The translations under genes and the position numbers were made by a program. The notes beneath the pieces are model-generated. The model was given only the letters and a program-made list of their open reading frames with translations, was not told the DNA's origin and did not search any database. Below, one piece after another: positions 1-64,000 of a stretch of 64,000 bases of DNA. The DNA is from Amphiura filiformis (Eukaryota > Echinodermata > Ophiuroidea > Amphilepidida > Amphiuridae). Positions within the stretch are counted from its first letter, which is position 1. Every line of letters starts with the position of its first letter. The stretch lies in the NCBI RefSeq assembly GCF_039555335.1, contig NC_092628.1, forward strand, positions 99,839,893-99,903,892. The letters are read 5' to 3'.

Positions 1-735
1 ACACCGGACCTTTTATGTTTAAAGCAATAATTTACACATTAATAGTGAACAATTGTCGACGAATAACTTCAATTGGCTCTCATTTCACAAATTTTCGGCT
101 TTTACAAATTAAAACTTTACACAATAATAACAGTGCCAAAATGGTCCACCAAGTACTCCTCAGGAGGGCACATCCCCTCAGCTCAGACAACCCCTGCGTA
201 TGCATAAAGAAGTGAACCTTTTAAGCTTGTTTTGGACACCCGACCCAATGTTTAAAGCAATAATTTAAACTTCTCGGCAAATGACTTCAATTTTCGCAAA
301 TTTTCGGCTTTTTCAAATTAAAATTTTACACAAAAATAGTGCCAAAATAGTCCACCAAATGGCTTCAATTATGTCTTTATTTTGCAAAAGTCTCTCACTT
401 CTGAGGGTGGCACACCTGGGGGCACACCCCCTCAGACACCCCCTGCGTTTGCATAAGAAAAATAACCTTTTCGCTTCTGTTTTGGACACCCGACCCTTTA
501 TGTTTAAAGCAATAATGTACACGATAATAGTAAAAGCTTGTCGACAAATGACTTCAATTGGACCGTCATTTCGCAAATTTTCGGGTTGTTCAAATAAAAA
601 TTTTACACAATAATAATGCCAAAATGGTCCACCAAATAGCTTCAATTAGGTCTTCATTTTGCAAAAGTTTCTCACTTCTCAGGGGGCACATTCCCCTCAG
701 ACACCCCTGCGTCGCGCAAGCGCGACGTACGTCGC
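1..735. repeat. Three tandem copies of a ~245-bp repeat
   Basis: Units start near 1, 236 and 486. Each opens with ACACC(G/C)GACC, then TTTAAAGCAATAAT, then an ACTTCAATTGG-like segment and AAAATGGTCCACCAA, and closes with CACCCCCTGCG. Copies differ by substitutions and small indels, so the array is not recent. A fourth, partial and diverged copy lies near 58470-58590, so this is a dispersed repeat family that happens to be tandem here. The short ORFs inside run across unit boundaries and are not genes. Confidence 0.8.
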
Positions 736-1150
736 TCTGGCGCCGATGATTCTAAGTTTGTGCCCCCCCTTTTCAAAAATCCTGGATCCGCCACTGAATA
801 CAGTTACGAAGTTTGTTCTGCCACAAATATTTGCCAACCCGTTAAGTTTAGGTCGTTTCAATTATTATTTATCATGCATACACAGTCATGGACAAAAGTT
901 TGGAAATTTCTTATTATTTTGCATAGTATCCTGAAAAACTAGGGTATCAGAATATAGCGGTAATGGTGATGCTAAAAGGTAGGCAACACTTATTAGACAA
1001 ATTTTGTTATGTTGCTAAAATCACAAGAATTGGAAAGTTATTAAGTTATTCAATTTATCAAATTCAGGTTGATGAATAACAAAAAATGCCCGACATATAG
1101 TGAAGTGAATAGCGTAATAAAAATAGTAAAATAAAATTTTAGTCTTGTTT

Positions 1151-1629
1151 GATAAAAAAATAAGATGGCAATACTCACTGTAAGAGAGTGTTTTGAAGTT
1201 CACCAATTCCATTATTAATCGTTTTTCAGTACTATTGCTTGAATGTACAACTTTCGTATGATATGTAGAAATGGCAGTTAAACAGATGTTCATTTAGAGC
1301 TATCAAGACTTATAATGACATATTGCCCAAATTCACACATTTATACATTTGAGATAATCCTTTCACTTTACAAGATAAAAATAACCTTAAAGGGCTATTC
1401 CCAAATTGGGATTTGAACTTGCCAACTGTTTGTAACGATAAGTCACGCAAACATTTTCACGATGCTACGTTACTATAAGGGACTTTATACCTGTTATCAG
1501 CAGCGACCTCCCAGGTGTTATCAGTGGCATATTATTGTATATGTTTGTGTGGGGTCTGAATTACATGATAGAATCATTTTGTCAGTACAAAAAGATTGGT
1601 AGTGCTGTAAATCTGGCATCTCAATACGA
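1151..1629 (+). repeat. Dispersed ~480-bp repeat, copy 1
   Basis: This segment is closely similar, in the same orientation, to 8954-9459. Shared landmarks in order are AATACTCACTG, CAGTACTATTGCTTGAATGTA, TTAGAGCTATC, GATAATCCTTTCACTTTAC, TTGGGATTTGAACTT, CACGATGCTACGT, CTCCCAGGTGTTA and GTAGTGCTGTAAATCT. The two copies flank cytokine-like gene 1. No coding capacity and no terminal inverted repeats are seen. Confidence 0.8.
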
Positions 1630-2640
1630 AAGTACTTTTTTGCTCAAATTGGAGAAATACACAGTTTTCATGGCTAAAATTGCTACTAAAGTGGACTAAC
1701 CAATCTCTAACAGTAAATTTGTTATGAACAATATGGATAAAAATAGTGTAATGCCGGCAATGCATTACGAGATAAATCAATATATCGATTTTGGATTTAA
1801 GGACCTTAAAACCAATGATAACTCAATTTGGCTAAAGTGAAACTTGGTCTGGTTGTTAACATTCAACCATGTTAATGTCTATGACCCTTTTCATGGCATT
1901 TTCATAAATAGTAAGCAATTTCACGAACATTTATTTTTGTATTTGGCTGCCTCCTTCCATCAAACAAAACCCAAATCATTTTGAAATTAAGATCGCGCAA
2001 GGGGTTATTTAGATTTTCAACCTATTAGCAAATAAATAGCAATACTTACGTCACGATGAAAGAAGCAACTTTAAAACAATTAGTTTGACTCATTCCCAAC
2101 GTTTCAAAGCGATGGTGCATCAAATAACCCAAAAGTATAAATTGCTGATATTGATAAAAATAAAAGTTGTCAATTGGAGTCAAAAATGCGTCATTCTTTC
2201 GGAACTGACTGTGTAATCCCAAAGCTGGAGTCTACAACATGAAGTATATATCGACAACAAATTACTTTTCAAAACATTTATTAGAAAATATGAACACGTC
2301 AATGGTTATAATAAATGCAACTTAAAATACATAGTGAAAACAATAACTGCTGCTTTTTAATTTTACCTGAGTTTTAATTGTTACTTTTAATTATAGTCCC
2401 ATGTATTCGCAAATCATACTGAGAATGTATTATAGTACACATTATCGCTGTATGTTGCACAGAGATCCATAGATACAATAGCTATGTTAAACCTACGACA
2501 ATATTGTATAATTCCATACTACTAGCCTACAATACATCTGAGTGATAAAGATATTTTATCTGAATACTGTGCACATTTGTATTCATAAAAACACACCCAT
2601 TTACATAGCATATACATGTCAATTACCAAAAGGGCATTTT

Positions 2641-3680
2641 CGAACCAAATAAATAAAGACATACTGCTGGTTACATTTTCAAAGTCTCATTTTGATCATC
2701 TCTATGTCATCAGCCTTATAAGGTTGTGCACCATTAATAAATAGCATCAATACATTTCACAGTTACAGATTTGGTTTTAAATTGAATACTTTTCTTTGTT
2801 CTCTTTGTCATTAACCAACCAATATAAATCAGCAATAAACTTAACGTTATAGTTTGAAATAAATATAATAAATATACTGGTTAACGTTTCAGAACTCTTA
2901 TTATGTATTATCTATCATATCTAGCCTCATACATGATACAGCCTCGAAGTTTAAAAATTGTTTAAAAACAGTTGTTTGTGTTTGTGTTTGACATGGACTA
3001 CTTTTGATGCATGTTTCACATGCGACTTTGTAACAAATAGGGATGAAAATATATTACAATTTTAGATATAAATATAAAAGTACAAAACACATACATTTAC
3101 AAAGCACTTCATGCTATTTAGTGATCAAAACTCACACATTTACACAGCATTACATGTCATTTAATGACGACCAAGAGTCATACCAATGTAACATAAGTTC
3201 ATTTTGAACTGAATAAATTAGACACACTGCTGGTTACATTTTAAAACTCTCATTTTTGATCATCTCTATGTAATTTACTCTCCTATGTGATTTCAAAGTT
3301 TTATAAGATTGTGCACCTTTGATAAATATCATCAATACATTTCACACAATTACAGATTTGGTTAATTATTTAATATAAGTATAACATTACAAAGCACAAG
3401 TTCTCTTCGTCATTAACCAACCAATACAAATTGGCAATAAACTTAACGCGATAGTTTGAAATAAATATAATAAATATACTGGTTAACGTTTCAGAACTCT
3501 TATTATGTATTATCTATCATATCTAGCCTCATACATGATACAGCCTCGAAGTTTAAAAACAATTACACAATACATTTGTTTGTCTTTGACATGGACTACT
3601 TTTGATGCATGCTTCACATGAGACTTTGTAACAAATAGGGATGAAAATATATTACAATTTTAGATATAAATATAAAAATT
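2641..3680. repeat. Tandem duplication, period ~563 bp, 3' of gene 1
   Basis: The segment from about 2641 to 3080 recurs from about 3204 to 3675. Landmarks: CTGCTGGTTACATTTT at 2664 and 3227, then ACTGGTTAACGTTTCAGAAC, CCTCATACATGATACAGCC and ACATGGACTACTTTTGATGC. A third, eroded partial copy begins near 3765. The region is very AT-rich and without long ORFs. Confidence 0.8.
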
Positions 3681-3829
3681 ACAAAGCACACACATTTACA
3701 ACACAAAAAAGAAAATTGGAGCTTATCTCCAATAGATTGTAATAAATAAGATAAGTATTAATACTGGGAATGGTTACCATGGTTACGTTTCAAAACTCTT
3801 ATTTTAGATTACTCTGTAATATCAACCTC

Positions 3830-4640
3830 AAACACATCATCTAAACTTTAATCTAAACTTTGTTAATGTTTTATAAAAATATAAAAAATTAATACAAATT
3901 TTTTGGTTAAATAGAAAACTTTGCTTTATTTCACAAAGTGCACACACAACTTTGGAAAAAATAAGAATATTAATATTAACATTAGATGAAAATACATTAC
4001 CAAAACAATATACATTTTGATACTAATAAGAATATTTTAAGCTAACAGCTAACATCTCTATAGTTGAGACATTACCAAATTAGTTATGCAATTCGATTCT
4101 TATAATCACGGGAATTTATAATGGCATACACTCATGAAAGAAGTATTGTCTCATATACACATATTTTCCTGAGTAACTCTTATCTCAGTCTAAAATTATC
4201 TTTGAAGATACTTTGATTATATCATGCTTGTTTTTAAGGAATGTAATGAATTCATCTTTTGTCATCAATCTTTTCATCAATTGTTTATTACATGATTATT
4301 ATTTTATATCTACATAATAAAAGAGTTGTTTACATAAAGGCAATTTGCTTACTTGAAAACATGTGTTATTGCAAATAGGAGTTATTTCTTTCTTTAAACT
4401 CATTCATACAAAAACATTGCATTTCAAAGCTTTCTTTTTAGAAAGCATATGTTTTTCAAATCAATATGATTTATACATTTTTATTGTAAATATATTTGGC
4501 CATAAAACTGACCTACTTTTTTTGTTAAAACCTTATACCGGTTTTTGGATAAAAGAAAAATGTCACAGAAGAATTCCATAGAAACAGCTATCCATGACAA
4601 TATATATAGTTGTTCACTAATGATGTCCAACTTGGTTTGT
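3830..4640. other. AT-rich 3' flank of gene 1
   Basis: No coding exon is recognised. The minus strand carries AATAAA hexamers at 4480-4485 (about 165 nt past the gene 1 stop) and at 4284-4289. Either could serve as the polyadenylation signal. Confidence 0.4.
4480..4485 (-). terminator. Candidate poly(A) signal of gene 1
   Basis: This is a minus-strand AATAAA about 165 nt downstream of the stop codon at 4650-4652. In such AT-rich sequence the hexamer may occur by chance. Confidence 0.3.
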
Positions 4641-4649
4641 GATGACACA

Positions 4650-7600
4650 CTACAAACGTTTCACTGGCTCTGCTTCACTGTGTTTGTTCTGCAGGCGAGG
4701 GAAATCTTGAAGGCACATCGGTAAGTACAGGGTCATCTCTTGAAGAATGTAACAATCTCGTTGGTTCCGTATGGCCTCGTTCTCCTCAGGTTGAAGAACA
4801 ACTTGACTAGTTGGTAGCAGGTCTAGGGTAATATCTAGCAAGGTCATCTATAAATAAGAATAAAGGATAGTGTAAGATATTTCATAACAGGTCATATATT
4901 TTAGAATTTTATTTTGGGATATAGGTAGTTGTTTATATTTGTCTGAAATGTGAAATGTGCGAGATTTCAATACCAACCGTTCTATCACACCCCAGCTAGA
5001 CGATAAAAGTTTCATCCGCACCGTTTAATTGAACAGAAAATAACACTACTATCTGCCATTACAATAGACCATTTTAAAAAGTACATTAATTTCCCATTTT
5101 AAGATAAACACTTACCACACTCTCCTCGCGGTTTAGGACTCTCTGTTTCATCAACTGTATGGTTTCAAAATCAACGGTGAAATCCTTGGGGCTGGTAGAT
5201 AATTGTTCATCTACAATAACGTGTCCCATAGCTTCTTTATAAATGTGGATGTTTGAGTGATGGGTTTTCAGTAGTTGTTCCTCCTGCAATGGTGTAACAA
5301 TAACCATGATTAATTGTATTACAAAGGTAAATTTTACTTTAGAGAAATAAATTTCTTTAGAGCTAAGGATTTATAAAAGGTGTTTCTGAAAATAAAACAC
5401 CATGTATTTTTTTTTCAATTGCCATATCAATGTAAGCTTTCTAGTTTCTCGTACTCGTTGCACATGTATAGATTTGGTTATGCTCGTGTGTATATGAAAG
5501 AACACACTGAAAGAGTTTATAGTTAAATAATACAAAGTAACTTACTGTCATCTGAATCCTTTTCGCAAGAAAAAGCTCAGCTCTATTTGGCATACCTGGA
5601 AGATCCACATTCTGACATATAGCTCCACCATTACGATCCATTTGCTGTAATGAAGAAAAAACACAAAGTAAATATATAGAATAAAAGTGTAATACATAAT
5701 ACTTGATGCTAAAACAACTTAGTCTTACTATTGTGCATGTTACCTGTTCTTGAATATGACTTTCATTATTATTTATTATCTCCGTCGAGTTCATCGTTTT
5801 AGCACAATATTTTACTTAAATTATTTTTAAATCTTTCCTGTCAAAGTTCTGAATACTTACATATTCTTCCAGGACTTTCCCAGCGTATTTAAACAAAGCT
5901 GACGTTTCTTCTATAAGGAGTTCATATTCCATATATACTTCAGGTAATGGTGGAGGATTGGTGGTAGGTGGTACTGGGGTAGCTTCATGGCTCTTTTGCA
6001 ATCTGGGAAAGTCTACCAATGGAATTGGAAGGTACAGGTACATTTCTTGAAGTACGTACAAATCGCGGATGTTTCGTACAGCTTCATTTGGTTCAGGCTC
6101 AAACAACACTGGTTCGGTTGGTGTTGGCAGGCTTGTGAGGTTCAATTCATACATCTATGGGTCAAATGATGAAAGACAATCGTTAAGTGATTTGATCGCT
6201 CTTTTGGATGCCAAAAAACAACAATATATTTATTTAGATAGCGATGTAGATAACAGTGCACAATAAACAATATAATATTGGTGTAAATATCATGTGAATG
6301 ATGACAATTGGTAATTCTTTTTTCTAAATTTTATAAAATATTATTAGTAACAACTGTCAGAAAAGTTTTCTGTTAATTGTAAGCCACATTAATGAGGTAA
6401 AATGAAATATTGGCCGCATAACTGTCGTGTTCTATGGGGTTTTAATATGATTGAATTTGAATTTTGTTGGTGTAAAGTGTAAGTTGGGACATGTGTAAAC
6501 ATTACAAATAATTGGAAGAATTGTCGTAAAATGATTGATTAATTGAATGATTAATTGATTTGTTGATTGATAGATAAATTAATTAATTGTGTACTTACCA
6601 ACACATCCAATCTGTCAAGAGCAAACTGAGTATAGTTCATAATCTTTTGCATAACTGGGAGAAAGTTGATTGGATCTGACGAGTTTTTCTCATCAAAATA
6701 CACTTGTTGTACGGCTCCTTTGAATGCAATAAGATTTTGGCGATGAACTGAGAGTAATTCTTCTTCAGTCATGTTTAGTCTCTTCAACAAAGGTAGGTCT
6801 GATGCACGTGGAAGCCCATCCATTGGCAGTAGAGGAATTATAATATCCGAATTCCCAAATCGTGTTGCTTTCTGTGAAAATAAAACAAAATGATAAACTT
6901 GTGAAAACCACTTCACAGGCAAAAAATGACCAAAAAGGTAAGGACAAAATGTGTTTTACTTGAAATGCTTTAAGCTAATGATATTAGTCTACTTGCTAGA
7001 TACTCTAGCTGCAAGCTGAACCTTTTAGAAATTAACTGATACCAGCATTCAAAAAATAGCATTCAAACGTGTACAGATGTATGCAATGAATTTAACCAAG
7101 AGTTGGTACTTACATAATTCTCGTAGAGGCTGCTTTGTTCTGTGGAAAGCGTTTGACAGGCAAGAATCAAGAATTCGTATAGGTCATCGATGTTAGTAGG
7201 CTCAGCATCCAGGTGCTCTTTGCCGTCGTCAAAATTACCCACAGAATTGAGTGATTTGTGAAGCTGAATCTTCGGGGTAGTGAGTATGCTGGTCTTGATT
7301 TTCTGAACTTTGGTGTGTTTCGCCTTGTGTATTGGGAATGCATTGCAACTCAGCGCAAACAGACCGGTAAATAAAACTGCAAATTTAAAAAGAGAAATAA
7401 CATGTAAGTAAAACAATTCATGAACTGATATTATAATAACTTGAACTCTTAGTTTAATATTAATATTATGGTGAAAACATTAAATTATTGCAAATCCCTC
7501 ACTGTCCATTGCATTTATTTGTCACCCAACTCGCTATACATTTTAAACTTCATCATTCTCATCATCGTGAGTAAATTTCTGGTTTTGTGCATATGAAATT

Positions 7601-7746
7601 TATTTAATCTGTTTATCTGCAAACCTGATGAATCTTTTCAGTGATTTATCATTCTCATTAAATTTGTCTGAACATCCTGAGCGCAACAAAACATGAATTC
7701 AAAATTTACCTGCAGAGCAGAGTATTCTATATATTTGAACACTCAT
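4650..7746 (-). CDS. Gene 1: two-unit helical cytokine, CNTF/cardiotrophin-like
   Basis: Spliced gene, about 443 aa. Exons in transcript order: 7710-7746, 7114-7376, 6599-6871, 5861-6154, 5546-5644, 5116-5283, 4650-4847. All introns are GT-AG (216-444 bp) and most donors are GTAAGT-like. Intron 1 is phase 1 inside a signal peptide (core VLFTGLFALSCNA); all others are phase 0. Unit 1: helix A ending SSLYENY, A-B loop MDGLP, helices B/C from EEELLSVHRQN to the conserved FDE, helix D LYVLQEMYLYLP then VDFPRLQ. A Pro/Thr-rich linker leads to unit 2: helix A KYAGKVLEEY, loop DLPGMP, helices B/C from EEQLLKTHHSN through VDEQ and PKDF, helix D CYILQEMTLYLP then LQDFPRLQ. From the family I infer a secreted ligand for a gp130/Domeless-type JAK-STAT receptor. 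Unlike known IL-6-family ligands it has two bundles in one chain. The first exon is the least certain part, because an unspliced ATG at 7416 also stays open. Confidence 0.78.
5861..6154 (-). CDS. Gene 1 hinge exon: helix D of unit 1 + linker + helix A of unit 2
   Basis: 98 codons, phase 0 at both ends, acceptor CATAG before ATG and donor GTAAGTATT. It starts with MYELNLTSLP, carries the unit 1 helix D (NEAVRNIRDLYVLQEM, then YLPIPLVDFPRLQ), then a linker with TPVPPTTNPPPLPE, then the unit 2 helix A ending VLEEY. No dibasic processing site is seen in the linker, so the two units probably stay joined. The matching exon in gene 2 is 16772-17068 (99 codons). Confidence 0.78.
6599..6871 (-). CDS. 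Gene 1 fused exon: A-B loop plus helices B/C of unit 1
   Basis: 91 codons, phase 0 at both ends. In gene 2 the same part of unit 1 is split over two exons of 35 and 56 codons, whose sum is exactly 91. The fusion point falls at NMT/EEELL, which matches the MT/EEQLL and KMT/ESELL exon junctions elsewhere in the family. This is best read as a precise intron loss in gene 1 (or a gain elsewhere). Confidence 0.78.
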
Positions 7747-8953
7747 TTTAAAATTCGGCTGATATGTTATTATGTATAGAAATGTTCCACTAAAAAGAGG
7801 TTTCAAAATACGCAGAAAATGTGTTTCCTTAATGATATTCAAAGAGACACTGATTTTGGGAATGAAAAGCCAGAGGTTTTAAAGAACATCGTTGTCGCTA
7901 AAAATATATTTCGTGACACTTGCTGCGTGACTCATACGTGGGGAATCACGCAAATAGGTAGTTTGTTTAGAGAATAGTCAATATTTATTGTTTGCACAGT
8001 AGACCGCAGTTGAAATAATATGTGTGTTTATTCAACCATGTAAACATTTTTGCAATAGTAGCGGCAATTAATTATGCTATATTGATGTGTAGCAATATTT
8101 TTAAAAGGTAACGTTAATACGATGGCATCAATGATAAGACAATAAACACATAAATAAATAAGTAAATTAATTAATGTCTGCCAAACTTGTAAGTTCATTT
8201 TCTTCTTTGTAATAATGCCGTTGTGAAGTAGGTAGCCTTTCCAACTTCTGGATCGCCACGTTGTGTTGTACTTATTTCACTTTGAATACATTGCAATGGT
8301 TCGCTAGTAAAGTATTAAATTGATTTGATTCTTTCCAATATCTTTTAATGAATAAGATTCATTTTCGGAGCTTTTTAAAAATTACAACTTCAAATTCTAT
8401 ATGTACTGTACCGTTAGATTTTAGTTTAATTGTTGAAGCATTACATTTTGAGAATCTCAGTTATGTTACTGATGTTACACATGGCATTGTTTCTTGGCAT
8501 CATTATGTAATGTAACGATGATAAGACAGGTGTTACCGATTAAACATTTGGCCACCTTTGTGTAACATCACAAAATTTGCCATATTGCTGACCAAAACAA
8601 ATTTCGATTTACCAAGACAAAATTCAAATGCCAATTTAAACACCCTAAATTTAATTATACCCATTGGACGAGCATTCCAAAATAATCTTCGTTACTACTT
8701 TGGAGTTGAATAAGAGTTCATATCAAAAATGGCATTATTAAGGAGTCATGAAAAAAAATTTTAGTGTGGTTTTGCCTAGAAGTAATAAAAATAATTATTA
8801 AAAACGATATTTTCTTGCATATTGAGTATCAATGACTTGGGCAAAATTCAAATGAACCAGTAAAATCCAATAATAATTGTATACTTTTTGTAAGGCTTCT
8901 ATTATACATTTTGGGAAATGGTAAATTTGATTACTGCAAATAGTTATCGTTTA
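7747..8953. other. Upstream region of gene 1, no further exon seen
   Basis: This is AT-rich sequence 5' of the gene 1 start codon. I see no clear TATA box at the usual distance, no repeat with obvious ends and no long ORF. It should contain the gene 1 promoter if the first exon is right. Confidence 0.3.
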
Positions 8954-9459
8954 TTGATAAAAGAATAAGACGTCAATACTCACTGGTATAAAAGAGTGTT
9001 CTGAAGTTCAGCAATTCCATGATAAATCATAAATCAGTACTATTGCTTGAATGTAAAATTTTGTGTATGATGTGCAGAAATGCCAGTTGAACATGTGTTC
9101 ACTTAGAGCTATCCAATGTTATAATGACATATTGACTCTAAATTCACGAATTTATACATTTGAGATAATCCTTTCACTTTACAAGATAAAAATAAAAAGT
9201 GGGCTATTCCTAAATTGGGATTTGAACTTACCAAATGTAAAGAAGAGTGGCTACGGTTGTAACGATGTGTCACGCAGTTAGTTGTCACGATGCTACGTCA
9301 CAAACGGGGGACTTTACACCTGTTATCAATAGCGATCTCCCAGGTGTTACTAACAGGTATGAATTGTACAGATTTTTTGTTGATACTACTGTGATTTACA
9401 CAAAACCAAAGTTTACATTACAGACGAATAGGTAGTGCTGTAAATCTAGCATTTCAAAT
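8954..9459 (+). repeat. Dispersed ~480-bp repeat, copy 2
   Basis: This is the partner of 1151-1629 in direct orientation, with the same landmarks in the same order. It lies about 1.2 kb upstream of the gene 1 start codon, so the two copies bracket the gene. Confidence 0.8.
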
Positions 9460-10335
9460 AAGGTTGCGATAGTGACAAAAATATTTAGCTTCTCTGGTAA
9501 AAGAATAATTGATTAAGTGATTCGGTTATTAAATCGAATGTGTAGCTTGGTGTGTATTTTTCAATCGGTGGTTTAACGGGATTTTTTTCTGCTAATTTCT
9601 TCATGGCAATGGGATTGGTATTGATATGAATTTTAAGAAGCAAGAATTAACGCTATATTATATCCCTGTAAAATACTAAATCTAAATGTCAACCGTTTCG
9701 AATGAACGTGAGAACTGAAAATGACAATGCCAATAATAGTAAGCTTCATTCACTCCTACCTGCATGCGTTTATTCCGCAACACAAAAGAAACGCAATCTA
9801 ATGGAGTTTCAACATGGTTCTGGTTCTGCTTGAGTCGAGATCGGCAGACAACCCGTACTTCACCAAGTTCAGCGTGCGATCCCTTGTAGCACAACATAAT
9901 TATATCCTTTGTATCACCGGCCATATACGTGTTCTGTTCATATTCCACTCAATTGTAATTGCTCGAGATTTGTGCCAGCTACCCTGTAAACTAGGTATAT
10001 CCAATCCAGTATCGACACAAATAATGAAAACGATTGCATATCATGAAATGCAGCAACTAAAACAACAACCGCCTCTAATATCGAAGTGTGAATCAGAGTT
10101 GCTGACCGTAAAACTCCGTGTCATGATATTTGCATAACAAAAGTGATAACAGGTTAACGACCAAGTACGACCCACTTTTGCATGTTCAATGAAAATACAT
10201 AGTTGTAGAAAAAGTGTTAATATTGTATTCCATGAAAGAATGCATGTTGTTTTATCTTGCCCATAAAGAAGGACAAACATGTTCGTACTTAGCAGAAAAC
10301 AACATTACGTTACCAACATTTAGAATGCGTATTTC
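9460..10335. other. Intergenic, nothing recognised
   Basis: ORFs up to about 107 codons occur on both strands here. None has a recognisable domain, signal peptide or consistent splice context, and I do not regard them as genes. Confidence 0.35.
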
Positions 10336-10364
10336 TACCTCTCTCCCTCTCTCCGCCTCTCTCT

Positions 10365-10415
<51 letters not shown>

Positions 10416-10492
10416 TCTCTCTCTCCCCCCTCTCTCTCTCTCTCTCTCTCCCTAGTATTTCTCTTTCTCTCTTCATCACCTCTCCCATTGCC
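10336..10492. repeat. (CT)n microsatellite / polypyrimidine tract
   Basis: About 155 bp of nearly uninterrupted CT dinucleotides with CCT, CCCC and TCG interruptions. The Ser-Leu and Arg-Glu repeat ORFs on the two strands are translations of this tract. Confidence 0.95.
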
Positions 10493-10889
10493 TCTCTAGC
10501 ACTCTTAATCGGACTCTGTTAAGATGGCATACATTTTGTTACATAATCATTTCAAATCTATATTTAGCAAATTAAGCAGGGGTATTCAACAACAGTAATG
10601 CAAAATATTACAAGACGCTTCTGTATCCTTTTTTGCTTTCTATCTCGCTTTCTTAATTTTCCTTTCTTTATCTTTGTCTCTCGCATTTTCTGTTACTTAT
10701 GAGTTGCACTCATATTGTTATTACAGTAAGGTTGATTTTATTGATATTCTCCTTCTCGCTTTTTTCCTCGTTACTGTTTGTTCTTTTTTGTTTTCATTTC
10801 AAATTTTTCTTCAGCTTATTCTACATCTAATCTTTATTTATAATTACTATATATGCCAAAAAACTAGGTTTGGAAAAAATTAACTAATA

Positions 10890-11388
10890 GTGTGTGTTAA
10901 CTTTTGAAGATATGCCCTTTTTAAGAAATGCACCCGTTTTTCACCCTGTCTACGGGATGGGTCATGCTGTGGAGTGGCCTGCAAGATCACCAGACCTCAC
11001 ACCGCATGATTTCTTTCTTTGGCGCAAAATCCCCGGGGCAAAATCCAAAGCGACGTCTATGAGCGATGTCCACCAGCTAACCTCCAAGATCTTCCCAACC
11101 ATATTACTGTTCCATTCGCAAATATCTGGCGCACAAGGATGGTACGCAACGCAATTGATGCAATGAGAACCAGGGCTGAAAGCTTTATTCGTCAAGGAGG
11201 CAGCGAGGTAGAGGGCAGAGCAGCACAGTAAACTCACTTCAGTAGAGCACATGCCAAACCTTTCAGGGCTACCTTTCATTCGAAAGAGAGAAATGACTTA
11301 TGTTGTAAATAAAAAGAAAGCGAGAACTTGTCTAAAATAGGAAAAAAAGAGGGCGCAATGAGGGTTCTGTTTTTGCTGGGCCACCCTG
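10890..11388 (+). mobile_element. Truncated mariner-type relic
   Basis: It encodes the mariner transposase fragment VEWPARSPDLTPHDFFLW near 10967-11025, the block carrying the third catalytic Asp. It then shares an AACGCAATTGATGCAATGAG segment and AGGGCTGAAA with the better-preserved copy at 23201-24200. The right end is present (AAAAAGAGGGCGCAATGAGG, then CCACCCTG), but the left terminal repeat is missing. Stops and frameshifts make it inactive. Confidence 0.75.
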
Positions 11389-12194
11389 TGCATAACCAAA
11401 ACGTTTTCATCGTTGAAATTTGTAAGAAAGAAGATGCTTCAATCCAAGAGACCAGTTAGTAATAAATGTATACTCCAACACAACACTTATTGTTTTAATA
11501 CCATTGTGTTTGCTATGAAAAGTTGTTTCCTACGGTATATATTCTGAAAGCATTAAACGGTTTTCATGCACTTCGACTGATCATTTCTCTAGAAAAATCC
11601 CCCTCATTAAGTATTTTAAAAATATTGACCACATTAAAATCGACCTGTTGCATGAAAGTCGTACAAAACGACGTTTCTCATTTCACCAATCACATTCACA
11701 AGGCGACTGCCATGTCATGTCACGTAATTTGCAATTATTATAATGCATATCAATGAAACGAAAATAGTATTTATTTAATTCGCTTATCGGTTTCAATTGC
11801 CAAAGTAGAGGTTTTGATATCAATGTTTTTGTTTATTTCCATCATGAAGATAAGATAAACAATCATGCAATTGAAAAAATCACTGAGATATCAAGATCGA
11901 CATAAAATATCATGCGAAGAATGCTAGTGGTCGCCATTTATTACAGAGGCTCAATCATATCAATAATAAAGCGTATTCAATTGTTGAACAGCTATTGTTA
12001 ACATTATTTGTAACGCTGGGTGTTAGTCGTTTTATTCCATAAGAATAAGTTAGTGTTAAGCTCCAAATCAATTTTAATGCGTTAGTGTACAATATGCACA
12101 CACTAAATTTAAGTATTGCAACATCTTTAAAATAGAAGTTTTCTGTTCAAATTGAGTAAACACCCAATCAGCTATCAATTCTACATTACGTAAC

Positions 12195-12265
12195 ATATGT
12201 CAAGATTCTTCTGACGAAACAGTTAATACTAACCTAGTCACAATTGTTGTTCAATTTGGTGGTAA
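12195..12265 (+). repeat. Isolated end copy of the 12.5-13.2 kb foldback element
   Basis: GTCAAGATTCTTCTGACGAA followed by ACAGTTAATACTA and CCTAGTCAC matches the termini of the palindromic element at 12474-13190. The hAT-like element at 12285-12468 separates the two. Confidence 0.6.
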
Positions 12266-12284
12266 AATACATTAAACTAATATA

Positions 12285-12468
12285 CAGTGGCATAGCCAAA
12301 TGAGGCAAAGGGGCAGCTTCCCCCTGTGAGAAGTCTTGCCCCCTGTGAGAGGATTTTTTTTTAAATTCTTTTTTTGTAATTTGTAGTCCATTTTTAACCA
12401 TTTTCGTCAAAGTTTTCCCCTGAAAATTTGCATTACCCGCCTCTGAAAAAGTCCTGGCTATGCCACTG
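12285..12468. mobile_element. hAT-type miniature element (MITE)
   Basis: 184 bp with perfect 14-bp terminal inverted repeats: CAGTGGCATAGCCA at the left and TGGCTATGCCACTG at the right. The flanking 8-mers CTAATATA and GTAATATA differ at one base, consistent with the 8-bp target duplication of hAT elements. No coding capacity, so it is non-autonomous. Confidence 0.8.
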
Positions 12469-12473
12469 GTAAT

Positions 12474-13190
12474 ATATATCAAGATTCCTTCCATGAAACA
12501 GTTATTACTAGCCTAGTCACAGGGAGAAATGGTGTTCAAGAGTTACAAGAGCTAAAAATAGAAGAAGTGCAAGAAATCGTTCAAACGCAGAGAGGGTGAG
12601 GCTTTTGATTCATATAATATCCGGAAGGCTACAGTATAGGAGCCAAAGGGTTTATTTGGCATGGATAAGGTGTCCAGGAAATGGTAACGTTTGAAAGTTG
12701 CAAAGAATAGGTGGTCAGAAGAAACCGACATAGAAAAAAGATGGAAGTATTCCAAAGATTGCGAGACTGCAATAAGAAGGTCGTGTGGCAATCGAAAAAC
12801 AGTTTTAACAACTTTTATCACGTCCAGCACCAGTACGATCTCATGGCGTGAATGAATATAATTTTTGTGCTTGCAGTCAAAGATTTTCAGTCTTTTTCAG
12901 TCTCGCGATATTTGGAATACGTCTGTCTTCTTTCACGGTCGGTTTTTTCTAATCACCACTTCTGTGCAAATTTCCCCCGTCACCATTTTCTGGACACCTT
13001 ACCCAGGCCAAATAAACTCATTGACTCCAATACCGAAACCTTCCGGGTATTCTCTGTACCACAAACCTTGCCCTCTCTGCGTTAGACGATCTTGCCCTTC
13101 CACCATGTTGCCATCAAATTGAACACCCTTTCGCCATATGACTAGGCTAGTATTAACTGTTTCATGGGAGTTATCTTGATACATATCACT
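12474..13190. mobile_element. Large imperfect palindromic (foldback) element
   Basis: The left end TATCAAGATTCCTTCCATGA with ACAGTTATTACTAGCCTAGT is inverted at the right end (ACTAGGCTAGTATTAACTGT, then ATCTTGATA). Inside, the left half (GCAGAGAGGGTGAGGC, ATTTGGCATGGATAAGGTGT) is the diverged inverted complement of the right half. The symmetry axis is near 12830. ORFs inside are shadows of the palindrome. Confidence 0.75.
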
Positions 13191-13199
13191 TTCATGTAC

Positions 13200-14390
13200 A
13201 ATCGATAGGATCCGATTGCGTCGTTACTCATTTTTGCTCTATTTTGAGAATGTTATAATACTTATGTTTAGTGTGTGTTAAGTTAAAATAAATAAGACTC
13301 TTAGTCATTTTAGTTTTCTCTTCATGCATTTTATGGAACATTTATTATGTTTATATAACAATTACTTTTAAAGGCACAAATATTTACATATATTAATTTT
13401 TATAAGTTAAAAATGTACATTTAATGAAATTGTATTACCACATGTTGTGTAGTATTTATCATACATGTATTAGAATTCTTGTAACTAGAACAGGGCCCTT
13501 AGAGATAAACAAAAATAAATATATATATATATATAAATAAATAAACATAATATATCAAGAGATAACTAAATAAATAAAACGTAAATATGAGTTGAAAGCT
13601 TGTTCGTTTACTGTTTAAAGAACTAAATACATATCGCAACGAAAGTACAAAAACGTACTTAACAAAATGAGTTAAAATTACTCGACCCTTTTATTAAAGG
13701 CAAACACCTTTTGCTTTAATGTTATGAAGACGTATTGAAGTGAATACATTAATCAATTTGAAAGCGTTAGTATCAATGTTGAAAATAGCCTGTTTAAAAT
13801 GTTACGCTCTTAAAATAGTAAAATAGGTACACAGTTTCTATATGTGTAATTGAGATAGAGCCTTCTGTCATTTAAATGTGAAGCTATACTTAAGAAGGCA
13901 ATATAATTGTGTTACTCCACATATGTAGCCTTATCTTTGAAATACTCACTACATAACATTATACATCAAAATCAAGAAGTAGTGTCGACGAAAAAGTACC
14001 TTATATTCTGTGTAACTTGAGTTGACCATTTCAAATCGAGGGGTTTGTGCAACAAATTTGTAACTGAAATTTTTGTCGAAATTGAGTTCTTGATAACTTC
14101 GAAACAATATTTTATTTATATAATTATAAAGTTTTTAAAAATGAACCACCAAAACTATTCTGTAAAATGGTCATTTACGACTTTATTGAACCCCACAAAA
14201 TATGTTTAAAAAACAAGCTAATGATTGAATTAAGAAAAGGCTAAATCTAAATGCCACTAATATAAGAGTGGCCTTTGCCGGGTCATTTTATATGTACATA
14301 CATATCAGTCTCAAAATAGACTTACTTATTTTAGACCTTATACCGATCTTGGTTTTGATTCAGATATCTCACTTCTCATATATGTGATGC
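13200..14390. other. Intergenic AT-rich stretch
   Basis: I see no gene. It contains short AT runs such as (AT)n with AAATA units near 13514-13550. Confidence 0.35.
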
Positions 14391-14392
14391 AA

Positions 14393-14626
14393 TCAAGCAA
14401 AATCAGTCGGAACTCGGAAATATTGATTTTGAGATATAGCCAAACAAAGGAATTATTTCCTTTTGTTTCCTGTTGTTTTGCAAATTCTTTAATTACTCAT
14501 ATCTTTGGAACTGGTTGTTCAATTTAAATAGAGTTTTCTTCAAAATGCAGCTTTGTAAATGATGTTTACTCTCATATAAGAAACTGAAAATTTATTATTT
14601 CCGAGTTCCGACTGATTTTGCTTGAG
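14393..14626. repeat. 234-bp inverted-repeat element with ~30-bp ends
   Basis: TCAAGCAAAATCAGTCGGAA continuing with CTCGGAAATA at the left is mirrored as TATTTCCGAG then TTCCGACTGATTTTGCTTGA at the right. The spacer is about 170 bp and non-coding. It lies just beyond the 3' end of gene 2. Confidence 0.75.
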
Positions 14627-14964
14627 CATATTATAAACTCTTTGTTATAAATTGAACATTTCTACCAATATCAAAAATCCACATAACATAATGAAACAAA
14701 TGGTTAAAATGCTAATAATAAGAAAATACTAGCTACTTTTGTTATCACTTACCAAAACAGTACGTTTTTTAAACTATACTATAGATGAGTTCCGTAACTA
14801 CGGAAGCTTCTTTTCTTTTCTTTTTCCGAAAATCAAAATATCAACAACAACAAATAATTTTTCCATGTCCCCGATTTTGTGGGAACGGATCACATTTTTG
14901 TATACTTGTAAGAACGGTGTCATATTTGTTTCTTCTGTAACTAACTTGATGTCATTGTGTTGCT

Positions 14965-17900
14965 CTATTGTGAATGATGAGCTTCAAACTGGGCAAAGTC
15001 TTGCAGAATCATTGGCAAATATCGCTTCATACTGTGAAGAATCTTGAAATCCCGAACCATACGCTCAGTTTGTCCAGTTGCTTCTTCCAATGGCTGCACT
15101 GACGGTAAGGTATCGACTGGCAGACCCAGCTGTCCCATCTATAAAATTAATGATATTGATAAACATTGTTAATGTTTTAGAAAATAACGTTTGTAGTTAA
15201 GACTAGGTGTTCACAAGGCAATGACAAAAGATTGAAATTATCTTTTTCTAATATGTGACCGTACAGCACGAATGAGCCGTAAATTCCCTAGCTGGCGTGA
15301 CATCTGTCTCATTTTTATAGTCAAACACCAATCAATAATCCTAGTTGTTGAAGAGGATAATAAGCTTCTACCTCAGATGGCTGTAGAATTTTAATAGCTC
15401 TGGTCTTTGTTTGCTTTGGCTAATCCTGTTCAAGTGATGGGTTACCAGGCATTGTATTTTGTATAGGTATGTATAACCAACCATTAACAATGAGAGAACT
15501 TCCTTGAACCTCGTTTACTTGGGGTGATTTGAAATGACCGCCAGTTATGACTGTTTGATATTTATTGTGATATTTATTGTGGAAAAAGAGACACATGTAG
15601 AAACGAAAAAAAAAGCTACCATTTTGTTGAAGGAGCGAAGTTCAACAAACCATAACCCCGCTTCTGGATACCGTTTGAAGTCAAATAATATACCATTTTA
15701 AAGCTTATGATGTATATTTTCTAAGCACGAAATAAAACAAAATTTACCAAGGGAGGAATTTACGGCTCATTCGCCGTGTACGGTCACATATGTAGAACGA
15801 TGCATCACGTGGTTGACAAACGGAGGTGTTTAGGTACTTGCAATGTGCATCCAGATTGGACTGAACGGCAATAAAACATTCCTCAACCTACATAGTATAT
15901 CAGTCAATTGTCTGGCTACAAAAACGAATTCGGTTTCTAAATGTGTGTGTCAAATGATTAAGTTGTTGAAATTGCAAACAAACAATTTTGAGGTTATTTG
16001 CAGTTTTCACTCACCACATTCTCAATCAAGGACAGTACTCGTTCATTTCTCTTTTGCACCTCGTCAATTTTGTGGGTAAAGTCTGGAAGAGTTTGCATAT
16101 ACGCTTCATCTCGGAACACCTCGCCCAGGAGCTGCTTGTATCTGTATAAGTTTTGACGATGGATGGGTAACAGTTGGTCCTCCTGAAATGATAGTAAACT
16201 ATATATTTAGCTATAATGTTGAAATATGATCTGCATCAACGTAGATTTTTCAAATCATATCTTGTTCCGAAACTTGTTTTTTAATGCCAATTGAGTACAC
16301 ATCTAAATGGTACTGGCATTTGGCGGTGTTAGAACTGTATAGAAAAGGTTATTTCAGTTAGGTATCTTATAGAGTTACGGTTTGTTATAACGAAAATATG
16401 CACAAAATAATTGCCTTGTCATTTTGTACTTACTCGAAGTCGGCTCCTGATAACGGCAGAAAGCTCAACAAAATTAGGCAGACCTGCAATCTGTATTGGT
16501 GGATCAACTTCTATACCATGAAGTCGCTCTTCCATCTGGAAAGGGAATATAAAGGAGAAGTACATATAAGTTTTATCTATCTGTGAACTTCTTTTTCTTT
16601 TATATCGATCCATCTCTCTCTCTCCCTTATCCAATCTACCCCTTTCCATTTATTATTTTTCTCCTAGAGCTTAATTATTATCTTCGGTTAATCGTGTTCA
16701 TTGACAGCTCATGCAATAGTTTAGTAAGAAAATCAACTTGTGACTTATTAAAGATGAGGAAAATATCTTACATATTCCTCGTACAGCTCATTCAAATAGT
16801 GATTCAGAATTGTTGTCCTTTCAAGAAGTTGGTGTGATAAATTTTCTATCCTGATATGTGGTGAGACTGTGGTCACTGTCATTGGTGGTGTACTAGGTGG
16901 ATGCGTGCATTGGAGATACAAGAAATCCTGCAATGGTAGCTGGAGGTATAGATTCATTTCTTGTAGTATGTACAGACTCCTACGGTTTCTTTCATACGCC
17001 TTCTCCAAATTGTTCAATTTTATTTCCGGTACATCAAGGTCGTTGTGAATTACGTTCAACTGACTCATCTGTAAACACAAGCAGTCACATGTTTAAAGAT
17101 AATAATGAAAATGAAAAGAGTGATAATTATAATAATCATTAAGAAATAGATTGAAAAGGCATTCTCAACATAATAATAAATAAAACTCTTTCCATATTAT
17201 GTCTTCTTTTTTAATATTTCCTAGCGAATCTTATTCTGCTTAGCAAACTATGGGTTCTAGCTCTACTGATTTAGCTGATCCGATTTAGTTACATTTTCAC
17301 TCCCCCACCACCTCAACCACTATCAATAATCACCTCTCCAACTCCATACACACACCCTCATACGACCCCTCCCCACTAATATTCCCGAAGTCCAAATGTC
17401 CTCGGTGTGTTTTCATGTCAAGTGCTTAAAAAGTCGGTAAAACCGAACAAGTGTTAAAACGGTTAACGCTGCGAGGACATAAGCTATAGAAGGGGTAGTA
17501 GGGTATAAGACCTCATTTTCGCCTTTTAACGAGGTTTCTGTAAGGACAGGTGTTAATTAGGTCCTCGTTAAGCACGAGGTCCACAGTGTATCGGTGTGTT
17601 GTTATGTTGGAGTCCTCGAGAGTAATACAAACCAAACGCCCACATACACACCCCCACCCCACACACCTTTTTCAGATTTAATATACTTACCACGTTTAGA
17701 ATTCTGTTCGTAACAGACAGTGTGAGTGTCTCAAGAGTTTGCAATTCAGGTGTAAAATCCTTGATTGACTGGGATAGCGTCTCGTCATCGATGACTTTCT
17801 GTAAAACTGCTTTATATGCACGTAGGTTGGTCAGATGAGTGAGCAATAACTCACTCTCCTAGATAAATAATAAATACTAATTAATAAATATTAAAACATT

Positions 17901-19360
17901 TAAGAATCTTACTCAGGGGTGTGAGTGACCACAGATAAAAAAAAAATTTGGAAAGCTCCTGTACTTTTGTACAGACGAAGTGCCACAAAAGAGATAAAAA
18001 TCAAGATCAAAAAGTCTTAATTCAGATTTTAATCTGAACTCTCACACCCCCTGCTTACTTTAATAATATTGTTTAGGTACAGATTTGCCGTCATTGTGTT
18101 TATTAAACAGTATGAGATCCTCTTCAATTGACGTCTAACCATGATAGATATAATACAGATAATTTTCACGATATGAACGATAACCACTAAAAATTATTTT
18201 AAAAAAATGGTACTTCTTACTTCATTAGTACAGCATGTGTTTTGGACACCGAGATAAACCGACGCCGTGCTATTATACTTATTTAATACCAAATATCAAC
18301 AATATGTAGTTTGATCCAACTTGAGTAAAGCTTTAATACATTTTACTCACAGTCATTTTACGTCTGTTGCTAACAGTCATAGTGGAAATATCTGGTAGGC
18401 CGTCGATCTTCATAGCTGGCAGTACATTGTCAGGACTGATGTACCTGTCCGCTCGCTAAAAAATTAATAAGAGAAATATGACAATATTACAATAATGTAT
18501 GCGAGTGGATACGTAGAAGTGCATTATTCTGTACACTTTCTCGAGCAACAAGTGATACGCTTTTATTGTCATACACGAGAAAAAAAATCCCGTGATTTTT
18601 GCTATTTTAATAACAAAATGGCCATTAAAGTCCTTGTACTGGGATGTTTCACTCCCAACAATTATTATTAACCTATAATCAAAACACCTGGTTTTTAAAT
18701 CATGATCTTCTTCCATTTTTCTTCTGACTGTAGTTGTTCACTTACATATTCTTCATAGAGGTCCTTTTCGTGGTGCTCCAGGCTTAGTGTTGATTGAATT
18801 AGAAGACCATACTCGTCATAAGTGCTCAGTAGTGTCGCTTCCCTGCTTGAAACCCGGTGTGTTGGAGAACAATAGCAAGATGCAATGACGGAAATCAAGA
18901 ACAATGCTGAAAATAATCAGAATACATTTATTACTCTTGGTCATTTTATTATAAAACAAACACATCTAAACAATCTTGTAATTACAAGGTCCTTGATTTG
19001 AGTTGACGTAATGTGCGCTGCATAAAATGCAACCTTGGTGGTTGAAAGAAAAATAGTTTTAATTTCTGTTTGGTACAGTTTGGTTTAATTGTCCAAAAAA
19101 TGCGCGGCATATGTAAGTATGTCCCAAATTATCCCAGAGTCTTAACCCAAAGTCGATAGCTCATTTTCTAATTGAATTTGCCTTTTCAATAATATTTAAC
19201 AGCAACATCTAGTCAAGGTATTATTGTTTAAACTAATAATAATCAATTTTAAAATTGAAATAGTGATAATGATGGTTTATTCGCAACACTAAATATTTTT
19301 TTTATACCAACCGATGAGAAATAATGTAGGTCTCTTTCCATCTGGTGTTTGAGTTGCCAT
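14965..19360 (-). CDS. Gene 2: two-unit helical cytokine, CNTF/cardiotrophin-like
   Basis: Spliced gene, about 407 aa. Exons in transcript order: 19312-19360, 18746-18906, 18351-18455, 17691-17858, 16772-17068, 16434-16535, 16015-16182, 14965-15138. Intron 1 is phase 1 in the signal peptide (core LFLIALFLISVIA after splicing); the rest are phase 0. Donors are GTAAG or GTGAG except the weaker GTTGGT of intron 1. Unit 1: helix A ending DLYEEY, loop KIDGLPDIS, B/C exon ESELLLTHLTN to DDE and KDF, helix D LYILQEMNLYL then LQDF. After a Thr/Pro linker, unit 2: helix A ELYEEY, loop QIAGLPNF, B/C exon EDQLLPIHRQNLYRYK to RDE and PDF, helix D RDFKILHSMKRYLPMILQDF. The last exon was assembled by translating the minus strand directly and ends at TAG 14965-14967. 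It is a paralogue of gene 1 with the same unit order. I infer a secreted cytokine; receptor unknown. Confidence 0.78.
15250..15792. mobile_element. MITE in the last intron of gene 2
   Basis: Terminal inverted repeats of about 37 bp: ATATGTGACCGTACAGCACG with AATGAGCCGTAAATTCC at the left, and GGAATTTACGGCTCATTCGC with CGTGTACGGTCACATAT at the right. It is non-coding, sits in intron 15139-16014 and does not touch either splice site. Confidence 0.8.
16772..17068 (-). CDS. Gene 2 hinge exon: helix D of unit 1 + linker + helix A of unit 2
   Basis: 99 codons, phase 0 at both ends, acceptor TTACAG before ATG and donor GTAAGATAT. It starts MSQLNVIHNDL, carries helix D (YERNRRSLYILQEM, then LQDFLYLQ), a linker CTHPPSTPPMTVTTVSP, and the next helix A (LLERTTILNHYLNELYEEY). 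It corresponds to gene 1 exon 5861-6154, so the two-unit fusion predates the split of genes 1 and 2. Confidence 0.78.
17914..18053. mobile_element. 140-bp MITE in a gene 2 intron
   Basis: Ends CAGGGGTGTGAGTG and CTCTCACACCCCCTG are inverted repeats. CTTACT lies directly outside both ends and may be the target duplication. Inside are small palindromes such as CTGTACTTTTGTACAG. It sits in the intron between exons 17691-17858 and 18351-18455. Confidence 0.75.
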
Positions 19361-19482
19361 GGCAAATATAGAATGCCGGTATCTGTCTTAGCTCGCAAAA
19401 CAATCAAAGTTAAAGTGAAATCGCTAGGTGGTTCAGTTCAAAGTTGCTCACAAATATGAATGGGATTACAGACTTGGATTCA

Positions 19483-19490
19483 TATTTATA
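19483..19490 (-). promoter_or_regulatory. Candidate TATA box of gene 2
   Basis: Minus-strand TATAAATA lies 123 nt upstream of the proposed start codon at 19360. That spacing would leave a 5' UTR of roughly 90 nt. The motif is common in AT-rich DNA, so this is only a candidate. Confidence 0.35.
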
Positions 19491-19499
19491 ATATTTTCA

Positions 19500-22425
19500 A
19501 CAGGAAAAACAAAGAAAAAATCCTCACCTTGTTATAACTTTTGACTCATCATCGGTTTAAAATAATTTTATGTAACTATCGTTATATTCTGTCACGCAAG
19601 TGTCATTTCAGCACGCACCTACCTGGTAATTCTTACACGGTTGACGTATAGTATGTGCATCCATGCATACCGAGAACACTACAACTGAAATTACAGCACT
19701 CGGGTTACCTTGAAAATCAGATATTAAGCAAAATCAGAAAGTTGAATACTTCGTTGCTCAATAGAGAATATTGCGTTACTGTGCGTTTGACTTAACTTGT
19801 ATTGTTACGAAGAAAATAATCATGTTTTAAGTTGTTCTTTTACCTTTAATAAGAGGCAAATAATCTGAAGTAAGCATTATTCTTTACTTTGCATTGTTAT
19901 TTTGTTGGCAAAGTAATGTTATAAGCTGTTATAAATACTTGTAATATGCTGGGTACACTAGGTTGGGAATCCAGGTATGAAAAAAAAATCAACTTTCTTT
20001 ATAAACTCTTTCGATCGAAGTTGCAAAAATATTGCAAATTAAAAAGTAAAAGAAAAACCTTAATTTTGCGCTGAATAAATCCGGTTGAGAACCTCAAGTG
20101 ACGTCATTGTAAAAATAAAGCTATATGTATATGTGATGGGGTATATCGAAAGGAGACAATTTTGTGCAGGATCGTAAACGGAGAAATAGTACAAAATATG
20201 CCCGGGTGATTTTTTTCACAATTTGGGGTTTTTGCAAATTTGTAAATGTTTAATATTGTCTTCAGTTTCAGACCGGAATATAGCTGGCATCTTGCGTTTT
20301 TCAATGTACATATGCATGTACATTAATTGTCAATAATATTTTAAAGGCCGATATATCTCAATTTCCAATTTTATAATACCATAACTTACGAACTCAATAT
20401 CTTCACTCAGGAATGTCCGACTTCATTGGGGAAAACGGCGTTGTAGAGCAAAATATCTCTATATTTAAGAAATTTTAAACACTCAAAATTGATAACCTGC
20501 CCCAAAGTGTCTCTTTTTGATATACCACGTCACAAATTCAAATTAGTTACTTAATTAGCTTATTATGGACTGAAAATCAATTCAGGTTGAGGATCTCCAC
20601 CCCTACGGATTTCTGATATTAGGAAAGAAAGGAAAACCTATCCAAAATGGAACACACGGAAATACATCCGGACACACATACATACAAACACACAGAAGGA
20701 CTATACCATCACAATATCCCCCTCTATGGTTAAAGTCAGGGGGATAAAAACAGGATGTTTTGTAGCAGCTTGTTTAAAACATCCGGGCTACATTTTTATT
20801 TTACATCATTATTATCATATTCATGTAATTTTCAGATTCATTATATTAATCACGATATGTGTCCTTGAAAAATTATTAAAAGTTGTGATACGTCAAATAC
20901 GTCACGCATTTAACAAATAGTTTTCAAATTGATTGAGATTGCACAAGAAATATAAAAATACTGGAATTTCTGCCTGTCAAATTCAGCTTTTCAAAACTAC
21001 ACACAAACTGATTTATCTTTAGTTTTCCATCAAAATGGAGATTTTGGTATCAAAAAGAAAGCCCATATTCTCAAAATGTGTCAAAGGTGGGTAAACCCAT
21101 GCATTTCTTATTCACACGGTACTCTATGGACATTCCAATGCACTTTATATATCAACATGAAAGTGTATAGCTAGGGCTGCAAGGTGCAAGTCGAACATGA
21201 AGAAATAATAGGACCAGCCTCCTTTATATATTTTTCGGATTTGTTTTTGTAACCCATTACGGTCTAGACTAGTTGGAATGTGGTGTTTCATTTGGGTGTA
21301 GGCATGTCCACACCCCCATCCACGGGGCCCTCCTACAGCCGCACACACTTCTAACCACCCACACACCCCCTTCCCCATATCCCTAACCCCGCACCACCAT
21401 CCATACCCCATACCAACACACTCTCTGTCCACTTATCAGACAATACCTTTCTCTAATGCTAAATTATTGCAATTGATTTACATGACCTTAGGGAAGCCCC
21501 TTATACCTTTTCACAATGCCAATTAAGTGCTTAATCAAGCATAACATTTTCGTTCAACATGTGTTAGTTGGTGTGATAACCGTGTACGATAATGGACAGA
21601 ACTGACTCATAAATGGTGCAACAAAATATGGCAAATTTCATTTTGCATCCAATGTTTGAGTTGAAGAGAAAAACATTCAATTTAGTTTATCTTGCTATTG
21701 TTGGGTAACAGTTTTAGCTTTGTAATGCTTTTTGTTTTATTGAAGACCTGTTGATTCGTTATTAGCCATTTTAAGTGAACGAATTGATTCAAGAGTTACT
21801 TTGGGAATAGTCAAGAATTGCATGACATTATTTCTTCAAAAGCTGTGCTACTTTTTGACACTTAACAGCCCAAAGCTCATGCAAATAAAGTCAAAATAGA
21901 TGCAATATTTCAAGAAATTATTATTTGTATTATTTTATTTGCAATCCATTTCTAAACATATTTCGATATTTTTTAATTTGCGTAAAATGACCAACAAATG
22001 TAATGTAATACCATGGATTTTACATTTAATTAATCCCAAATTTGGTACTTTTTGAAAACAATACTTTATCTGATATGGATTCTTTTCACAGCATGGGAAA
22101 ATTGATGTTTTTCAAGGTTATTTATTGCTGATCATGTTGTCTTGTCATGCTTTAGTTGTGTCTGAACGAAAATTATGCCAAAAGTGGCATGGCACAAACC
22201 TGACTTTGGGCAACTTCCGTCGTCTTGGCATGTCTCATCAAACAATCAGCAATATTGTACCACTGGTTTGTACCATTTGATGAGGAGGGCGCCCTCAATG
22301 TTTTTCAAAATTACATTTTACATTTTACAAGATCATTACGATTGCAATGAACTTTTAGCGAACTAAAATACCCCGTAAAAATCAAGGCTTTAAGTGCTGC
22401 AAATATGACTGCAAAAATATACTGC
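19500..22425. other. Intergenic region upstream of gene 2
   Basis: No gene is recognised. The stretch holds a C-rich tract with CCACAC and CCCCC runs at about 21290-21430. A segment near 20640-20760 with ACACACATACATACAAACAC followed by ATATCCCCCTCT looks like the tail of a short retroposon, but I cannot place its ends. Confidence 0.3.
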
Positions 22426-22427
22426 TA

Positions 22428-22516
22428 GTGTTTATAGTGGGCAAGTATCCGGATAATCTCTAACCGGGTAGAAATTGTACCGCAATGTACCGCACATCTG
22501 CTCCCACTATAAACAC
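22428..22516. repeat. 89-bp MITE-like inverted repeat
   Basis: GTGTTTATAGTGGG at the left end and CCCACTATAAACAC at the right end form a perfect 14-bp inverted repeat around a short spacer. Non-coding. Confidence 0.65.
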
Positions 22517-22815
22517 GCTCTATAGATATATGGATAGTAATATCTACACGGATTGATAGGATAGCAAGATTCTTGTGAACAGGTTATAACAGTCTGATAC
22601 ACTAGTTCGATTCCTTTGTTGAGAGACCAGCACGCAGATATGCTCAATTGCTTAGTAATTATTGCAATGTACGTTCCCTTTGTGTACATTTGGGAGGAAT
22701 TTATCACCAAAGCAGTTTATAGAAAACACATTATTTATAGAAAGTGCAAGTGAATTTTGACATGTAGTCATTGGGATGGCACTAAATTCACGTTTTGTAT
22801 TACCAACTCAAGCCT

Positions 22816-23009
22816 ATTCGCTACTTGCACGGTTCCGCCATTATGCACTATGTGCGGGAGAGCCTCGAACTGGCAGCATACATGAATGGGAATTGAACTA
22901 GTCATAACGTTCTGTGTAAGGTTACATAATTTTTCCTTTCATGTATGCTGCCAGTTCGAGGCTCTCCCCGCACATAGTGCATAATGGCGGAACCGTGCAA
23001 GTAGCGAAT
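22816..23009. repeat. Foldback with two ~70-bp almost identical arms
   Basis: The left arm 22816-22885 (ATTCGCTACTTGCACGGTTC to CATGA) and right arm 22939-23009 are inverted copies differing by one extra C. The spacer is 53 bp. The arms contain TGGCGGAACCGTG and TGCTGCCAGTTCGAGG and are less AT-rich than the surroundings. It is either a young foldback element or a structured non-coding locus; no ORF is present. Confidence 0.85.
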
Positions 23010-23200
23010 GGCGAATTATGTTGGCTTGCTCTCAACAAAATGAGGCAATGTATCGATCGCTTATGAATAATTCACATCAACTCTTACTTGGCCCATGTGA
23101 TTGAGGTCACCACATAAAGGTGTCGTAAGTCAGGCAGCAGTGATTGTTTTTTTCCAAGAAAGTCTTCTAATATAATGACGGAAAGTCTTTTTGCTATATA

Positions 23201-24200
23201 CAGGGTGTCCAAAAAAAAGAGGCCCCTCATTGCGCCCTCTTTTTCTCCTATTTCTGAAAAGTTGATTAAATATATTTTGGTATGTAAAGAATTCTTTAAT
23301 CATTAGCTTTAATAAACCAGTACAATTATTTCAATCGGCTCACAACTTTTGAAGATATGCCCTTTTGAATAAAAGTACTCGTTTTCACTCTGTCCACGGA
23401 TAGCAAACAGAGTGGTTGGGATGGCTCATGCTGTGGAGTGGCCTGCACGATCACCAGACCTCACACCACTTGATTTTTTTTCCTTTGTGGCAAAATCCAA
23501 GATCTTCGTAAACGTATTACTGAATGCATTCGCAAGTATCCGGCGCACAGGGATGGTACACAACGCAATTGATGCAATGAGAACCAGGGCTGAAACCTGT
23601 ATTCACCAAGGAGGCAACCAGGTAGAGGGCAGAGCAGCACAGTAAACTCACTTCAGAAGAACCAAAGACAAACCAAACAGCCTTTCAGGGCTACCTTTTA
23701 TCCTAAAAAGAGAAATGACTTATGTTGTAAAGAAAAAAAGAAGAAAAAAAAGTAAGAAAGTAAAAAACATAATAAAACAAAAAGGCATAAATAACCAAGA
23801 AAAATAAGTAATTCCAAGTAAAGCAAAAGAAGTCCCATTCGGCAATGTTCGGCATCCATTTTACCCACTATGACACTATTAACAAAATCCATTGCCATAA
23901 TCCACCGGTAAAGCCCATTCCATAAATAAAGTTATTTTGAGGAATGTTTGATATTCATGCATGGTATGTGTACTCCTCGCCAAAGTAGCCAAACCTTCTT
24001 CGTGGACAGAGTGAAAAACAGGTACATTTCTTTCAAAGAGCATATCTTCAAAAGTTGTGAGCCAATTGATATAATTGTTTGGGTTTATTAAAGCTAACGA
24101 CTCAAGGCTTCCTTACATACCAAAATATATTTGATCAACTTTTCAGAAATAGGAGAAAAAGAGGGCCAAATGAGGGGCCTCTTTTTTTTGGGTCACCCTG
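23201..24200 (+). mobile_element. Mariner-type element, non-autonomous, 1,000 bp
   Basis: TA dinucleotides flank both ends. The left terminus CAGGGTGTCCAAAAAAAAGA with GGCCCCTCATTGCGCCCTCT is inverted at the right as AGAGGGCCAAATGAGGGGCC with CTTTTTTTTGGGTCACCCTG. The similarity continues inward through GAAAAGTTGAT and ATATATTTTGG. A transposase relic with VEWPARSPDLTPLDF lies near 23432-23480 and the rest is frameshifted or deleted. It belongs to the same family as 10890-11388. Confidence 0.85.
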
Positions 24201-24344
24201 TAGTTATGTCGAAATTAGAACTTGCTGACAATAATACGAAGGAAATGCATGACAGGTATAAGATATGGAATACAAGTGAGTATTTGAAGTCACCAAACAT
24301 GTGGGACCTCACGTGATCTTGGCGTCGTATTTGCCTGTGTGTTT

Positions 24345-25320
24345 GTAATTCATTCATTCATTCATTCATTCATTCACTTTATTTATACACGGTTACATGT
24401 TCAAAAATATTTGTTCTTCCACACGTCCGTGGTGTAAAACATTAAACATAAAAACAAGATTAAAAGATAGATATATAAAAGAACATTATTATATACAGGT
24501 TATTGCAAAACATGATAAGAGATCGTTTTAAAAACAATTATCTTACAGATGTAAAGAACTTTAAGAAAAAAATACATAAATCTTTAAATAATTCAAAGTT
24601 AAATTTACAATTTTTCAAAATAATAACACCAAAAACAATTACACAAATAATATCTAGTTAAAACATAAAACATATTGAGATGGATTGCATTTAAAAATAA
24701 TGTTTCTTAAGTAACCTGTTTTGAAATTGCGAAATATTGCACGCTTGTTTAGTCAAATCAGGAAGAGCATTCCAGCATATTGCACCTTTATACGATAATG
24801 ATCTTTTCTTGAACTCTGTTCTGGGTTTTGGGATGAGAACGTTTTTGTGGCCCCTTAGATTGTACCCACAATTTCTTATAGAAAATCTATTTGTCAGATA
24901 GGAAGGCACATGGTTATTCATTATTTTATACATAGTACTTGCAAGGTGATTATCATGCCTTTTTCTTAAATTGTGCCACTTCATAGTGCTTAATGCTGCC
25001 GTCGCAGATTCATATCGACCAACACCAGTAGATATTCTAGCAGCTCTGTTTTGGAGTTTTGGACCTTATGAAAAGAAGATTGGTTGCATGTACCCCATAT
25101 AACATTACAGTAATCAAAGTGAGGTGCAACGATGGTCTTATATAACACATCGAGTGTCTTGGATGGAATAAGTGACCTTGCTTTATTAAGATAGTACAAG
25201 CCTGGTTTTACCTTCTTTTCAATATGATGTACATGGTCATTCCATGACAGATTTTCGTCAATTATGAAACCAAGATGTTTACATAATTCATGTCCTCGTG
25301 AGAAACATATCAATCTTTAC
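24345..25320 (-). mobile_element. 5'-truncated CR1/L2-like LINE, 3' end only
   Basis: The minus strand encodes the C-terminal part of a LINE ORF2 in two frames. One has HLGFIIDENLSWNDHVHH, KTIVAPHFDYCNVIWG. The other has KRHDNHLASTMYKIMNNHVP, YNLRGHKNVLIP and CWNALPD. These are the post-RT thumb/connection blocks of CR1/L2-type elements. A frameshift at about 24990 separates them. The 3' end is marked by a (GAAT)n tail (ATTC repeats at 24345-24376 on the plus strand). It is the usual dead-on-arrival truncated insertion. Confidence 0.85.
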
Positions 25321-25599
25321 TAATCAGATATAGTGGTATTTGGCTCCCGGTATGAATTATTTATTTTATAAGTAGGTACGGAATATCACACAATATTGAC
25401 TACGGTGTTAGTGTAAAGTACCAATGAACCAAAAAGTTTGACTGAGGTAACACTGAGGTTGCAGTGACGTGGTCTGGATTCGCGGATATCACGTGGGCAG
25501 CCTGCAGTATTTTAAGATGGTTTACATGTAGTTAATTTTCATTTGTACACTCGATTGTTTATCTTGGTCAATTAGCATCTTTTTTAAATGCTGATAAAT

Positions 25600-25966
25600 C
25601 TTGGTGTGCTGTACTCCTAGATCTGTGTCTCTAATGGCAGTTTGCTGTGTTTACATTCTTACCGACTCCCCCTACCAAGATCTACTTCAATGTCATCTGA
25701 ATGAATCGATGGACTACTTAAAGACAAAGTATCCAGACATAGGATTTGTCGTGCTTGGGGATTTCAATAGAATGAATGTCAACAATGTTTTGCATGCACA
25801 AGACTTAAAGCAATTGATTACTTTTCCCACCCGTGGAGATGCAATTTTAGATTTAATTATGACCAACATGAGTTCTTATTTTGAAAACCCACTTGATGTG
25901 AGTCCCATCGGTAAGACTGATCACACATGCATTGTCTGGAAGCCTTATAAGATGTATCGCCAATAA
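25600..25966 (+). pseudogene. Endonuclease (APE-type) fragment of the outer LINE
   Basis: An open stretch of about 120 codons has the LGDFNR, PTRGDAILD and SDH-like (GKTDHTCIVW) motifs of the second half of a LINE apurinic endonuclease. The N-terminal half is missing. It stops where the inner LINE begins. Confidence 0.8.
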
Positions 25967-26200
25967 AAAACTAATACCGTCACTCTACTACTGCTATTCA
26001 ACTAGTGTGCATCACTCCACATGAGCTCTGACAAATCACCATAATTACGCTGTTTTTACTTCGGATTACCTATTGAATTTTATATCAACATCTTCATCTT
26101 TATGTCTGGAATTTACTGATCAACTTTATTTTATAAACTTGATCACTGTTTTGGAGAAAATATATGACATTTGATTTCATATTTTGTATTATAATTCAAC

Positions 26201-27780
26201 TTGGACTACAACTCTACATCACTGGTATTGATTTTCTTCCAAGAACATCCTGCCTATATAACAATGAACTTAACGAGCATAACAAAGGGAGCTGTCAATC
26301 ATCTATGGCAGTCTTTCCATGGTACTTTCAATGGATTTACAAATGTGGACATATTTGATCACTCTATGTGGAAAATTGAACCAAAAACTATGTCAACAAC
26401 AATAGCTGTCAACCCAGATATATTTGATCAACTATCCTATGAACTATGTGCTAGATATGGTACAGCAGAAGACAAGGGCAGGTACGGCTGCATCTTCAGA
26501 TGTGTTATGCCTGGAGATACATTACAACATGTAACCATCACTTGTTATGCATCTACCAACACTATCTCAGTCCAAGGATCACTCCATCAAACTTGGATAG
26601 ATACCATCTTAACAGAAATTGGTAACAAATTAGCAGAAGAGAATGTTGCAGCCTTCCCCTTCACACCTGGTCCTTCTACTTCCACGCCAACACATAACCA
26701 CGCTATCACATCATCGGACAAAAGTGAAAATCTGCCAACATTTGAACTCAATCACGAACTGATGACAGACTCTTCTGTTCAAACTAGAGTTACATCTTGT
26801 GATGCACAAACTCAAACTGACTCTGCTCCAGATGAAACACCTCAACTCAGAAGGAAAATTCAAAGCCTGCAAGACAAGGTGAAGGATTTCACCTCACAGC
26901 TACAAGAATTTAGAGACTTGCGACAAAACTTTACCCAGATTTCATCAGCATTTCGCGAACTCAGTGAGCGTAACAGTGTACTAGAGGCTGAAATTTTCAG
27001 TCTAAAGGAGACCCATGTGCAGAACTTTGAACTTCCCAAAACAGCAAGTCGCCTATCCCAGCCAACAGAAAGTGCACCAGCAGTAACAACATCAAATTCC
27101 TACAGCGCTTTATTTGATCAGGTAGCAGAAACTGCTGTTCCTTCAGCCCCCAGCATCGATTTGATGACCCCAGACAAACGTGTCCCCGTTAACTCGGCAA
27201 AGTCAAGGCCTACTACTAAACCAACTCCAAGACCAACAAGACAACCTACAACTAGTGAGAAACCACCGCCAAAAGAATGCCCACAGATCCTAATTTTTAG
27301 TAACTCTATATGCAAGCGAATTGATGAAGATAGGTTCTACAAAGGAAGGTCCACAAAAGTATTTGCAAAGAGTGGAGCAACCATAGTTGAAATTCAGAGA
27401 CTTGTAGAGGATTGCGAGTATGAAAACCGAAACATGTCATCCTACAAGCATGGACTAATAATGTTAAGCGTGAATCAACCGAGGCTTGTGAAGCCAAAGC
27501 GAGACGTCTTGTCAATGCAGCACTTCGGAAATTTCCTAACGCGCACATCATTGTATCAAGTATTCTTCCCCGACTGATCCCCTTGCAAGAAGTAATGTCT
27601 TAAACGGAGTTATATATGAACTGAACACCATCTTTGAACGAAATTGTCACGCTAGTGCTCGCGTATCATTCGCAGACCATGCCCCAGTATTTGTTACAGA
27701 AGGAGGACATATTAGAGAAGACTTATATTGGGACAAGGTTCACCTGAACAACCATGGCATCAGCAGACTTGTAAGGAACT
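26201..27780 (+). pseudogene. LINE ORF1 with coiled coil and SGNH-hydrolase domain, frameshifted
   Basis: The first 458 codons are open to 27577. They hold a conserved N-terminal region (SFHGTFNGFTNVDIFDHSMW, then QLSYELCARYG and VQGSLHQTWID), a Gln/Leu-rich coiled coil around residues 220-275 (RRKIQSLQDKVKDF) and the start of an SGNH/GDSL fold (QILIFSNSICKRI, FAKSGATI). The fold continues in other frames: RLVNAALRKFPNAHIIVSSI, then DLYWDKVHLNNHGISRLVR, the block that carries the catalytic Asp and His. CR1-type ORF1 proteins with such esterase domains are known. Frameshifts near 27480 and a stop at 27601 make this copy defective. Confidence 0.7.
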
Positions 27781-27817
27781 TTAGAAATGTAATAGACTCT
27801 CAGTCAACCCCTTTTAT

Positions 27818-28561
27818 GTGGAATCAACATCAGCAAGGAACATAGGTCTTTCTTCTCGGATATATAGTGAACATGGTGAAAAACAATGTGAAATTAAAAG
27901 GACTATTTCAACCAATCAAACTGATCATTTATATTGTATTGGTTCTACATGTAATGATAACACATCTTCTTCATCTATGACTATTGTAAATAATTCTAAT
28001 AATAACATCAATAGCCACAATGTAAATTCTATTCATTCACCTCAACATCATGTCTCAAGTGATACCTATTGTGCTCATGAAGTCACTCCCTCTCATCACA
28101 ATCATCCATTCATTCATTTTCATTCAAGTGTTGTTGATATTATTGACCAAGGTAATAGTGATGATACAAGTAGATTATGTTTTCAAAAAGCAGATGTTTA
28201 TCCTGAAAGTACTTCTGTAAATTACAATTGTTCCCACAATATACCTAGTAATAACAATGTTCATGTAAATAATATAACAAATGATATAAATATTGTAAAT
28301 AATATGAGTGATGACACTAAACATGTTAATGCTATTCTAAAGAAATCTGTACATATAACTAGTGCTATTACATGTAGTAATAATGATGTTTCAATCAGTA
28401 CTTCTGCTATGGGAAATGAAAATTCTCATGATATTTATGCCAATGGTACAGACAATGGAAATCTTGATTATGAAGAAATTACTAGTGTCACAACATGTGA
28501 CAACAATGAGTGTACACACAAGTGTTGTAAGGTAAAAGATAAAAATAGTACCGGTAAATAA
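27818..28561 (+). CDS. Asn/Ser-rich ORF of the inner LINE
   Basis: A 247-codon ORF dominated by Asn, Ser, Asp, His and Thr (runs such as NNSNNNINSHNVNS). It ends with a Cys/His cluster (CDNNECTHKCCK), 70 nt before the PHD-like segment. No enzymatic domain is recognised. It may be the low-complexity N-terminal part of ORF2 rather than a separate protein, because the PHD-like motif follows after one stop and a frame change. Confidence 0.45.
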   Translation: MESTSARNIGLSSRIYSEHGEKQCEIKRTISTNQTDHLYCIGSTCNDNTSSSSMTIVNNSNNNINSHNVNSIHSPQHHVSSDTYCAHEVTPSHHNHPFIHFHSSVVDIIDQGNSDDTSRLCFQKADVYPESTSVNYNCSHNIPSNNNVHVNNITNDINIVNNMSDDTKHVNAILKKSVHITSAITCSNNDVSISTSAMGNENSHDIYANGTDNGNLDYEEITSVTTCDNNECTHKCCKVKDKNSTGK

Positions 28562-28632
28562 AGAACTGAAACTTTAAACACTGTAAAGACTGTCAAAATT
28601 TGCAAGAAAACTGAAAATGATTTTTGTGGTGA

Positions 28633-29665
28633 GTGTGTAAGAAAAATCTTAAAAATGATCTTTATGTAACTTGTAATAATTGTACTCTTGATTTTCACCT
28701 TAGATGTGTTGATGATAATGATGTTAAGCTAAATAATTATTGGTATTGTAAGAACTGTTTTCACAAACTTGCTAATGATGAACTTCCTCTTAATGAGGGC
28801 TTTATTGATTTAAAGTGTAAGATTAGGAAGGGTCTTAAAATAGCTCATTTAAATATCCAGGGTTTAATCCACAAAGTTGATGAGGTTAATTTTCTTTTGA
28901 ATGACAATGCTATTGATGTGCTATGTATTAATGAGACTTGGTTAGATAAGGATGTTGATGACTCAGAAGTAGAAATAGATGGTTATAATACTTATAGACT
29001 TGATAGACAAAATGGTAAAATACGGGGTGGAGTTTTATGTTATGTTAAAAACAGTATTTTGTCAAAACAAAATGAGGATTTATATGATAATGATATTGAA
29101 GGTATTTTTATTGAACTTAATTTAACCAACACAAAGCCTATTTTAGTTGGCAGTATTTATCGCCCACCAGACTGTACTGTTGATTTTCTTGATAATCTTG
29201 ATGATATATTTAAGAAATGTAACAATTTATATGATGATGTATATATTTTAGGAGACTTTAATTTAGATCAGGTTAAAATTGGTAATTTGAGTAATTTGAG
29301 GTTGGCAAACAATTCTAATATGAAACAAATTATAACAGATTATACAAGAATAACTGAAACTAGTAAAACAAAAATTGACTTAATATTTGTATCAAAACCA
29401 GAACTTATTATCTCATCTGGTGTTCATAGTTTAGGTCTTAGTGATCATTCATTAATATATGCTGTAAGAAAATGTAATAAGTTAAAACTTCCACCAAAAA
29501 TTGTAAGATCCAGATGTTTCAAAAACTTTAATGAAGTAGATTATATTGATACAATCAAAAATATTGATTGGGGTAGAATTCATAATATAAATGATGTCAA
29601 TGAAGCACTTAATGAATGGCAGTCTTCATTCAATGCTGCCTGTGACAAGCATGCACCATTTAAGG
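28633..29665 (+). pseudogene. PHD-like finger and endonuclease part of inner LINE ORF2
   Basis: It begins with a PHD-type zinc finger: CVTCNNC-type pairs, LDFHLRC, then WYCKNC (the first CGEC pair is in another frame just upstream). The endonuclease follows: KIAHLNIQGLIHKVDEVNF, CINETWLDKDVDDSEVEIDG, GGVLCYVKNS, VGSIYRPPD, YILGDFNLDQ, TKIDLIFVSKPEL and LSDHSLIYAVRK. The catalytic Asn, Glu, Asp and SDH motifs are visible. The frame runs into the DIRS element at HAPFKE and resumes after it at 35050. Confidence 0.8.
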
Positions 29666-29840
29666 AAATGTATTTTCTATACAGAGATGAAGCATACATG
29701 AGTAAGCATTTATTGATAGTGTAATTGTTATCAATTAACAAAGGCGTTTCAGAGTTTGTTCACTCAGGCATGTAAGGTGATTCGGAAAGAATCTAGGCGT
29801 TGTCACTTGATGTCTTTCGCTCATAACAGCTAGATCGGTA
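29666..29840 (+). repeat. DIRS terminal repeat A1
   Basis: Starts AAATGTATTTTCTATACAGA and ends CAGCTAGATCGGTA. It is repeated at 34652-34826 with no difference that I can see by eye. Confidence 0.9.
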
Positions 29841-29913
29841 CGGAGTATTGTCCTTGTGCGTGTATGCTTGTTCGATTCGTGGCAGTCATTTTGTACATCG
29901 GTTATTAATTACT

Positions 29914-30692
29914 ATGTCCGAGGAGGAATCGGGACCAAGCCAAGGGGCCAGGAGTAAACCTACTGGTTCTACACAAGAATTCGCAGGATTGTTGGACAAT
30001 TTCAAGTCTTACTTTGAAGGCAAACTGGATAGTTTTCGCAAGGAAATTACGGATCAAAGTTCGCTGACCAGGGAAAAAGTGGAAAAGCTACAAACGCCAG
30101 AACCGGAATTTAATTATAAAAGCAACAAGAAACAATGGCGGTTCAATACTGAGGTAGGAGATAAAGTTGAAGAAGCGAGCGTATTTCTTGAGAAGAATAA
30201 AGTGGGTGAAGCAAAAGAAGTGCTGAAACAGGCTGCGGCGAGTATTAAACACAGAAATAAGCTGATTCGTCTCGCAGACAAGAGTGACGGGGGCTGGTTG
30301 GCGGTAGAAGAATACGAAGAGGATGACCTTGCGTCAGATAGCGAAGATGACAAGCGTATACGGTCAGCACAGAATCGTGGGGCAGCTCGTAAAAACGCCA
30401 AATTCGTCACAAATCAGATTCGTCCAAGCGCCGTGCTCAAGACCCAAATTTCAAATCCAACATGGCGGCTACTTCTACTGATTTTTTCGCGGCTCTAACC
30501 AATTCAACAGACGCAGTTTTGGAATTGGATTCTCACCGCAAAGCTCCGGTAACTGTTTTGGATGTGGGCGACCAGGGCATTTCAGAGCAAACTGTCCGTT
30601 TAAGCGACCCAGTGGCACCCACCCCCCACCTACTGGCTCCCCAGTCATCAACCACTGATTTTCAGAAATCTCTGCAAAGAACAACAGGTTAG
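29914..30692 (+). pseudogene. DIRS gag-like protein, one frameshift
   Basis: It starts at MSEEESGPSQGARSKP. The N-terminal half is charged and helical (FEGKLDSFRKEI, VEEASVFLEKNKVGEAKEVL, WLAVEEYEEDDLASDSEDDK), the usual look of DIRS/PAT gag proteins. Near 30385 the coding frame changes, and the natural continuation (SSKRRAQDPNFKSNMAATST) is in another frame up to 30692. CAG/GTTAGT at 30688 and TTTATAG near 30940 could mark an intron before the RT frame, but this is uncertain. Confidence 0.65.
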
Positions 30693-31004
30693 TTTTTTAA
30701 TTAAAATATGAATTTTGCACTGGCATGAATTGATATGGTAATGATAAAATAATTGATCCATGATGGATATATTATCATGTAGGCCTAAAGGTCTTGATCA
30801 TCGTTATTGTATATGGGCGATGGCCTTTTAAAGAAAGCATACCAGTGTGGGTGTGGTCGCTGACGCGGCAAGTAGTCTATGCCTATATAAAAGGTTGGCA
30901 TAGGAAATATTTTTGTTTCTTTTTCTTGCCTTGTTTATAGATCTTCCAAGAACATCGGTTTTCAACGCCTCTGATATCATTAATCTACCGGAACTTCCAT
31001 ATTT

Positions 31005-32964
31005 TTGGACTTTGATGACATGATGAAGAATTATTATGATTACGAAGCGGGTACTTCTGATCCTTTCATTAAAGGAAGACTCAAAACGTCTGTTCAGTTT
31101 TGGCGCTCAATTGGTGCAAATGAATTTGTAATAAGTATTATTGAGCAAGGATACAAACTTCCACTTATTTCATTACCAACATCCGTAGTTCTTATGAACA
31201 ATAAGTCTTCCATAGCTCATGCAGAATTTGTTTCTAAAGCTATTTCTGAATTAGTAAGTGCAGGGTTAGCAGTGGAAGTAAATAGTAAACCGACTGTAGT
31301 TAATCCACTGTCTGTTTCTGTGCATAAATCGGGAAAACTTAGATTAATCTTAGACTTAAGGCATGTGAATGTCCATATTTGGAAAGATAAAGTGAAATTT
31401 GATGATTGGCAGACTGCTCTTAGTTATATTTCAAAAGGAGATTTTTTATTTTCATTTGATTTGAAGTCCGGTTACCACCATATAGATATATTCCCCCCTC
31501 ATCAACAATATTTAGGGTTCTCGTGGTTTCTCAATGGTAAAATGAGATTCTATACCTTCACCGTTCTCCCATTCGGGTTAACATCGGCTCCCTATGTCTT
31601 CACAAAAACTTTGAGACCATTGGTAAAACACTGGAGAAAGTTGGGTTTTTCCTTGTTTTATATTTAGATGACGGTTGGTGTCGGGCTCCAGATGAAGAAT
31701 CATGTTCTATTATTGCTAAGAAAGTGAAGTCAGATCTGATTAGCGCTGGTCTTGTTCCAAATTGCGAAAAATCTGTTTGGGTTCCCACACAGCAGTTGCA
31801 ATGGCTCGGGTTGCTGTGGAATAGTAAAGATGGATATCTGCAGATATCTCATAGTCGGATTCAGGATATTATCGAGTCAATCAATTCCTTGATTTCTTCT
31901 CTGCCTAAAACATCTGCCAGGAAGTTAGCATCAGTCACTGGCAAGATTGTTTCAACCTTTCCTGTTTTAGGTAATACTACCAAGCTTATGACACGGTTTA
32001 TGCATCACGAAATTATTAAGAGAACATCATGGGATGATCTTTTTAATATTCCTTCCAGTAGTTTGAGTATTAACGAGTTGTTTTTCTGGAAGTCCAAGTT
32101 CAAAATTCCAGTTAAGCGTGCTTTTGCTAAGTATCTTGTTCCACATACCTTTGTTTTAGTGACGCCAGTAGTACAGGATGCGGAGCTTTCATTTTAGGTT
32201 CTGACGTCATCAGTAATCGGACCTGGGACGACACTGAAATATTGGAGAGTTCTACTTGGAGAGAGTTGCATGCCATTCTTTATGCTTTGATTTCTTTTTC
32301 TTCAAGGATTACTTCCAGTTCTGTCAAAGTGTTTACAGATAATAAGAATGCAGTTTCTATATACCAATCTGGATCCATGAATTTGAAATTACATGTTTTG
32401 AGTCTAGCTATTCACAATTTTTGTAGAGATCGGGCAGTGACGTTGGACGTACAGTGGATACCGAGAGAAGAGAATCAATTGGCAGATGAGATCAGTAGAT
32501 TTGTAGACTGGGACGACTGGGGCGTGTCATCGGCGGTTTTCTCTTTTGTAGATAACATTTATGGTCCTCACACAGTAGATCGTTTTGCCGATGAAATGAA
32601 CTCAAAACTACCTAAGTTCAATTCCAGGTTCTGGTGCCGAGGGTCAGATAGAGTCGATGCTTTTTCTTTATCTTGGGAAGGAGAAAACAACTGGATAGTT
32701 CCCCCGTTAGCTCTCGTCACAAAAGCTATTTTTCATTTAGTCGCTTCCAAAGCAGTAGGTACTTTGGTGATCCCTGTATGGCCATCTTCTTCATTCTGGC
32801 CCATTCTTTTCTCCAGATATAGTAGTGTGAGATATATAGTATCAAGTGTGTTTGAGATTACAGATTCTCGTGGTGTGTTTATTCATGGTTGTAACAACCG
32901 CTCATTGTTTGGGTCAGACACATTTCAAGCACCAGTTATGGTAATTAGGCTAGATGCTAGATAA
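31005..32964 (+). pseudogene. DIRS reverse transcriptase and RNase H, two frameshifts
   Basis: RT blocks: NPLSVSVHKSGKLRLILDLR, FLFSFDLKSGYHHIDI (first catalytic Asp) and FTVLPFGLTSAPYVFTK. Then YLDDG, the YxDD box, in a shifted frame at about 31660, and QWLGLLWNS. RNase H starts at SDASSTGCGAFILG in a second shifted frame near 32160. It continues in a third open stretch with WRELHAILYAL, VFTDNKNAVSIYQSG, VQWIPREENQLADEISR. Both shifts coincide with T runs and look like single-T losses, so either recent decay or assembly error would explain them. No aspartic protease is seen, as expected for DIRS elements. Confidence 0.82.
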
Positions 32965-33352
32965 ATTGCATCTGATGACAATTATAAATGTCGTGAAGCA
33001 TGAACATCAACATTGGGTGATGGGTAGTTCGATGGACAAATTGCCAATGGGCATTAAGGCCAATGGGCCAGGCGATGGGTTAGTCGCTGGGAAAAAATTG
33101 TGAAGAAAGTAGCCACTGGGCTAGGTATATTGAGACTGGTGTAAGAGATAAGTCACTGGAATAATATAAAAAGCCATAATTGCAAAGGAATATAATTATA
33201 TGTATATAGAATATGGGTTTTTGATGAATTGAGGACATTACAATTAAATTGGACCCGTATCTGTTTTGGCTTTAAGATGCGATTGCATAGCCAACGGCCT
33301 TGTTTTTGTTTTTGTTTTTGCTATTTCAGTTTACGTTCAACCCAAAGCACCT

Positions 33353-34351
33353 ATGAGTAAGAATAGTACCAACATGGCATCTCCTAACATTCCAAACGAT
33401 TTTCAAAGTGTTCTAAACCATGTGTTACAGTCTTCGAGAGCTACTTCTACATCTTCCAAGTACAATGCGGCGTTTGATTCCTGGGAAAAATGGGCAAGCA
33501 ACAGAGGTTTTCCATCACTCCCGAGCAATACTGAACATGTCGCAAGTTATTTAGTTTCAATGTTTCAAGAAGATGCACCGCTTTCAAGAATAGAGGCAGC
33601 GTTTTACGGTATTAAGTGGAGACATGATATTGCTAATCACGATAATCCTTGCGATTCAAAATTCTTGCATTTAGTTGTTGAAGGTTTAAAGAGAATTCTA
33701 TCAAAACCAGTTGTCAAAAAATCCCCAGTCTCTGCTTCTATGCTTCTAAAGATTTGTTCACAATTTGCATATCCTTCTGCGTCATTGCTGGATCTCCGCG
33801 TCAGTACGTTGTGCTTATTGGGATACGCGGGTTTTTTTAGGTTTAGTGAACTGGTAAATATTAAAAGATGTGACATTCAATTGCATGAAGAATTTGCTCA
33901 TATTTTCGTGGAGAAAAGTAAAACGGATATATACAGACAAGGTGCGTGGGTTATCATATCGGCTACTGGGAAAGTCACTTGTCCGGTAGCTATGGTGACG
34001 CGGTTCTTACAGTTATCAGGGTTACTGGAGAAAGAATTATCTGATCAATTTATTTTTTGTGGGCTTTCTTTTTGCAAGAAATCATCCTCGTTTAAGCTTA
34101 GGAACAAACAACTTTCATACACAAGAGCGCGCGAAGTATTCCGTGATGCTATAAAGAAGATAGGAGAGGATCCCAAAAAGTTCTCTCTTCATAGTTTAAG
34201 AGCAGGAGGTGCTACGGCTGCGGCTAACTTGGGCGTCCCAGATAGGCTTTTTAAAAAGCATGGAAGATGGCGTTCAGAGAACGCTAAAGATGGCTACATT
34301 CAAGATTCTGACGATGTCAGAAAATCTGTGTCTCTCAATTTAGGCATTTAA
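33353..34351 (+). CDS. DIRS tyrosine recombinase
   Basis: 332 codons from MSKNSTNMASPNIPNDF (the frame is open from 33266 but the upstream part is hydrophobic and unlikely to be used). An N-terminal SAM-like DNA-binding domain (SRATSTSSKYNAAFDSWEKW) is followed by the catalytic domain. The first Arg is in GFFRFSELVNIK, His and second Arg in HSLRAGG, then HGRW and the nucleophile Tyr in DGYI, giving the R-H-R-Y set. It would integrate the circular cDNA. No frameshift, so this is the best-preserved gene of the element. Confidence 0.88.
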   Translation: MSKNSTNMASPNIPNDFQSVLNHVLQSSRATSTSSKYNAAFDSWEKWASNRGFPSLPSNTEHVASYLVSMFQEDAPLSRIEAAFYGIKWRHDIANHDNPCDSKFLHLVVEGLKRILSKPVVKKSPVSASMLLKICSQFAYPSASLLDLRVSTLCLLGYAGFFRFSELVNIKRCDIQLHEEFAHIFVEKSKTDIYRQGAWVIISATGKVTCPVAMVTRFLQLSGLLEKELSDQFIFCGLSFCKKSSSFKLRNKQLSYTRAREVFRDAIKKIGEDPKKFSLHSLRAGGATAAANLGVPDRLFKKHGRWRSENAKDGYIQDSDDVRKSVSLNLGI

Positions 34352-34526
34352 TGATTGTTGTTATTATGTTTGTATAATCTAAAATGAACAATAAGCAATT
34401 GTATCATGACTATATTTTTGGCAAGTCAATAATTGATTCTTGATTAGTGTTAATAATAAAATATTGAGCATCCTAATGTTTTCTCCTGATTTTCCCGTTC
34501 TTTGATACACTTATGAAGGGGAGCTA

Positions 34527-34654
34527 GCCCTTAGCTGCTGCGGTAAGACGACTCCCCAGTACAAGGATTTCAATGTTTGTGTATATAACATGTGGCGCAA
34601 GCGCGTTAGAAAATGTTTTATTCGCGTTTAAGCAGCGCGTATTTAGCGAATAAA
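34527..34654 (+). repeat. DIRS repeat B1
   Basis: GCCCTTAGCTGCTGCGGTAA to TTAGCGAATAAA. It matches B2 at 34922-35049 with one obvious difference (GCGGTAAG against GCGATAAG). It overlaps A2 by AAA. Confidence 0.9.
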
Positions 34655-34826
34655 TGTATTTTCTATACAGAGATGAAGCATACATGAGTAAGCATTTATT
34701 GATAGTGTAATTGTTATCAATTAACAAAGGCGTTTCAGAGTTTGTTCACTCAGGCATGTAAGGTGATTCGGAAAGAATCTAGGCGTTGTCACTTGATGTC
34801 TTTCGCTCATAACAGCTAGATCGGTA
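34652..34826 (+). repeat. DIRS repeat A2
   Basis: Second copy of A1, immediately after B1. The B1-A2 junction copies the right-end/left-end junction of the element. Confidence 0.9.
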
Positions 34827-34921
34827 AATTTTCCAGAAGTGGGTAAGTTTTCAGATTTGATTTGATTCGGTAATAAGGAGGCCCACAATAAAGTCAGGCC
34901 TAGTACGTTTTATAGACTCCG

Positions 34922-35049
34922 GCCCTTAGCTGCTGCGATAAGACGACTCCCCAGTACAAGGATTTCAATGTTTGTGTATATAACATGTGGCGCAAGCGCG
35001 TTAGAAAATGTTTTATTCGCGTTTAAGCAGCGCGTATTTAGCGAATAAA
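34922..35049 (+). repeat. DIRS terminal repeat B2
   Basis: Right end of the element. Directly after it the inner LINE ORF2 frame resumes (KVKGCLPEWVNSEF). Confidence 0.9.
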
Positions 35050-37046
35050 AGAAAGTTAAAGGTTGTTTACCTGAATGGGTGAATAGTGAATTTTTGAGAC
35101 TAAGCAAAGATAGGGACTACTATTTTTCAAAAGCACATAAGACAAATAATGCTGAAGATTGGAGTAAAGCAAAGTCTCTTAGAAATAAAGTAAACAATAT
35201 GAAATATTCACTGAAAAAGAGTTATTGTAATGAGGCTATAAGTAACAACATAAATAATAGTAAAAATCTTTGGAAAACAATTAAGAAAATTATACCAAAC
35301 AAAACATCAAGTATACCTTCAGCAGTTGTTAAAAAGAATGGTAATTACTCAGGTAACAAAAAGGATATGGCAAATGAGTTCAATGAGTTTTTCACTTCAA
35401 TAGGTAATGAACTTGGGAGTAAATTTAATAATAACAATGATAATTATGTATGCACTTGTAATACTGTATGTTCTCATCAAAATCATAGTGTAAACAAATT
35501 TAGTTTTAGAGCGATATCTAATGAATTTGTTCTTAAACAAATAAGTAAAATGCAAAATTGTAAATCGTCAGGATTAGATCCATTCAATGTAAGGTTATTA
35601 AAGTTGGCTGCGCCTTTCATCTCAAAATGCCTTGTTCATATTTGCAACCTGTCTTTGAATGGGTCTACTTTTCCTGATGCATGGAAGAAGGCTAAAGTAA
35701 CTCCAATATTTAAATCGGGTGATAAAACTAATGTTAGTAACTATAGACCTATCTCTGTATTACCAATTGTATCAAAGATCATTGAAAGAGCTGTTCATGA
35801 TCAATTATATGAATATATGAGTAATGTAGGACTGTTATCAAATGCTCAATCAGGATTTCGTCCAAATCATTCCACAACAACAACCCTTCTAGATGTTCAA
35901 GATTACATTTTAAAGAATATGGATACAGGTTATGCTACAGGTGTTTTATTTATAGACTTAAAGAAAGCATTTGATACTGTCAATCATGATATTCTGATTA
36001 GGAAACTTAAACAATATGGGGTATATGGGGATGAATTATTATGGTTTAAATCGTACTTAAACAACAGAGAACAAACTGTTAATGTTAACTCAACTTTTTC
36101 TGACTTTAGGCCAATTGATATTGGTATTCCTCAGGGCTCAATTTTAGGTCCTTTACTGTTTATCATTTTTGTTAACTGTTTACCTAATGCTGTGTCTGAA
36201 TGTAAAACTGTAATGTATGCTGATGATACCTCTTTAATGTGTAAAGCTAAAAATGAATCTGATCTTAAAATTCAAATGGAGTCATGTCTAAGTAGGGTAG
36301 CTGAATGGTTCGAAGTAAACAAACTCACTTTAAATGTTGAAAAGACTAAGTTTATGATCTTTGGTACAAACAAAATGCTTGAAAAGTTCAACAATGTACA
36401 TTTATTATATAACAACAATGATATTGAAAGAGTAGATGAGTTTAAATATCTAGGTGTAAAATTTGATAGCAAAATGTCTTGGTCAGCTCATGTTGATAAT
36501 GTTAGTAAAACTATTTCCAAAAGAACTGGCATAATAAAACGTATAAAATATTTCCTTCCATACAAAACCACTGTAATGTTATCCAATGCTCTTGTTATTC
36601 CCCACTTTGATTATGGCAGCATGGTCTGGTCAAATTTTAGTGTAGAGTACCATAATAGGCTTCAGGTACTTCATAATAATTTAGCTAGAATAATTCTCTC
36701 AGCAGATATAAGGACACCAACTAATGATTTAATGAATACTTTGCAGTGGGTTAAACTTGATCAAAGATGGCATAATACTCTATTAATGACTGTTTTCAAA
36801 TGTTTAAAGAATGAATATCCATCTTACTTATCTTCTCAATTTGATTTTGTTCATGATAACCATAATCATATAACTAGAAATCATACTTCTAATACATTGA
36901 TTGTTCCAAAATTTAAATCAAATTCAGGTCAACGTACTTTTCACGTCAGGGCAGCCTATGCATGGAATTCTTTGCCACCAACAGTAAGAGCTCAGATGGA
37001 AAATATGAGTTTAGGCCAATTTCAGTCAAAAATTAAAGAAATTTAG
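35050..37046 (+). CDS. Reverse transcriptase part of inner LINE ORF2
   Basis: About 665 uninterrupted codons after the DIRS insertion. It contains the post-endonuclease linker (LRLSKDRDYYFSKAHKTNNA), RT blocks SSGLDPFNVRLLKLAAPFI, VTPIFKSGDKTNVSNYRPIS, GFRPNHSTTTTLLDV, GVLFIDLKKAFDTVNHDIL, IGIPQGSILGPLLFIIFVN and the catalytic MYADDTSLM. It ends with the CR1/Rex-type C-terminus (HVRAAYAWNSLPPTVR). The key Asp residues are present. Without its endonuclease half in the same transcript it cannot act as in an intact LINE. Confidence 0.88.
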
Positions 37047-37322
37047 GCCTGTCTTTAATTTTGTTCATTTGCTTGCTTGATTTTTGTATAAATATAATTA
37101 TTGTATTTCTGTATTTTGAATGATGGTATTTATAATTATCTTGTAGTTGATGATACCATTATACTTATTTGTAATATTGTAACTTATGTAAATACATTAT
37201 ACTGTATGCTATTTTTGTAAATATTGTGTATCATACTATATTTTGTTGCTATAACATGTACATGTATACAATGAGGGCCTGCTTGAAAAGCAGTGCTTGT
37301 CACTGAAGCAGTATTACCCTCA

Positions 37323-37357
37323 ATAAAGAAAGAATAAATAATAATAATAATAATAAA
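37323..37357 (+). repeat. (AAT)n tail of the inner LINE
   Basis: AATAAAGAAAGAATAAATAA then (AAT)n and AAAAAA. This is the typical 3' microsatellite of a CR1/L2-type insertion and marks the boundary with the outer LINE. Confidence 0.85.
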
Positions 37358-37370
37358 AAAGGTTCGACCC

Positions 37371-39480
37371 ATGAAAGACTCTCAGATTAGGAAATTTGGT
37401 AGTTGGCTTCAGAGTCAAACCTGGGATAATGTCACCAATGCCCAAGGCACACAAGACAAGGCTGATGCACTGTATGGCTATCTAGACGATGCTGTCGAGT
37501 CATTCTTTCCAATGAAGACTGTTAAAATACATAACAATAAAAAACCATGGGTTAACTCCAAAATAACAAAATTAATTGAGCTACGAAAAAGAGCCTTCAC
37601 ACCGCAAAGAACTACATAATGGCGTCGATTACGTAACCGTGTTCAGCGGGAGATCTTCAAAGCAAAGACTAATTATTATGCAAATCGTGTGCGTCATTTG
37701 CAAAAGACTGACCCTCGCAAATGGCACTAGCAGGTCAAACTCATGACTAATAATAATAAAGTTGAACATACCCATCCCAGGTGTGGAAGATGGTGACCAT
37801 GTAGGCATTGCCAATGCTATCAATAACAGATTTGTTTCTGTTTCAGATCATTTGTGCCCTCTCGATATCACCAAACTCGGGGGCTATCTTCCTGCTCCTA
37901 CACCGCCACCTACTTTACACACGTGGGATGTTTATGCTGATGAACTTCAAAAAATAAAGCCATCAAAGGCATGTGAACCTGATGGAATATCTCCTAAATT
38001 AGTCAAAGAATTCTCTTATGAATTAAGTACCCCTTTTACTGACTCGCTCAATTGCTCGTTTAAAAAAAAAGCGCAGTGATTTATAGTGCGCTACGCACAG
38101 GCACAACGCCTAGACGTTGATCCACAAGCCTCAGCACACTTTACAGGTTGTCGCTGACCACTACGGCCCCACATCATTCCATAAACCGTTTCACAACAAA
38201 TCAGGGACTTTGCTGCTTAAAGAGCACACACCCTAGACATTCCACAAATAACCATCGCAACCAGGATCAGCTCCCCGAGTTTCGTACGGGTTACAACGAG
38301 ACAATTAGCAGTAAGTTCCTTGTCCAGGGGAATTTCAAGCTAACTCAATTTTCCACGAGAGCATATTATAGGCACCGCCAGGGTTCGAACCCGCGGCCTC
38401 TCGCACCAAAGTCGAATGCCTTAACGATTGAGCTATCTTGACTGCGAAGGTGTGGTCCCGAAACAGTGGAAAAGAGCTGTGGTTGTTCCCATCCCTAAGA
38501 CACACCCATCCAGGGAAGACAAATGACGCCCTGTAAATTACGTACTGATTGTTTTGCCAAAGTCAGTGAGAGTTTTATTACCAACTGGGTGCTCGAGGAT
38601 GTTTCAGAGAAAATAGACACTCAACAATTTGGTAATGTAAAGAGGGTGCGGGTGCTGATGTTATCAACAATATTGGTACGGTGGTCCTCACTGATTTCTC
38701 AAAAGCGTTCGACATGGTTGACCACACTCTCATGATTGAGAAGTTTATTAATTTGGGAGTCAAGTGGGCCATCGTACCATGGTTGTGTGATTTCATCAAC
38801 GAGCGTGTGCAATGTGTTAAATATAATCAGTCATTCTCAGATTTTAGAGTTCTGAAAGGGGGGCTTCCACAGAGAACAAAAGTTGGTCTTCTGGGATTTC
38901 AAGCCATAATTAATGATGCTGCCACTGATCTTGCCCCAAATTCTAAGTGTTGGAAATATGTGGATGACCTGACACTTGCTGAGAATCGCACTCATTCCAC
39001 GTCTGGCAAGCTCCAAGAGGTTTTAGATGATTTTTCGCAATGGACCATTGAAAATAAACTGTGTTTGAATCACAGCAAGTGTCAGGCCCTCCAGGTGTGT
39101 TTTAAAAGAGACGTGTCCCTTCCATCTGCCTTGGAGATTAATAACACCCCTCTTGATTATGTTAATGATGCAAATATTCTTGGCATGTGGATTCAAAACA
39201 ATCTTAAATGGGACAAAAACATCCTTGAAATTACTCAAAAGCCAACCGCAGGCTGTGCTTGCTGCGCATGTTGACATAATATAGTTTTAACCATCAAGAC
39301 CTTATTACCTCTTTTAGAGTATTGTGACATAGCATGACACTCATCTGTAACTGCAGGCCAATCTAAATCACTTGAACAGCTGCAGAGAAGTGCTTGCTGG
39401 ATAGTCCTAGGCAGGAATTTCATATCTTGTTCTGAGGCACTGAGTGATTGTGATCTGGACTCTCTCTGTGACATGAGGGT
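37371..39480 (+). pseudogene. Reverse transcriptase part of the outer LINE, decayed
   Basis: Pieces in several frames: LYGYLDDAVESFFPMKTVKI with KKPWVNSKITKLI (linker), YADELQKIKPSKACEPDGIS (RT block 1-2), VVLTDFSKAFDMVDHTL, then LKGGLPQRTKVGLLGFQAI (where PQGTxLGP is expected), YVDDLTLAE (YxDD) and DANILGMWIQNNLKWDKN. A SINE interrupts it at about 38075-38445. Several stops and the altered PQG motif show long inactivity. Confidence 0.8.
38075..38445 (-). mobile_element. tRNA-derived SINE inside the outer LINE
   Basis: The minus strand starts with a tRNA-like head: AGTCAAGATAGCTCAATCGT with TAAGGCATTCG (A box), and GGGTTCGAACCC at 38381-38392 (B box). An unrelated body follows (CCCCTGGACAAGGAACTTAC, then GCTAATTGTCTCGTTGTAAC), ending near GCGCACTATAAATCACTGCG with a T run. 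A related head is at 57640-57712. The acceptor stem is not paired as in a functional tRNA. Confidence 0.75.
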
Positions 39481-39482
39481 GG

Positions 39483-39790
39483 CAGCGGCGTAGCTGGGAT
39501 TTTTTTCCAGGGGGGCAAGCCTGCATCGGCGGGGCCAAAATCTACCAAATTCCCCTGCACTAGGGGGGGGGGGGGGGCTTTGCCCAAATAGACAATTTTG
39601 CCAGGCTTATTGATAATAATCGTAAAATATTGCATATCGTATGGTTTGGCGAAGGGCTCTCCAAAAATTTCAGAACAAATGATTTACTGGGCGGTCGCAA
39701 CCTACGCAATGCTGACAAATTGTCCCAGCTTTTTGCCAGAACTTCGCGCTTCCAGTGTAGCCCCATCCCATTTTTTATTAGTTTATTGAA
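39483..39790. mobile_element. hAT-like remnant in the 3' part of the outer LINE
   Basis: Starts CAGCGGCGTAGCTGGGATTT, the type of terminus seen at other hAT-like relics (12285, 53630), followed by GGGGGGCAAGCCTG and a long G run at 39566-39580. A clear right end is not found. Outer-LINE 3' sequence resumes near 39800. Confidence 0.5.
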
Positions 39791-40449
39791 TAATTAGAGG
39801 TTTTTTTTTTTTACCTGCCCAGGACTCTCCTGCTAACGTAATTTTACCCCTTTTATAATTTTTATTTGCATGACTTATTTACTGCTGTGTGATAAATTGT
39901 GTTTTGCAATGTGTCAGGTGCAATATTGTAATTTTGATTGTTGTATATAATATTATATATATATTTTTGATGTGTTTTAAAATGGTAAGTTTCAATGTAA
40001 TTCAGCCTTAGGGCTGCGATATGAAATAAAATAAACATTACTACAATTACTACATCTATCTGCGTCTTGCAATCTATCTGTTGTCTTGCAATATGCTAGG
40101 TTTGTTCGAACGAACATTATGCCATAAACCTGGATTTAGACAACTTCCGTCACTTTGGCATGTCAACGATCAAAATTGAACTAAACGTTAGAAAAGCTGT
40201 AGCAGTATAGAAAATCAATTTACTTTAAACTTTAACTCTATTTGTCAGCTACTTGTTCTGCTTTCTTTCTTTCGTTCGTTCGGTGTTTTTTTTAATTTTG
40301 TACTACAAATACAGTGATCTCATTTGACCAAGAACTTCAACCGCCAGTGATCTCATTTTACTCAGCATTACGTGAAACGCCAGTCAGATAGCTCAGCTCA
40401 GATGCATCCATTACACAGTGCCCAATAAACACAATGCCCAACAATATGT

Positions 40450-40810
40450 GTCGTTTGGTCTAATAACCGTTAGGTCTAATACTCATATGGTCTAATAACC
40501 AGTAAGTCTAATACCATTCGTCTATTTATTAATAAACTAAATGCTTGTAAGACTAAATGGTGTGTAGACCAAATGAGTATTAGACGAAATGGCTATTAAA
40601 CCTATTGGTTATAGACCAAATGGGTATTAGACTAAATGGTTGTTAGACTAAATGGTTTTAGACTTATTGGTTATTAGACTAAATGGTTATCGGACCAAAA
40701 GGTTATCGGACCAAATGATTTTTGGACGTAGTGGATATAGACCTAATGGGTTTAGACGAAATGGATGTAGACGAAATGGAAATTATACCAAATGGTATTA
40801 GACCAGATGG
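40450..40810. repeat. Degenerate ~16-bp minisatellite that switches strand
   Basis: Built from variants of AAATGGTTATTAGACC. The first ~80 bp has the unit inverted (GGTCTAATAACCGTTAG). From about 40540 on it runs forward through some 15 degenerate units (TTAGACTAAATGG, GGTTATCGGACCAAA, GGATGTAGACGAAATGG). Non-coding. Confidence 0.85.
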
Positions 40811-40829
40811 CAAATCCCCAAATATACGA

Positions 40830-41960
40830 GTTAGGTGTGAAACATGCACGAAAGGTTAACACCGTTACACGTCTGCAGATGTACATAGTTGCTAGCTGTT
40901 GCTAGTATGAACTTTCCTATACCATTCTGAATCAAGCACATGCACTTCAAAACCAACCTTCTACCTCTTGTCTGGCAAACATAGTCCAAAGGTCCCTTAA
41001 ACGTAATATAAGGAATAAATAATCGTCGGACTATAGAGCTTCCACCATATAAGGTATATGTGATTCGGTTGTTTTCGTGAGTACAAGAAAAAAATACCGT
41101 ATGTTAACATTAAGGGTCATTTCATTTAAAATACTTCTCAAAACGCCCCCAAACCAATGATAATCCTTTATTCTGGTAATCCCATTGAAACTTCATCGCT
41201 AAGTTAATATTCTATTTAATGCCAATTTTAGAAACAGTTAGTGTTATTATTATTGATCATAATATATTTCCGTGGGAAATTGTGATTGAAAGATGTTTTT
41301 GTTATCATTTGGTTATGATAATGTTTCAATGTATAATGGAAAGTATAAAAGGTCACGTTTCGATCTCATCAATTGCTGTTATAATATCTGGTTCCAGGGT
41401 GAAATGCTGCGGAAATAGTAAGTAATACACTTCCTGTATTACTTATGAAACAAAAATGAAAATAAAGAAAATCATACAGCCATGGCAAACGCCTTACTGC
41501 GCCGGTAGTATATCTTTCACAATAATTATTATACTCCCATATCTTATAACCATTTTTGAAGAAGGAAAACTCCAGTCATCAGAAGGTTTGGTAACTTTGC
41601 AAATTATTTATAAAATCTTTGTCACTGGTGATATATATATATAGCAGCCATTTATACATGAGAAATAAATATATTGCACAAAGAAGATTAAAAAAGATAC
41701 AACTCCTTAACTAAATTGCTACTCTTGATTAAGTACATTTTCCAACATTAAGACATATTCCGTTTAAGCACTCAAAGCGAAGATTTTCATTCTTTTAGAC
41801 TTTTAGAAAGCGTTATTCTTCTTATTTTCAGATTATTGAGCATTTAACATTCCAAGACCTTAAGGAAGTTCACAATTCAGGGACGTTCACAGTTGCCATG
41901 TTTACACTAATGTTACCGGTGAACTAAGATGGTTTACACTTATAACTTGATATGCAAGCT
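40830..41960. other. Intergenic, nothing recognised
   Basis: ORFs of 60-70 codons occur but lack domains or splice context. Confidence 0.3.
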
Positions 41961-41968
41961 TAACTTTT

Positions 41969-42175
41969 AAGTTTGTTCGGCTTATAATAGGCGCGAGTCA
42001 ATAAAGTCCGCACTCTAATCGCCCGCGTAAATTCACACAAGCTCCCGTCAGTCACACATTACGTAACGCGTAACTAGCGTAATCGCCTGTGCCTAACAGC
42101 GTGCACGCTATTCTATATCAATATACGATGTTATGGGTCTCATTTTTTTGCGCTTATTATAAGCCGAACAAACTT
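41969..42175. mobile_element. MITE with ~25-bp inverted ends
   Basis: Left end AAGTTTGTTCGGCTTATAAT then AGGCGC; right end GCGCTTATTATAAGCCGAAC then AAACTT. The interior is GC-richer than the flanks (AGTCCGCACTC, CGCCCGCGTAAATTC) and non-coding. Confidence 0.75.
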
Positions 42176-42352
42176 TAATGATGAGATGGTTGGAACCTCA
42201 AGGTTATCCTATCCGACGGGCAGATTCTCAAATGCAACTACCAAATAGCTTAGCTAATTGTCGGGCTCAGCCTTGATGTTGATGTTATACATCTATTGGC
42301 CTCAGGTAGCATTGACCTTCTAATCTATTCTTATTCTTATTCATATACGTAT

Positions 42353-42549
42353 TATAGAGGGTATGCAATACCACGTCACTCATGACAGAGTCATTCTCAT
42401 TTAAATAAAATTCTGACCCCCCCGTAAGGATAATACAATAAAACAGGTGAATGGTTGTGAAATCGAACTAGAGACCTGTCCCTCTGTCACCTGTGCCATT
42501 CCAATGGTTATATATAGCGTTCCGGTTGGTTTATTGCATACACTCTATA
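42353..42549. mobile_element. ~197-bp MITE, same family as 62823-62932
   Basis: Ends TATAGAGGGTATGCAATA and TATTGCATACACTCTATA are inverted repeats. The right part GCCATTCCAATGGTTATA with GCGTTCCGGTTGGTTTATTG is similar to the right part of the element at 62823-62932. Confidence 0.7.
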
Positions 42550-42559
42550 GGACGAATTG

Positions 42560-43590
42560 CAAACACAATACTATTTTAGTATACTCAGTTACCTAAGTTG
42601 CATCGCTACATAAAGATGGTCTAAATTTATACGACACATCTTAATTTATATATTGCCATAAGTCAATCATTCCTGATATGAAGTTTCATTTCGACCATTC
42701 GTTTACTGAATTTTATTCTTGTTTGTGTGTTCCTTGCGATGACTTATCGCCCCCACGAACATATTTGCTTACATCATCATCATGTGAGAATATTTTAGTT
42801 TCAATGGTAAAAATATCAAAGTATACTATTTTGTATTTATACGTAAATTGGTTAATTACTGTAAATATTGATGATGCAACAATTCACACTATTTCTAAAA
42901 GCCGTTAACTAAGTAATAACGTGAATACTGTTATTATACGACGTATATAAATAAAAATTCACAACACTTTTAAAAAGCGTTATAAGAATATAAAAATAAA
43001 GTTACATATAAATACATATAATAATAAATAGATGAAAATATTTACATAGTATTTTGTACATTTAGCAATAAATATCATTCGATATACCTATTCAACCAAA
43101 TATTGGTTACTAGTATTGGAGGTTATTACCAACCTCATTTTAGCCGTATTTTTGCAAATATTGCATACAGTTTGTCAAATATAATGAATACATAGATTTA
43201 AAATAAGTGCAGAACACGCTCACAAATGAAACCCTTAGTGGGCCGGCTCACATGCAATAAGCTTTAAACGATAGAGTATAGAGTGGAAACTGTCCGAAAA
43301 TTGTAGGAATTCATCTCTAAACAAGATCTGCATTTAAATACCCTGTGTAACTACTAATAAATATAGACCACAAATATTGATCCTTTGAAATATATACATA
43401 GTAACTGTTAAAACCGAGTTCAACCCTCTCCTTCATTGGTTACAACGGTAGGCATCTGAGGTGAACAGGTCTAATAGTAAAACATCGTCTGGTGAAACAC
43501 ATAACACGCGTGTGTTAGCTGGATCCACTTATTTGTCAGTCAACCTTTGGCGCCATACCAGCTAGTGAAGCAGGCAAAGAATATTCACAG
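42560..43590. other. AT-rich intergenic stretch
   Basis: I see no gene, RNA or repeat with clear ends in this interval. Confidence 0.3.
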
Positions 43591-43594
43591 TTAC

Positions 43595-43860
43595 CAGCCC
43601 AGTACAGTCTGTCCACATAGAAGTACAAAGTAAATAGACCTCGGATACTGAAGGTATGAGATCTTATTTCAGTGCAATGCGTGTGTAAATGCTTCTTTGG
43701 CGCGCCAACTGCTGCGCGATTTGTACTTGCCGAGCGCACCACGCTCTTTAAGCGTCGCGGGTTTTTTTTTAACACGCAGTGCGTGTGACGCAAAGCATCG
43801 ACCCCCGATGCCACAGCTTTGGCTTGTACTTCTATGTGGACAGACTGTAGAGAATGTTCT
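43595..43860. repeat. Inverted-repeat element, GC-rich interior
   Basis: CAGTCTGTCCACATAGAAGT with ACAA near 43604-43627 is inverted at 43828-43852 (TTGTACTTCTATGTGGACAG). The interior has CpG-rich segments such as GGCGCGCCAACTGCTGCGCG and ACACGCAGTGCGTGTGACGC, unlike the surroundings. It lies directly 3' of gene 3. Confidence 0.65.
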
Positions 43861-44067
43861 ATACCTGAGCTGCCCGACATATTGGAAACTGAATTGTTAC
43901 CTGTCAGTTGAGCATGTCAGCGATGATACCAAGCATTGGATGTCGTGCTGCGGTACATAATGCGGGACATAATGTCATGTTGTTAAATGTTTATCTCAGG
44001 TTTAACCTGCCAGGTTGTATAGAAGAATTGATATCAGTCTCTTCAAGATACCAGCTGAGGCATATCC

Positions 44068-47000
44068 CTAGCTCTGATGTGTTTCAGCAAGAGTTATGAA
44101 AGCCATGCGCGTTATTGGCAGGTATTCATCAATAGCTGCTAATATGAAATAGCCTCGTGTATTCCTTATAGCTTCGTTAGGTTGGTGTGATATAGTTACA
44201 TTTGGATGCACCTCTTCATCATCATCGTTCAAATATCCAAGCTCATATCGCTGTAACAAACATTTTGGCAAAAAAACATTCTTTTAGAATTAGCAATATA
44301 AATTAGCAGCATCAACCAAACACAAATATTCAGCCACTCTACATTGGAAAATCTTGGGTGCCTATTTTTAAACGAGCGCTTTTGATCCAAAATATTAAAA
44401 CACTTCAAAAACAGAAAGGCTCTACAAGTTTGAGTGGTATAAGCTTGATATGAACGTGCAGCATTTTAGTTTCTGCACGTGATGTGTTTTACCCAATCAC
44501 AGTGCGCGATTTTGAATGAGTCGTGAGGGTAATAGAATACGCGAATGTAACTAGACTACCGTTTGAAACAGAGACAAAAAGTATTATGTTATCGGGTTTA
44601 TTTCTAGAAAAGTATTATATTTCTGATCCGGTTTCAAAATACTGAAGTCGGCAAACTCTCTATTATGGATTTTTCTTTTGGAAAACCTTACCACTGTTTC
44701 CAGTTGGTTGATTACCCAGGACATAAAAATCTTTGCATTGGCGAGCTCCCTGTCAAATCTTATGATGACATCTGTAGAGTTGGCTTCATCTTCAATGACT
44801 TGCAGGAGTCCTTGGTAATATGCTCCTAGGTATTGCTGATGAAGTCTCTAGTTGTTCCTGTTCCTGTAATAAAGAAAAAGACCTTTCAGATTATATGTCC
44901 GATTACGACAACGATATAGCGGGGGAAAGGCTACCCAGCAGGTACATGTTAGGATTTCGACGTTGAATCAACGTTGATACAACGCGTCATCGAAGTTAGT
45001 TGAACATGTTGAAAGCAGGTTGAAATTTCAACCTAATTTCAACCAACTTTCAATGCAAACATTAAGAAGATTTGAAATCAGATTGAAGTCCATTTGCAAA
45101 TACAACGTGATTTCAACCTGATTTCGACGTCCGGACGTCCAAATTTTAAGCTGATTTCAACGTGATTTCAACGTCAGGTGTGCCCACTGGGAAGTAAGAA
45201 TGACTATTGGCTTATGATAACAGGCAACCAATAAAAGATTTCTATCACCCATAACAAAAGCTTTGTTATCCAGGTTTCAAAGGACCCGAAGGGTTTAGGC
45301 TTTAACTAACCAACTATACTGCTCCAAGAAAGTATCCTTACACTTGGAAAAATAATCACAATTTCAAACCTGAACCATATTGGGGTAATTTTTATGTTTA
45401 GTAGATGCACTGCACCAATGTGACTTCAAGAAGCAAAGTTATAAGCAATTGAATAGACGGAGGTCCAGTTTTAAAAGTGACACTCTGGCCTATTCAAAAC
45501 TCACCGACTAGACATTTGGTTTGAGAGTGGTAAATGGCTAATTTGTGTGTGCCTTTAATTTAAAACAAAAGGAACAAAAGAAACTGAAACAAACGAGCTA
45601 ACAAATAAAATGTAAGTTATGAAAAGTACAGAGAAGTAAAAACTGAAATAAATACTGCTCTAAATAAGGCTTCATTGAAGAAACTGTGTAGTCTCTTTGT
45701 TGCGCTTGTTGGAATCTTTTTGCGCCTTGTACATGTTGTATAGGCCAATTTGACACTTTTAAAACTGGACCTTTGTCTATTCAATTGCTTGTAATTTTAC
45801 TTCTTGATGTCACATTGGATTCAATGTGGTGTCATAATGTGCAGGATTAGATAGTGCATCTATTACAAAAACAAATTTACCCCAATATGGTTCAGTTTTG
45901 AAATTGTGATTCTTTTTCCAAGTGTAAGGATACTTTCTTGACGCAGTATTTCTTACAATCTACTGCCATATTAACATGTTAAGACATAAAGTATAACATT
46001 TGAGATTGTATTTTGAATGAATTGCCTTGCACTAGATGTACGCTGTTTAACTCTACATCGTACCATTGATTATCAAGAAATAGGCATAAAGATTTGAATG
46101 TAATTCTTTGGAAATTTCACATTTTGCAGAGCCCAGGTACATTTCACTCGCACTTCCTACTTGGAATTCATCACGAATATCATTTTAAATGATTCATTTT
46201 ATTAAATAAATTAATAGAGTCAACATTTTCCACATTTTTGGTATAGCTCTACACGGAACAAAAAACCCAGTTCAATGTGAAACGGCATAATATTGCTTTC
46301 TGGACAATGTTTTAAACGATCATTGTTTTCTGCCCTTGAATAACCTATGACCAAGATGGCGGTTTTGGTGATTGGATTGTCATTAGAAACTGTTATACAT
46401 CTCGATATTGACAGTTTTGAACTCACTGTAATATACTTTTTTTATCGGTAAATGGAAGGGACAATCATGTTTTATAACAGGACTTAAATGTTCACTAAAG
46501 TATTCTAGTCTAGTTAATTTCACATTACTGTACTGTGCTCGACTTTAGAAGTGATGGAAGTGTGCGGACAGCGGTTAGGGTCTTCTAAAATCTGGGGAGA
46601 GATTTCACGCCAAAATGGGCTATTGTGTGAGAAGCCTCCAAAAATGCGGGCAATGGGAGAGAAGCCATTCCAGATGGGGAGCCATTTATTGAGAACTCAG
46701 ACCTGGAAAATGTTTGGTCCATAACACTGCCGAAATCGGAAAAATGTGTCTAAATTGTATACAAAAATTGGGAAAAATGCACATTTGTTTAAAGAGACGG
46801 TCAAACAAGCCCTTTGCGCAGATACGTAATTATACCCGGGCCACGTGAGTATTAGTTTATTGTGGTACCATGGTTACACTATTAAACACTGGAAAATACC
46901 ACCTACCTCACGAGTACATCATAAGACTTCTTTTTTATCCACGATTAATGTAGTTCACTACATTGGCAATTTTTGTATTTATTTTCCATGAAACTTTTAA

Positions 47001-50000
47001 TGTATTTTAGAAAGTTCATTCACCCCCAAAAATGCTCACGGGCCAAGTTCAGGCCTGTCAAAATCGAAAATCTTACACCAGAAGTGTAAATTTCACGCCT
47101 AAGTTGAACACTGTGATTTAAAGAATATAGTATCAAGCATTTTAGTTTTCGTCTGATATTTACTAAAAAAAATTAAATTATTGCTTTTGATTTGGCCGAC
47201 AAATTAATTTTAAAGTGAAAAGGTGTATCTCGTAATTCGATCAGTTCCAGTGCCTAAATGACTGAGTAAGCACTAGTATAACAATCAACAGCGAGTGACT
47301 AGCATGGGTGTAGGGGGGGGGGGGCACACCATAAGATTTCCAAGAAAAGAAGAAACTTCGCCCACTTATCGAGACGAATTTTTTTCAGCGAAAAACTTGC
47401 CGCCAAGGCGCCAAAAGAAATTTTGCCTGAACAAACCTTTCATGGCCTCCTGAAAATCTAATGGTGCGCCCATAAAGTATTACTGTGAGCTTTATTGAGA
47501 GTGGAAAAGCTATTTTACTAGAGACATGAATCGAATGCCCCAGTCTTGTATGACGCCAACTATTATATGGTACACCAATACTAAGCATGGCCTTCATCTC
47601 TTGAAATCAACTTTTTTTTTCAAATCAATACGAACTTTACTAACTTATTCGTTTCTATTCGGAATTCATCACAAATGTCACTTTAAATGATTTGTTTTTA
47701 TAATAAATAAGTTAATACAGTCAACATTTTCCGCAATTTAGGCATTAGCTCTACCCGGAACAAAAAAAAACCAGTTCAATGTGATGTGGCACACTATTGC
47801 TTTCCGGATAATAGTATCCTTTTAACAGAGCATTGTTGTCTGCCCATGACAAATTCTATGACCAAGATGGCGGGTTTGGTGATTGGATTGTCATTAGAAT
47901 AATACATCTCGATATTGACCGACTTTTGAATGTATTTTTATCGGTAAATGGAAGGAACAATCACATTTTATAACAGCTTCAGGACAAGGTTCACTTAAGT
48001 ATTCTAGTCATATTTAGTTTCACTTGACTGTACTGTATTATTTAAAACAATTGCATTTTCTCTTTATATTTCCTCGTTCTTCGTCAGGGTATTTTATCCA
48101 ATTACACAATGTTCCGCCCATTGCTAAAATACCACCCATATTGGTAGGTGACATCAGTAAAATAATAGGTAACAAATTAATTATGCAACTCTGCCATGGC
48201 TATTGTGTGGTTACAATAACGTTGAAGGGAATATGGTAGAATGGGGGAGGGTGCTCGACTTTCAGAGTGACGGAAGTGTGTGGCCAACGGTTAAGTATGG
48301 GTCTTCTGGGGAGAGATTTGACGCCAAAACCGGGCCATTGTGTGAGGCCTCCAAAAATGCGGGCAATGGGAGAGAAGCCTCCAAAGATGGGAGCCATTTA
48401 TTGAGACCAGGAATTGGTCCATAACACTGCCGAAATACGAAAAATGTCAAAAACTATGTCTAAATTTTGTACAATGTTGAAGAAGAAAACAAATTGGGAA
48501 AAAATACAAGTTTGTTTAAAGAGACGGTCAATAAAGCCTTTGCGCAGATACGTAATTATACCAGGGCCACGTGAGTATTAGTTTATTGTGGTACCATGGT
48601 TATACTATTAAACACTGGAAAATACCACCTTACTCACGTGTACATCATAAGATTTCTTTTAACGGAAATACTCCATCAATTATCACTTATTATACCAATC
48701 TGTACTCAAATTATGAACAAAACTGGATATTTTTTTAACCACGATTAATGTAGTTCACAGCATTTGTATTCATTTTGAATGAAACTTCTAGTCTTTATCA
48801 GAATGTGATCAAATCTGCATAGATATACCTGGGATTACAGAGACTGTCAAACATTCAGTTCCTTAAGTTTCACTGATATTTGTCGAAATAAAAGGGGGAA
48901 ATGGTATGTTTCCAGAAATGTAATGTTTCCACAGATCCATTGTTGTTATCTCGTCAAAAATGTACACGTGCTTGTATATTGAGGGTTTAATGCCAGAACC
49001 ATCTATGGCCAAAATTACATAAATAGTAAATACAAGTGACAATGGGGTATGCATGGTCACTTATTAACAGTTAGTTTAAATGCAAAACGCAACGCAACTG
49101 ACCATGCATATACCCCAAAGTCACTTACATTTGTTATGTTATGGGCAGAATTAACCGTCCATTTGTTGACAAAATGAGTGACATGTAAGGGCTGTGCAAT
49201 AATTATCAGCCCCCCCCCGGGGGGGTAAAATTTCTGAACGGCTCGCCAAAATCGCTTGCCCCCCCCTCTCGGCCCGCCAAAATCGCTTGCCCCCCTCTCG
49301 GCCTGCCAAAAATTCTTTGCCCCCCCCCCTTGAACATGCCAAATTTTTGGGATCCCAAATTCCAAACTTTAAATGGTCTAGATGTATGTTGCGAGCGTAG
49401 CGAGCAGGAAAATTTGCATATTTAAGCGTTTCCGTACTGTTTTCCTAAGCCTTTTTAGAGCGTTTTATTAAAAAGGCGCCCTGTGAATGTGTGCCAAAAA
49501 TCGCTTGCCCCCCCTCTCGGCTTGCCAAAAATTGCTTCCCCCCCTTTCGGCTCGCCAAAAATTTCACCCCCCTGCAATTTTTTACCCCCCCCCGGCTCAA
49601 TTATTGCACAGCCCCTAATTTTGGACTTAGATGGTTCTGGCTTAAGTTCTCGATATTTTCTTAATTAATTACAAAACAAAACCCTTCAAAAAAGCATGTA
49701 TAGCACACAAAGAAATAAACAAATATATGGTCCAAACTTATAAACGTTAAAGCGTATAAAGTTCATAATAATCATGTCCATCGTTTTCAAAGGATATTCC
49801 GCATATATTTAAGACCGTTAATGGTCGTGGAGGCAATTCAAGGAAGTTTTCGACATAATATATGTTTACCACAGATCAGCTTTGTTTGTCCATGACCCCA
49901 GTCTCCAATATACCTGCCCTTTGATTTCAGTAGAGTGGCATGAACAACCTTTTACTCTTTAGTGTAATACCGCTATATGTGGCTTGATATCCGATTGAAA

Positions 50001-52473
50001 ACCGTATATCCCGTGTCCGTGAATTTGTATGAAAATTCTAGTTCCATCCACACGGATCGGATGTGATGATATGAAATATTCATAACCTCGTTAATATTCA
50101 TAACCTCATTAATATACGCGATACATGCGATCCAATCATTTTATTTATTTGCCAAAACGCAAACGCTGAAAGCGGTTACTAATATCAGCGTAAATATTTA
50201 GTAACCTCCGCGCACGCCGTGTTGGGCGTTGAATTCGTATTGGTCGTTCTGTTTTAGCCTAATCTGTAAAATCGATGGAATATGACGGTGATTGTTGAGC
50301 TATTATGCATTATATAATTCCTCCGCCATCAGTGTGATTCCATTCACTCCACAAATGAGTGGAATCAAACTCGCGTGCCGCGAAGGCGGAGGAGACTAAC
50401 ACTATAGTTGACGCTGACAAACACATATGCGTTAGTAATATATGTATCTGTTAAAATCCAGCATTGTTTGTAACTTATCACCGGCCATTGGTTTTCCTTA
50501 TGCACTCTCACCTGCTCACCCGCCTCATATTATACTAGTATCCTTCATTCAGAATCAACCTATTAGATTTGACTGAAATGGATCCATTATGGATCACGTG
50601 AACTCCGTAAAATATACTGTAACCTTCTAAAGCAGCCAACATGTTTAGTTAATCTAAATCTCTTTCTACAATTATTCAAATGCGCGTGTCACACACCTAT
50701 ATTCTCTGTGTACTATTTGTTTGTAAAAGACAGGAAATTGTTAAATTCGAAAAGGTTGGTTTTCCTGTATAGACTGAATCAAGTCTAGCTGGCTAGATTA
50801 TAAACAAACATGACCGTGGTAAATATCATGCCTCTTTATAAGAGTTATCTATTAAACTGATGCATTTTTTGTAAGACATCTATCGAAAGGGATTGTTTCT
50901 GGGTTTCTGCCATAAAACGTCCAATATCTATTCTGGAACATTGAATAAGTAAAAATGCGGACAAATCTGACTCCGAAATATTCAATATTATAGATTACAT
51001 TTCAATCTAAGTCGGTTTAAATGCTTTACTCCAATGGATTTGTTCCTGATCGCAATGGCTTAAATCTAGTCAATGTATGTCTCCTCTTTCCAGTGGTACA
51101 AAAAAGTACAAGCACGTCATAATTATTTACGCAAACCTCAAAAATCAGTGAAATTCAACCAAAGTTCGTAAAAGATAACCTCCCCCACCCACCCCTAAGT
51201 AGAACGGCGGCCGTGTAGGGACAATTTTTTTTCGCGAAAATGAGCACAAAGGATGGTCAAACGATTACATGAGCCGTTTGGTGGTTTCTTTATGCGCCTT
51301 AGTTATCATTAAAAGAGGACTAAAAGAGGCAGGACTAAAGGGGGTTGCATTTATCTACATTTCATTATGCGGGGGGTTAATTTGGTAACCCAGTTTTACT
51401 TTTCAAATCTTTTCAAGTTACATTGTTGAGTTGAATAAAGGCAAGTGGACAGGATTAGGATCAGGGTCATTGTATAAAATTGGCACTTGTTAAGATGAAT
51501 ACGCGACAGATATAAACAAAATATGAAAAGATATATACTTACTGTCATCCTGGTCATTGCCATTCTGTCTAATAGAGTAAGGCCTTCAGGAAACCCGTCC
51601 ATGCCAAAATCGGGTGTAGCGATATCTGGAAGATCGTTTCGATGTTGTTCCTGAAAAAAAAAGAGATTTCTGTTAACGTTTAAGTTTAACACACTTAGCA
51701 GTAAAATTTACTTTAAGTACAAAGACACTGCAAGTTATAAGGTTTCATTTATTGGTAACACACTACTACTAGTATTACTACTTGTTGCGATTTGGCGATT
51801 TGGTCGTTCACAGCATCCTGTGAATGGACGTGAGTGAGCTTTGGCAAAAATTGCATTCATCATTTCATAGCGAGCGTGTAGAAGGATTCAAATATCACAG
51901 GTATACTTTTGTAGGATTGTGGTTCTTGAGTTATGTTGTAAAGAGGGCTGAAACCACATCACCTTAAGTTTGTAAAACGTACATAAGTAATTAACAACAA
52001 TAAATCAGTGTTCCAAATATATGATTTGTAAAACATCATGGTGTTATATTTCAATAATATATTGATTTAGACAATGAAAATCTATCTTTTTGGATGTTTA
52101 GACCAACAATACTTAGTCAACGTTTAATGAGTACGAACAACTCCATAATATCTTAGATATTGTATACTCGAGACAAGAATACTAGTGGAAAAAGATAACT
52201 GAGCATTTAGAAGCATCATCATAACGATTACAGTGCAAACGTTCTAATACTTACAAACTCGTCCGTTAAATTACGAATACTGGTGTTCAGGGTGGCCGCT
52301 GTTCTTATAAGTATACTATAACTGGAATATATATTGCTTGAAGGTCTGCTAGTCGAATGTTCCGTACTGGTAACTGGTGTTGGATATGAAATGACTACCT
52401 TCCTTGTAAGTATAAACCCTAAAACTGAAAACAAAAGATGAAACAAAATTGAACTTCCTGAATAACAGTGCAT
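44068..52473 (-). CDS. Gene 3: single-unit helical cytokine, possible frame defect
   Basis: Exons in transcript order: 52255-52473, 51543-51650, 44692-44847 (or to 44863), 44068-44250; about 220 aa. Exon 1 encodes a hydrophobic leader (SILFHLLFSVLGFIL) and helix A ending RNLTDEF. An alternative start uses a 10-nt exon 52560-52569 (MRT plus 1 nt) spliced to 52424, which restores the phase-1 signal-peptide intron of genes 1 and 2. Exon 2 is the A-B loop (FGMDGFPEGLTLLDRM, ending RMT). Exon 3 is helices B/C (HQQYLGAYYQGLLQVIEDE). Exon 4 is helix D (NEAIRNTRGYFILAAIDEYL, then ETHQS and stop). Only one unit is present. The large intron (44864-51542) is packed with repeats. The B/C exon has a frame problem described separately, so the gene may be decaying or use a shifted acceptor. 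Confidence 0.65.
44692..44863 (-). CDS. Gene 3 helix B/C exon with frame conflict
   Basis: From the expected acceptor (TTACAG before GAACAGGAACAACTAGAG) the exon would be 172 nt, that is 57 codons plus 1 nt, against exactly 56 codons in the equivalent exons of genes 1 and 2. Read from that acceptor in phase 0 it soon hits stops. An AG at 44848-44849 (CTAG before AGACTTCAT) would give a 156-nt phase-0 exon encoding RLHQQYLGAYYQ onward but would lose the conserved EEQL start. It is either a 1-nt insertion in a dying gene, an assembly error, or a shifted acceptor. The donor (GTAAGG) and the rest are well preserved. Confidence 0.6.
44934..45191. mobile_element. MITE made of TTTCAACGT-type subrepeats
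   Basis: Ends CCCAGCAGGTAC and GTGTGCCCACTGGG are imperfect inverted repeats. The interior repeats variants of TGATTTCAACGT and GTTGAAATTTCAACC on both strands, so it can fold into many small hairpins. It lies in the large gene 3 intron, about 70 bp upstream of the B/C exon. Confidence 0.7.
45317..45948. mobile_element. Foldback element with ~190-bp arms in the gene 3 intron
   Basis: The left arm (TACTGCTCCAAGAAAGTATC, CTTACACTTGGAAAAA, TTGAATAGACGGAGGTCC) is inverted at the right (GGACCTTTGTCTATTCAA, TTTTTCCAAGTGTAAGGATA with CTTTCTTGACGCAGTA). The arms are diverged. The spacer of about 230 bp is A-rich and non-coding. Confidence 0.75.
46162..47000 (+). repeat. Intronic duplication, copy 1
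   Basis: Similar in direct orientation to 47661-48790. Landmarks: GAATTCATCACGAAT, AGTCAACATTTTCC, ACCAAGATGGCGG, GGTGATTGGATTGTCATTAG, GGGGAGAGATTT, CACGTGAGTATTAGTTTATT with GTGGTACCATGG, and CACGATTAATGTAGTTCAC. Inside gene 3 intron 2. Confidence 0.8.
47661..48790 (+). repeat. Intronic duplication, copy 2
   Basis: Partner of 46162-47000 with the same order of landmarks. Two extra segments are present here (about 48040-48230 and 48660-48730). The copies are clearly diverged, so the duplication is not recent. Confidence 0.8.
49188..49616. mobile_element. MITE with C-rich internal tandem units
   Basis: Ends AAGGGCTGTGCAATAATTAT and AATTATTGCACAGCCCCT are inverted repeats. Inside, a ~33-bp unit (CTCGGC, GCCAAAAATCGCTTGCCCCC) recurs on both sides of a non-repetitive centre, at about 49240-49330 and 49490-49560. 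Poly-C/G runs make it prone to misassembly. Still within gene 3 intron 2. Confidence 0.75.
49620..51540. other. 5' part of gene 3 intron 2, no exon seen
   Basis: Nothing coding is recognised. A short GC-rich foldback lies at about 50320-50392 (TCCTCCGCC paired with GGCGGAGGA, inner GATTCCATTCACTC with GAGTGGAATC). Confidence 0.4.
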
Positions 52474-53178
52474 TACAATAACAACCGTTTAATATAAAGT
52501 TAGTTTGGTATGAAGTTAAAACCATGTAGTAAATTCATCTTTATCGAATATCATCTTACAAGTTCTCATGAATACGAACCTATGCAGATACATTTGCGCA
52601 TTGTATGTTTGTTTAATATTTCCATGTTTCTTGTGACTGATTATCGCTTAATGAATGCTTTACTTAAAGAATGTCATAGTATTTGAACAACCTTCATACT
52701 TATTTTATATGATAATGCGAGCCGAAAGCGTTATTGTTAGTCATCGTGGGTATTTTGGAGCTTGCGTCATCAGCCTTTGTTTCAGCAGAACGTGTAAAAG
52801 GGAATTCAGAACAAAAATCCTAGGAAAGCTTTCTTAAGGTGTGAATTGTTATTGTTATTTTTGTTTATTTTGCCATAGCAGGTTGCACCAGAGATTGATG
52901 GGTGACATTGTAATCATATTTACGCCCAGTAACACACTCTATAATTATGAAATTATTACATAATTATGTTTTTGTTTACTTGTTTACAATTATTATTCTT
53001 GTCCCAATTCATAGGTGTCATTGTTCCTTTTATAGGTGTCAGAAAAAATAAGACTAATAAAAAGCAGTGTTAACTATGTCGATTGATTTATTATGTTTTC
53101 TTCATATGCTTTTCTTTATAACGTATAATGACGACAACATCAAGACATTTCACCATATCAAGATCAGTTAAAACTTAC

Positions 53179-53360
53179 GTTTCTGGACGTTTCATCAACC
53201 CTCGGTTGACTTCATCAACAGTGTTGCTGTTTTGAAGTGATGCGAGAGTTTGAGCAGCATCATTCCCTGTGCAAATTTCCTGTGCAACACATGATCGTAT
53301 AGATGTAAAAGTTGGTAGGCTCGGTATCTTATCCAGATCCAGATTGCTTCTTTGATCCAT
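53179..53360 (-). CDS. Candidate first exon of an unknown gene
   Basis: ATG at 53360 opens 60 codons (MDQRSNLDLDKIPSLPTFTS, then CVAQEICTGNDAAQTLASLQ, ending GLMKRPE plus 2 nt) and stops at a good donor, GTAAGTTTT. Composition looks protein-like and no signal peptide is seen. The phase (2) does not fit the acceptor of gene 3 exon 1 at 52424 (phase 1), so I do not join it to gene 3. I do not recognise the protein and cannot find its second exon. Confidence 0.35.
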
Positions 53361-53584
53361 TTTGTTTTACTGTTTGTCTCTAAGATCGTGGTCAGAAAGG
53401 ATAATAGGCGGTACTAACTTAAAAACACATAATTTTTATGTGTAATTCACTATTTTTCATCATTTTCTTTACAATTCTCCCATTTTTTCTGTCACCCTGG
53501 GTGAAAAATAGTCTATTGTTAACCCAATTTTTTTCAACAACGCCTTCCGTCTACCGACGGCCTTACATTAACCGACGGCAATGA

Positions 53585-53640
53585 CGAGCGGGGGGGGGGG
53601 CACCGGCCCCCCTGCCCTCCCCTCTGGCTACGCCACTGCA
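53585..53640. mobile_element. End of a hAT-like relic
   Basis: G/C-rich tract ending CTCTGGCTACGCCACTGCA, the inverted form of the CAGTGGCGTAGCCAG-type terminus also seen at 12285 and 39483. No partner end is found nearby. Confidence 0.45.
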
Positions 53641-53649
53641 GAGCACTAA

Positions 53650-55060
53650 CCCGGCAAAAGAACTCGCTATTGATGATGATCATAATCCCAAGCACCAAAA
53701 TTAACCTACTTATTTGCCACAGAGTTACTAAATAAAGTTATCTGAAGCAAAAACAACAGTACCGTTTGGAGACTAATATAACTACCAGATATGCAGATGA
53801 GATACAAGGCACATATCAACTGATTAAATTAGGATATCATTGAAAGCCATGAAGAAAGCAAAGGCGCCAGGAGAAGATGAAGTACTTAAAGTTTCTCAAA
53901 GAATAACTAATACATCTTGCCAAAATAGAGCTAAATTCATCATCGGACTACCAGAAGTTGAGCTCATACACAGCCAGACCATCAAAGGACAGTTGCAGCA
54001 GCAACATTTTTCAACATTTTCCAGGAAGATCCGGGACTATTGTGCCAACTGATGCCAGATATGCAAACCCCAGATATTAGACTTCGACGGTCCGTACAAA
54101 TCCCGTGACCTTGCAGTCGCGAACGTCGAACTCAGCCAAGCAATTTATTTGTACCATCCCGCAGATGGAATGCTCTCCTACGCACACTAACCCCTGGATT
54201 CCTTGCTATCAGTCCAGGCCATCAGCTGCAGCAAGGAGGTTAATGGCTATCCGGACAAAAACATGTCAGTAGTCTTTACAAGATGCTAGTACCATGCTTT
54301 TACTGCCTAGTTATGCCTTTACATCAATTAAATAATCATTTCAGGTGTTTGTATAGAATGCAGAAAGGGCGGAGAAAGGATAGATTACTTCATTAAATGA
54401 AATGTGATATATGTGACCTGCTACGAGGAAATGAGTGAAAAATCGCAAGTTGGTAGTTTGGAGACATCCTGGCTGCTGAGTTGATGTTCTTTGTTTACCA
54501 CGCATCTGTACACACCAGTAGTATGTCCTTCGAGAATGGCCCATTGTGCCCCATTCACAAATGACATACATACATACTGCTGTCTTGAACAGGTGCACAA
54601 TAAACAAAGAACACCAACGCAGTAGCCAAGGCGTCTCGAAACTATCAACTTGTGACTTTATGCTCATTTCGTGGTAGCAGGTCACATAATATTTTATTAG
54701 CATTGGGCTAGATTTGGATTAGTTAGATTTAATACTCCCCTATATTATTGTTTTACTTTGCGATTATTCTGATCTTTATTGAATTGTTATGGGTATTAAA
54801 ATACTACTCTGATGTGGACAGACTAGTCACTTTTAAAATTCATAACCTGAATCTAAGATAATATGGACATTCGAGCTAAATGATGAAGCACTGTCATAAA
54901 AACGCAGAAGTTTCAACGGTATTTAGCTCGTCTTTCTTACGATTATCTGTCCCAGAATGTTTCTTCATCATTCCAAATTCGGCTTGTCTTTCTTTCCCGT
55001 CCTGTCGTTGTATGTTGGGCTAACAGTATAATAGCACATGTGTTGTGGATGTAAGTGGTC
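53650..55060. other. Intergenic, weak traces of a decayed element
   Basis: MKAMKKAKAPGEDEV near 53848 vaguely resembles the KKxKAPGxD block of reverse transcriptases, but nothing around it supports a LINE. No other gene is seen. Confidence 0.25.
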
Positions 55061-55065
55061 ATATA

Positions 55066-56091
55066 CAGGGTGTCCCAGAATGATTTATACCATAAAAGAT
55101 GGAATTATTTAGGCATAAACGGCATTTTTATTGGTCATTTTGTTTTGCATTTTAAGTTCTACATATATTTAGCTTTCTCAGATTTTTTAGATTTTAAAAT
55201 TTGGACGTTTCTAGTAGAAGTTAGAGAGGATTGCGTAAAAATGGTGAATTCCAAGTTATGACACAGCAACCTATTTTGAAAATCAGTTATTTGGAAAATG
55301 TTATGCAGTATATTTGCTGTGTCCTGTTCTTACTTCTACTCTATAGTTGATATCTATCGTTTATTTATGATGTTACGAAGCAAGGATTTGCTACATTTGA
55401 ATGACCTTAAACTATTCTTTCTTTGGCGGCAGTTTTGAAGACAATTATTGTGGTGTGTGAGTTTCACCATTTGAAATGCCGGCATAGATAGATTTTTCAT
55501 AAAAGTATAGAGAAGGTTCATCCTTAGTGTCACAGCATGCATTTATGTCCACGGTATATTATGGCAAACCCACAGCTACGTAACGAAGAAGATTCAAATT
55601 TAATGCGGAGGATCCTTGAGGAAGTTATATCCTCTGTGATAATGACATTTTGGGTAAAAAATGCGGTAAAAATGACATAAAAAGTACGTTTTTCAACATA
55701 AATATCTGATTTAATATTGAAATGTGTCACTTAATCCCATATTAAGAATTATTCAGCATTGTAAGCTCTACATCTGTGCCAAATTTGGTGCATTTCCTAT
55801 AAAAGAATGCAGGATTTCCCCAATATATTGCACAGTGCGGCTGGACGATGGTGATAAAGAATCCATGTGTTATGATGCCTTTGCACTGTAAATTACACAC
55901 ATGCAGCTTTCGTCCATTTTCAGTAATAGCAATGTCACGCCAAAACGAATCAAGCTATTTCCATGAAAGTCACAGAATAAGTAGGAGACATGTGTGACAT
56001 TGTATTGCACTTATTAAGATTAGATACACTGTTAACTATATATTTTTGATATTTTATTCAAACATGGTATAAATCATTCTGTGACACTCTG
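55066..56091. mobile_element. Non-autonomous mariner-like element, ~1.03 kb
   Basis: TA flanks both ends. Terminal inverted repeats of about 27 bp with two mismatches: CAGGGTGTCCCAGAATGATT with TATACCAT at the left, and ATGGTATAAATCATTCTGTG with ACACTCTG at the right. No transposase motif is recognisable inside. Confidence 0.8.
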
Positions 56092-56223
56092 TAGCTAGCA
56101 TCCCTCTGTGTTTAAGTGCTAAGGGTTTCTGTTACCAAATTTGACATGTTCCCAAACTTACATAGTGGTTTTAGGCCCTTTCACATCCCCAACCACAAGA
56201 CATGCTAATGCAACTAGCATGCT

Positions 56224-56880
56224 ATATACAGTGTCCCCGCAGAATAATTTTCATATTATGGTGTCAGTTTTATAGAAAACATTTTGTCTTTCCTGATTAA
56301 TGATGTAATGCCAAAATATTGCTTAGAATATATTTAATTATCTAAAGTGATACGATATTTGATTGCTGCTTTGAGCGAATAGTGTTCAGAAGATTCAGAA
56401 GATAATACCGTTTGACCTATCTACGGCTCATCGTTCCGGAGTTATGAGCAAAAGAGGTCAAAGGCAACATTTGTGATCCACATATGGGTCAAAATAGTAA
56501 ATTTCCTCCAACATTAATGAAAATTGTCTCGTCTGTTCAATCTGTTATAACAATCTCAAATAGGAATAGTTTTAAAAAAAGAACACGTTTTGTTACCTAG
56601 GTAACACAGCGAAATAGGTAGATTACCCAAGTAGTCCTAGGTAACTAAATGTTCTAGATCATCTAGATTGTTATTACAAGACGAAACGTTTGAGACCATT
56701 TTCATCCAAATTGGAGGAAATCTTATGCTTTGATCTACGTGAAGCCCAAATTAATGTGCCTTTCTTCTCACAACTCTGGAACGATAAGTCGTAAATAGGT
56801 CAAAATATGTATTTTGTATGTCGAGCATATCTTGGCATTAACAACTTTTTCGGCCAAGTACAAGTTACCTGGTAAAGGGG
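56224..56880. mobile_element. Imperfect palindromic (foldback) element
   Basis: GACCTATCTACGGCTCATCG with TTCCGGAGTTATGAG near 56413 is inverted as CTCACAACTCTGGAACGATA with AGTCGTAAATAGGTC near 56770. Pairing continues inwards to TACCTAGGTAACA / GTCCTAGGTAAC around 56600-56645, and outwards to ATGCCAAAATATTGCTTAG / TCGAGCATATCTTGGCAT. The outermost left end may be CAGTGTCCCCGCAGAATAAT at 56229. Confidence 0.7.
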
Positions 56881-56964
56881 GTCGCCGTAATATCGGGCTG
56901 GGGCATTTGTATGTAAATGACAGGCTAGTGTTGCCAACAATCGCATGATCGGGCTTATTAACCT

Positions 56965-57538
56965 AAGGGAACAACCCAAACGTTCGATGAAGCCCTATAA
57001 ACGAAAGTCCTTTCGTTAGGGAGGGAGGGGGTCAAAAAGTCCGATTAAGTTTGTAAAGAAGTAGTTAAAACATCGGTCAAAGTTGATCTTTTTTTAAGGA
57101 TTTAATATATAATTGTAAACTTTTAGTATTTTCTGAAGTACATGTACTATATTGACATTTTACAGTGGTTGCTTCAAAATGATTTCAAATAAACACGCGT
57201 ATAGATTGCAGTACTCGCAACCTGCAACTTGTAAGTTCATTTGTTTTAAAGCAGCTGTACCGAACTTTGATTCTTTTTTATTTGGCAATCCAGCAAGTCC
57301 TAATTTTTATGAAGAAAATTATTTCAAAATAAAATAGAATTATTGTTTCTTAAACGTGATCAATATCCTAGCAATGTCAAACCCCTCCACAACCCCATCG
57401 ACCATAGCGACGGCCCCGTGCCCAATTAATATGGGTTGGAATATTTGATACTTACGTTAGAGGAGAGGGGGAGGGGGCTAGCCTTCGAACGAAAGGACTT
57501 TCGTTTATAGGGCTTCATCGAACTTTTGGGTTCTTCCC
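56965..57538. mobile_element. ~570-bp element with ~50-bp inverted ends
   Basis: AACCCAAA-type start, then GTTCGATGAAGCCCTATAAA and CGAAAGTCCTTTCGTT at the left; AACGAAAGGACTTTCGTTTA, then TAGGGCTTCATCGAAC and TTTTGGGTTCTTCCC at the right. The interior includes C-rich and AT-rich non-coding sequence. Confidence 0.8.
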
Positions 57539-57639
57539 AAATCGAAACCGACTTTAACGAGGTCTTTTTTTTAAATGGTTAAACTGACCGGCTTTACCAG
57601 AAGAACAACGGAGAAAGTGGGTTTGGATTTTTTGGTCCT

Positions 57640-57712
57640 GCTGTGATTTAAACCCGGGACCTCTCGCACCAAAGGCAAAGACCTCAACCAGTGTGTCGAG
57701 CTGTTTCCTCTG
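57640..57712 (-). mobile_element. tRNA-derived SINE head
   Basis: Minus strand ACAGCTCGACACACTGGTTG, then TTTGGTGCGAGAGGTCCCGG with a damaged B box (GGGTTTAAATC). It shares TTTGGTGCGAGAGG with the SINE at 38075-38445 and is probably the same family. Not a functional tRNA. Confidence 0.6.
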
Positions 57713-58469
57713 TACAAAGTATAATAAAGGCATTAAACTCGTCAAAATAAACAGACTATAATTCAAAGTAGTTCATAAAAAGTAGTGTCACTTTAGATTG
57801 ACCTTGAACTTCATTTGAACATTTTAAAGATCCTTCTTAATCCGGTAATACTACGGTTATTGCTTCCGTTAGCAGTTGGTTAGCAGTGATGCAGGGTGCT
57901 ATATGTCCTATGTTTGTTTTTATGGTTACATTGAACATTACGACATTTCTTGAAATTTCGGCAACGAAAGAGAGGTTAAGAGGGTTTCTATTAGGAGAAC
58001 TTTCGACAACATGCATGACAAATAAAGTGTTTTTTCAACAAGTGAGAAGAAAGGACACGTCGGAACAAGATCTTATTAGCCATAGGCTTCAACCTTGAAT
58101 TTTGGCGGATTTGCTAGCCACGTTTTACGGACCCTCTGTTACCATACAGCGTGTCGATGGTCATACAGTGATCGACATAAATTCTTATTAAACTCATTGC
58201 AAACTTGAACATGTTGCGTATACCTGTATGTACCTAATGTCCCAAAAATGTTGCATGCAATTTTTGAAAATGATTAATAAATGCAAATTTTCTTTTTCGT
58301 GCAACTTCACAACAAAAATCAGACACGGTAACAATTCGTAAAATACTTATATGAAAATAATGTGCGAATATTCGTCTTACAAGATTTGCCCGATATGCAA
58401 GTAGGATTAAAGAACTGATTATGATAGATTAAGATTGAAACAACATCAAAATATGTGTAACCCCTTTTT

Positions 58470-58590
58470 CTAACTAGCATTTTACACAATAATGGTGTCA
58501 AAATCGTCCGACCACCAAATGGCTTCAATTGGGCCAAGCCCTTAATATTTCAGACGGAAACATTTCCCACACCCCCTGCATATGCACTTT
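58470..58590 (+). repeat. Partial, diverged copy of the 1-735 repeat
   Basis: TTTTACACAATAATGGTGTC, ACCACCAAATGGCTTCAATT and CACACCCCCTGCATATGCA correspond in order to the landmarks of the tandem units at the left end of the window. Confidence 0.6.
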
Positions 58591-58720
58591 ACTTGTATTA
58601 TGTTGGGGAAATGATTATAAAAGCATCAGTAATGATCTGCTGTACTTGTGTACTTGCGTAATATTTGTTTGTGTGTATTGTATACCTCGACGGCATACAT
58701 TAGATCCAGCTTTAACAATC

Positions 58721-58870
58721 GTCAGTTGGAGCTGGTAGACTAATCAGCGTCCATCTAGAGATCGGAAGGTCGTGGGTTCGAATCCCATGCCGGCACATTC
58801 CCTTGGGTTGTGTGCCGGTCAGGATTTGTGTTTATTTGTTGTCTTGTTTAATTGTAACACTTTGGGTTGG
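58721..58870 (+). mobile_element. tRNA-derived SINE, second family
   Basis: A-box-like GTTGGAGCTGGTAGAC at 58725, B box GGTTCGAATCC at 58775-58785, then GTGTGCCGGTCAGGATTTGT as the SINE body. The head differs from the 38/57-kb family. No acceptor-stem pairing and no CCA-like end, so it is not called as a tRNA gene. Confidence 0.6.
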
Positions 58871-58989
58871 TAAACCGTTCTTTCTTTCTTATCAATTATT
58901 CGTTATGAACACGGCAGAGTGCCGAATACGCAAAATTGCTGTTCTCAGTAAACGGCGTTTGAAAATCTTGGATCCATTCCATTGGTCCT

Positions 58990-60900
58990 TCTAAAAATTG
59001 AGAAAATTCGTGAGCACTCATTTGAAACGTGAATGTTCACGAATTATTTGCAATACTTGCATGTTCTGAAATAATCGATATATCTCTCAAAACGCGTTTT
59101 AACAGCTATTCGGCTTTATGATGTATCCAAAATGTCTCTACCACTGCGCCGAGGGTCGAATACGCATTCAACTACGGTGTAAAACCATAGCGCACCTCCT
59201 TGATTTGGGGCTTTTGTTTAGAAATTACAGTGGTTGTCCTAAGGCTATGTAAATCATGTGGGGAATGTTTGTACTTACTTAGGTATCACTGGAATGACGA
59301 TGAACCTATAGCTATACGTTGGTATCAAATATATCAATATAGGACATTTAACATAAAAAATTCGGGGTTTTCAGCTGTACAATACTATAGATCAACCTGA
59401 TTTGTGTAGCTAAGTTAATGATTCGTCTCTTTGCCGAATTCATTTATCACACTTGGTGCGCGATTCGTCCAAATCAAAATTTCAATAACTACGTCAGGGA
59501 GTAAGATTTACCATTAATTTTTGGTGGAAATAAAAGATAACCTGAAACGCAATCATAAGCATACAAAAACTCAATTTGCTCAAAATTCTCGATTCGTCAC
59601 TCTGCCGAACTCATAACGATATATATAGTCCCTATGTAGATTTTCTCAATATCCGCGGTACTGAATCTTGATTTCATTTTACTTTGCTCACAAGCTGTCT
59701 AAGACCCGGGTTATAATCATGGAAAATATGAGAGGGTTTATATTTGCAGAAGATGAGATATGAGGGTGGAGGCACAACTTTTTTGTGTTAAAGTCATAAT
59801 GTACGATCTTATAATATGAAATTGATTTATTTTTTTCAAACCTGATTTTTTTGCATATTTGTAATGTTTACATATGTCCCAACTTGCACCTAAATGGAAT
59901 CGGCCAAATTTGTTGTCTTTGTAGGTCAACAGAGCAAAAAAGTTCGACATATTATCATAATTTAAAAATTATGATAATAATTATGTCCTCCCATAGAACT
60001 GCATGTTAAATGGCCAAAATAACCAGTGGAGTTTCTTTCACTTTACCTTGTTATTTCAGCTTAAAATGGACAGCAACCCTTCCCGGCAGTTATTACTACA
60101 TGTAATATTATTTCAACATTCTGAATAAAGAATAACAAAATTAAAAGTTGACGGAAATCGTACAGGTTTTAATGCAATGCAACGCAACGCAATGTAATGT
60201 AATAATAACGTAGGAAGATGTATATACTAATAGAAGGAAGATGTATAAACTAATAGTAGGTAATGAATTTCTAAGCCTCCTAAACTAAGTCTCATTTCCC
60301 AAAGAACGGTCTTGTAGAAAACAGCTAAAAAAACCCAGGAATATTGTCACATAAAGAATCAATTTTTCAAAATGAAATATCCGTAGTTTGCGTCGTTTCA
60401 AATACTATTAACCAGGGGATTCCCGGAGTGTCGACACCGGACCCGGCTTGTGACGTTCAGATTTAGGACTTCCTAACATTTCAAATGATACCAGATACGG
60501 TATACCCAAAAGTGAAAATTTCACATTTTTTCGTTTGTACCGGTGTACTACACGGATCCCGAGAACCACTGAAATGAAACAGAAAGTGAGGCTTTTCTCA
60601 CGACCACTAAACTTTAATAGTATGTAAAGAAGTCAGACGCGCCAACTTATAACATGCACCTTCAAGTATCATATTCGTGAAATAATGGTTTTGTTTTACA
60701 TTATCCATTGGGGTTATTGACCGTAGCTAATTATTTCAATAGATATATAAACCTGCTTATAGATTATTAACCTCATTATTAATCGTTCTCGTTCCTACTT
60801 ATCATTTCCTTCTGTAGTACAGTCACCTGTATACGTTGGATTCCCTTTGAATTCCTTCACGTGTCACACTATAATTTTTTGAAGGCATTTACTCACACTT
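58990..60900. other. Intergenic, nothing coding recognised
   Basis: The only clear structure is a short perfect AT-rich hairpin at 59951-59978 (ATTATCATAATTT / AAATTATGATAAT). Confidence 0.3.
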
Positions 60901-60959
60901 TTCTTTACAACTTTCGTACTAACCTTTTCAAAACTCAGACAAAAATCAGGGATGCCAAT

Positions 60960-61135
60960 GGGTTGTGAAAAAAAAAATCTGAAAGTTGCGAACGTAGGGA
61001 GCGAAGCGACCGAAGTCTCGCCCCCACGGCGGGGGGTCCAGGGGCCCGCTTCCGATGGGGTCCAGGGGCAAAGCCCCGGTGGTGTTCGAGGGGGCGAAGC
61101 TCCTCGAAGCCAGAGGGTTTCTTCACATTTTACAC
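60960..61135. repeat. GC-rich repeat block
   Basis: Contains GGGGTCCAGGGGCCCGC and GGGGTCCAGGGGCAAAGCCC, two copies of a GGGGTCCAGGGGC motif, then GAGGGGGCGAAGCTCCTCGA. Composition is very unlike the AT-rich flanks. It looks like part of a dispersed repeat. Confidence 0.55.
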
Positions 61136-61194
61136 TGCAGGAGACACCATTTCTGAGGGTAAAATTACATTCAAATGGATTAAAAAATAAGGTT

Positions 61195-61280
61195 ATTTTG
61201 AGAAAACAAGCCTAGATAACAGCCTTGAAGACTATCTATTATACATGTAATATTCTTCAAGGCTTGTTTTCTCACAATTA
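61195..61280. repeat. Hairpin-forming inverted repeat
   Basis: GAGAAAACAAGCCT near 61200 pairs with AGGCTTGTTTTCTC near 61260. A second TTGAAGA / TCTTCAA pair lies inside. Confidence 0.6.
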
Positions 61281-61507
61281 TACCATAAAATATGCAAATT
61301 AGGTACCTAAGCCCAGGCAATTTTAGCAGAATTAGCACCCCAAAAGACCATTTTTAACATAAAAACCTGTTTTAGACTTTTTTGAAAAAAAAATGCTTCC
61401 TTCATCCCAAAAAGTGGTTTTAAATGTTCAGTTTCCTATACTTTTGTACATGAGAGACATTCTCCAAAGTATATTTTGGCCTAATAACATGGCTGAAATG
61501 GATATAA

Positions 61508-62332
61508 ACTCCTCAACAAAAGTTTGGAAAGTTTTTTCACACATCTGTATCTCAAATTATTTGTGACATATTCATATCGTGTTGCATATCAATGGATAGC
61601 TACAATACTCTCCTTTACAATGACACCCCATTTGAAACAATAAAATTTTTCACGGCTGAGTACACGCCTTGTGAATGAAGTGGGGTCTCGAACAGAATTT
61701 GCCAAATTGACCATTATTCTGTGCTCAAACAACGCTAGCCACTAACCTCAATAGCGGGTGGAAAAACCACAGGCAGCCACAATAGTCAGGCACCTTCTCC
61801 TCATGCTGCTCACCGACCTGGTTACACGTTACTATGGCATAGCATTCCATTCTTCAACAAGGATTCGTCGCATGTCATTCAATGTGGTTGCATATGGGCT
61901 TCTCTGGCACGTACAGCACGATCAAGCTGGTCCCACAAGTATTCAATCGGGTTGAGGTCTGGCCCCCGGGTCTGGCCTGATGGCAGGCCATTTTGGCTCT
62001 ACTCCCATATTCTGTAGGTAGTCGTTGACTACCGTGGCTCTGTGGGGCGAGCGATGTCATTTTGGAGGATTGCATTAGGTCCCAGATTGTGAAGATATGG
62101 ATTGCAGCTTGCTGCACAGAATAATGCTCAATTTGGCAAATTCTGTTTGAGACCCCACTACATTCACAAGGCATGTACTCAGCCGTGAAAAATGTTATTG
62201 TTTCAAATGGGGTGTCATTGTGAAGGGGAGTATTGTAGCTATCCATTGATATGCAACACGATATGAATAAGTCACAAATAATTTGAGATACAGATGCTTG
62301 AAAAAACTTTCCAAACTTTTGTTGAGGAGTTT
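61508..62332 (-). mobile_element. Tc1-like relic with ~230-bp inverted arms
   Basis: Ends AACTCCTCAACAAAAGTTTG and CAAACTTTTGTTGAGGAGTT, flanked by TATA. The arms continue through CATATTCATATCGTGTTGCA and ACACCCCATTTGAAACAATA to the TTGGCAAATTCTGTT region. Between the arms the minus strand encodes GPDLNPIEYLWDQLDRAVRA (about 61915-61975), the block with the third catalytic residue of Tc1/mariner transposases. The rest of the transposase is missing. Confidence 0.8.
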
Positions 62333-62459
62333 ATATAATGCGCAATATAAAAACGATGATTCATCAAATTTTGACCCCCCCCTATTTTTTTGTTAAATTT
62401 TCAAAAAATATTTTTGGCCAAAAAAGCAAGTTATATGTCCTAAATTACTTATTATTTAA

Positions 62460-63705
62460 TGTTCGAAACCATAGAAATACTGCTAATTGCCAATTTATGT
62501 TTACAAAGTTGGATAAAGTTGTACATTTTAATTACTTTTACTTCTACTGAACAGCTAGCAATGTATACTACTGTCTGTTCAATTAGCTTAGATTCTTGTA
62601 TTTTTAAGATATTTGAAAAAATAATAAATTTCGGTCAAAGTCATCAAAGAAAAGTGTTAGCACAGCCTTAGACCCAATGTGATTTTAACTTTTCAAATTC
62701 CAAAGTTCAATTTAAAACTCCCATTTCTTTTCAATTTTGCCTCATTTTAGGCAGTTACTTGGGTCCACCAAAAGGGTCCGCGACCTTTTCACAAATCGAG
62801 TGGGACGGTCCATTCTCAACTTAGGGCATAGACCCTATCCAATTCAGCAAAACAATCTGTCCACCAATCTGTCCTGCCATTTCAATTGTTATAATGTACC
62901 GTTCCGGTTATTGGATAGGGTCTATAGGTGATAATGGTCCACCTGTCTTTGTTGCACGAAATTATATGCGCGATTACGTTTTATGCATAACATTATGCTG
63001 AGCATTATCTTTTTCCTAAACAATGACATTAAAATTATGGATTTCGTTCTTATTTCAACTGGTTTACAATGTAAATTGAGTTTTGTTTAATAACATCATT
63101 TCTTTCCAAGAATATATATAAATACGCAAGGAATGTATTTATATAAGCTTGGCCTATTCTGGAAAACCTTAGTTCATATTCACATTTTCATAACAACGTA
63201 ATGTTTCAACAGCGGGGTTTCAACACAAATTAGGCCTACTGGCAAAATAGCTATTTAGCTGGACAATACTTATTGATGCGGATGGTCGCATAAATACTAT
63301 CTCAGCGCATCTAATTATTATGATATTCGTCCCCATTGCCCTAAATGGATTGATTCAAAAAAGTTTATGGTACCCGACGTTCTACGGCTTTTTATAAAAA
63401 TATCGCGGGAAAAGACCAAAATTGAAAAGAAATGGGGTTTCAAATTGAACTTTGGAATTTGAAAAGTAAAAATCACGTTGGGTCTAAGGCTGTGCTAACA
63501 CTTTTCTTTGATGACTTTGACCACAGTGTTTTATTTTTTCAAATATCTTAAAAATACAAGAATCTAAGCTAATTGAACAGACAGTAATTCAATGTGTTCC
63601 TGACTGTTCAATAGAAGCAAAGTAATCAAAATGTGCAACTTTATCCAACTTTGTAAAATAAAATTGGCAATTTTTTTAGCCAGTAGCAGTATTTCTATGG
63701 TTTCC
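62460..63705. mobile_element. Foldback with ~290-bp arms
   Basis: The left arm 62460-62750 (ATAGAAATACTGCTAATTGC, GTTCAATTAGCTTAGATTCT, CAAAGTCATCAAAGAAAAGT, GCACAGCCTTAGACCCAA) is inverted at 63410-63705 in the reverse order. Pairing is good but not perfect. The spacer of about 660 bp holds a smaller MITE and non-coding sequence. Confidence 0.8.
62823..62932. mobile_element. ~110-bp MITE inside the 62.5-63.7 kb foldback
   Basis: Ends CATAGACCCTATCCAAT and ATTGGATAGGGTCTATA are inverted repeats. The right half CTGCCATTTCAATTGTTATA with ACCGTTCCGGTTATTGG resembles the element at 42353-42549. Confidence 0.7.
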
Positions 63706-64000
63706 AACCTTGAATAACAAAAAAAATCGGAATTCCGATTAAAATCGGAAGATTGGCATCTCTGAAAAATGTAGTTTGAAAAACTTAATACTGCTGAAGA
63801 TGGTGTTTTTTCCTTCAAAACTCCCAAAAGTATATGAACATGGGATAATATTTCCCAGTGTCTAATTTCGCGACCCATGTTTAAGAGCACAATGTTATTT
63901 GATTGTTGGGCCCGGGAGGCGATATTTTTTGCCGATAATCATTTGCATAGGAACCGCATAGTCAGCGCCAAAGTTCATTATTGATCGGATATTAGATACG

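Follow-up and report, generated by a model that had tools for sequence, protein, structure and literature searches.

Three tandem genes in a brittle-star genomic window (the whole stretch of DNA that was analysed, 64,000 nucleotides) carry five copies of a domain of ~175 residues. Judged from sequence, this cluster probably encodes secreted class I helical cytokines of an echinoderm, related by descent to vertebrate CNTF and CLCF1. Two of the genes encode two domains in a single chain.

Gene structure and domain repetition

The three multi-exon genes on the minus strand described in an earlier note were confirmed, their exons being located and spliced with GT-AG sites. The count of three units given there holds for genes and not for domains, which number five since G1 (7376-4653, minus strand, 430 residues mapped) and G2 (18906-14968, minus strand, 390 residues mapped) carry two each; G3 (52424-44071, minus strand, 204 residues) has a single domain. 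Each domain follows the exon plan leader and helix A, AB loop, helices B and C, CD loop and helix D, where the helix names are inferred via alignment with CNTF. The mapped exons are as follows.

G1, two domains
7114..7376, minus strand: first mapped exon, with the leader end (phase-1 acceptor) and domain 1 helix A
6599..6871, minus strand: fused exon, domain 1 AB loop and helices B and C; P0001 (see below) matches from MDGLP onward
5861..6154, minus strand: bridging exon, domain 1 CD loop and helix D, Pro/Thr linker, domain 2 helix A
5546..5644, minus strand: domain 2 AB-loop exon
5116..5283, minus strand: domain 2 helix B/C exon, 168 nt
4653..4847, minus strand: last coding exon, domain 2 CD loop and helix D, then TAG
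G2, two domains
18746..18906, minus strand: first mapped exon, with the leader end (phase-1 acceptor) and domain 1 helix A
18351..18455, minus strand: domain 1 AB-loop exon
17691..17858, minus strand: domain 1 helix B/C exon, 168 nt
16772..17068, minus strand: bridging exon, domain 1 helix D, Pro/Thr linker, domain 2 helix A
16434..16535, minus strand: domain 2 AB-loop exon
16015..16182, minus strand: domain 2 helix B/C exon, 168 nt
14968..15138, minus strand: last coding exon, domain 2 helix D, then TAG
G3, one domain
52255..52473, minus strand: leader and helix A, beginning at an in-frame ATG (52473) or at a phase-1 acceptor (52424)
51543..51650, minus strand: AB-loop exon
44692..44847, minus strand: helix B/C exon; acceptor uncertain, possibly degenerate
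44071..44250, minus strand: last coding exon, helix D, then TAG

The mapped introns are GT-AG and of phase 0, the first mapped exon of every gene is compatible with a phase-1 acceptor within the leader, and the helix B/C exon is 168 nt long in three of the five domains. Signal peptides shared by the genes had also been proposed, and have partial support: a hydrophobic stretch does open the first mapped exon in all three, while an in-frame ATG is present in G3 alone, no starting exon with an ATG being selectable for G1 and G2. N-glycosylation sequons (four in G1, one in G2 and four in G3) fit secretion. The intron between the AB loop and helices B and C is absent from G1 domain 1 (fused exon 6599-6871) and retained in the other four domains. 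At the G3 B/C exon (44692-44870, minus strand), which is separated from the preceding exon by an intron of 6.7 kb, the homologous start EQEQL lies out of frame behind a good acceptor, and the open frame requires an acceptor a few bases further downstream; this exon start is due either to a shifted splice site, to decay or to an assembly error.

In the bridging exons of G1 and G2, no stop interrupts the stretch from domain 1 helix D to domain 2 helix A. Because the helix-D exon reads through a Pro/Thr-rich linker into helix A, the two domains belong to one chain, and since no dibasic cleavage site is found in the G1 and G2 linkers, this chain probably stays joined. Among the matches listed by a search of 5.8 billion proteins, in which the 7998 candidates with the most words in common were scored, there is one relative, P0001. 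This uncharacterized protein comes from Amphiura filiformis and covers 76% of G1 at 94% identity (E 1.4e-177). It joins exons from within 6599-6871 through 4653-4847, matching the G1 splice, and carries domain 1 (from the AB loop, where it begins, without the leader and first helix), the linker and domain 2 as one protein. The invertebrate source suspected in the earlier note is thus a brittle star. With the heterozygosity of A. filiformis given as 3.22% (PMC11310086), the window may represent a different haplotype of this species or come from a near relative. Relatives in other echinoderms were not among the matches listed by three database searches (7998 scored candidates in one; best 120 of 211 in another).

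Pairwise identity among the five domains is 22-39%, with 19 invariant columns that include two arginines and a YL pair in helix D. Exon-versus-exon tblastn gave E-values down to 2e-17. Exon HMMs run against the 2088 ORFs of the window recovered all five B/C exons at 82-100 bits (E at most 2e-24), all five D exons at 96-110 bits (E at most 1e-28), and no further domain copy, the next-best ORF scoring 11.0 bits (E 0.037). The five-fold repetition is far beyond chance. In five-domain trees, the two second domains pair with FastTree (support 0.52) and the two G2 domains pair with IQ-TREE (support 45), which leaves the order of events, fusion first or duplication first, unsettled.

Several other features were observed in the window. 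A LINE-type element on the plus strand (28633-37046), with PHD and endonuclease at 28633-29724 and reverse transcriptase at 35049-37046, has been interrupted at ~29.67-35.05 kb by a tyrosine-recombinase retroelement, which we take to be of the DIRS/Ngaro-like type. The latter encodes reverse transcriptase, RNase H and a Phage_integrase-type recombinase (33248-34351), and has direct repeats of 175 nt that are 100% identical (29666-29840 and 34652-34826) and a second repeat pair of 128 nt at 99% (34527-34654 and 34922-35049); its insertion is recent. Two similar transposase-end remnants on the plus strand (10891-11166 and 23373-23645; AVEWPARSPDLTP...) are presumably mariner/Tc1-like. A long (CT)n-type simple repeat at 10330-10500 creates artificial ORFs in several frames. 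Between 53000 and 64000, on both strands, there is no notable gene-like ORF among those of 50 aa or more, and the exon HMMs detected no additional cytokine exons.

Profile comparison with CNTF and CLCF1

The CNTF/cardiotrophin-like family call of the earlier note had been made by eye, and is supported by a blind Pfam scan and by a controlled profile comparison. In the Pfam-A scan, CNTF (PF01110) was the top match of G2 domain 1 (E 8e-4, 19.3 bits), with a collinear alignment (58-183 to 38-165) covering the AB loop and helices B, C and D. This best score lies below the curated Pfam CNTF cut-off of 22.7 bits, and the CNTF match was absent from the scan for the other four of the five domains. For scale, the Pfam CNTF model gives human CLCF1 itself 24.0 bits, and phmmer searches of the PDB with human CNTF or human CLCF1 do not bring up the other of the two at E-values up to 10. 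The identity of G1 domain 1 to six CNTF/CLCF1 rows is 19-22%, and NCBIfam gave no relevant match. In a phmmer search of the PDB with G2 domain 1, an unrelated protein came first (E 0.072) and CNTF took the next two places (E 0.17 and 0.23), a ranking that is suggestive only.

Profiles were compared with hhalign, using mammalian CNTF/CLCF1 reference sets taken from the best 120 of 211 proteins (14 sequences, 11 of them in set A7 and 6 in set A8). The five-domain profile matched the 14 CNTF/CLCF1 sequences with a probability of 97.0% (score 72.2, 168 columns) and the 11-sequence CNTF+CLCF1 set A7 with 96.2% (163 columns), compared with 86.7% for eight CNTFs alone and 93.3% for six CLCF1s alone. 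The reversed family profile scored 15.5 against the real 72.2, and 100 column-shuffled profiles had a mean of 12.2 and a maximum of 21.6. Among the single families proposed for comparison in the earlier note (CNTF, CTF1, CLCF1, LIF, IL-6, GH and EPO), CNTF and CLCF1 stand out: human CNTF scored 42.7 (probability 86%; maximum of 40 shuffles 20.6) and human CLCF1 43.5 (probability 87% over 163 columns; maximum of 40 shuffles 18.9). CT-1 reached 26.7 (maximum of 40 shuffles 15.5) but with a probability of 12% over 49 columns. Scores within the shuffle range were obtained for LIF (13.2), G-CSF (16.3), GH (14.1), EPO (11.1), leptin (11.2) and ferritin (12.8); the shuffle maxima for these and for IL-6 were 17.1-22.1 (40 shuffles each). 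IL-6, at 18.7 and a probability of 1.2%, was just over its own shuffle maximum of 17.1, and with HMMER 6 of the 1377 reported IL-6 shuffles equalled or beat the IL-6 score.

Individual domains were scored with a combined CNTF+CLCF1 HMM, giving 15.7 bits for G1 domain 1, 11.3 for G1 domain 2, 24.0 for G2 domain 1, 19.1 for G2 domain 2 and 12.4 for G3. With 4000 shuffles made per domain, none of those reported (2765, 3476, 3505, 3373 and 2905, in the same order) reached the real score, although the margin is narrow for G1 domain 2 (best shuffle 10.0) and G3 (best shuffle 11.6). With the CNTF-only HMM, G2 domain 1 alone beats all shuffles, and with the CLCF1-only HMM this is true of the two G1 domains alone. 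Conversely, under the five-domain HMM, 12 of the 14 CNTF/CLCF1 sequences top all their reported shuffles and the remaining two top all but one. The combined model A7 found seven matches up to E 10 among 177,635 PDB sequences, all of them CNTF, CLCF1 or IL-27 alpha; at PDB scale the domains have E-values of 0.002 (G2 domain 1), 0.16 (G1 domain 1), 0.3 (G2 domain 2), 3.6 (G1 domain 2) and 7.3 (G3), the lists being not strictly comparable since the domain E-values were run with HMMER filters off and the PDB run without that option. The values for G1 domain 2 and G3 are not significant by themselves. At the level of sequence profiles, the relatedness to CNTF/CLCF1 over the whole domain is specific.

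Intron positions, receptor-contact motifs and alternative explanations

In an alignment made blind to introns, the phase-0 intron that closes the helix-A exon lines up directly behind CNTF Tyr38 in each of the five domains, and the single coding intron of human CNTF, as we understand it, lies after codon 38. Profile alignments gave the same Tyr pairing, whereas a smaller four-sequence alignment put helix A elsewhere on CNTF; it is thus from the larger and the profile alignments that the Tyr38 match derives. The intron before helix B follows CNTF Thr68 in three of the four domains having one, and in G3 it follows residue 71. Behind helix C, the intron comes after CNTF Leu126 in five of five. 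Exon-intron structure has earlier been reported as a means of finding or supporting cryptic helical cytokines, in that case of class II (PMC8863823, PMC2654155). To help choose an alignment of exon fragments (A9), 1400 and 3562 trial sets were scored on how well they agreed with A1; three other fragment alignments (A4, A6 and A10) were rejected, their fragments being misplaced. In a helical-moment test, fewer than 2% of 1000 shuffles reach the real value in 4 of the 20 helix segments, with up to 86% doing so in the others.

There is no cysteine among the invariant columns, and G3 has none. We know of no conserved disulphide framework in the CNTF branch, which the lack of an invariant cysteine fits. 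At the start of helix D, an FXXK motif is described as the LIFR anchor in CNTF, CLCF1 and LIF, and a site-3 Trp in its place in IL-6, IL-11 and p28, the site-3 receptor being LIFR or gp130 (PMC10022904). FXXK is absent from the five domains, which have A, A, Y, T and A in the F column and N, N, N, M and N in the K column; of six vertebrate rows, four have F (two marsupial CNTFs have L) and all six have K. The site-3 Trp is likewise absent from the aligned column in the five domains, and two invariant arginines lie near the head of helix D, where FXXK would sit. Since both FXXK and Trp are lacking, we classify the cluster neither as orthologous to CNTF nor as coding for LIFR-type ligands. It would instead represent a related lineage, in which a second signalling receptor, if any, must be contacted differently.

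The missing FXXK also suits another origin, in which the domains belong to an independent long-chain class I cytokine outside the CNTF/IL-6 branch and resemble CNTF through the shared bundle only. A hand-made consensus, whose sole Pfam match is IL11 (E 0.022) and not CNTF, speaks for this origin, as does a hybrid profile with weak matches to IL-27 alpha, IL-11 and G-CSF amid unrelated proteins. However, the scores of CNTF and CLCF1 are roughly double the highest of their shuffles, whereas LIF, G-CSF, GH, EPO and leptin stay within the shuffles and IL-6 is barely above them, and the helix-A intron aligns after CNTF Tyr38 in every domain; we therefore regard an origin outside the branch as unlikely.

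It seems very unlikely that the cluster is an echinoderm-specific family of secreted helical proteins that are not cytokines and are alike through chance and composition, given the specificity, shuffle, reversal and column-shuffle controls and a profile match that is collinear from helix A to helix D. What such a family would account for is the Pfam score under the cut-off, the five-domain HMM, which up to E 10 matched no cytokine in the PDB and only unrelated proteins (best E 0.21), and the lack of fold support from AlphaFold, which was run on P0001 alone without an alignment and returned an unusable model (pLDDT 36.5). The out-of-frame start of the G3 B/C exon behind its 6.7 kb intron, the intron lost from G1 domain 1 and the database protein of G1 without its 5' part could be taken as signs of decaying gene copies without function, but this is most improbable with G1 and G2 open throughout, with consensus splice sites, and with the Amphiura protein matching 76% of G1 at 94% identity. 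A secreted cytokine cluster sharing ancestry with CNTF and CLCF1 is the explanation that we prefer.

Proposed role and comparison with known systems

As secreted CNTF/CLCF1-related cytokines, the products would each consist of domains folded as four-helix up-up-down-down bundles. Once secreted, they would bridge gp130/Domeless-type receptors on target cells and thereby activate JAK-STAT signalling. The tandem products of G1 and G2 would be covalently bivalent ligands, which may tether a pair of receptor complexes or expose two distinct surfaces for receptor binding. The JAK-STAT genes of A. filiformis are reported in expression cluster A9, on from 48 h post amputation and throughout regeneration (PMC11310086). 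Since these genes are active from an early stage and for the whole of arm regrowth, the cluster would most likely serve as a signal in wounding or regeneration. The terms 'cytokine', 'interleukin' and 'CNTF' are not found in the main text of the same paper. In the sea urchin, an IL6R-like gene has been reported (PMC13203501); an account of the same animal gives no apparent cytokine receptor system (PMC3296744). We further hypothesize, as a proposition with about as much for it as against it, that the CNTF/CLCF1 branch is older than vertebrates and was present in the deuterostome ancestor, and that in brittle stars it gave rise to covalently linked double cytokines which cross-link gp130-like receptors, possibly for regeneration. 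The ligand long missing from the IL-6-receptor/JAK-STAT pathway of echinoderms would in that case be identified.

In two published surveys, no invertebrate IL-6-family ligand is reported (PMC13203501, which included echinoderms and used BLAST cut-offs of E 1e-5 and 30% identity; PMC8226699), and the rise of the family is placed in fish or other vertebrates (PMC13203501, PMC8226699). The cut-offs of the former (E 1e-5, 30% identity) would probably miss the brittle-star family. JAK and STAT have been traced back to sponges (PMC13203501), which makes the ligand the missing piece in non-insect invertebrates. No echinoderm CNTF-like gene was among the matches listed in the open-access PMC literature. 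If our interpretation is true, CNTF/CLCF1-type ligands originated no later than in the common ancestor that echinoderms share with vertebrates, and there is a concrete candidate for the signal upstream of JAK-STAT in brittle-star arm regeneration.

Among echinoderms, a molecule from the sea star Asterias forbesi was reported by Beck and Habicht in 1996 under a title that calls it IL-6-like. The Pfam scan of the five domains returned no Unpaired family match up to E 10, and the Pfam library presumably includes an Unpaired model. Insect Unpaired (Upd) proteins are invertebrate JAK-STAT ligands too, and Upd3 is described as mainly alpha-helical (PMC7378365). IL-11, IL-27 p28 and G-CSF resemble the cluster in weak consensus or hybrid-profile matches (E 0.014 to 1.2), but G-CSF is at noise level when compared singly.

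CLCF1 (PF06875/PF01110) has a leader in common with the cluster, and the helix D pattern (L/V)LQEM...DFxRL found here resembles CLCF1 LLKEL...DFNRL. It differs in having one domain and, as reported, three exons (PMC8780587), and its F178/K181 FXXK site (PMC10022904) has no counterpart in the cluster. With CNTF (PF01110) the cluster shares DG(L/M)P in the AB loop and LQE(L/M) in helix D, whereas it differs in its echinoderm source, its hydrophobic leader, its four mapped exons per domain and the lack of FXXK. CNTF itself is made without a signal peptide. The cluster also differs from CNTF in the two domains per chain of G1 and G2, and this fused design would amount to a natural linked double cytokine.
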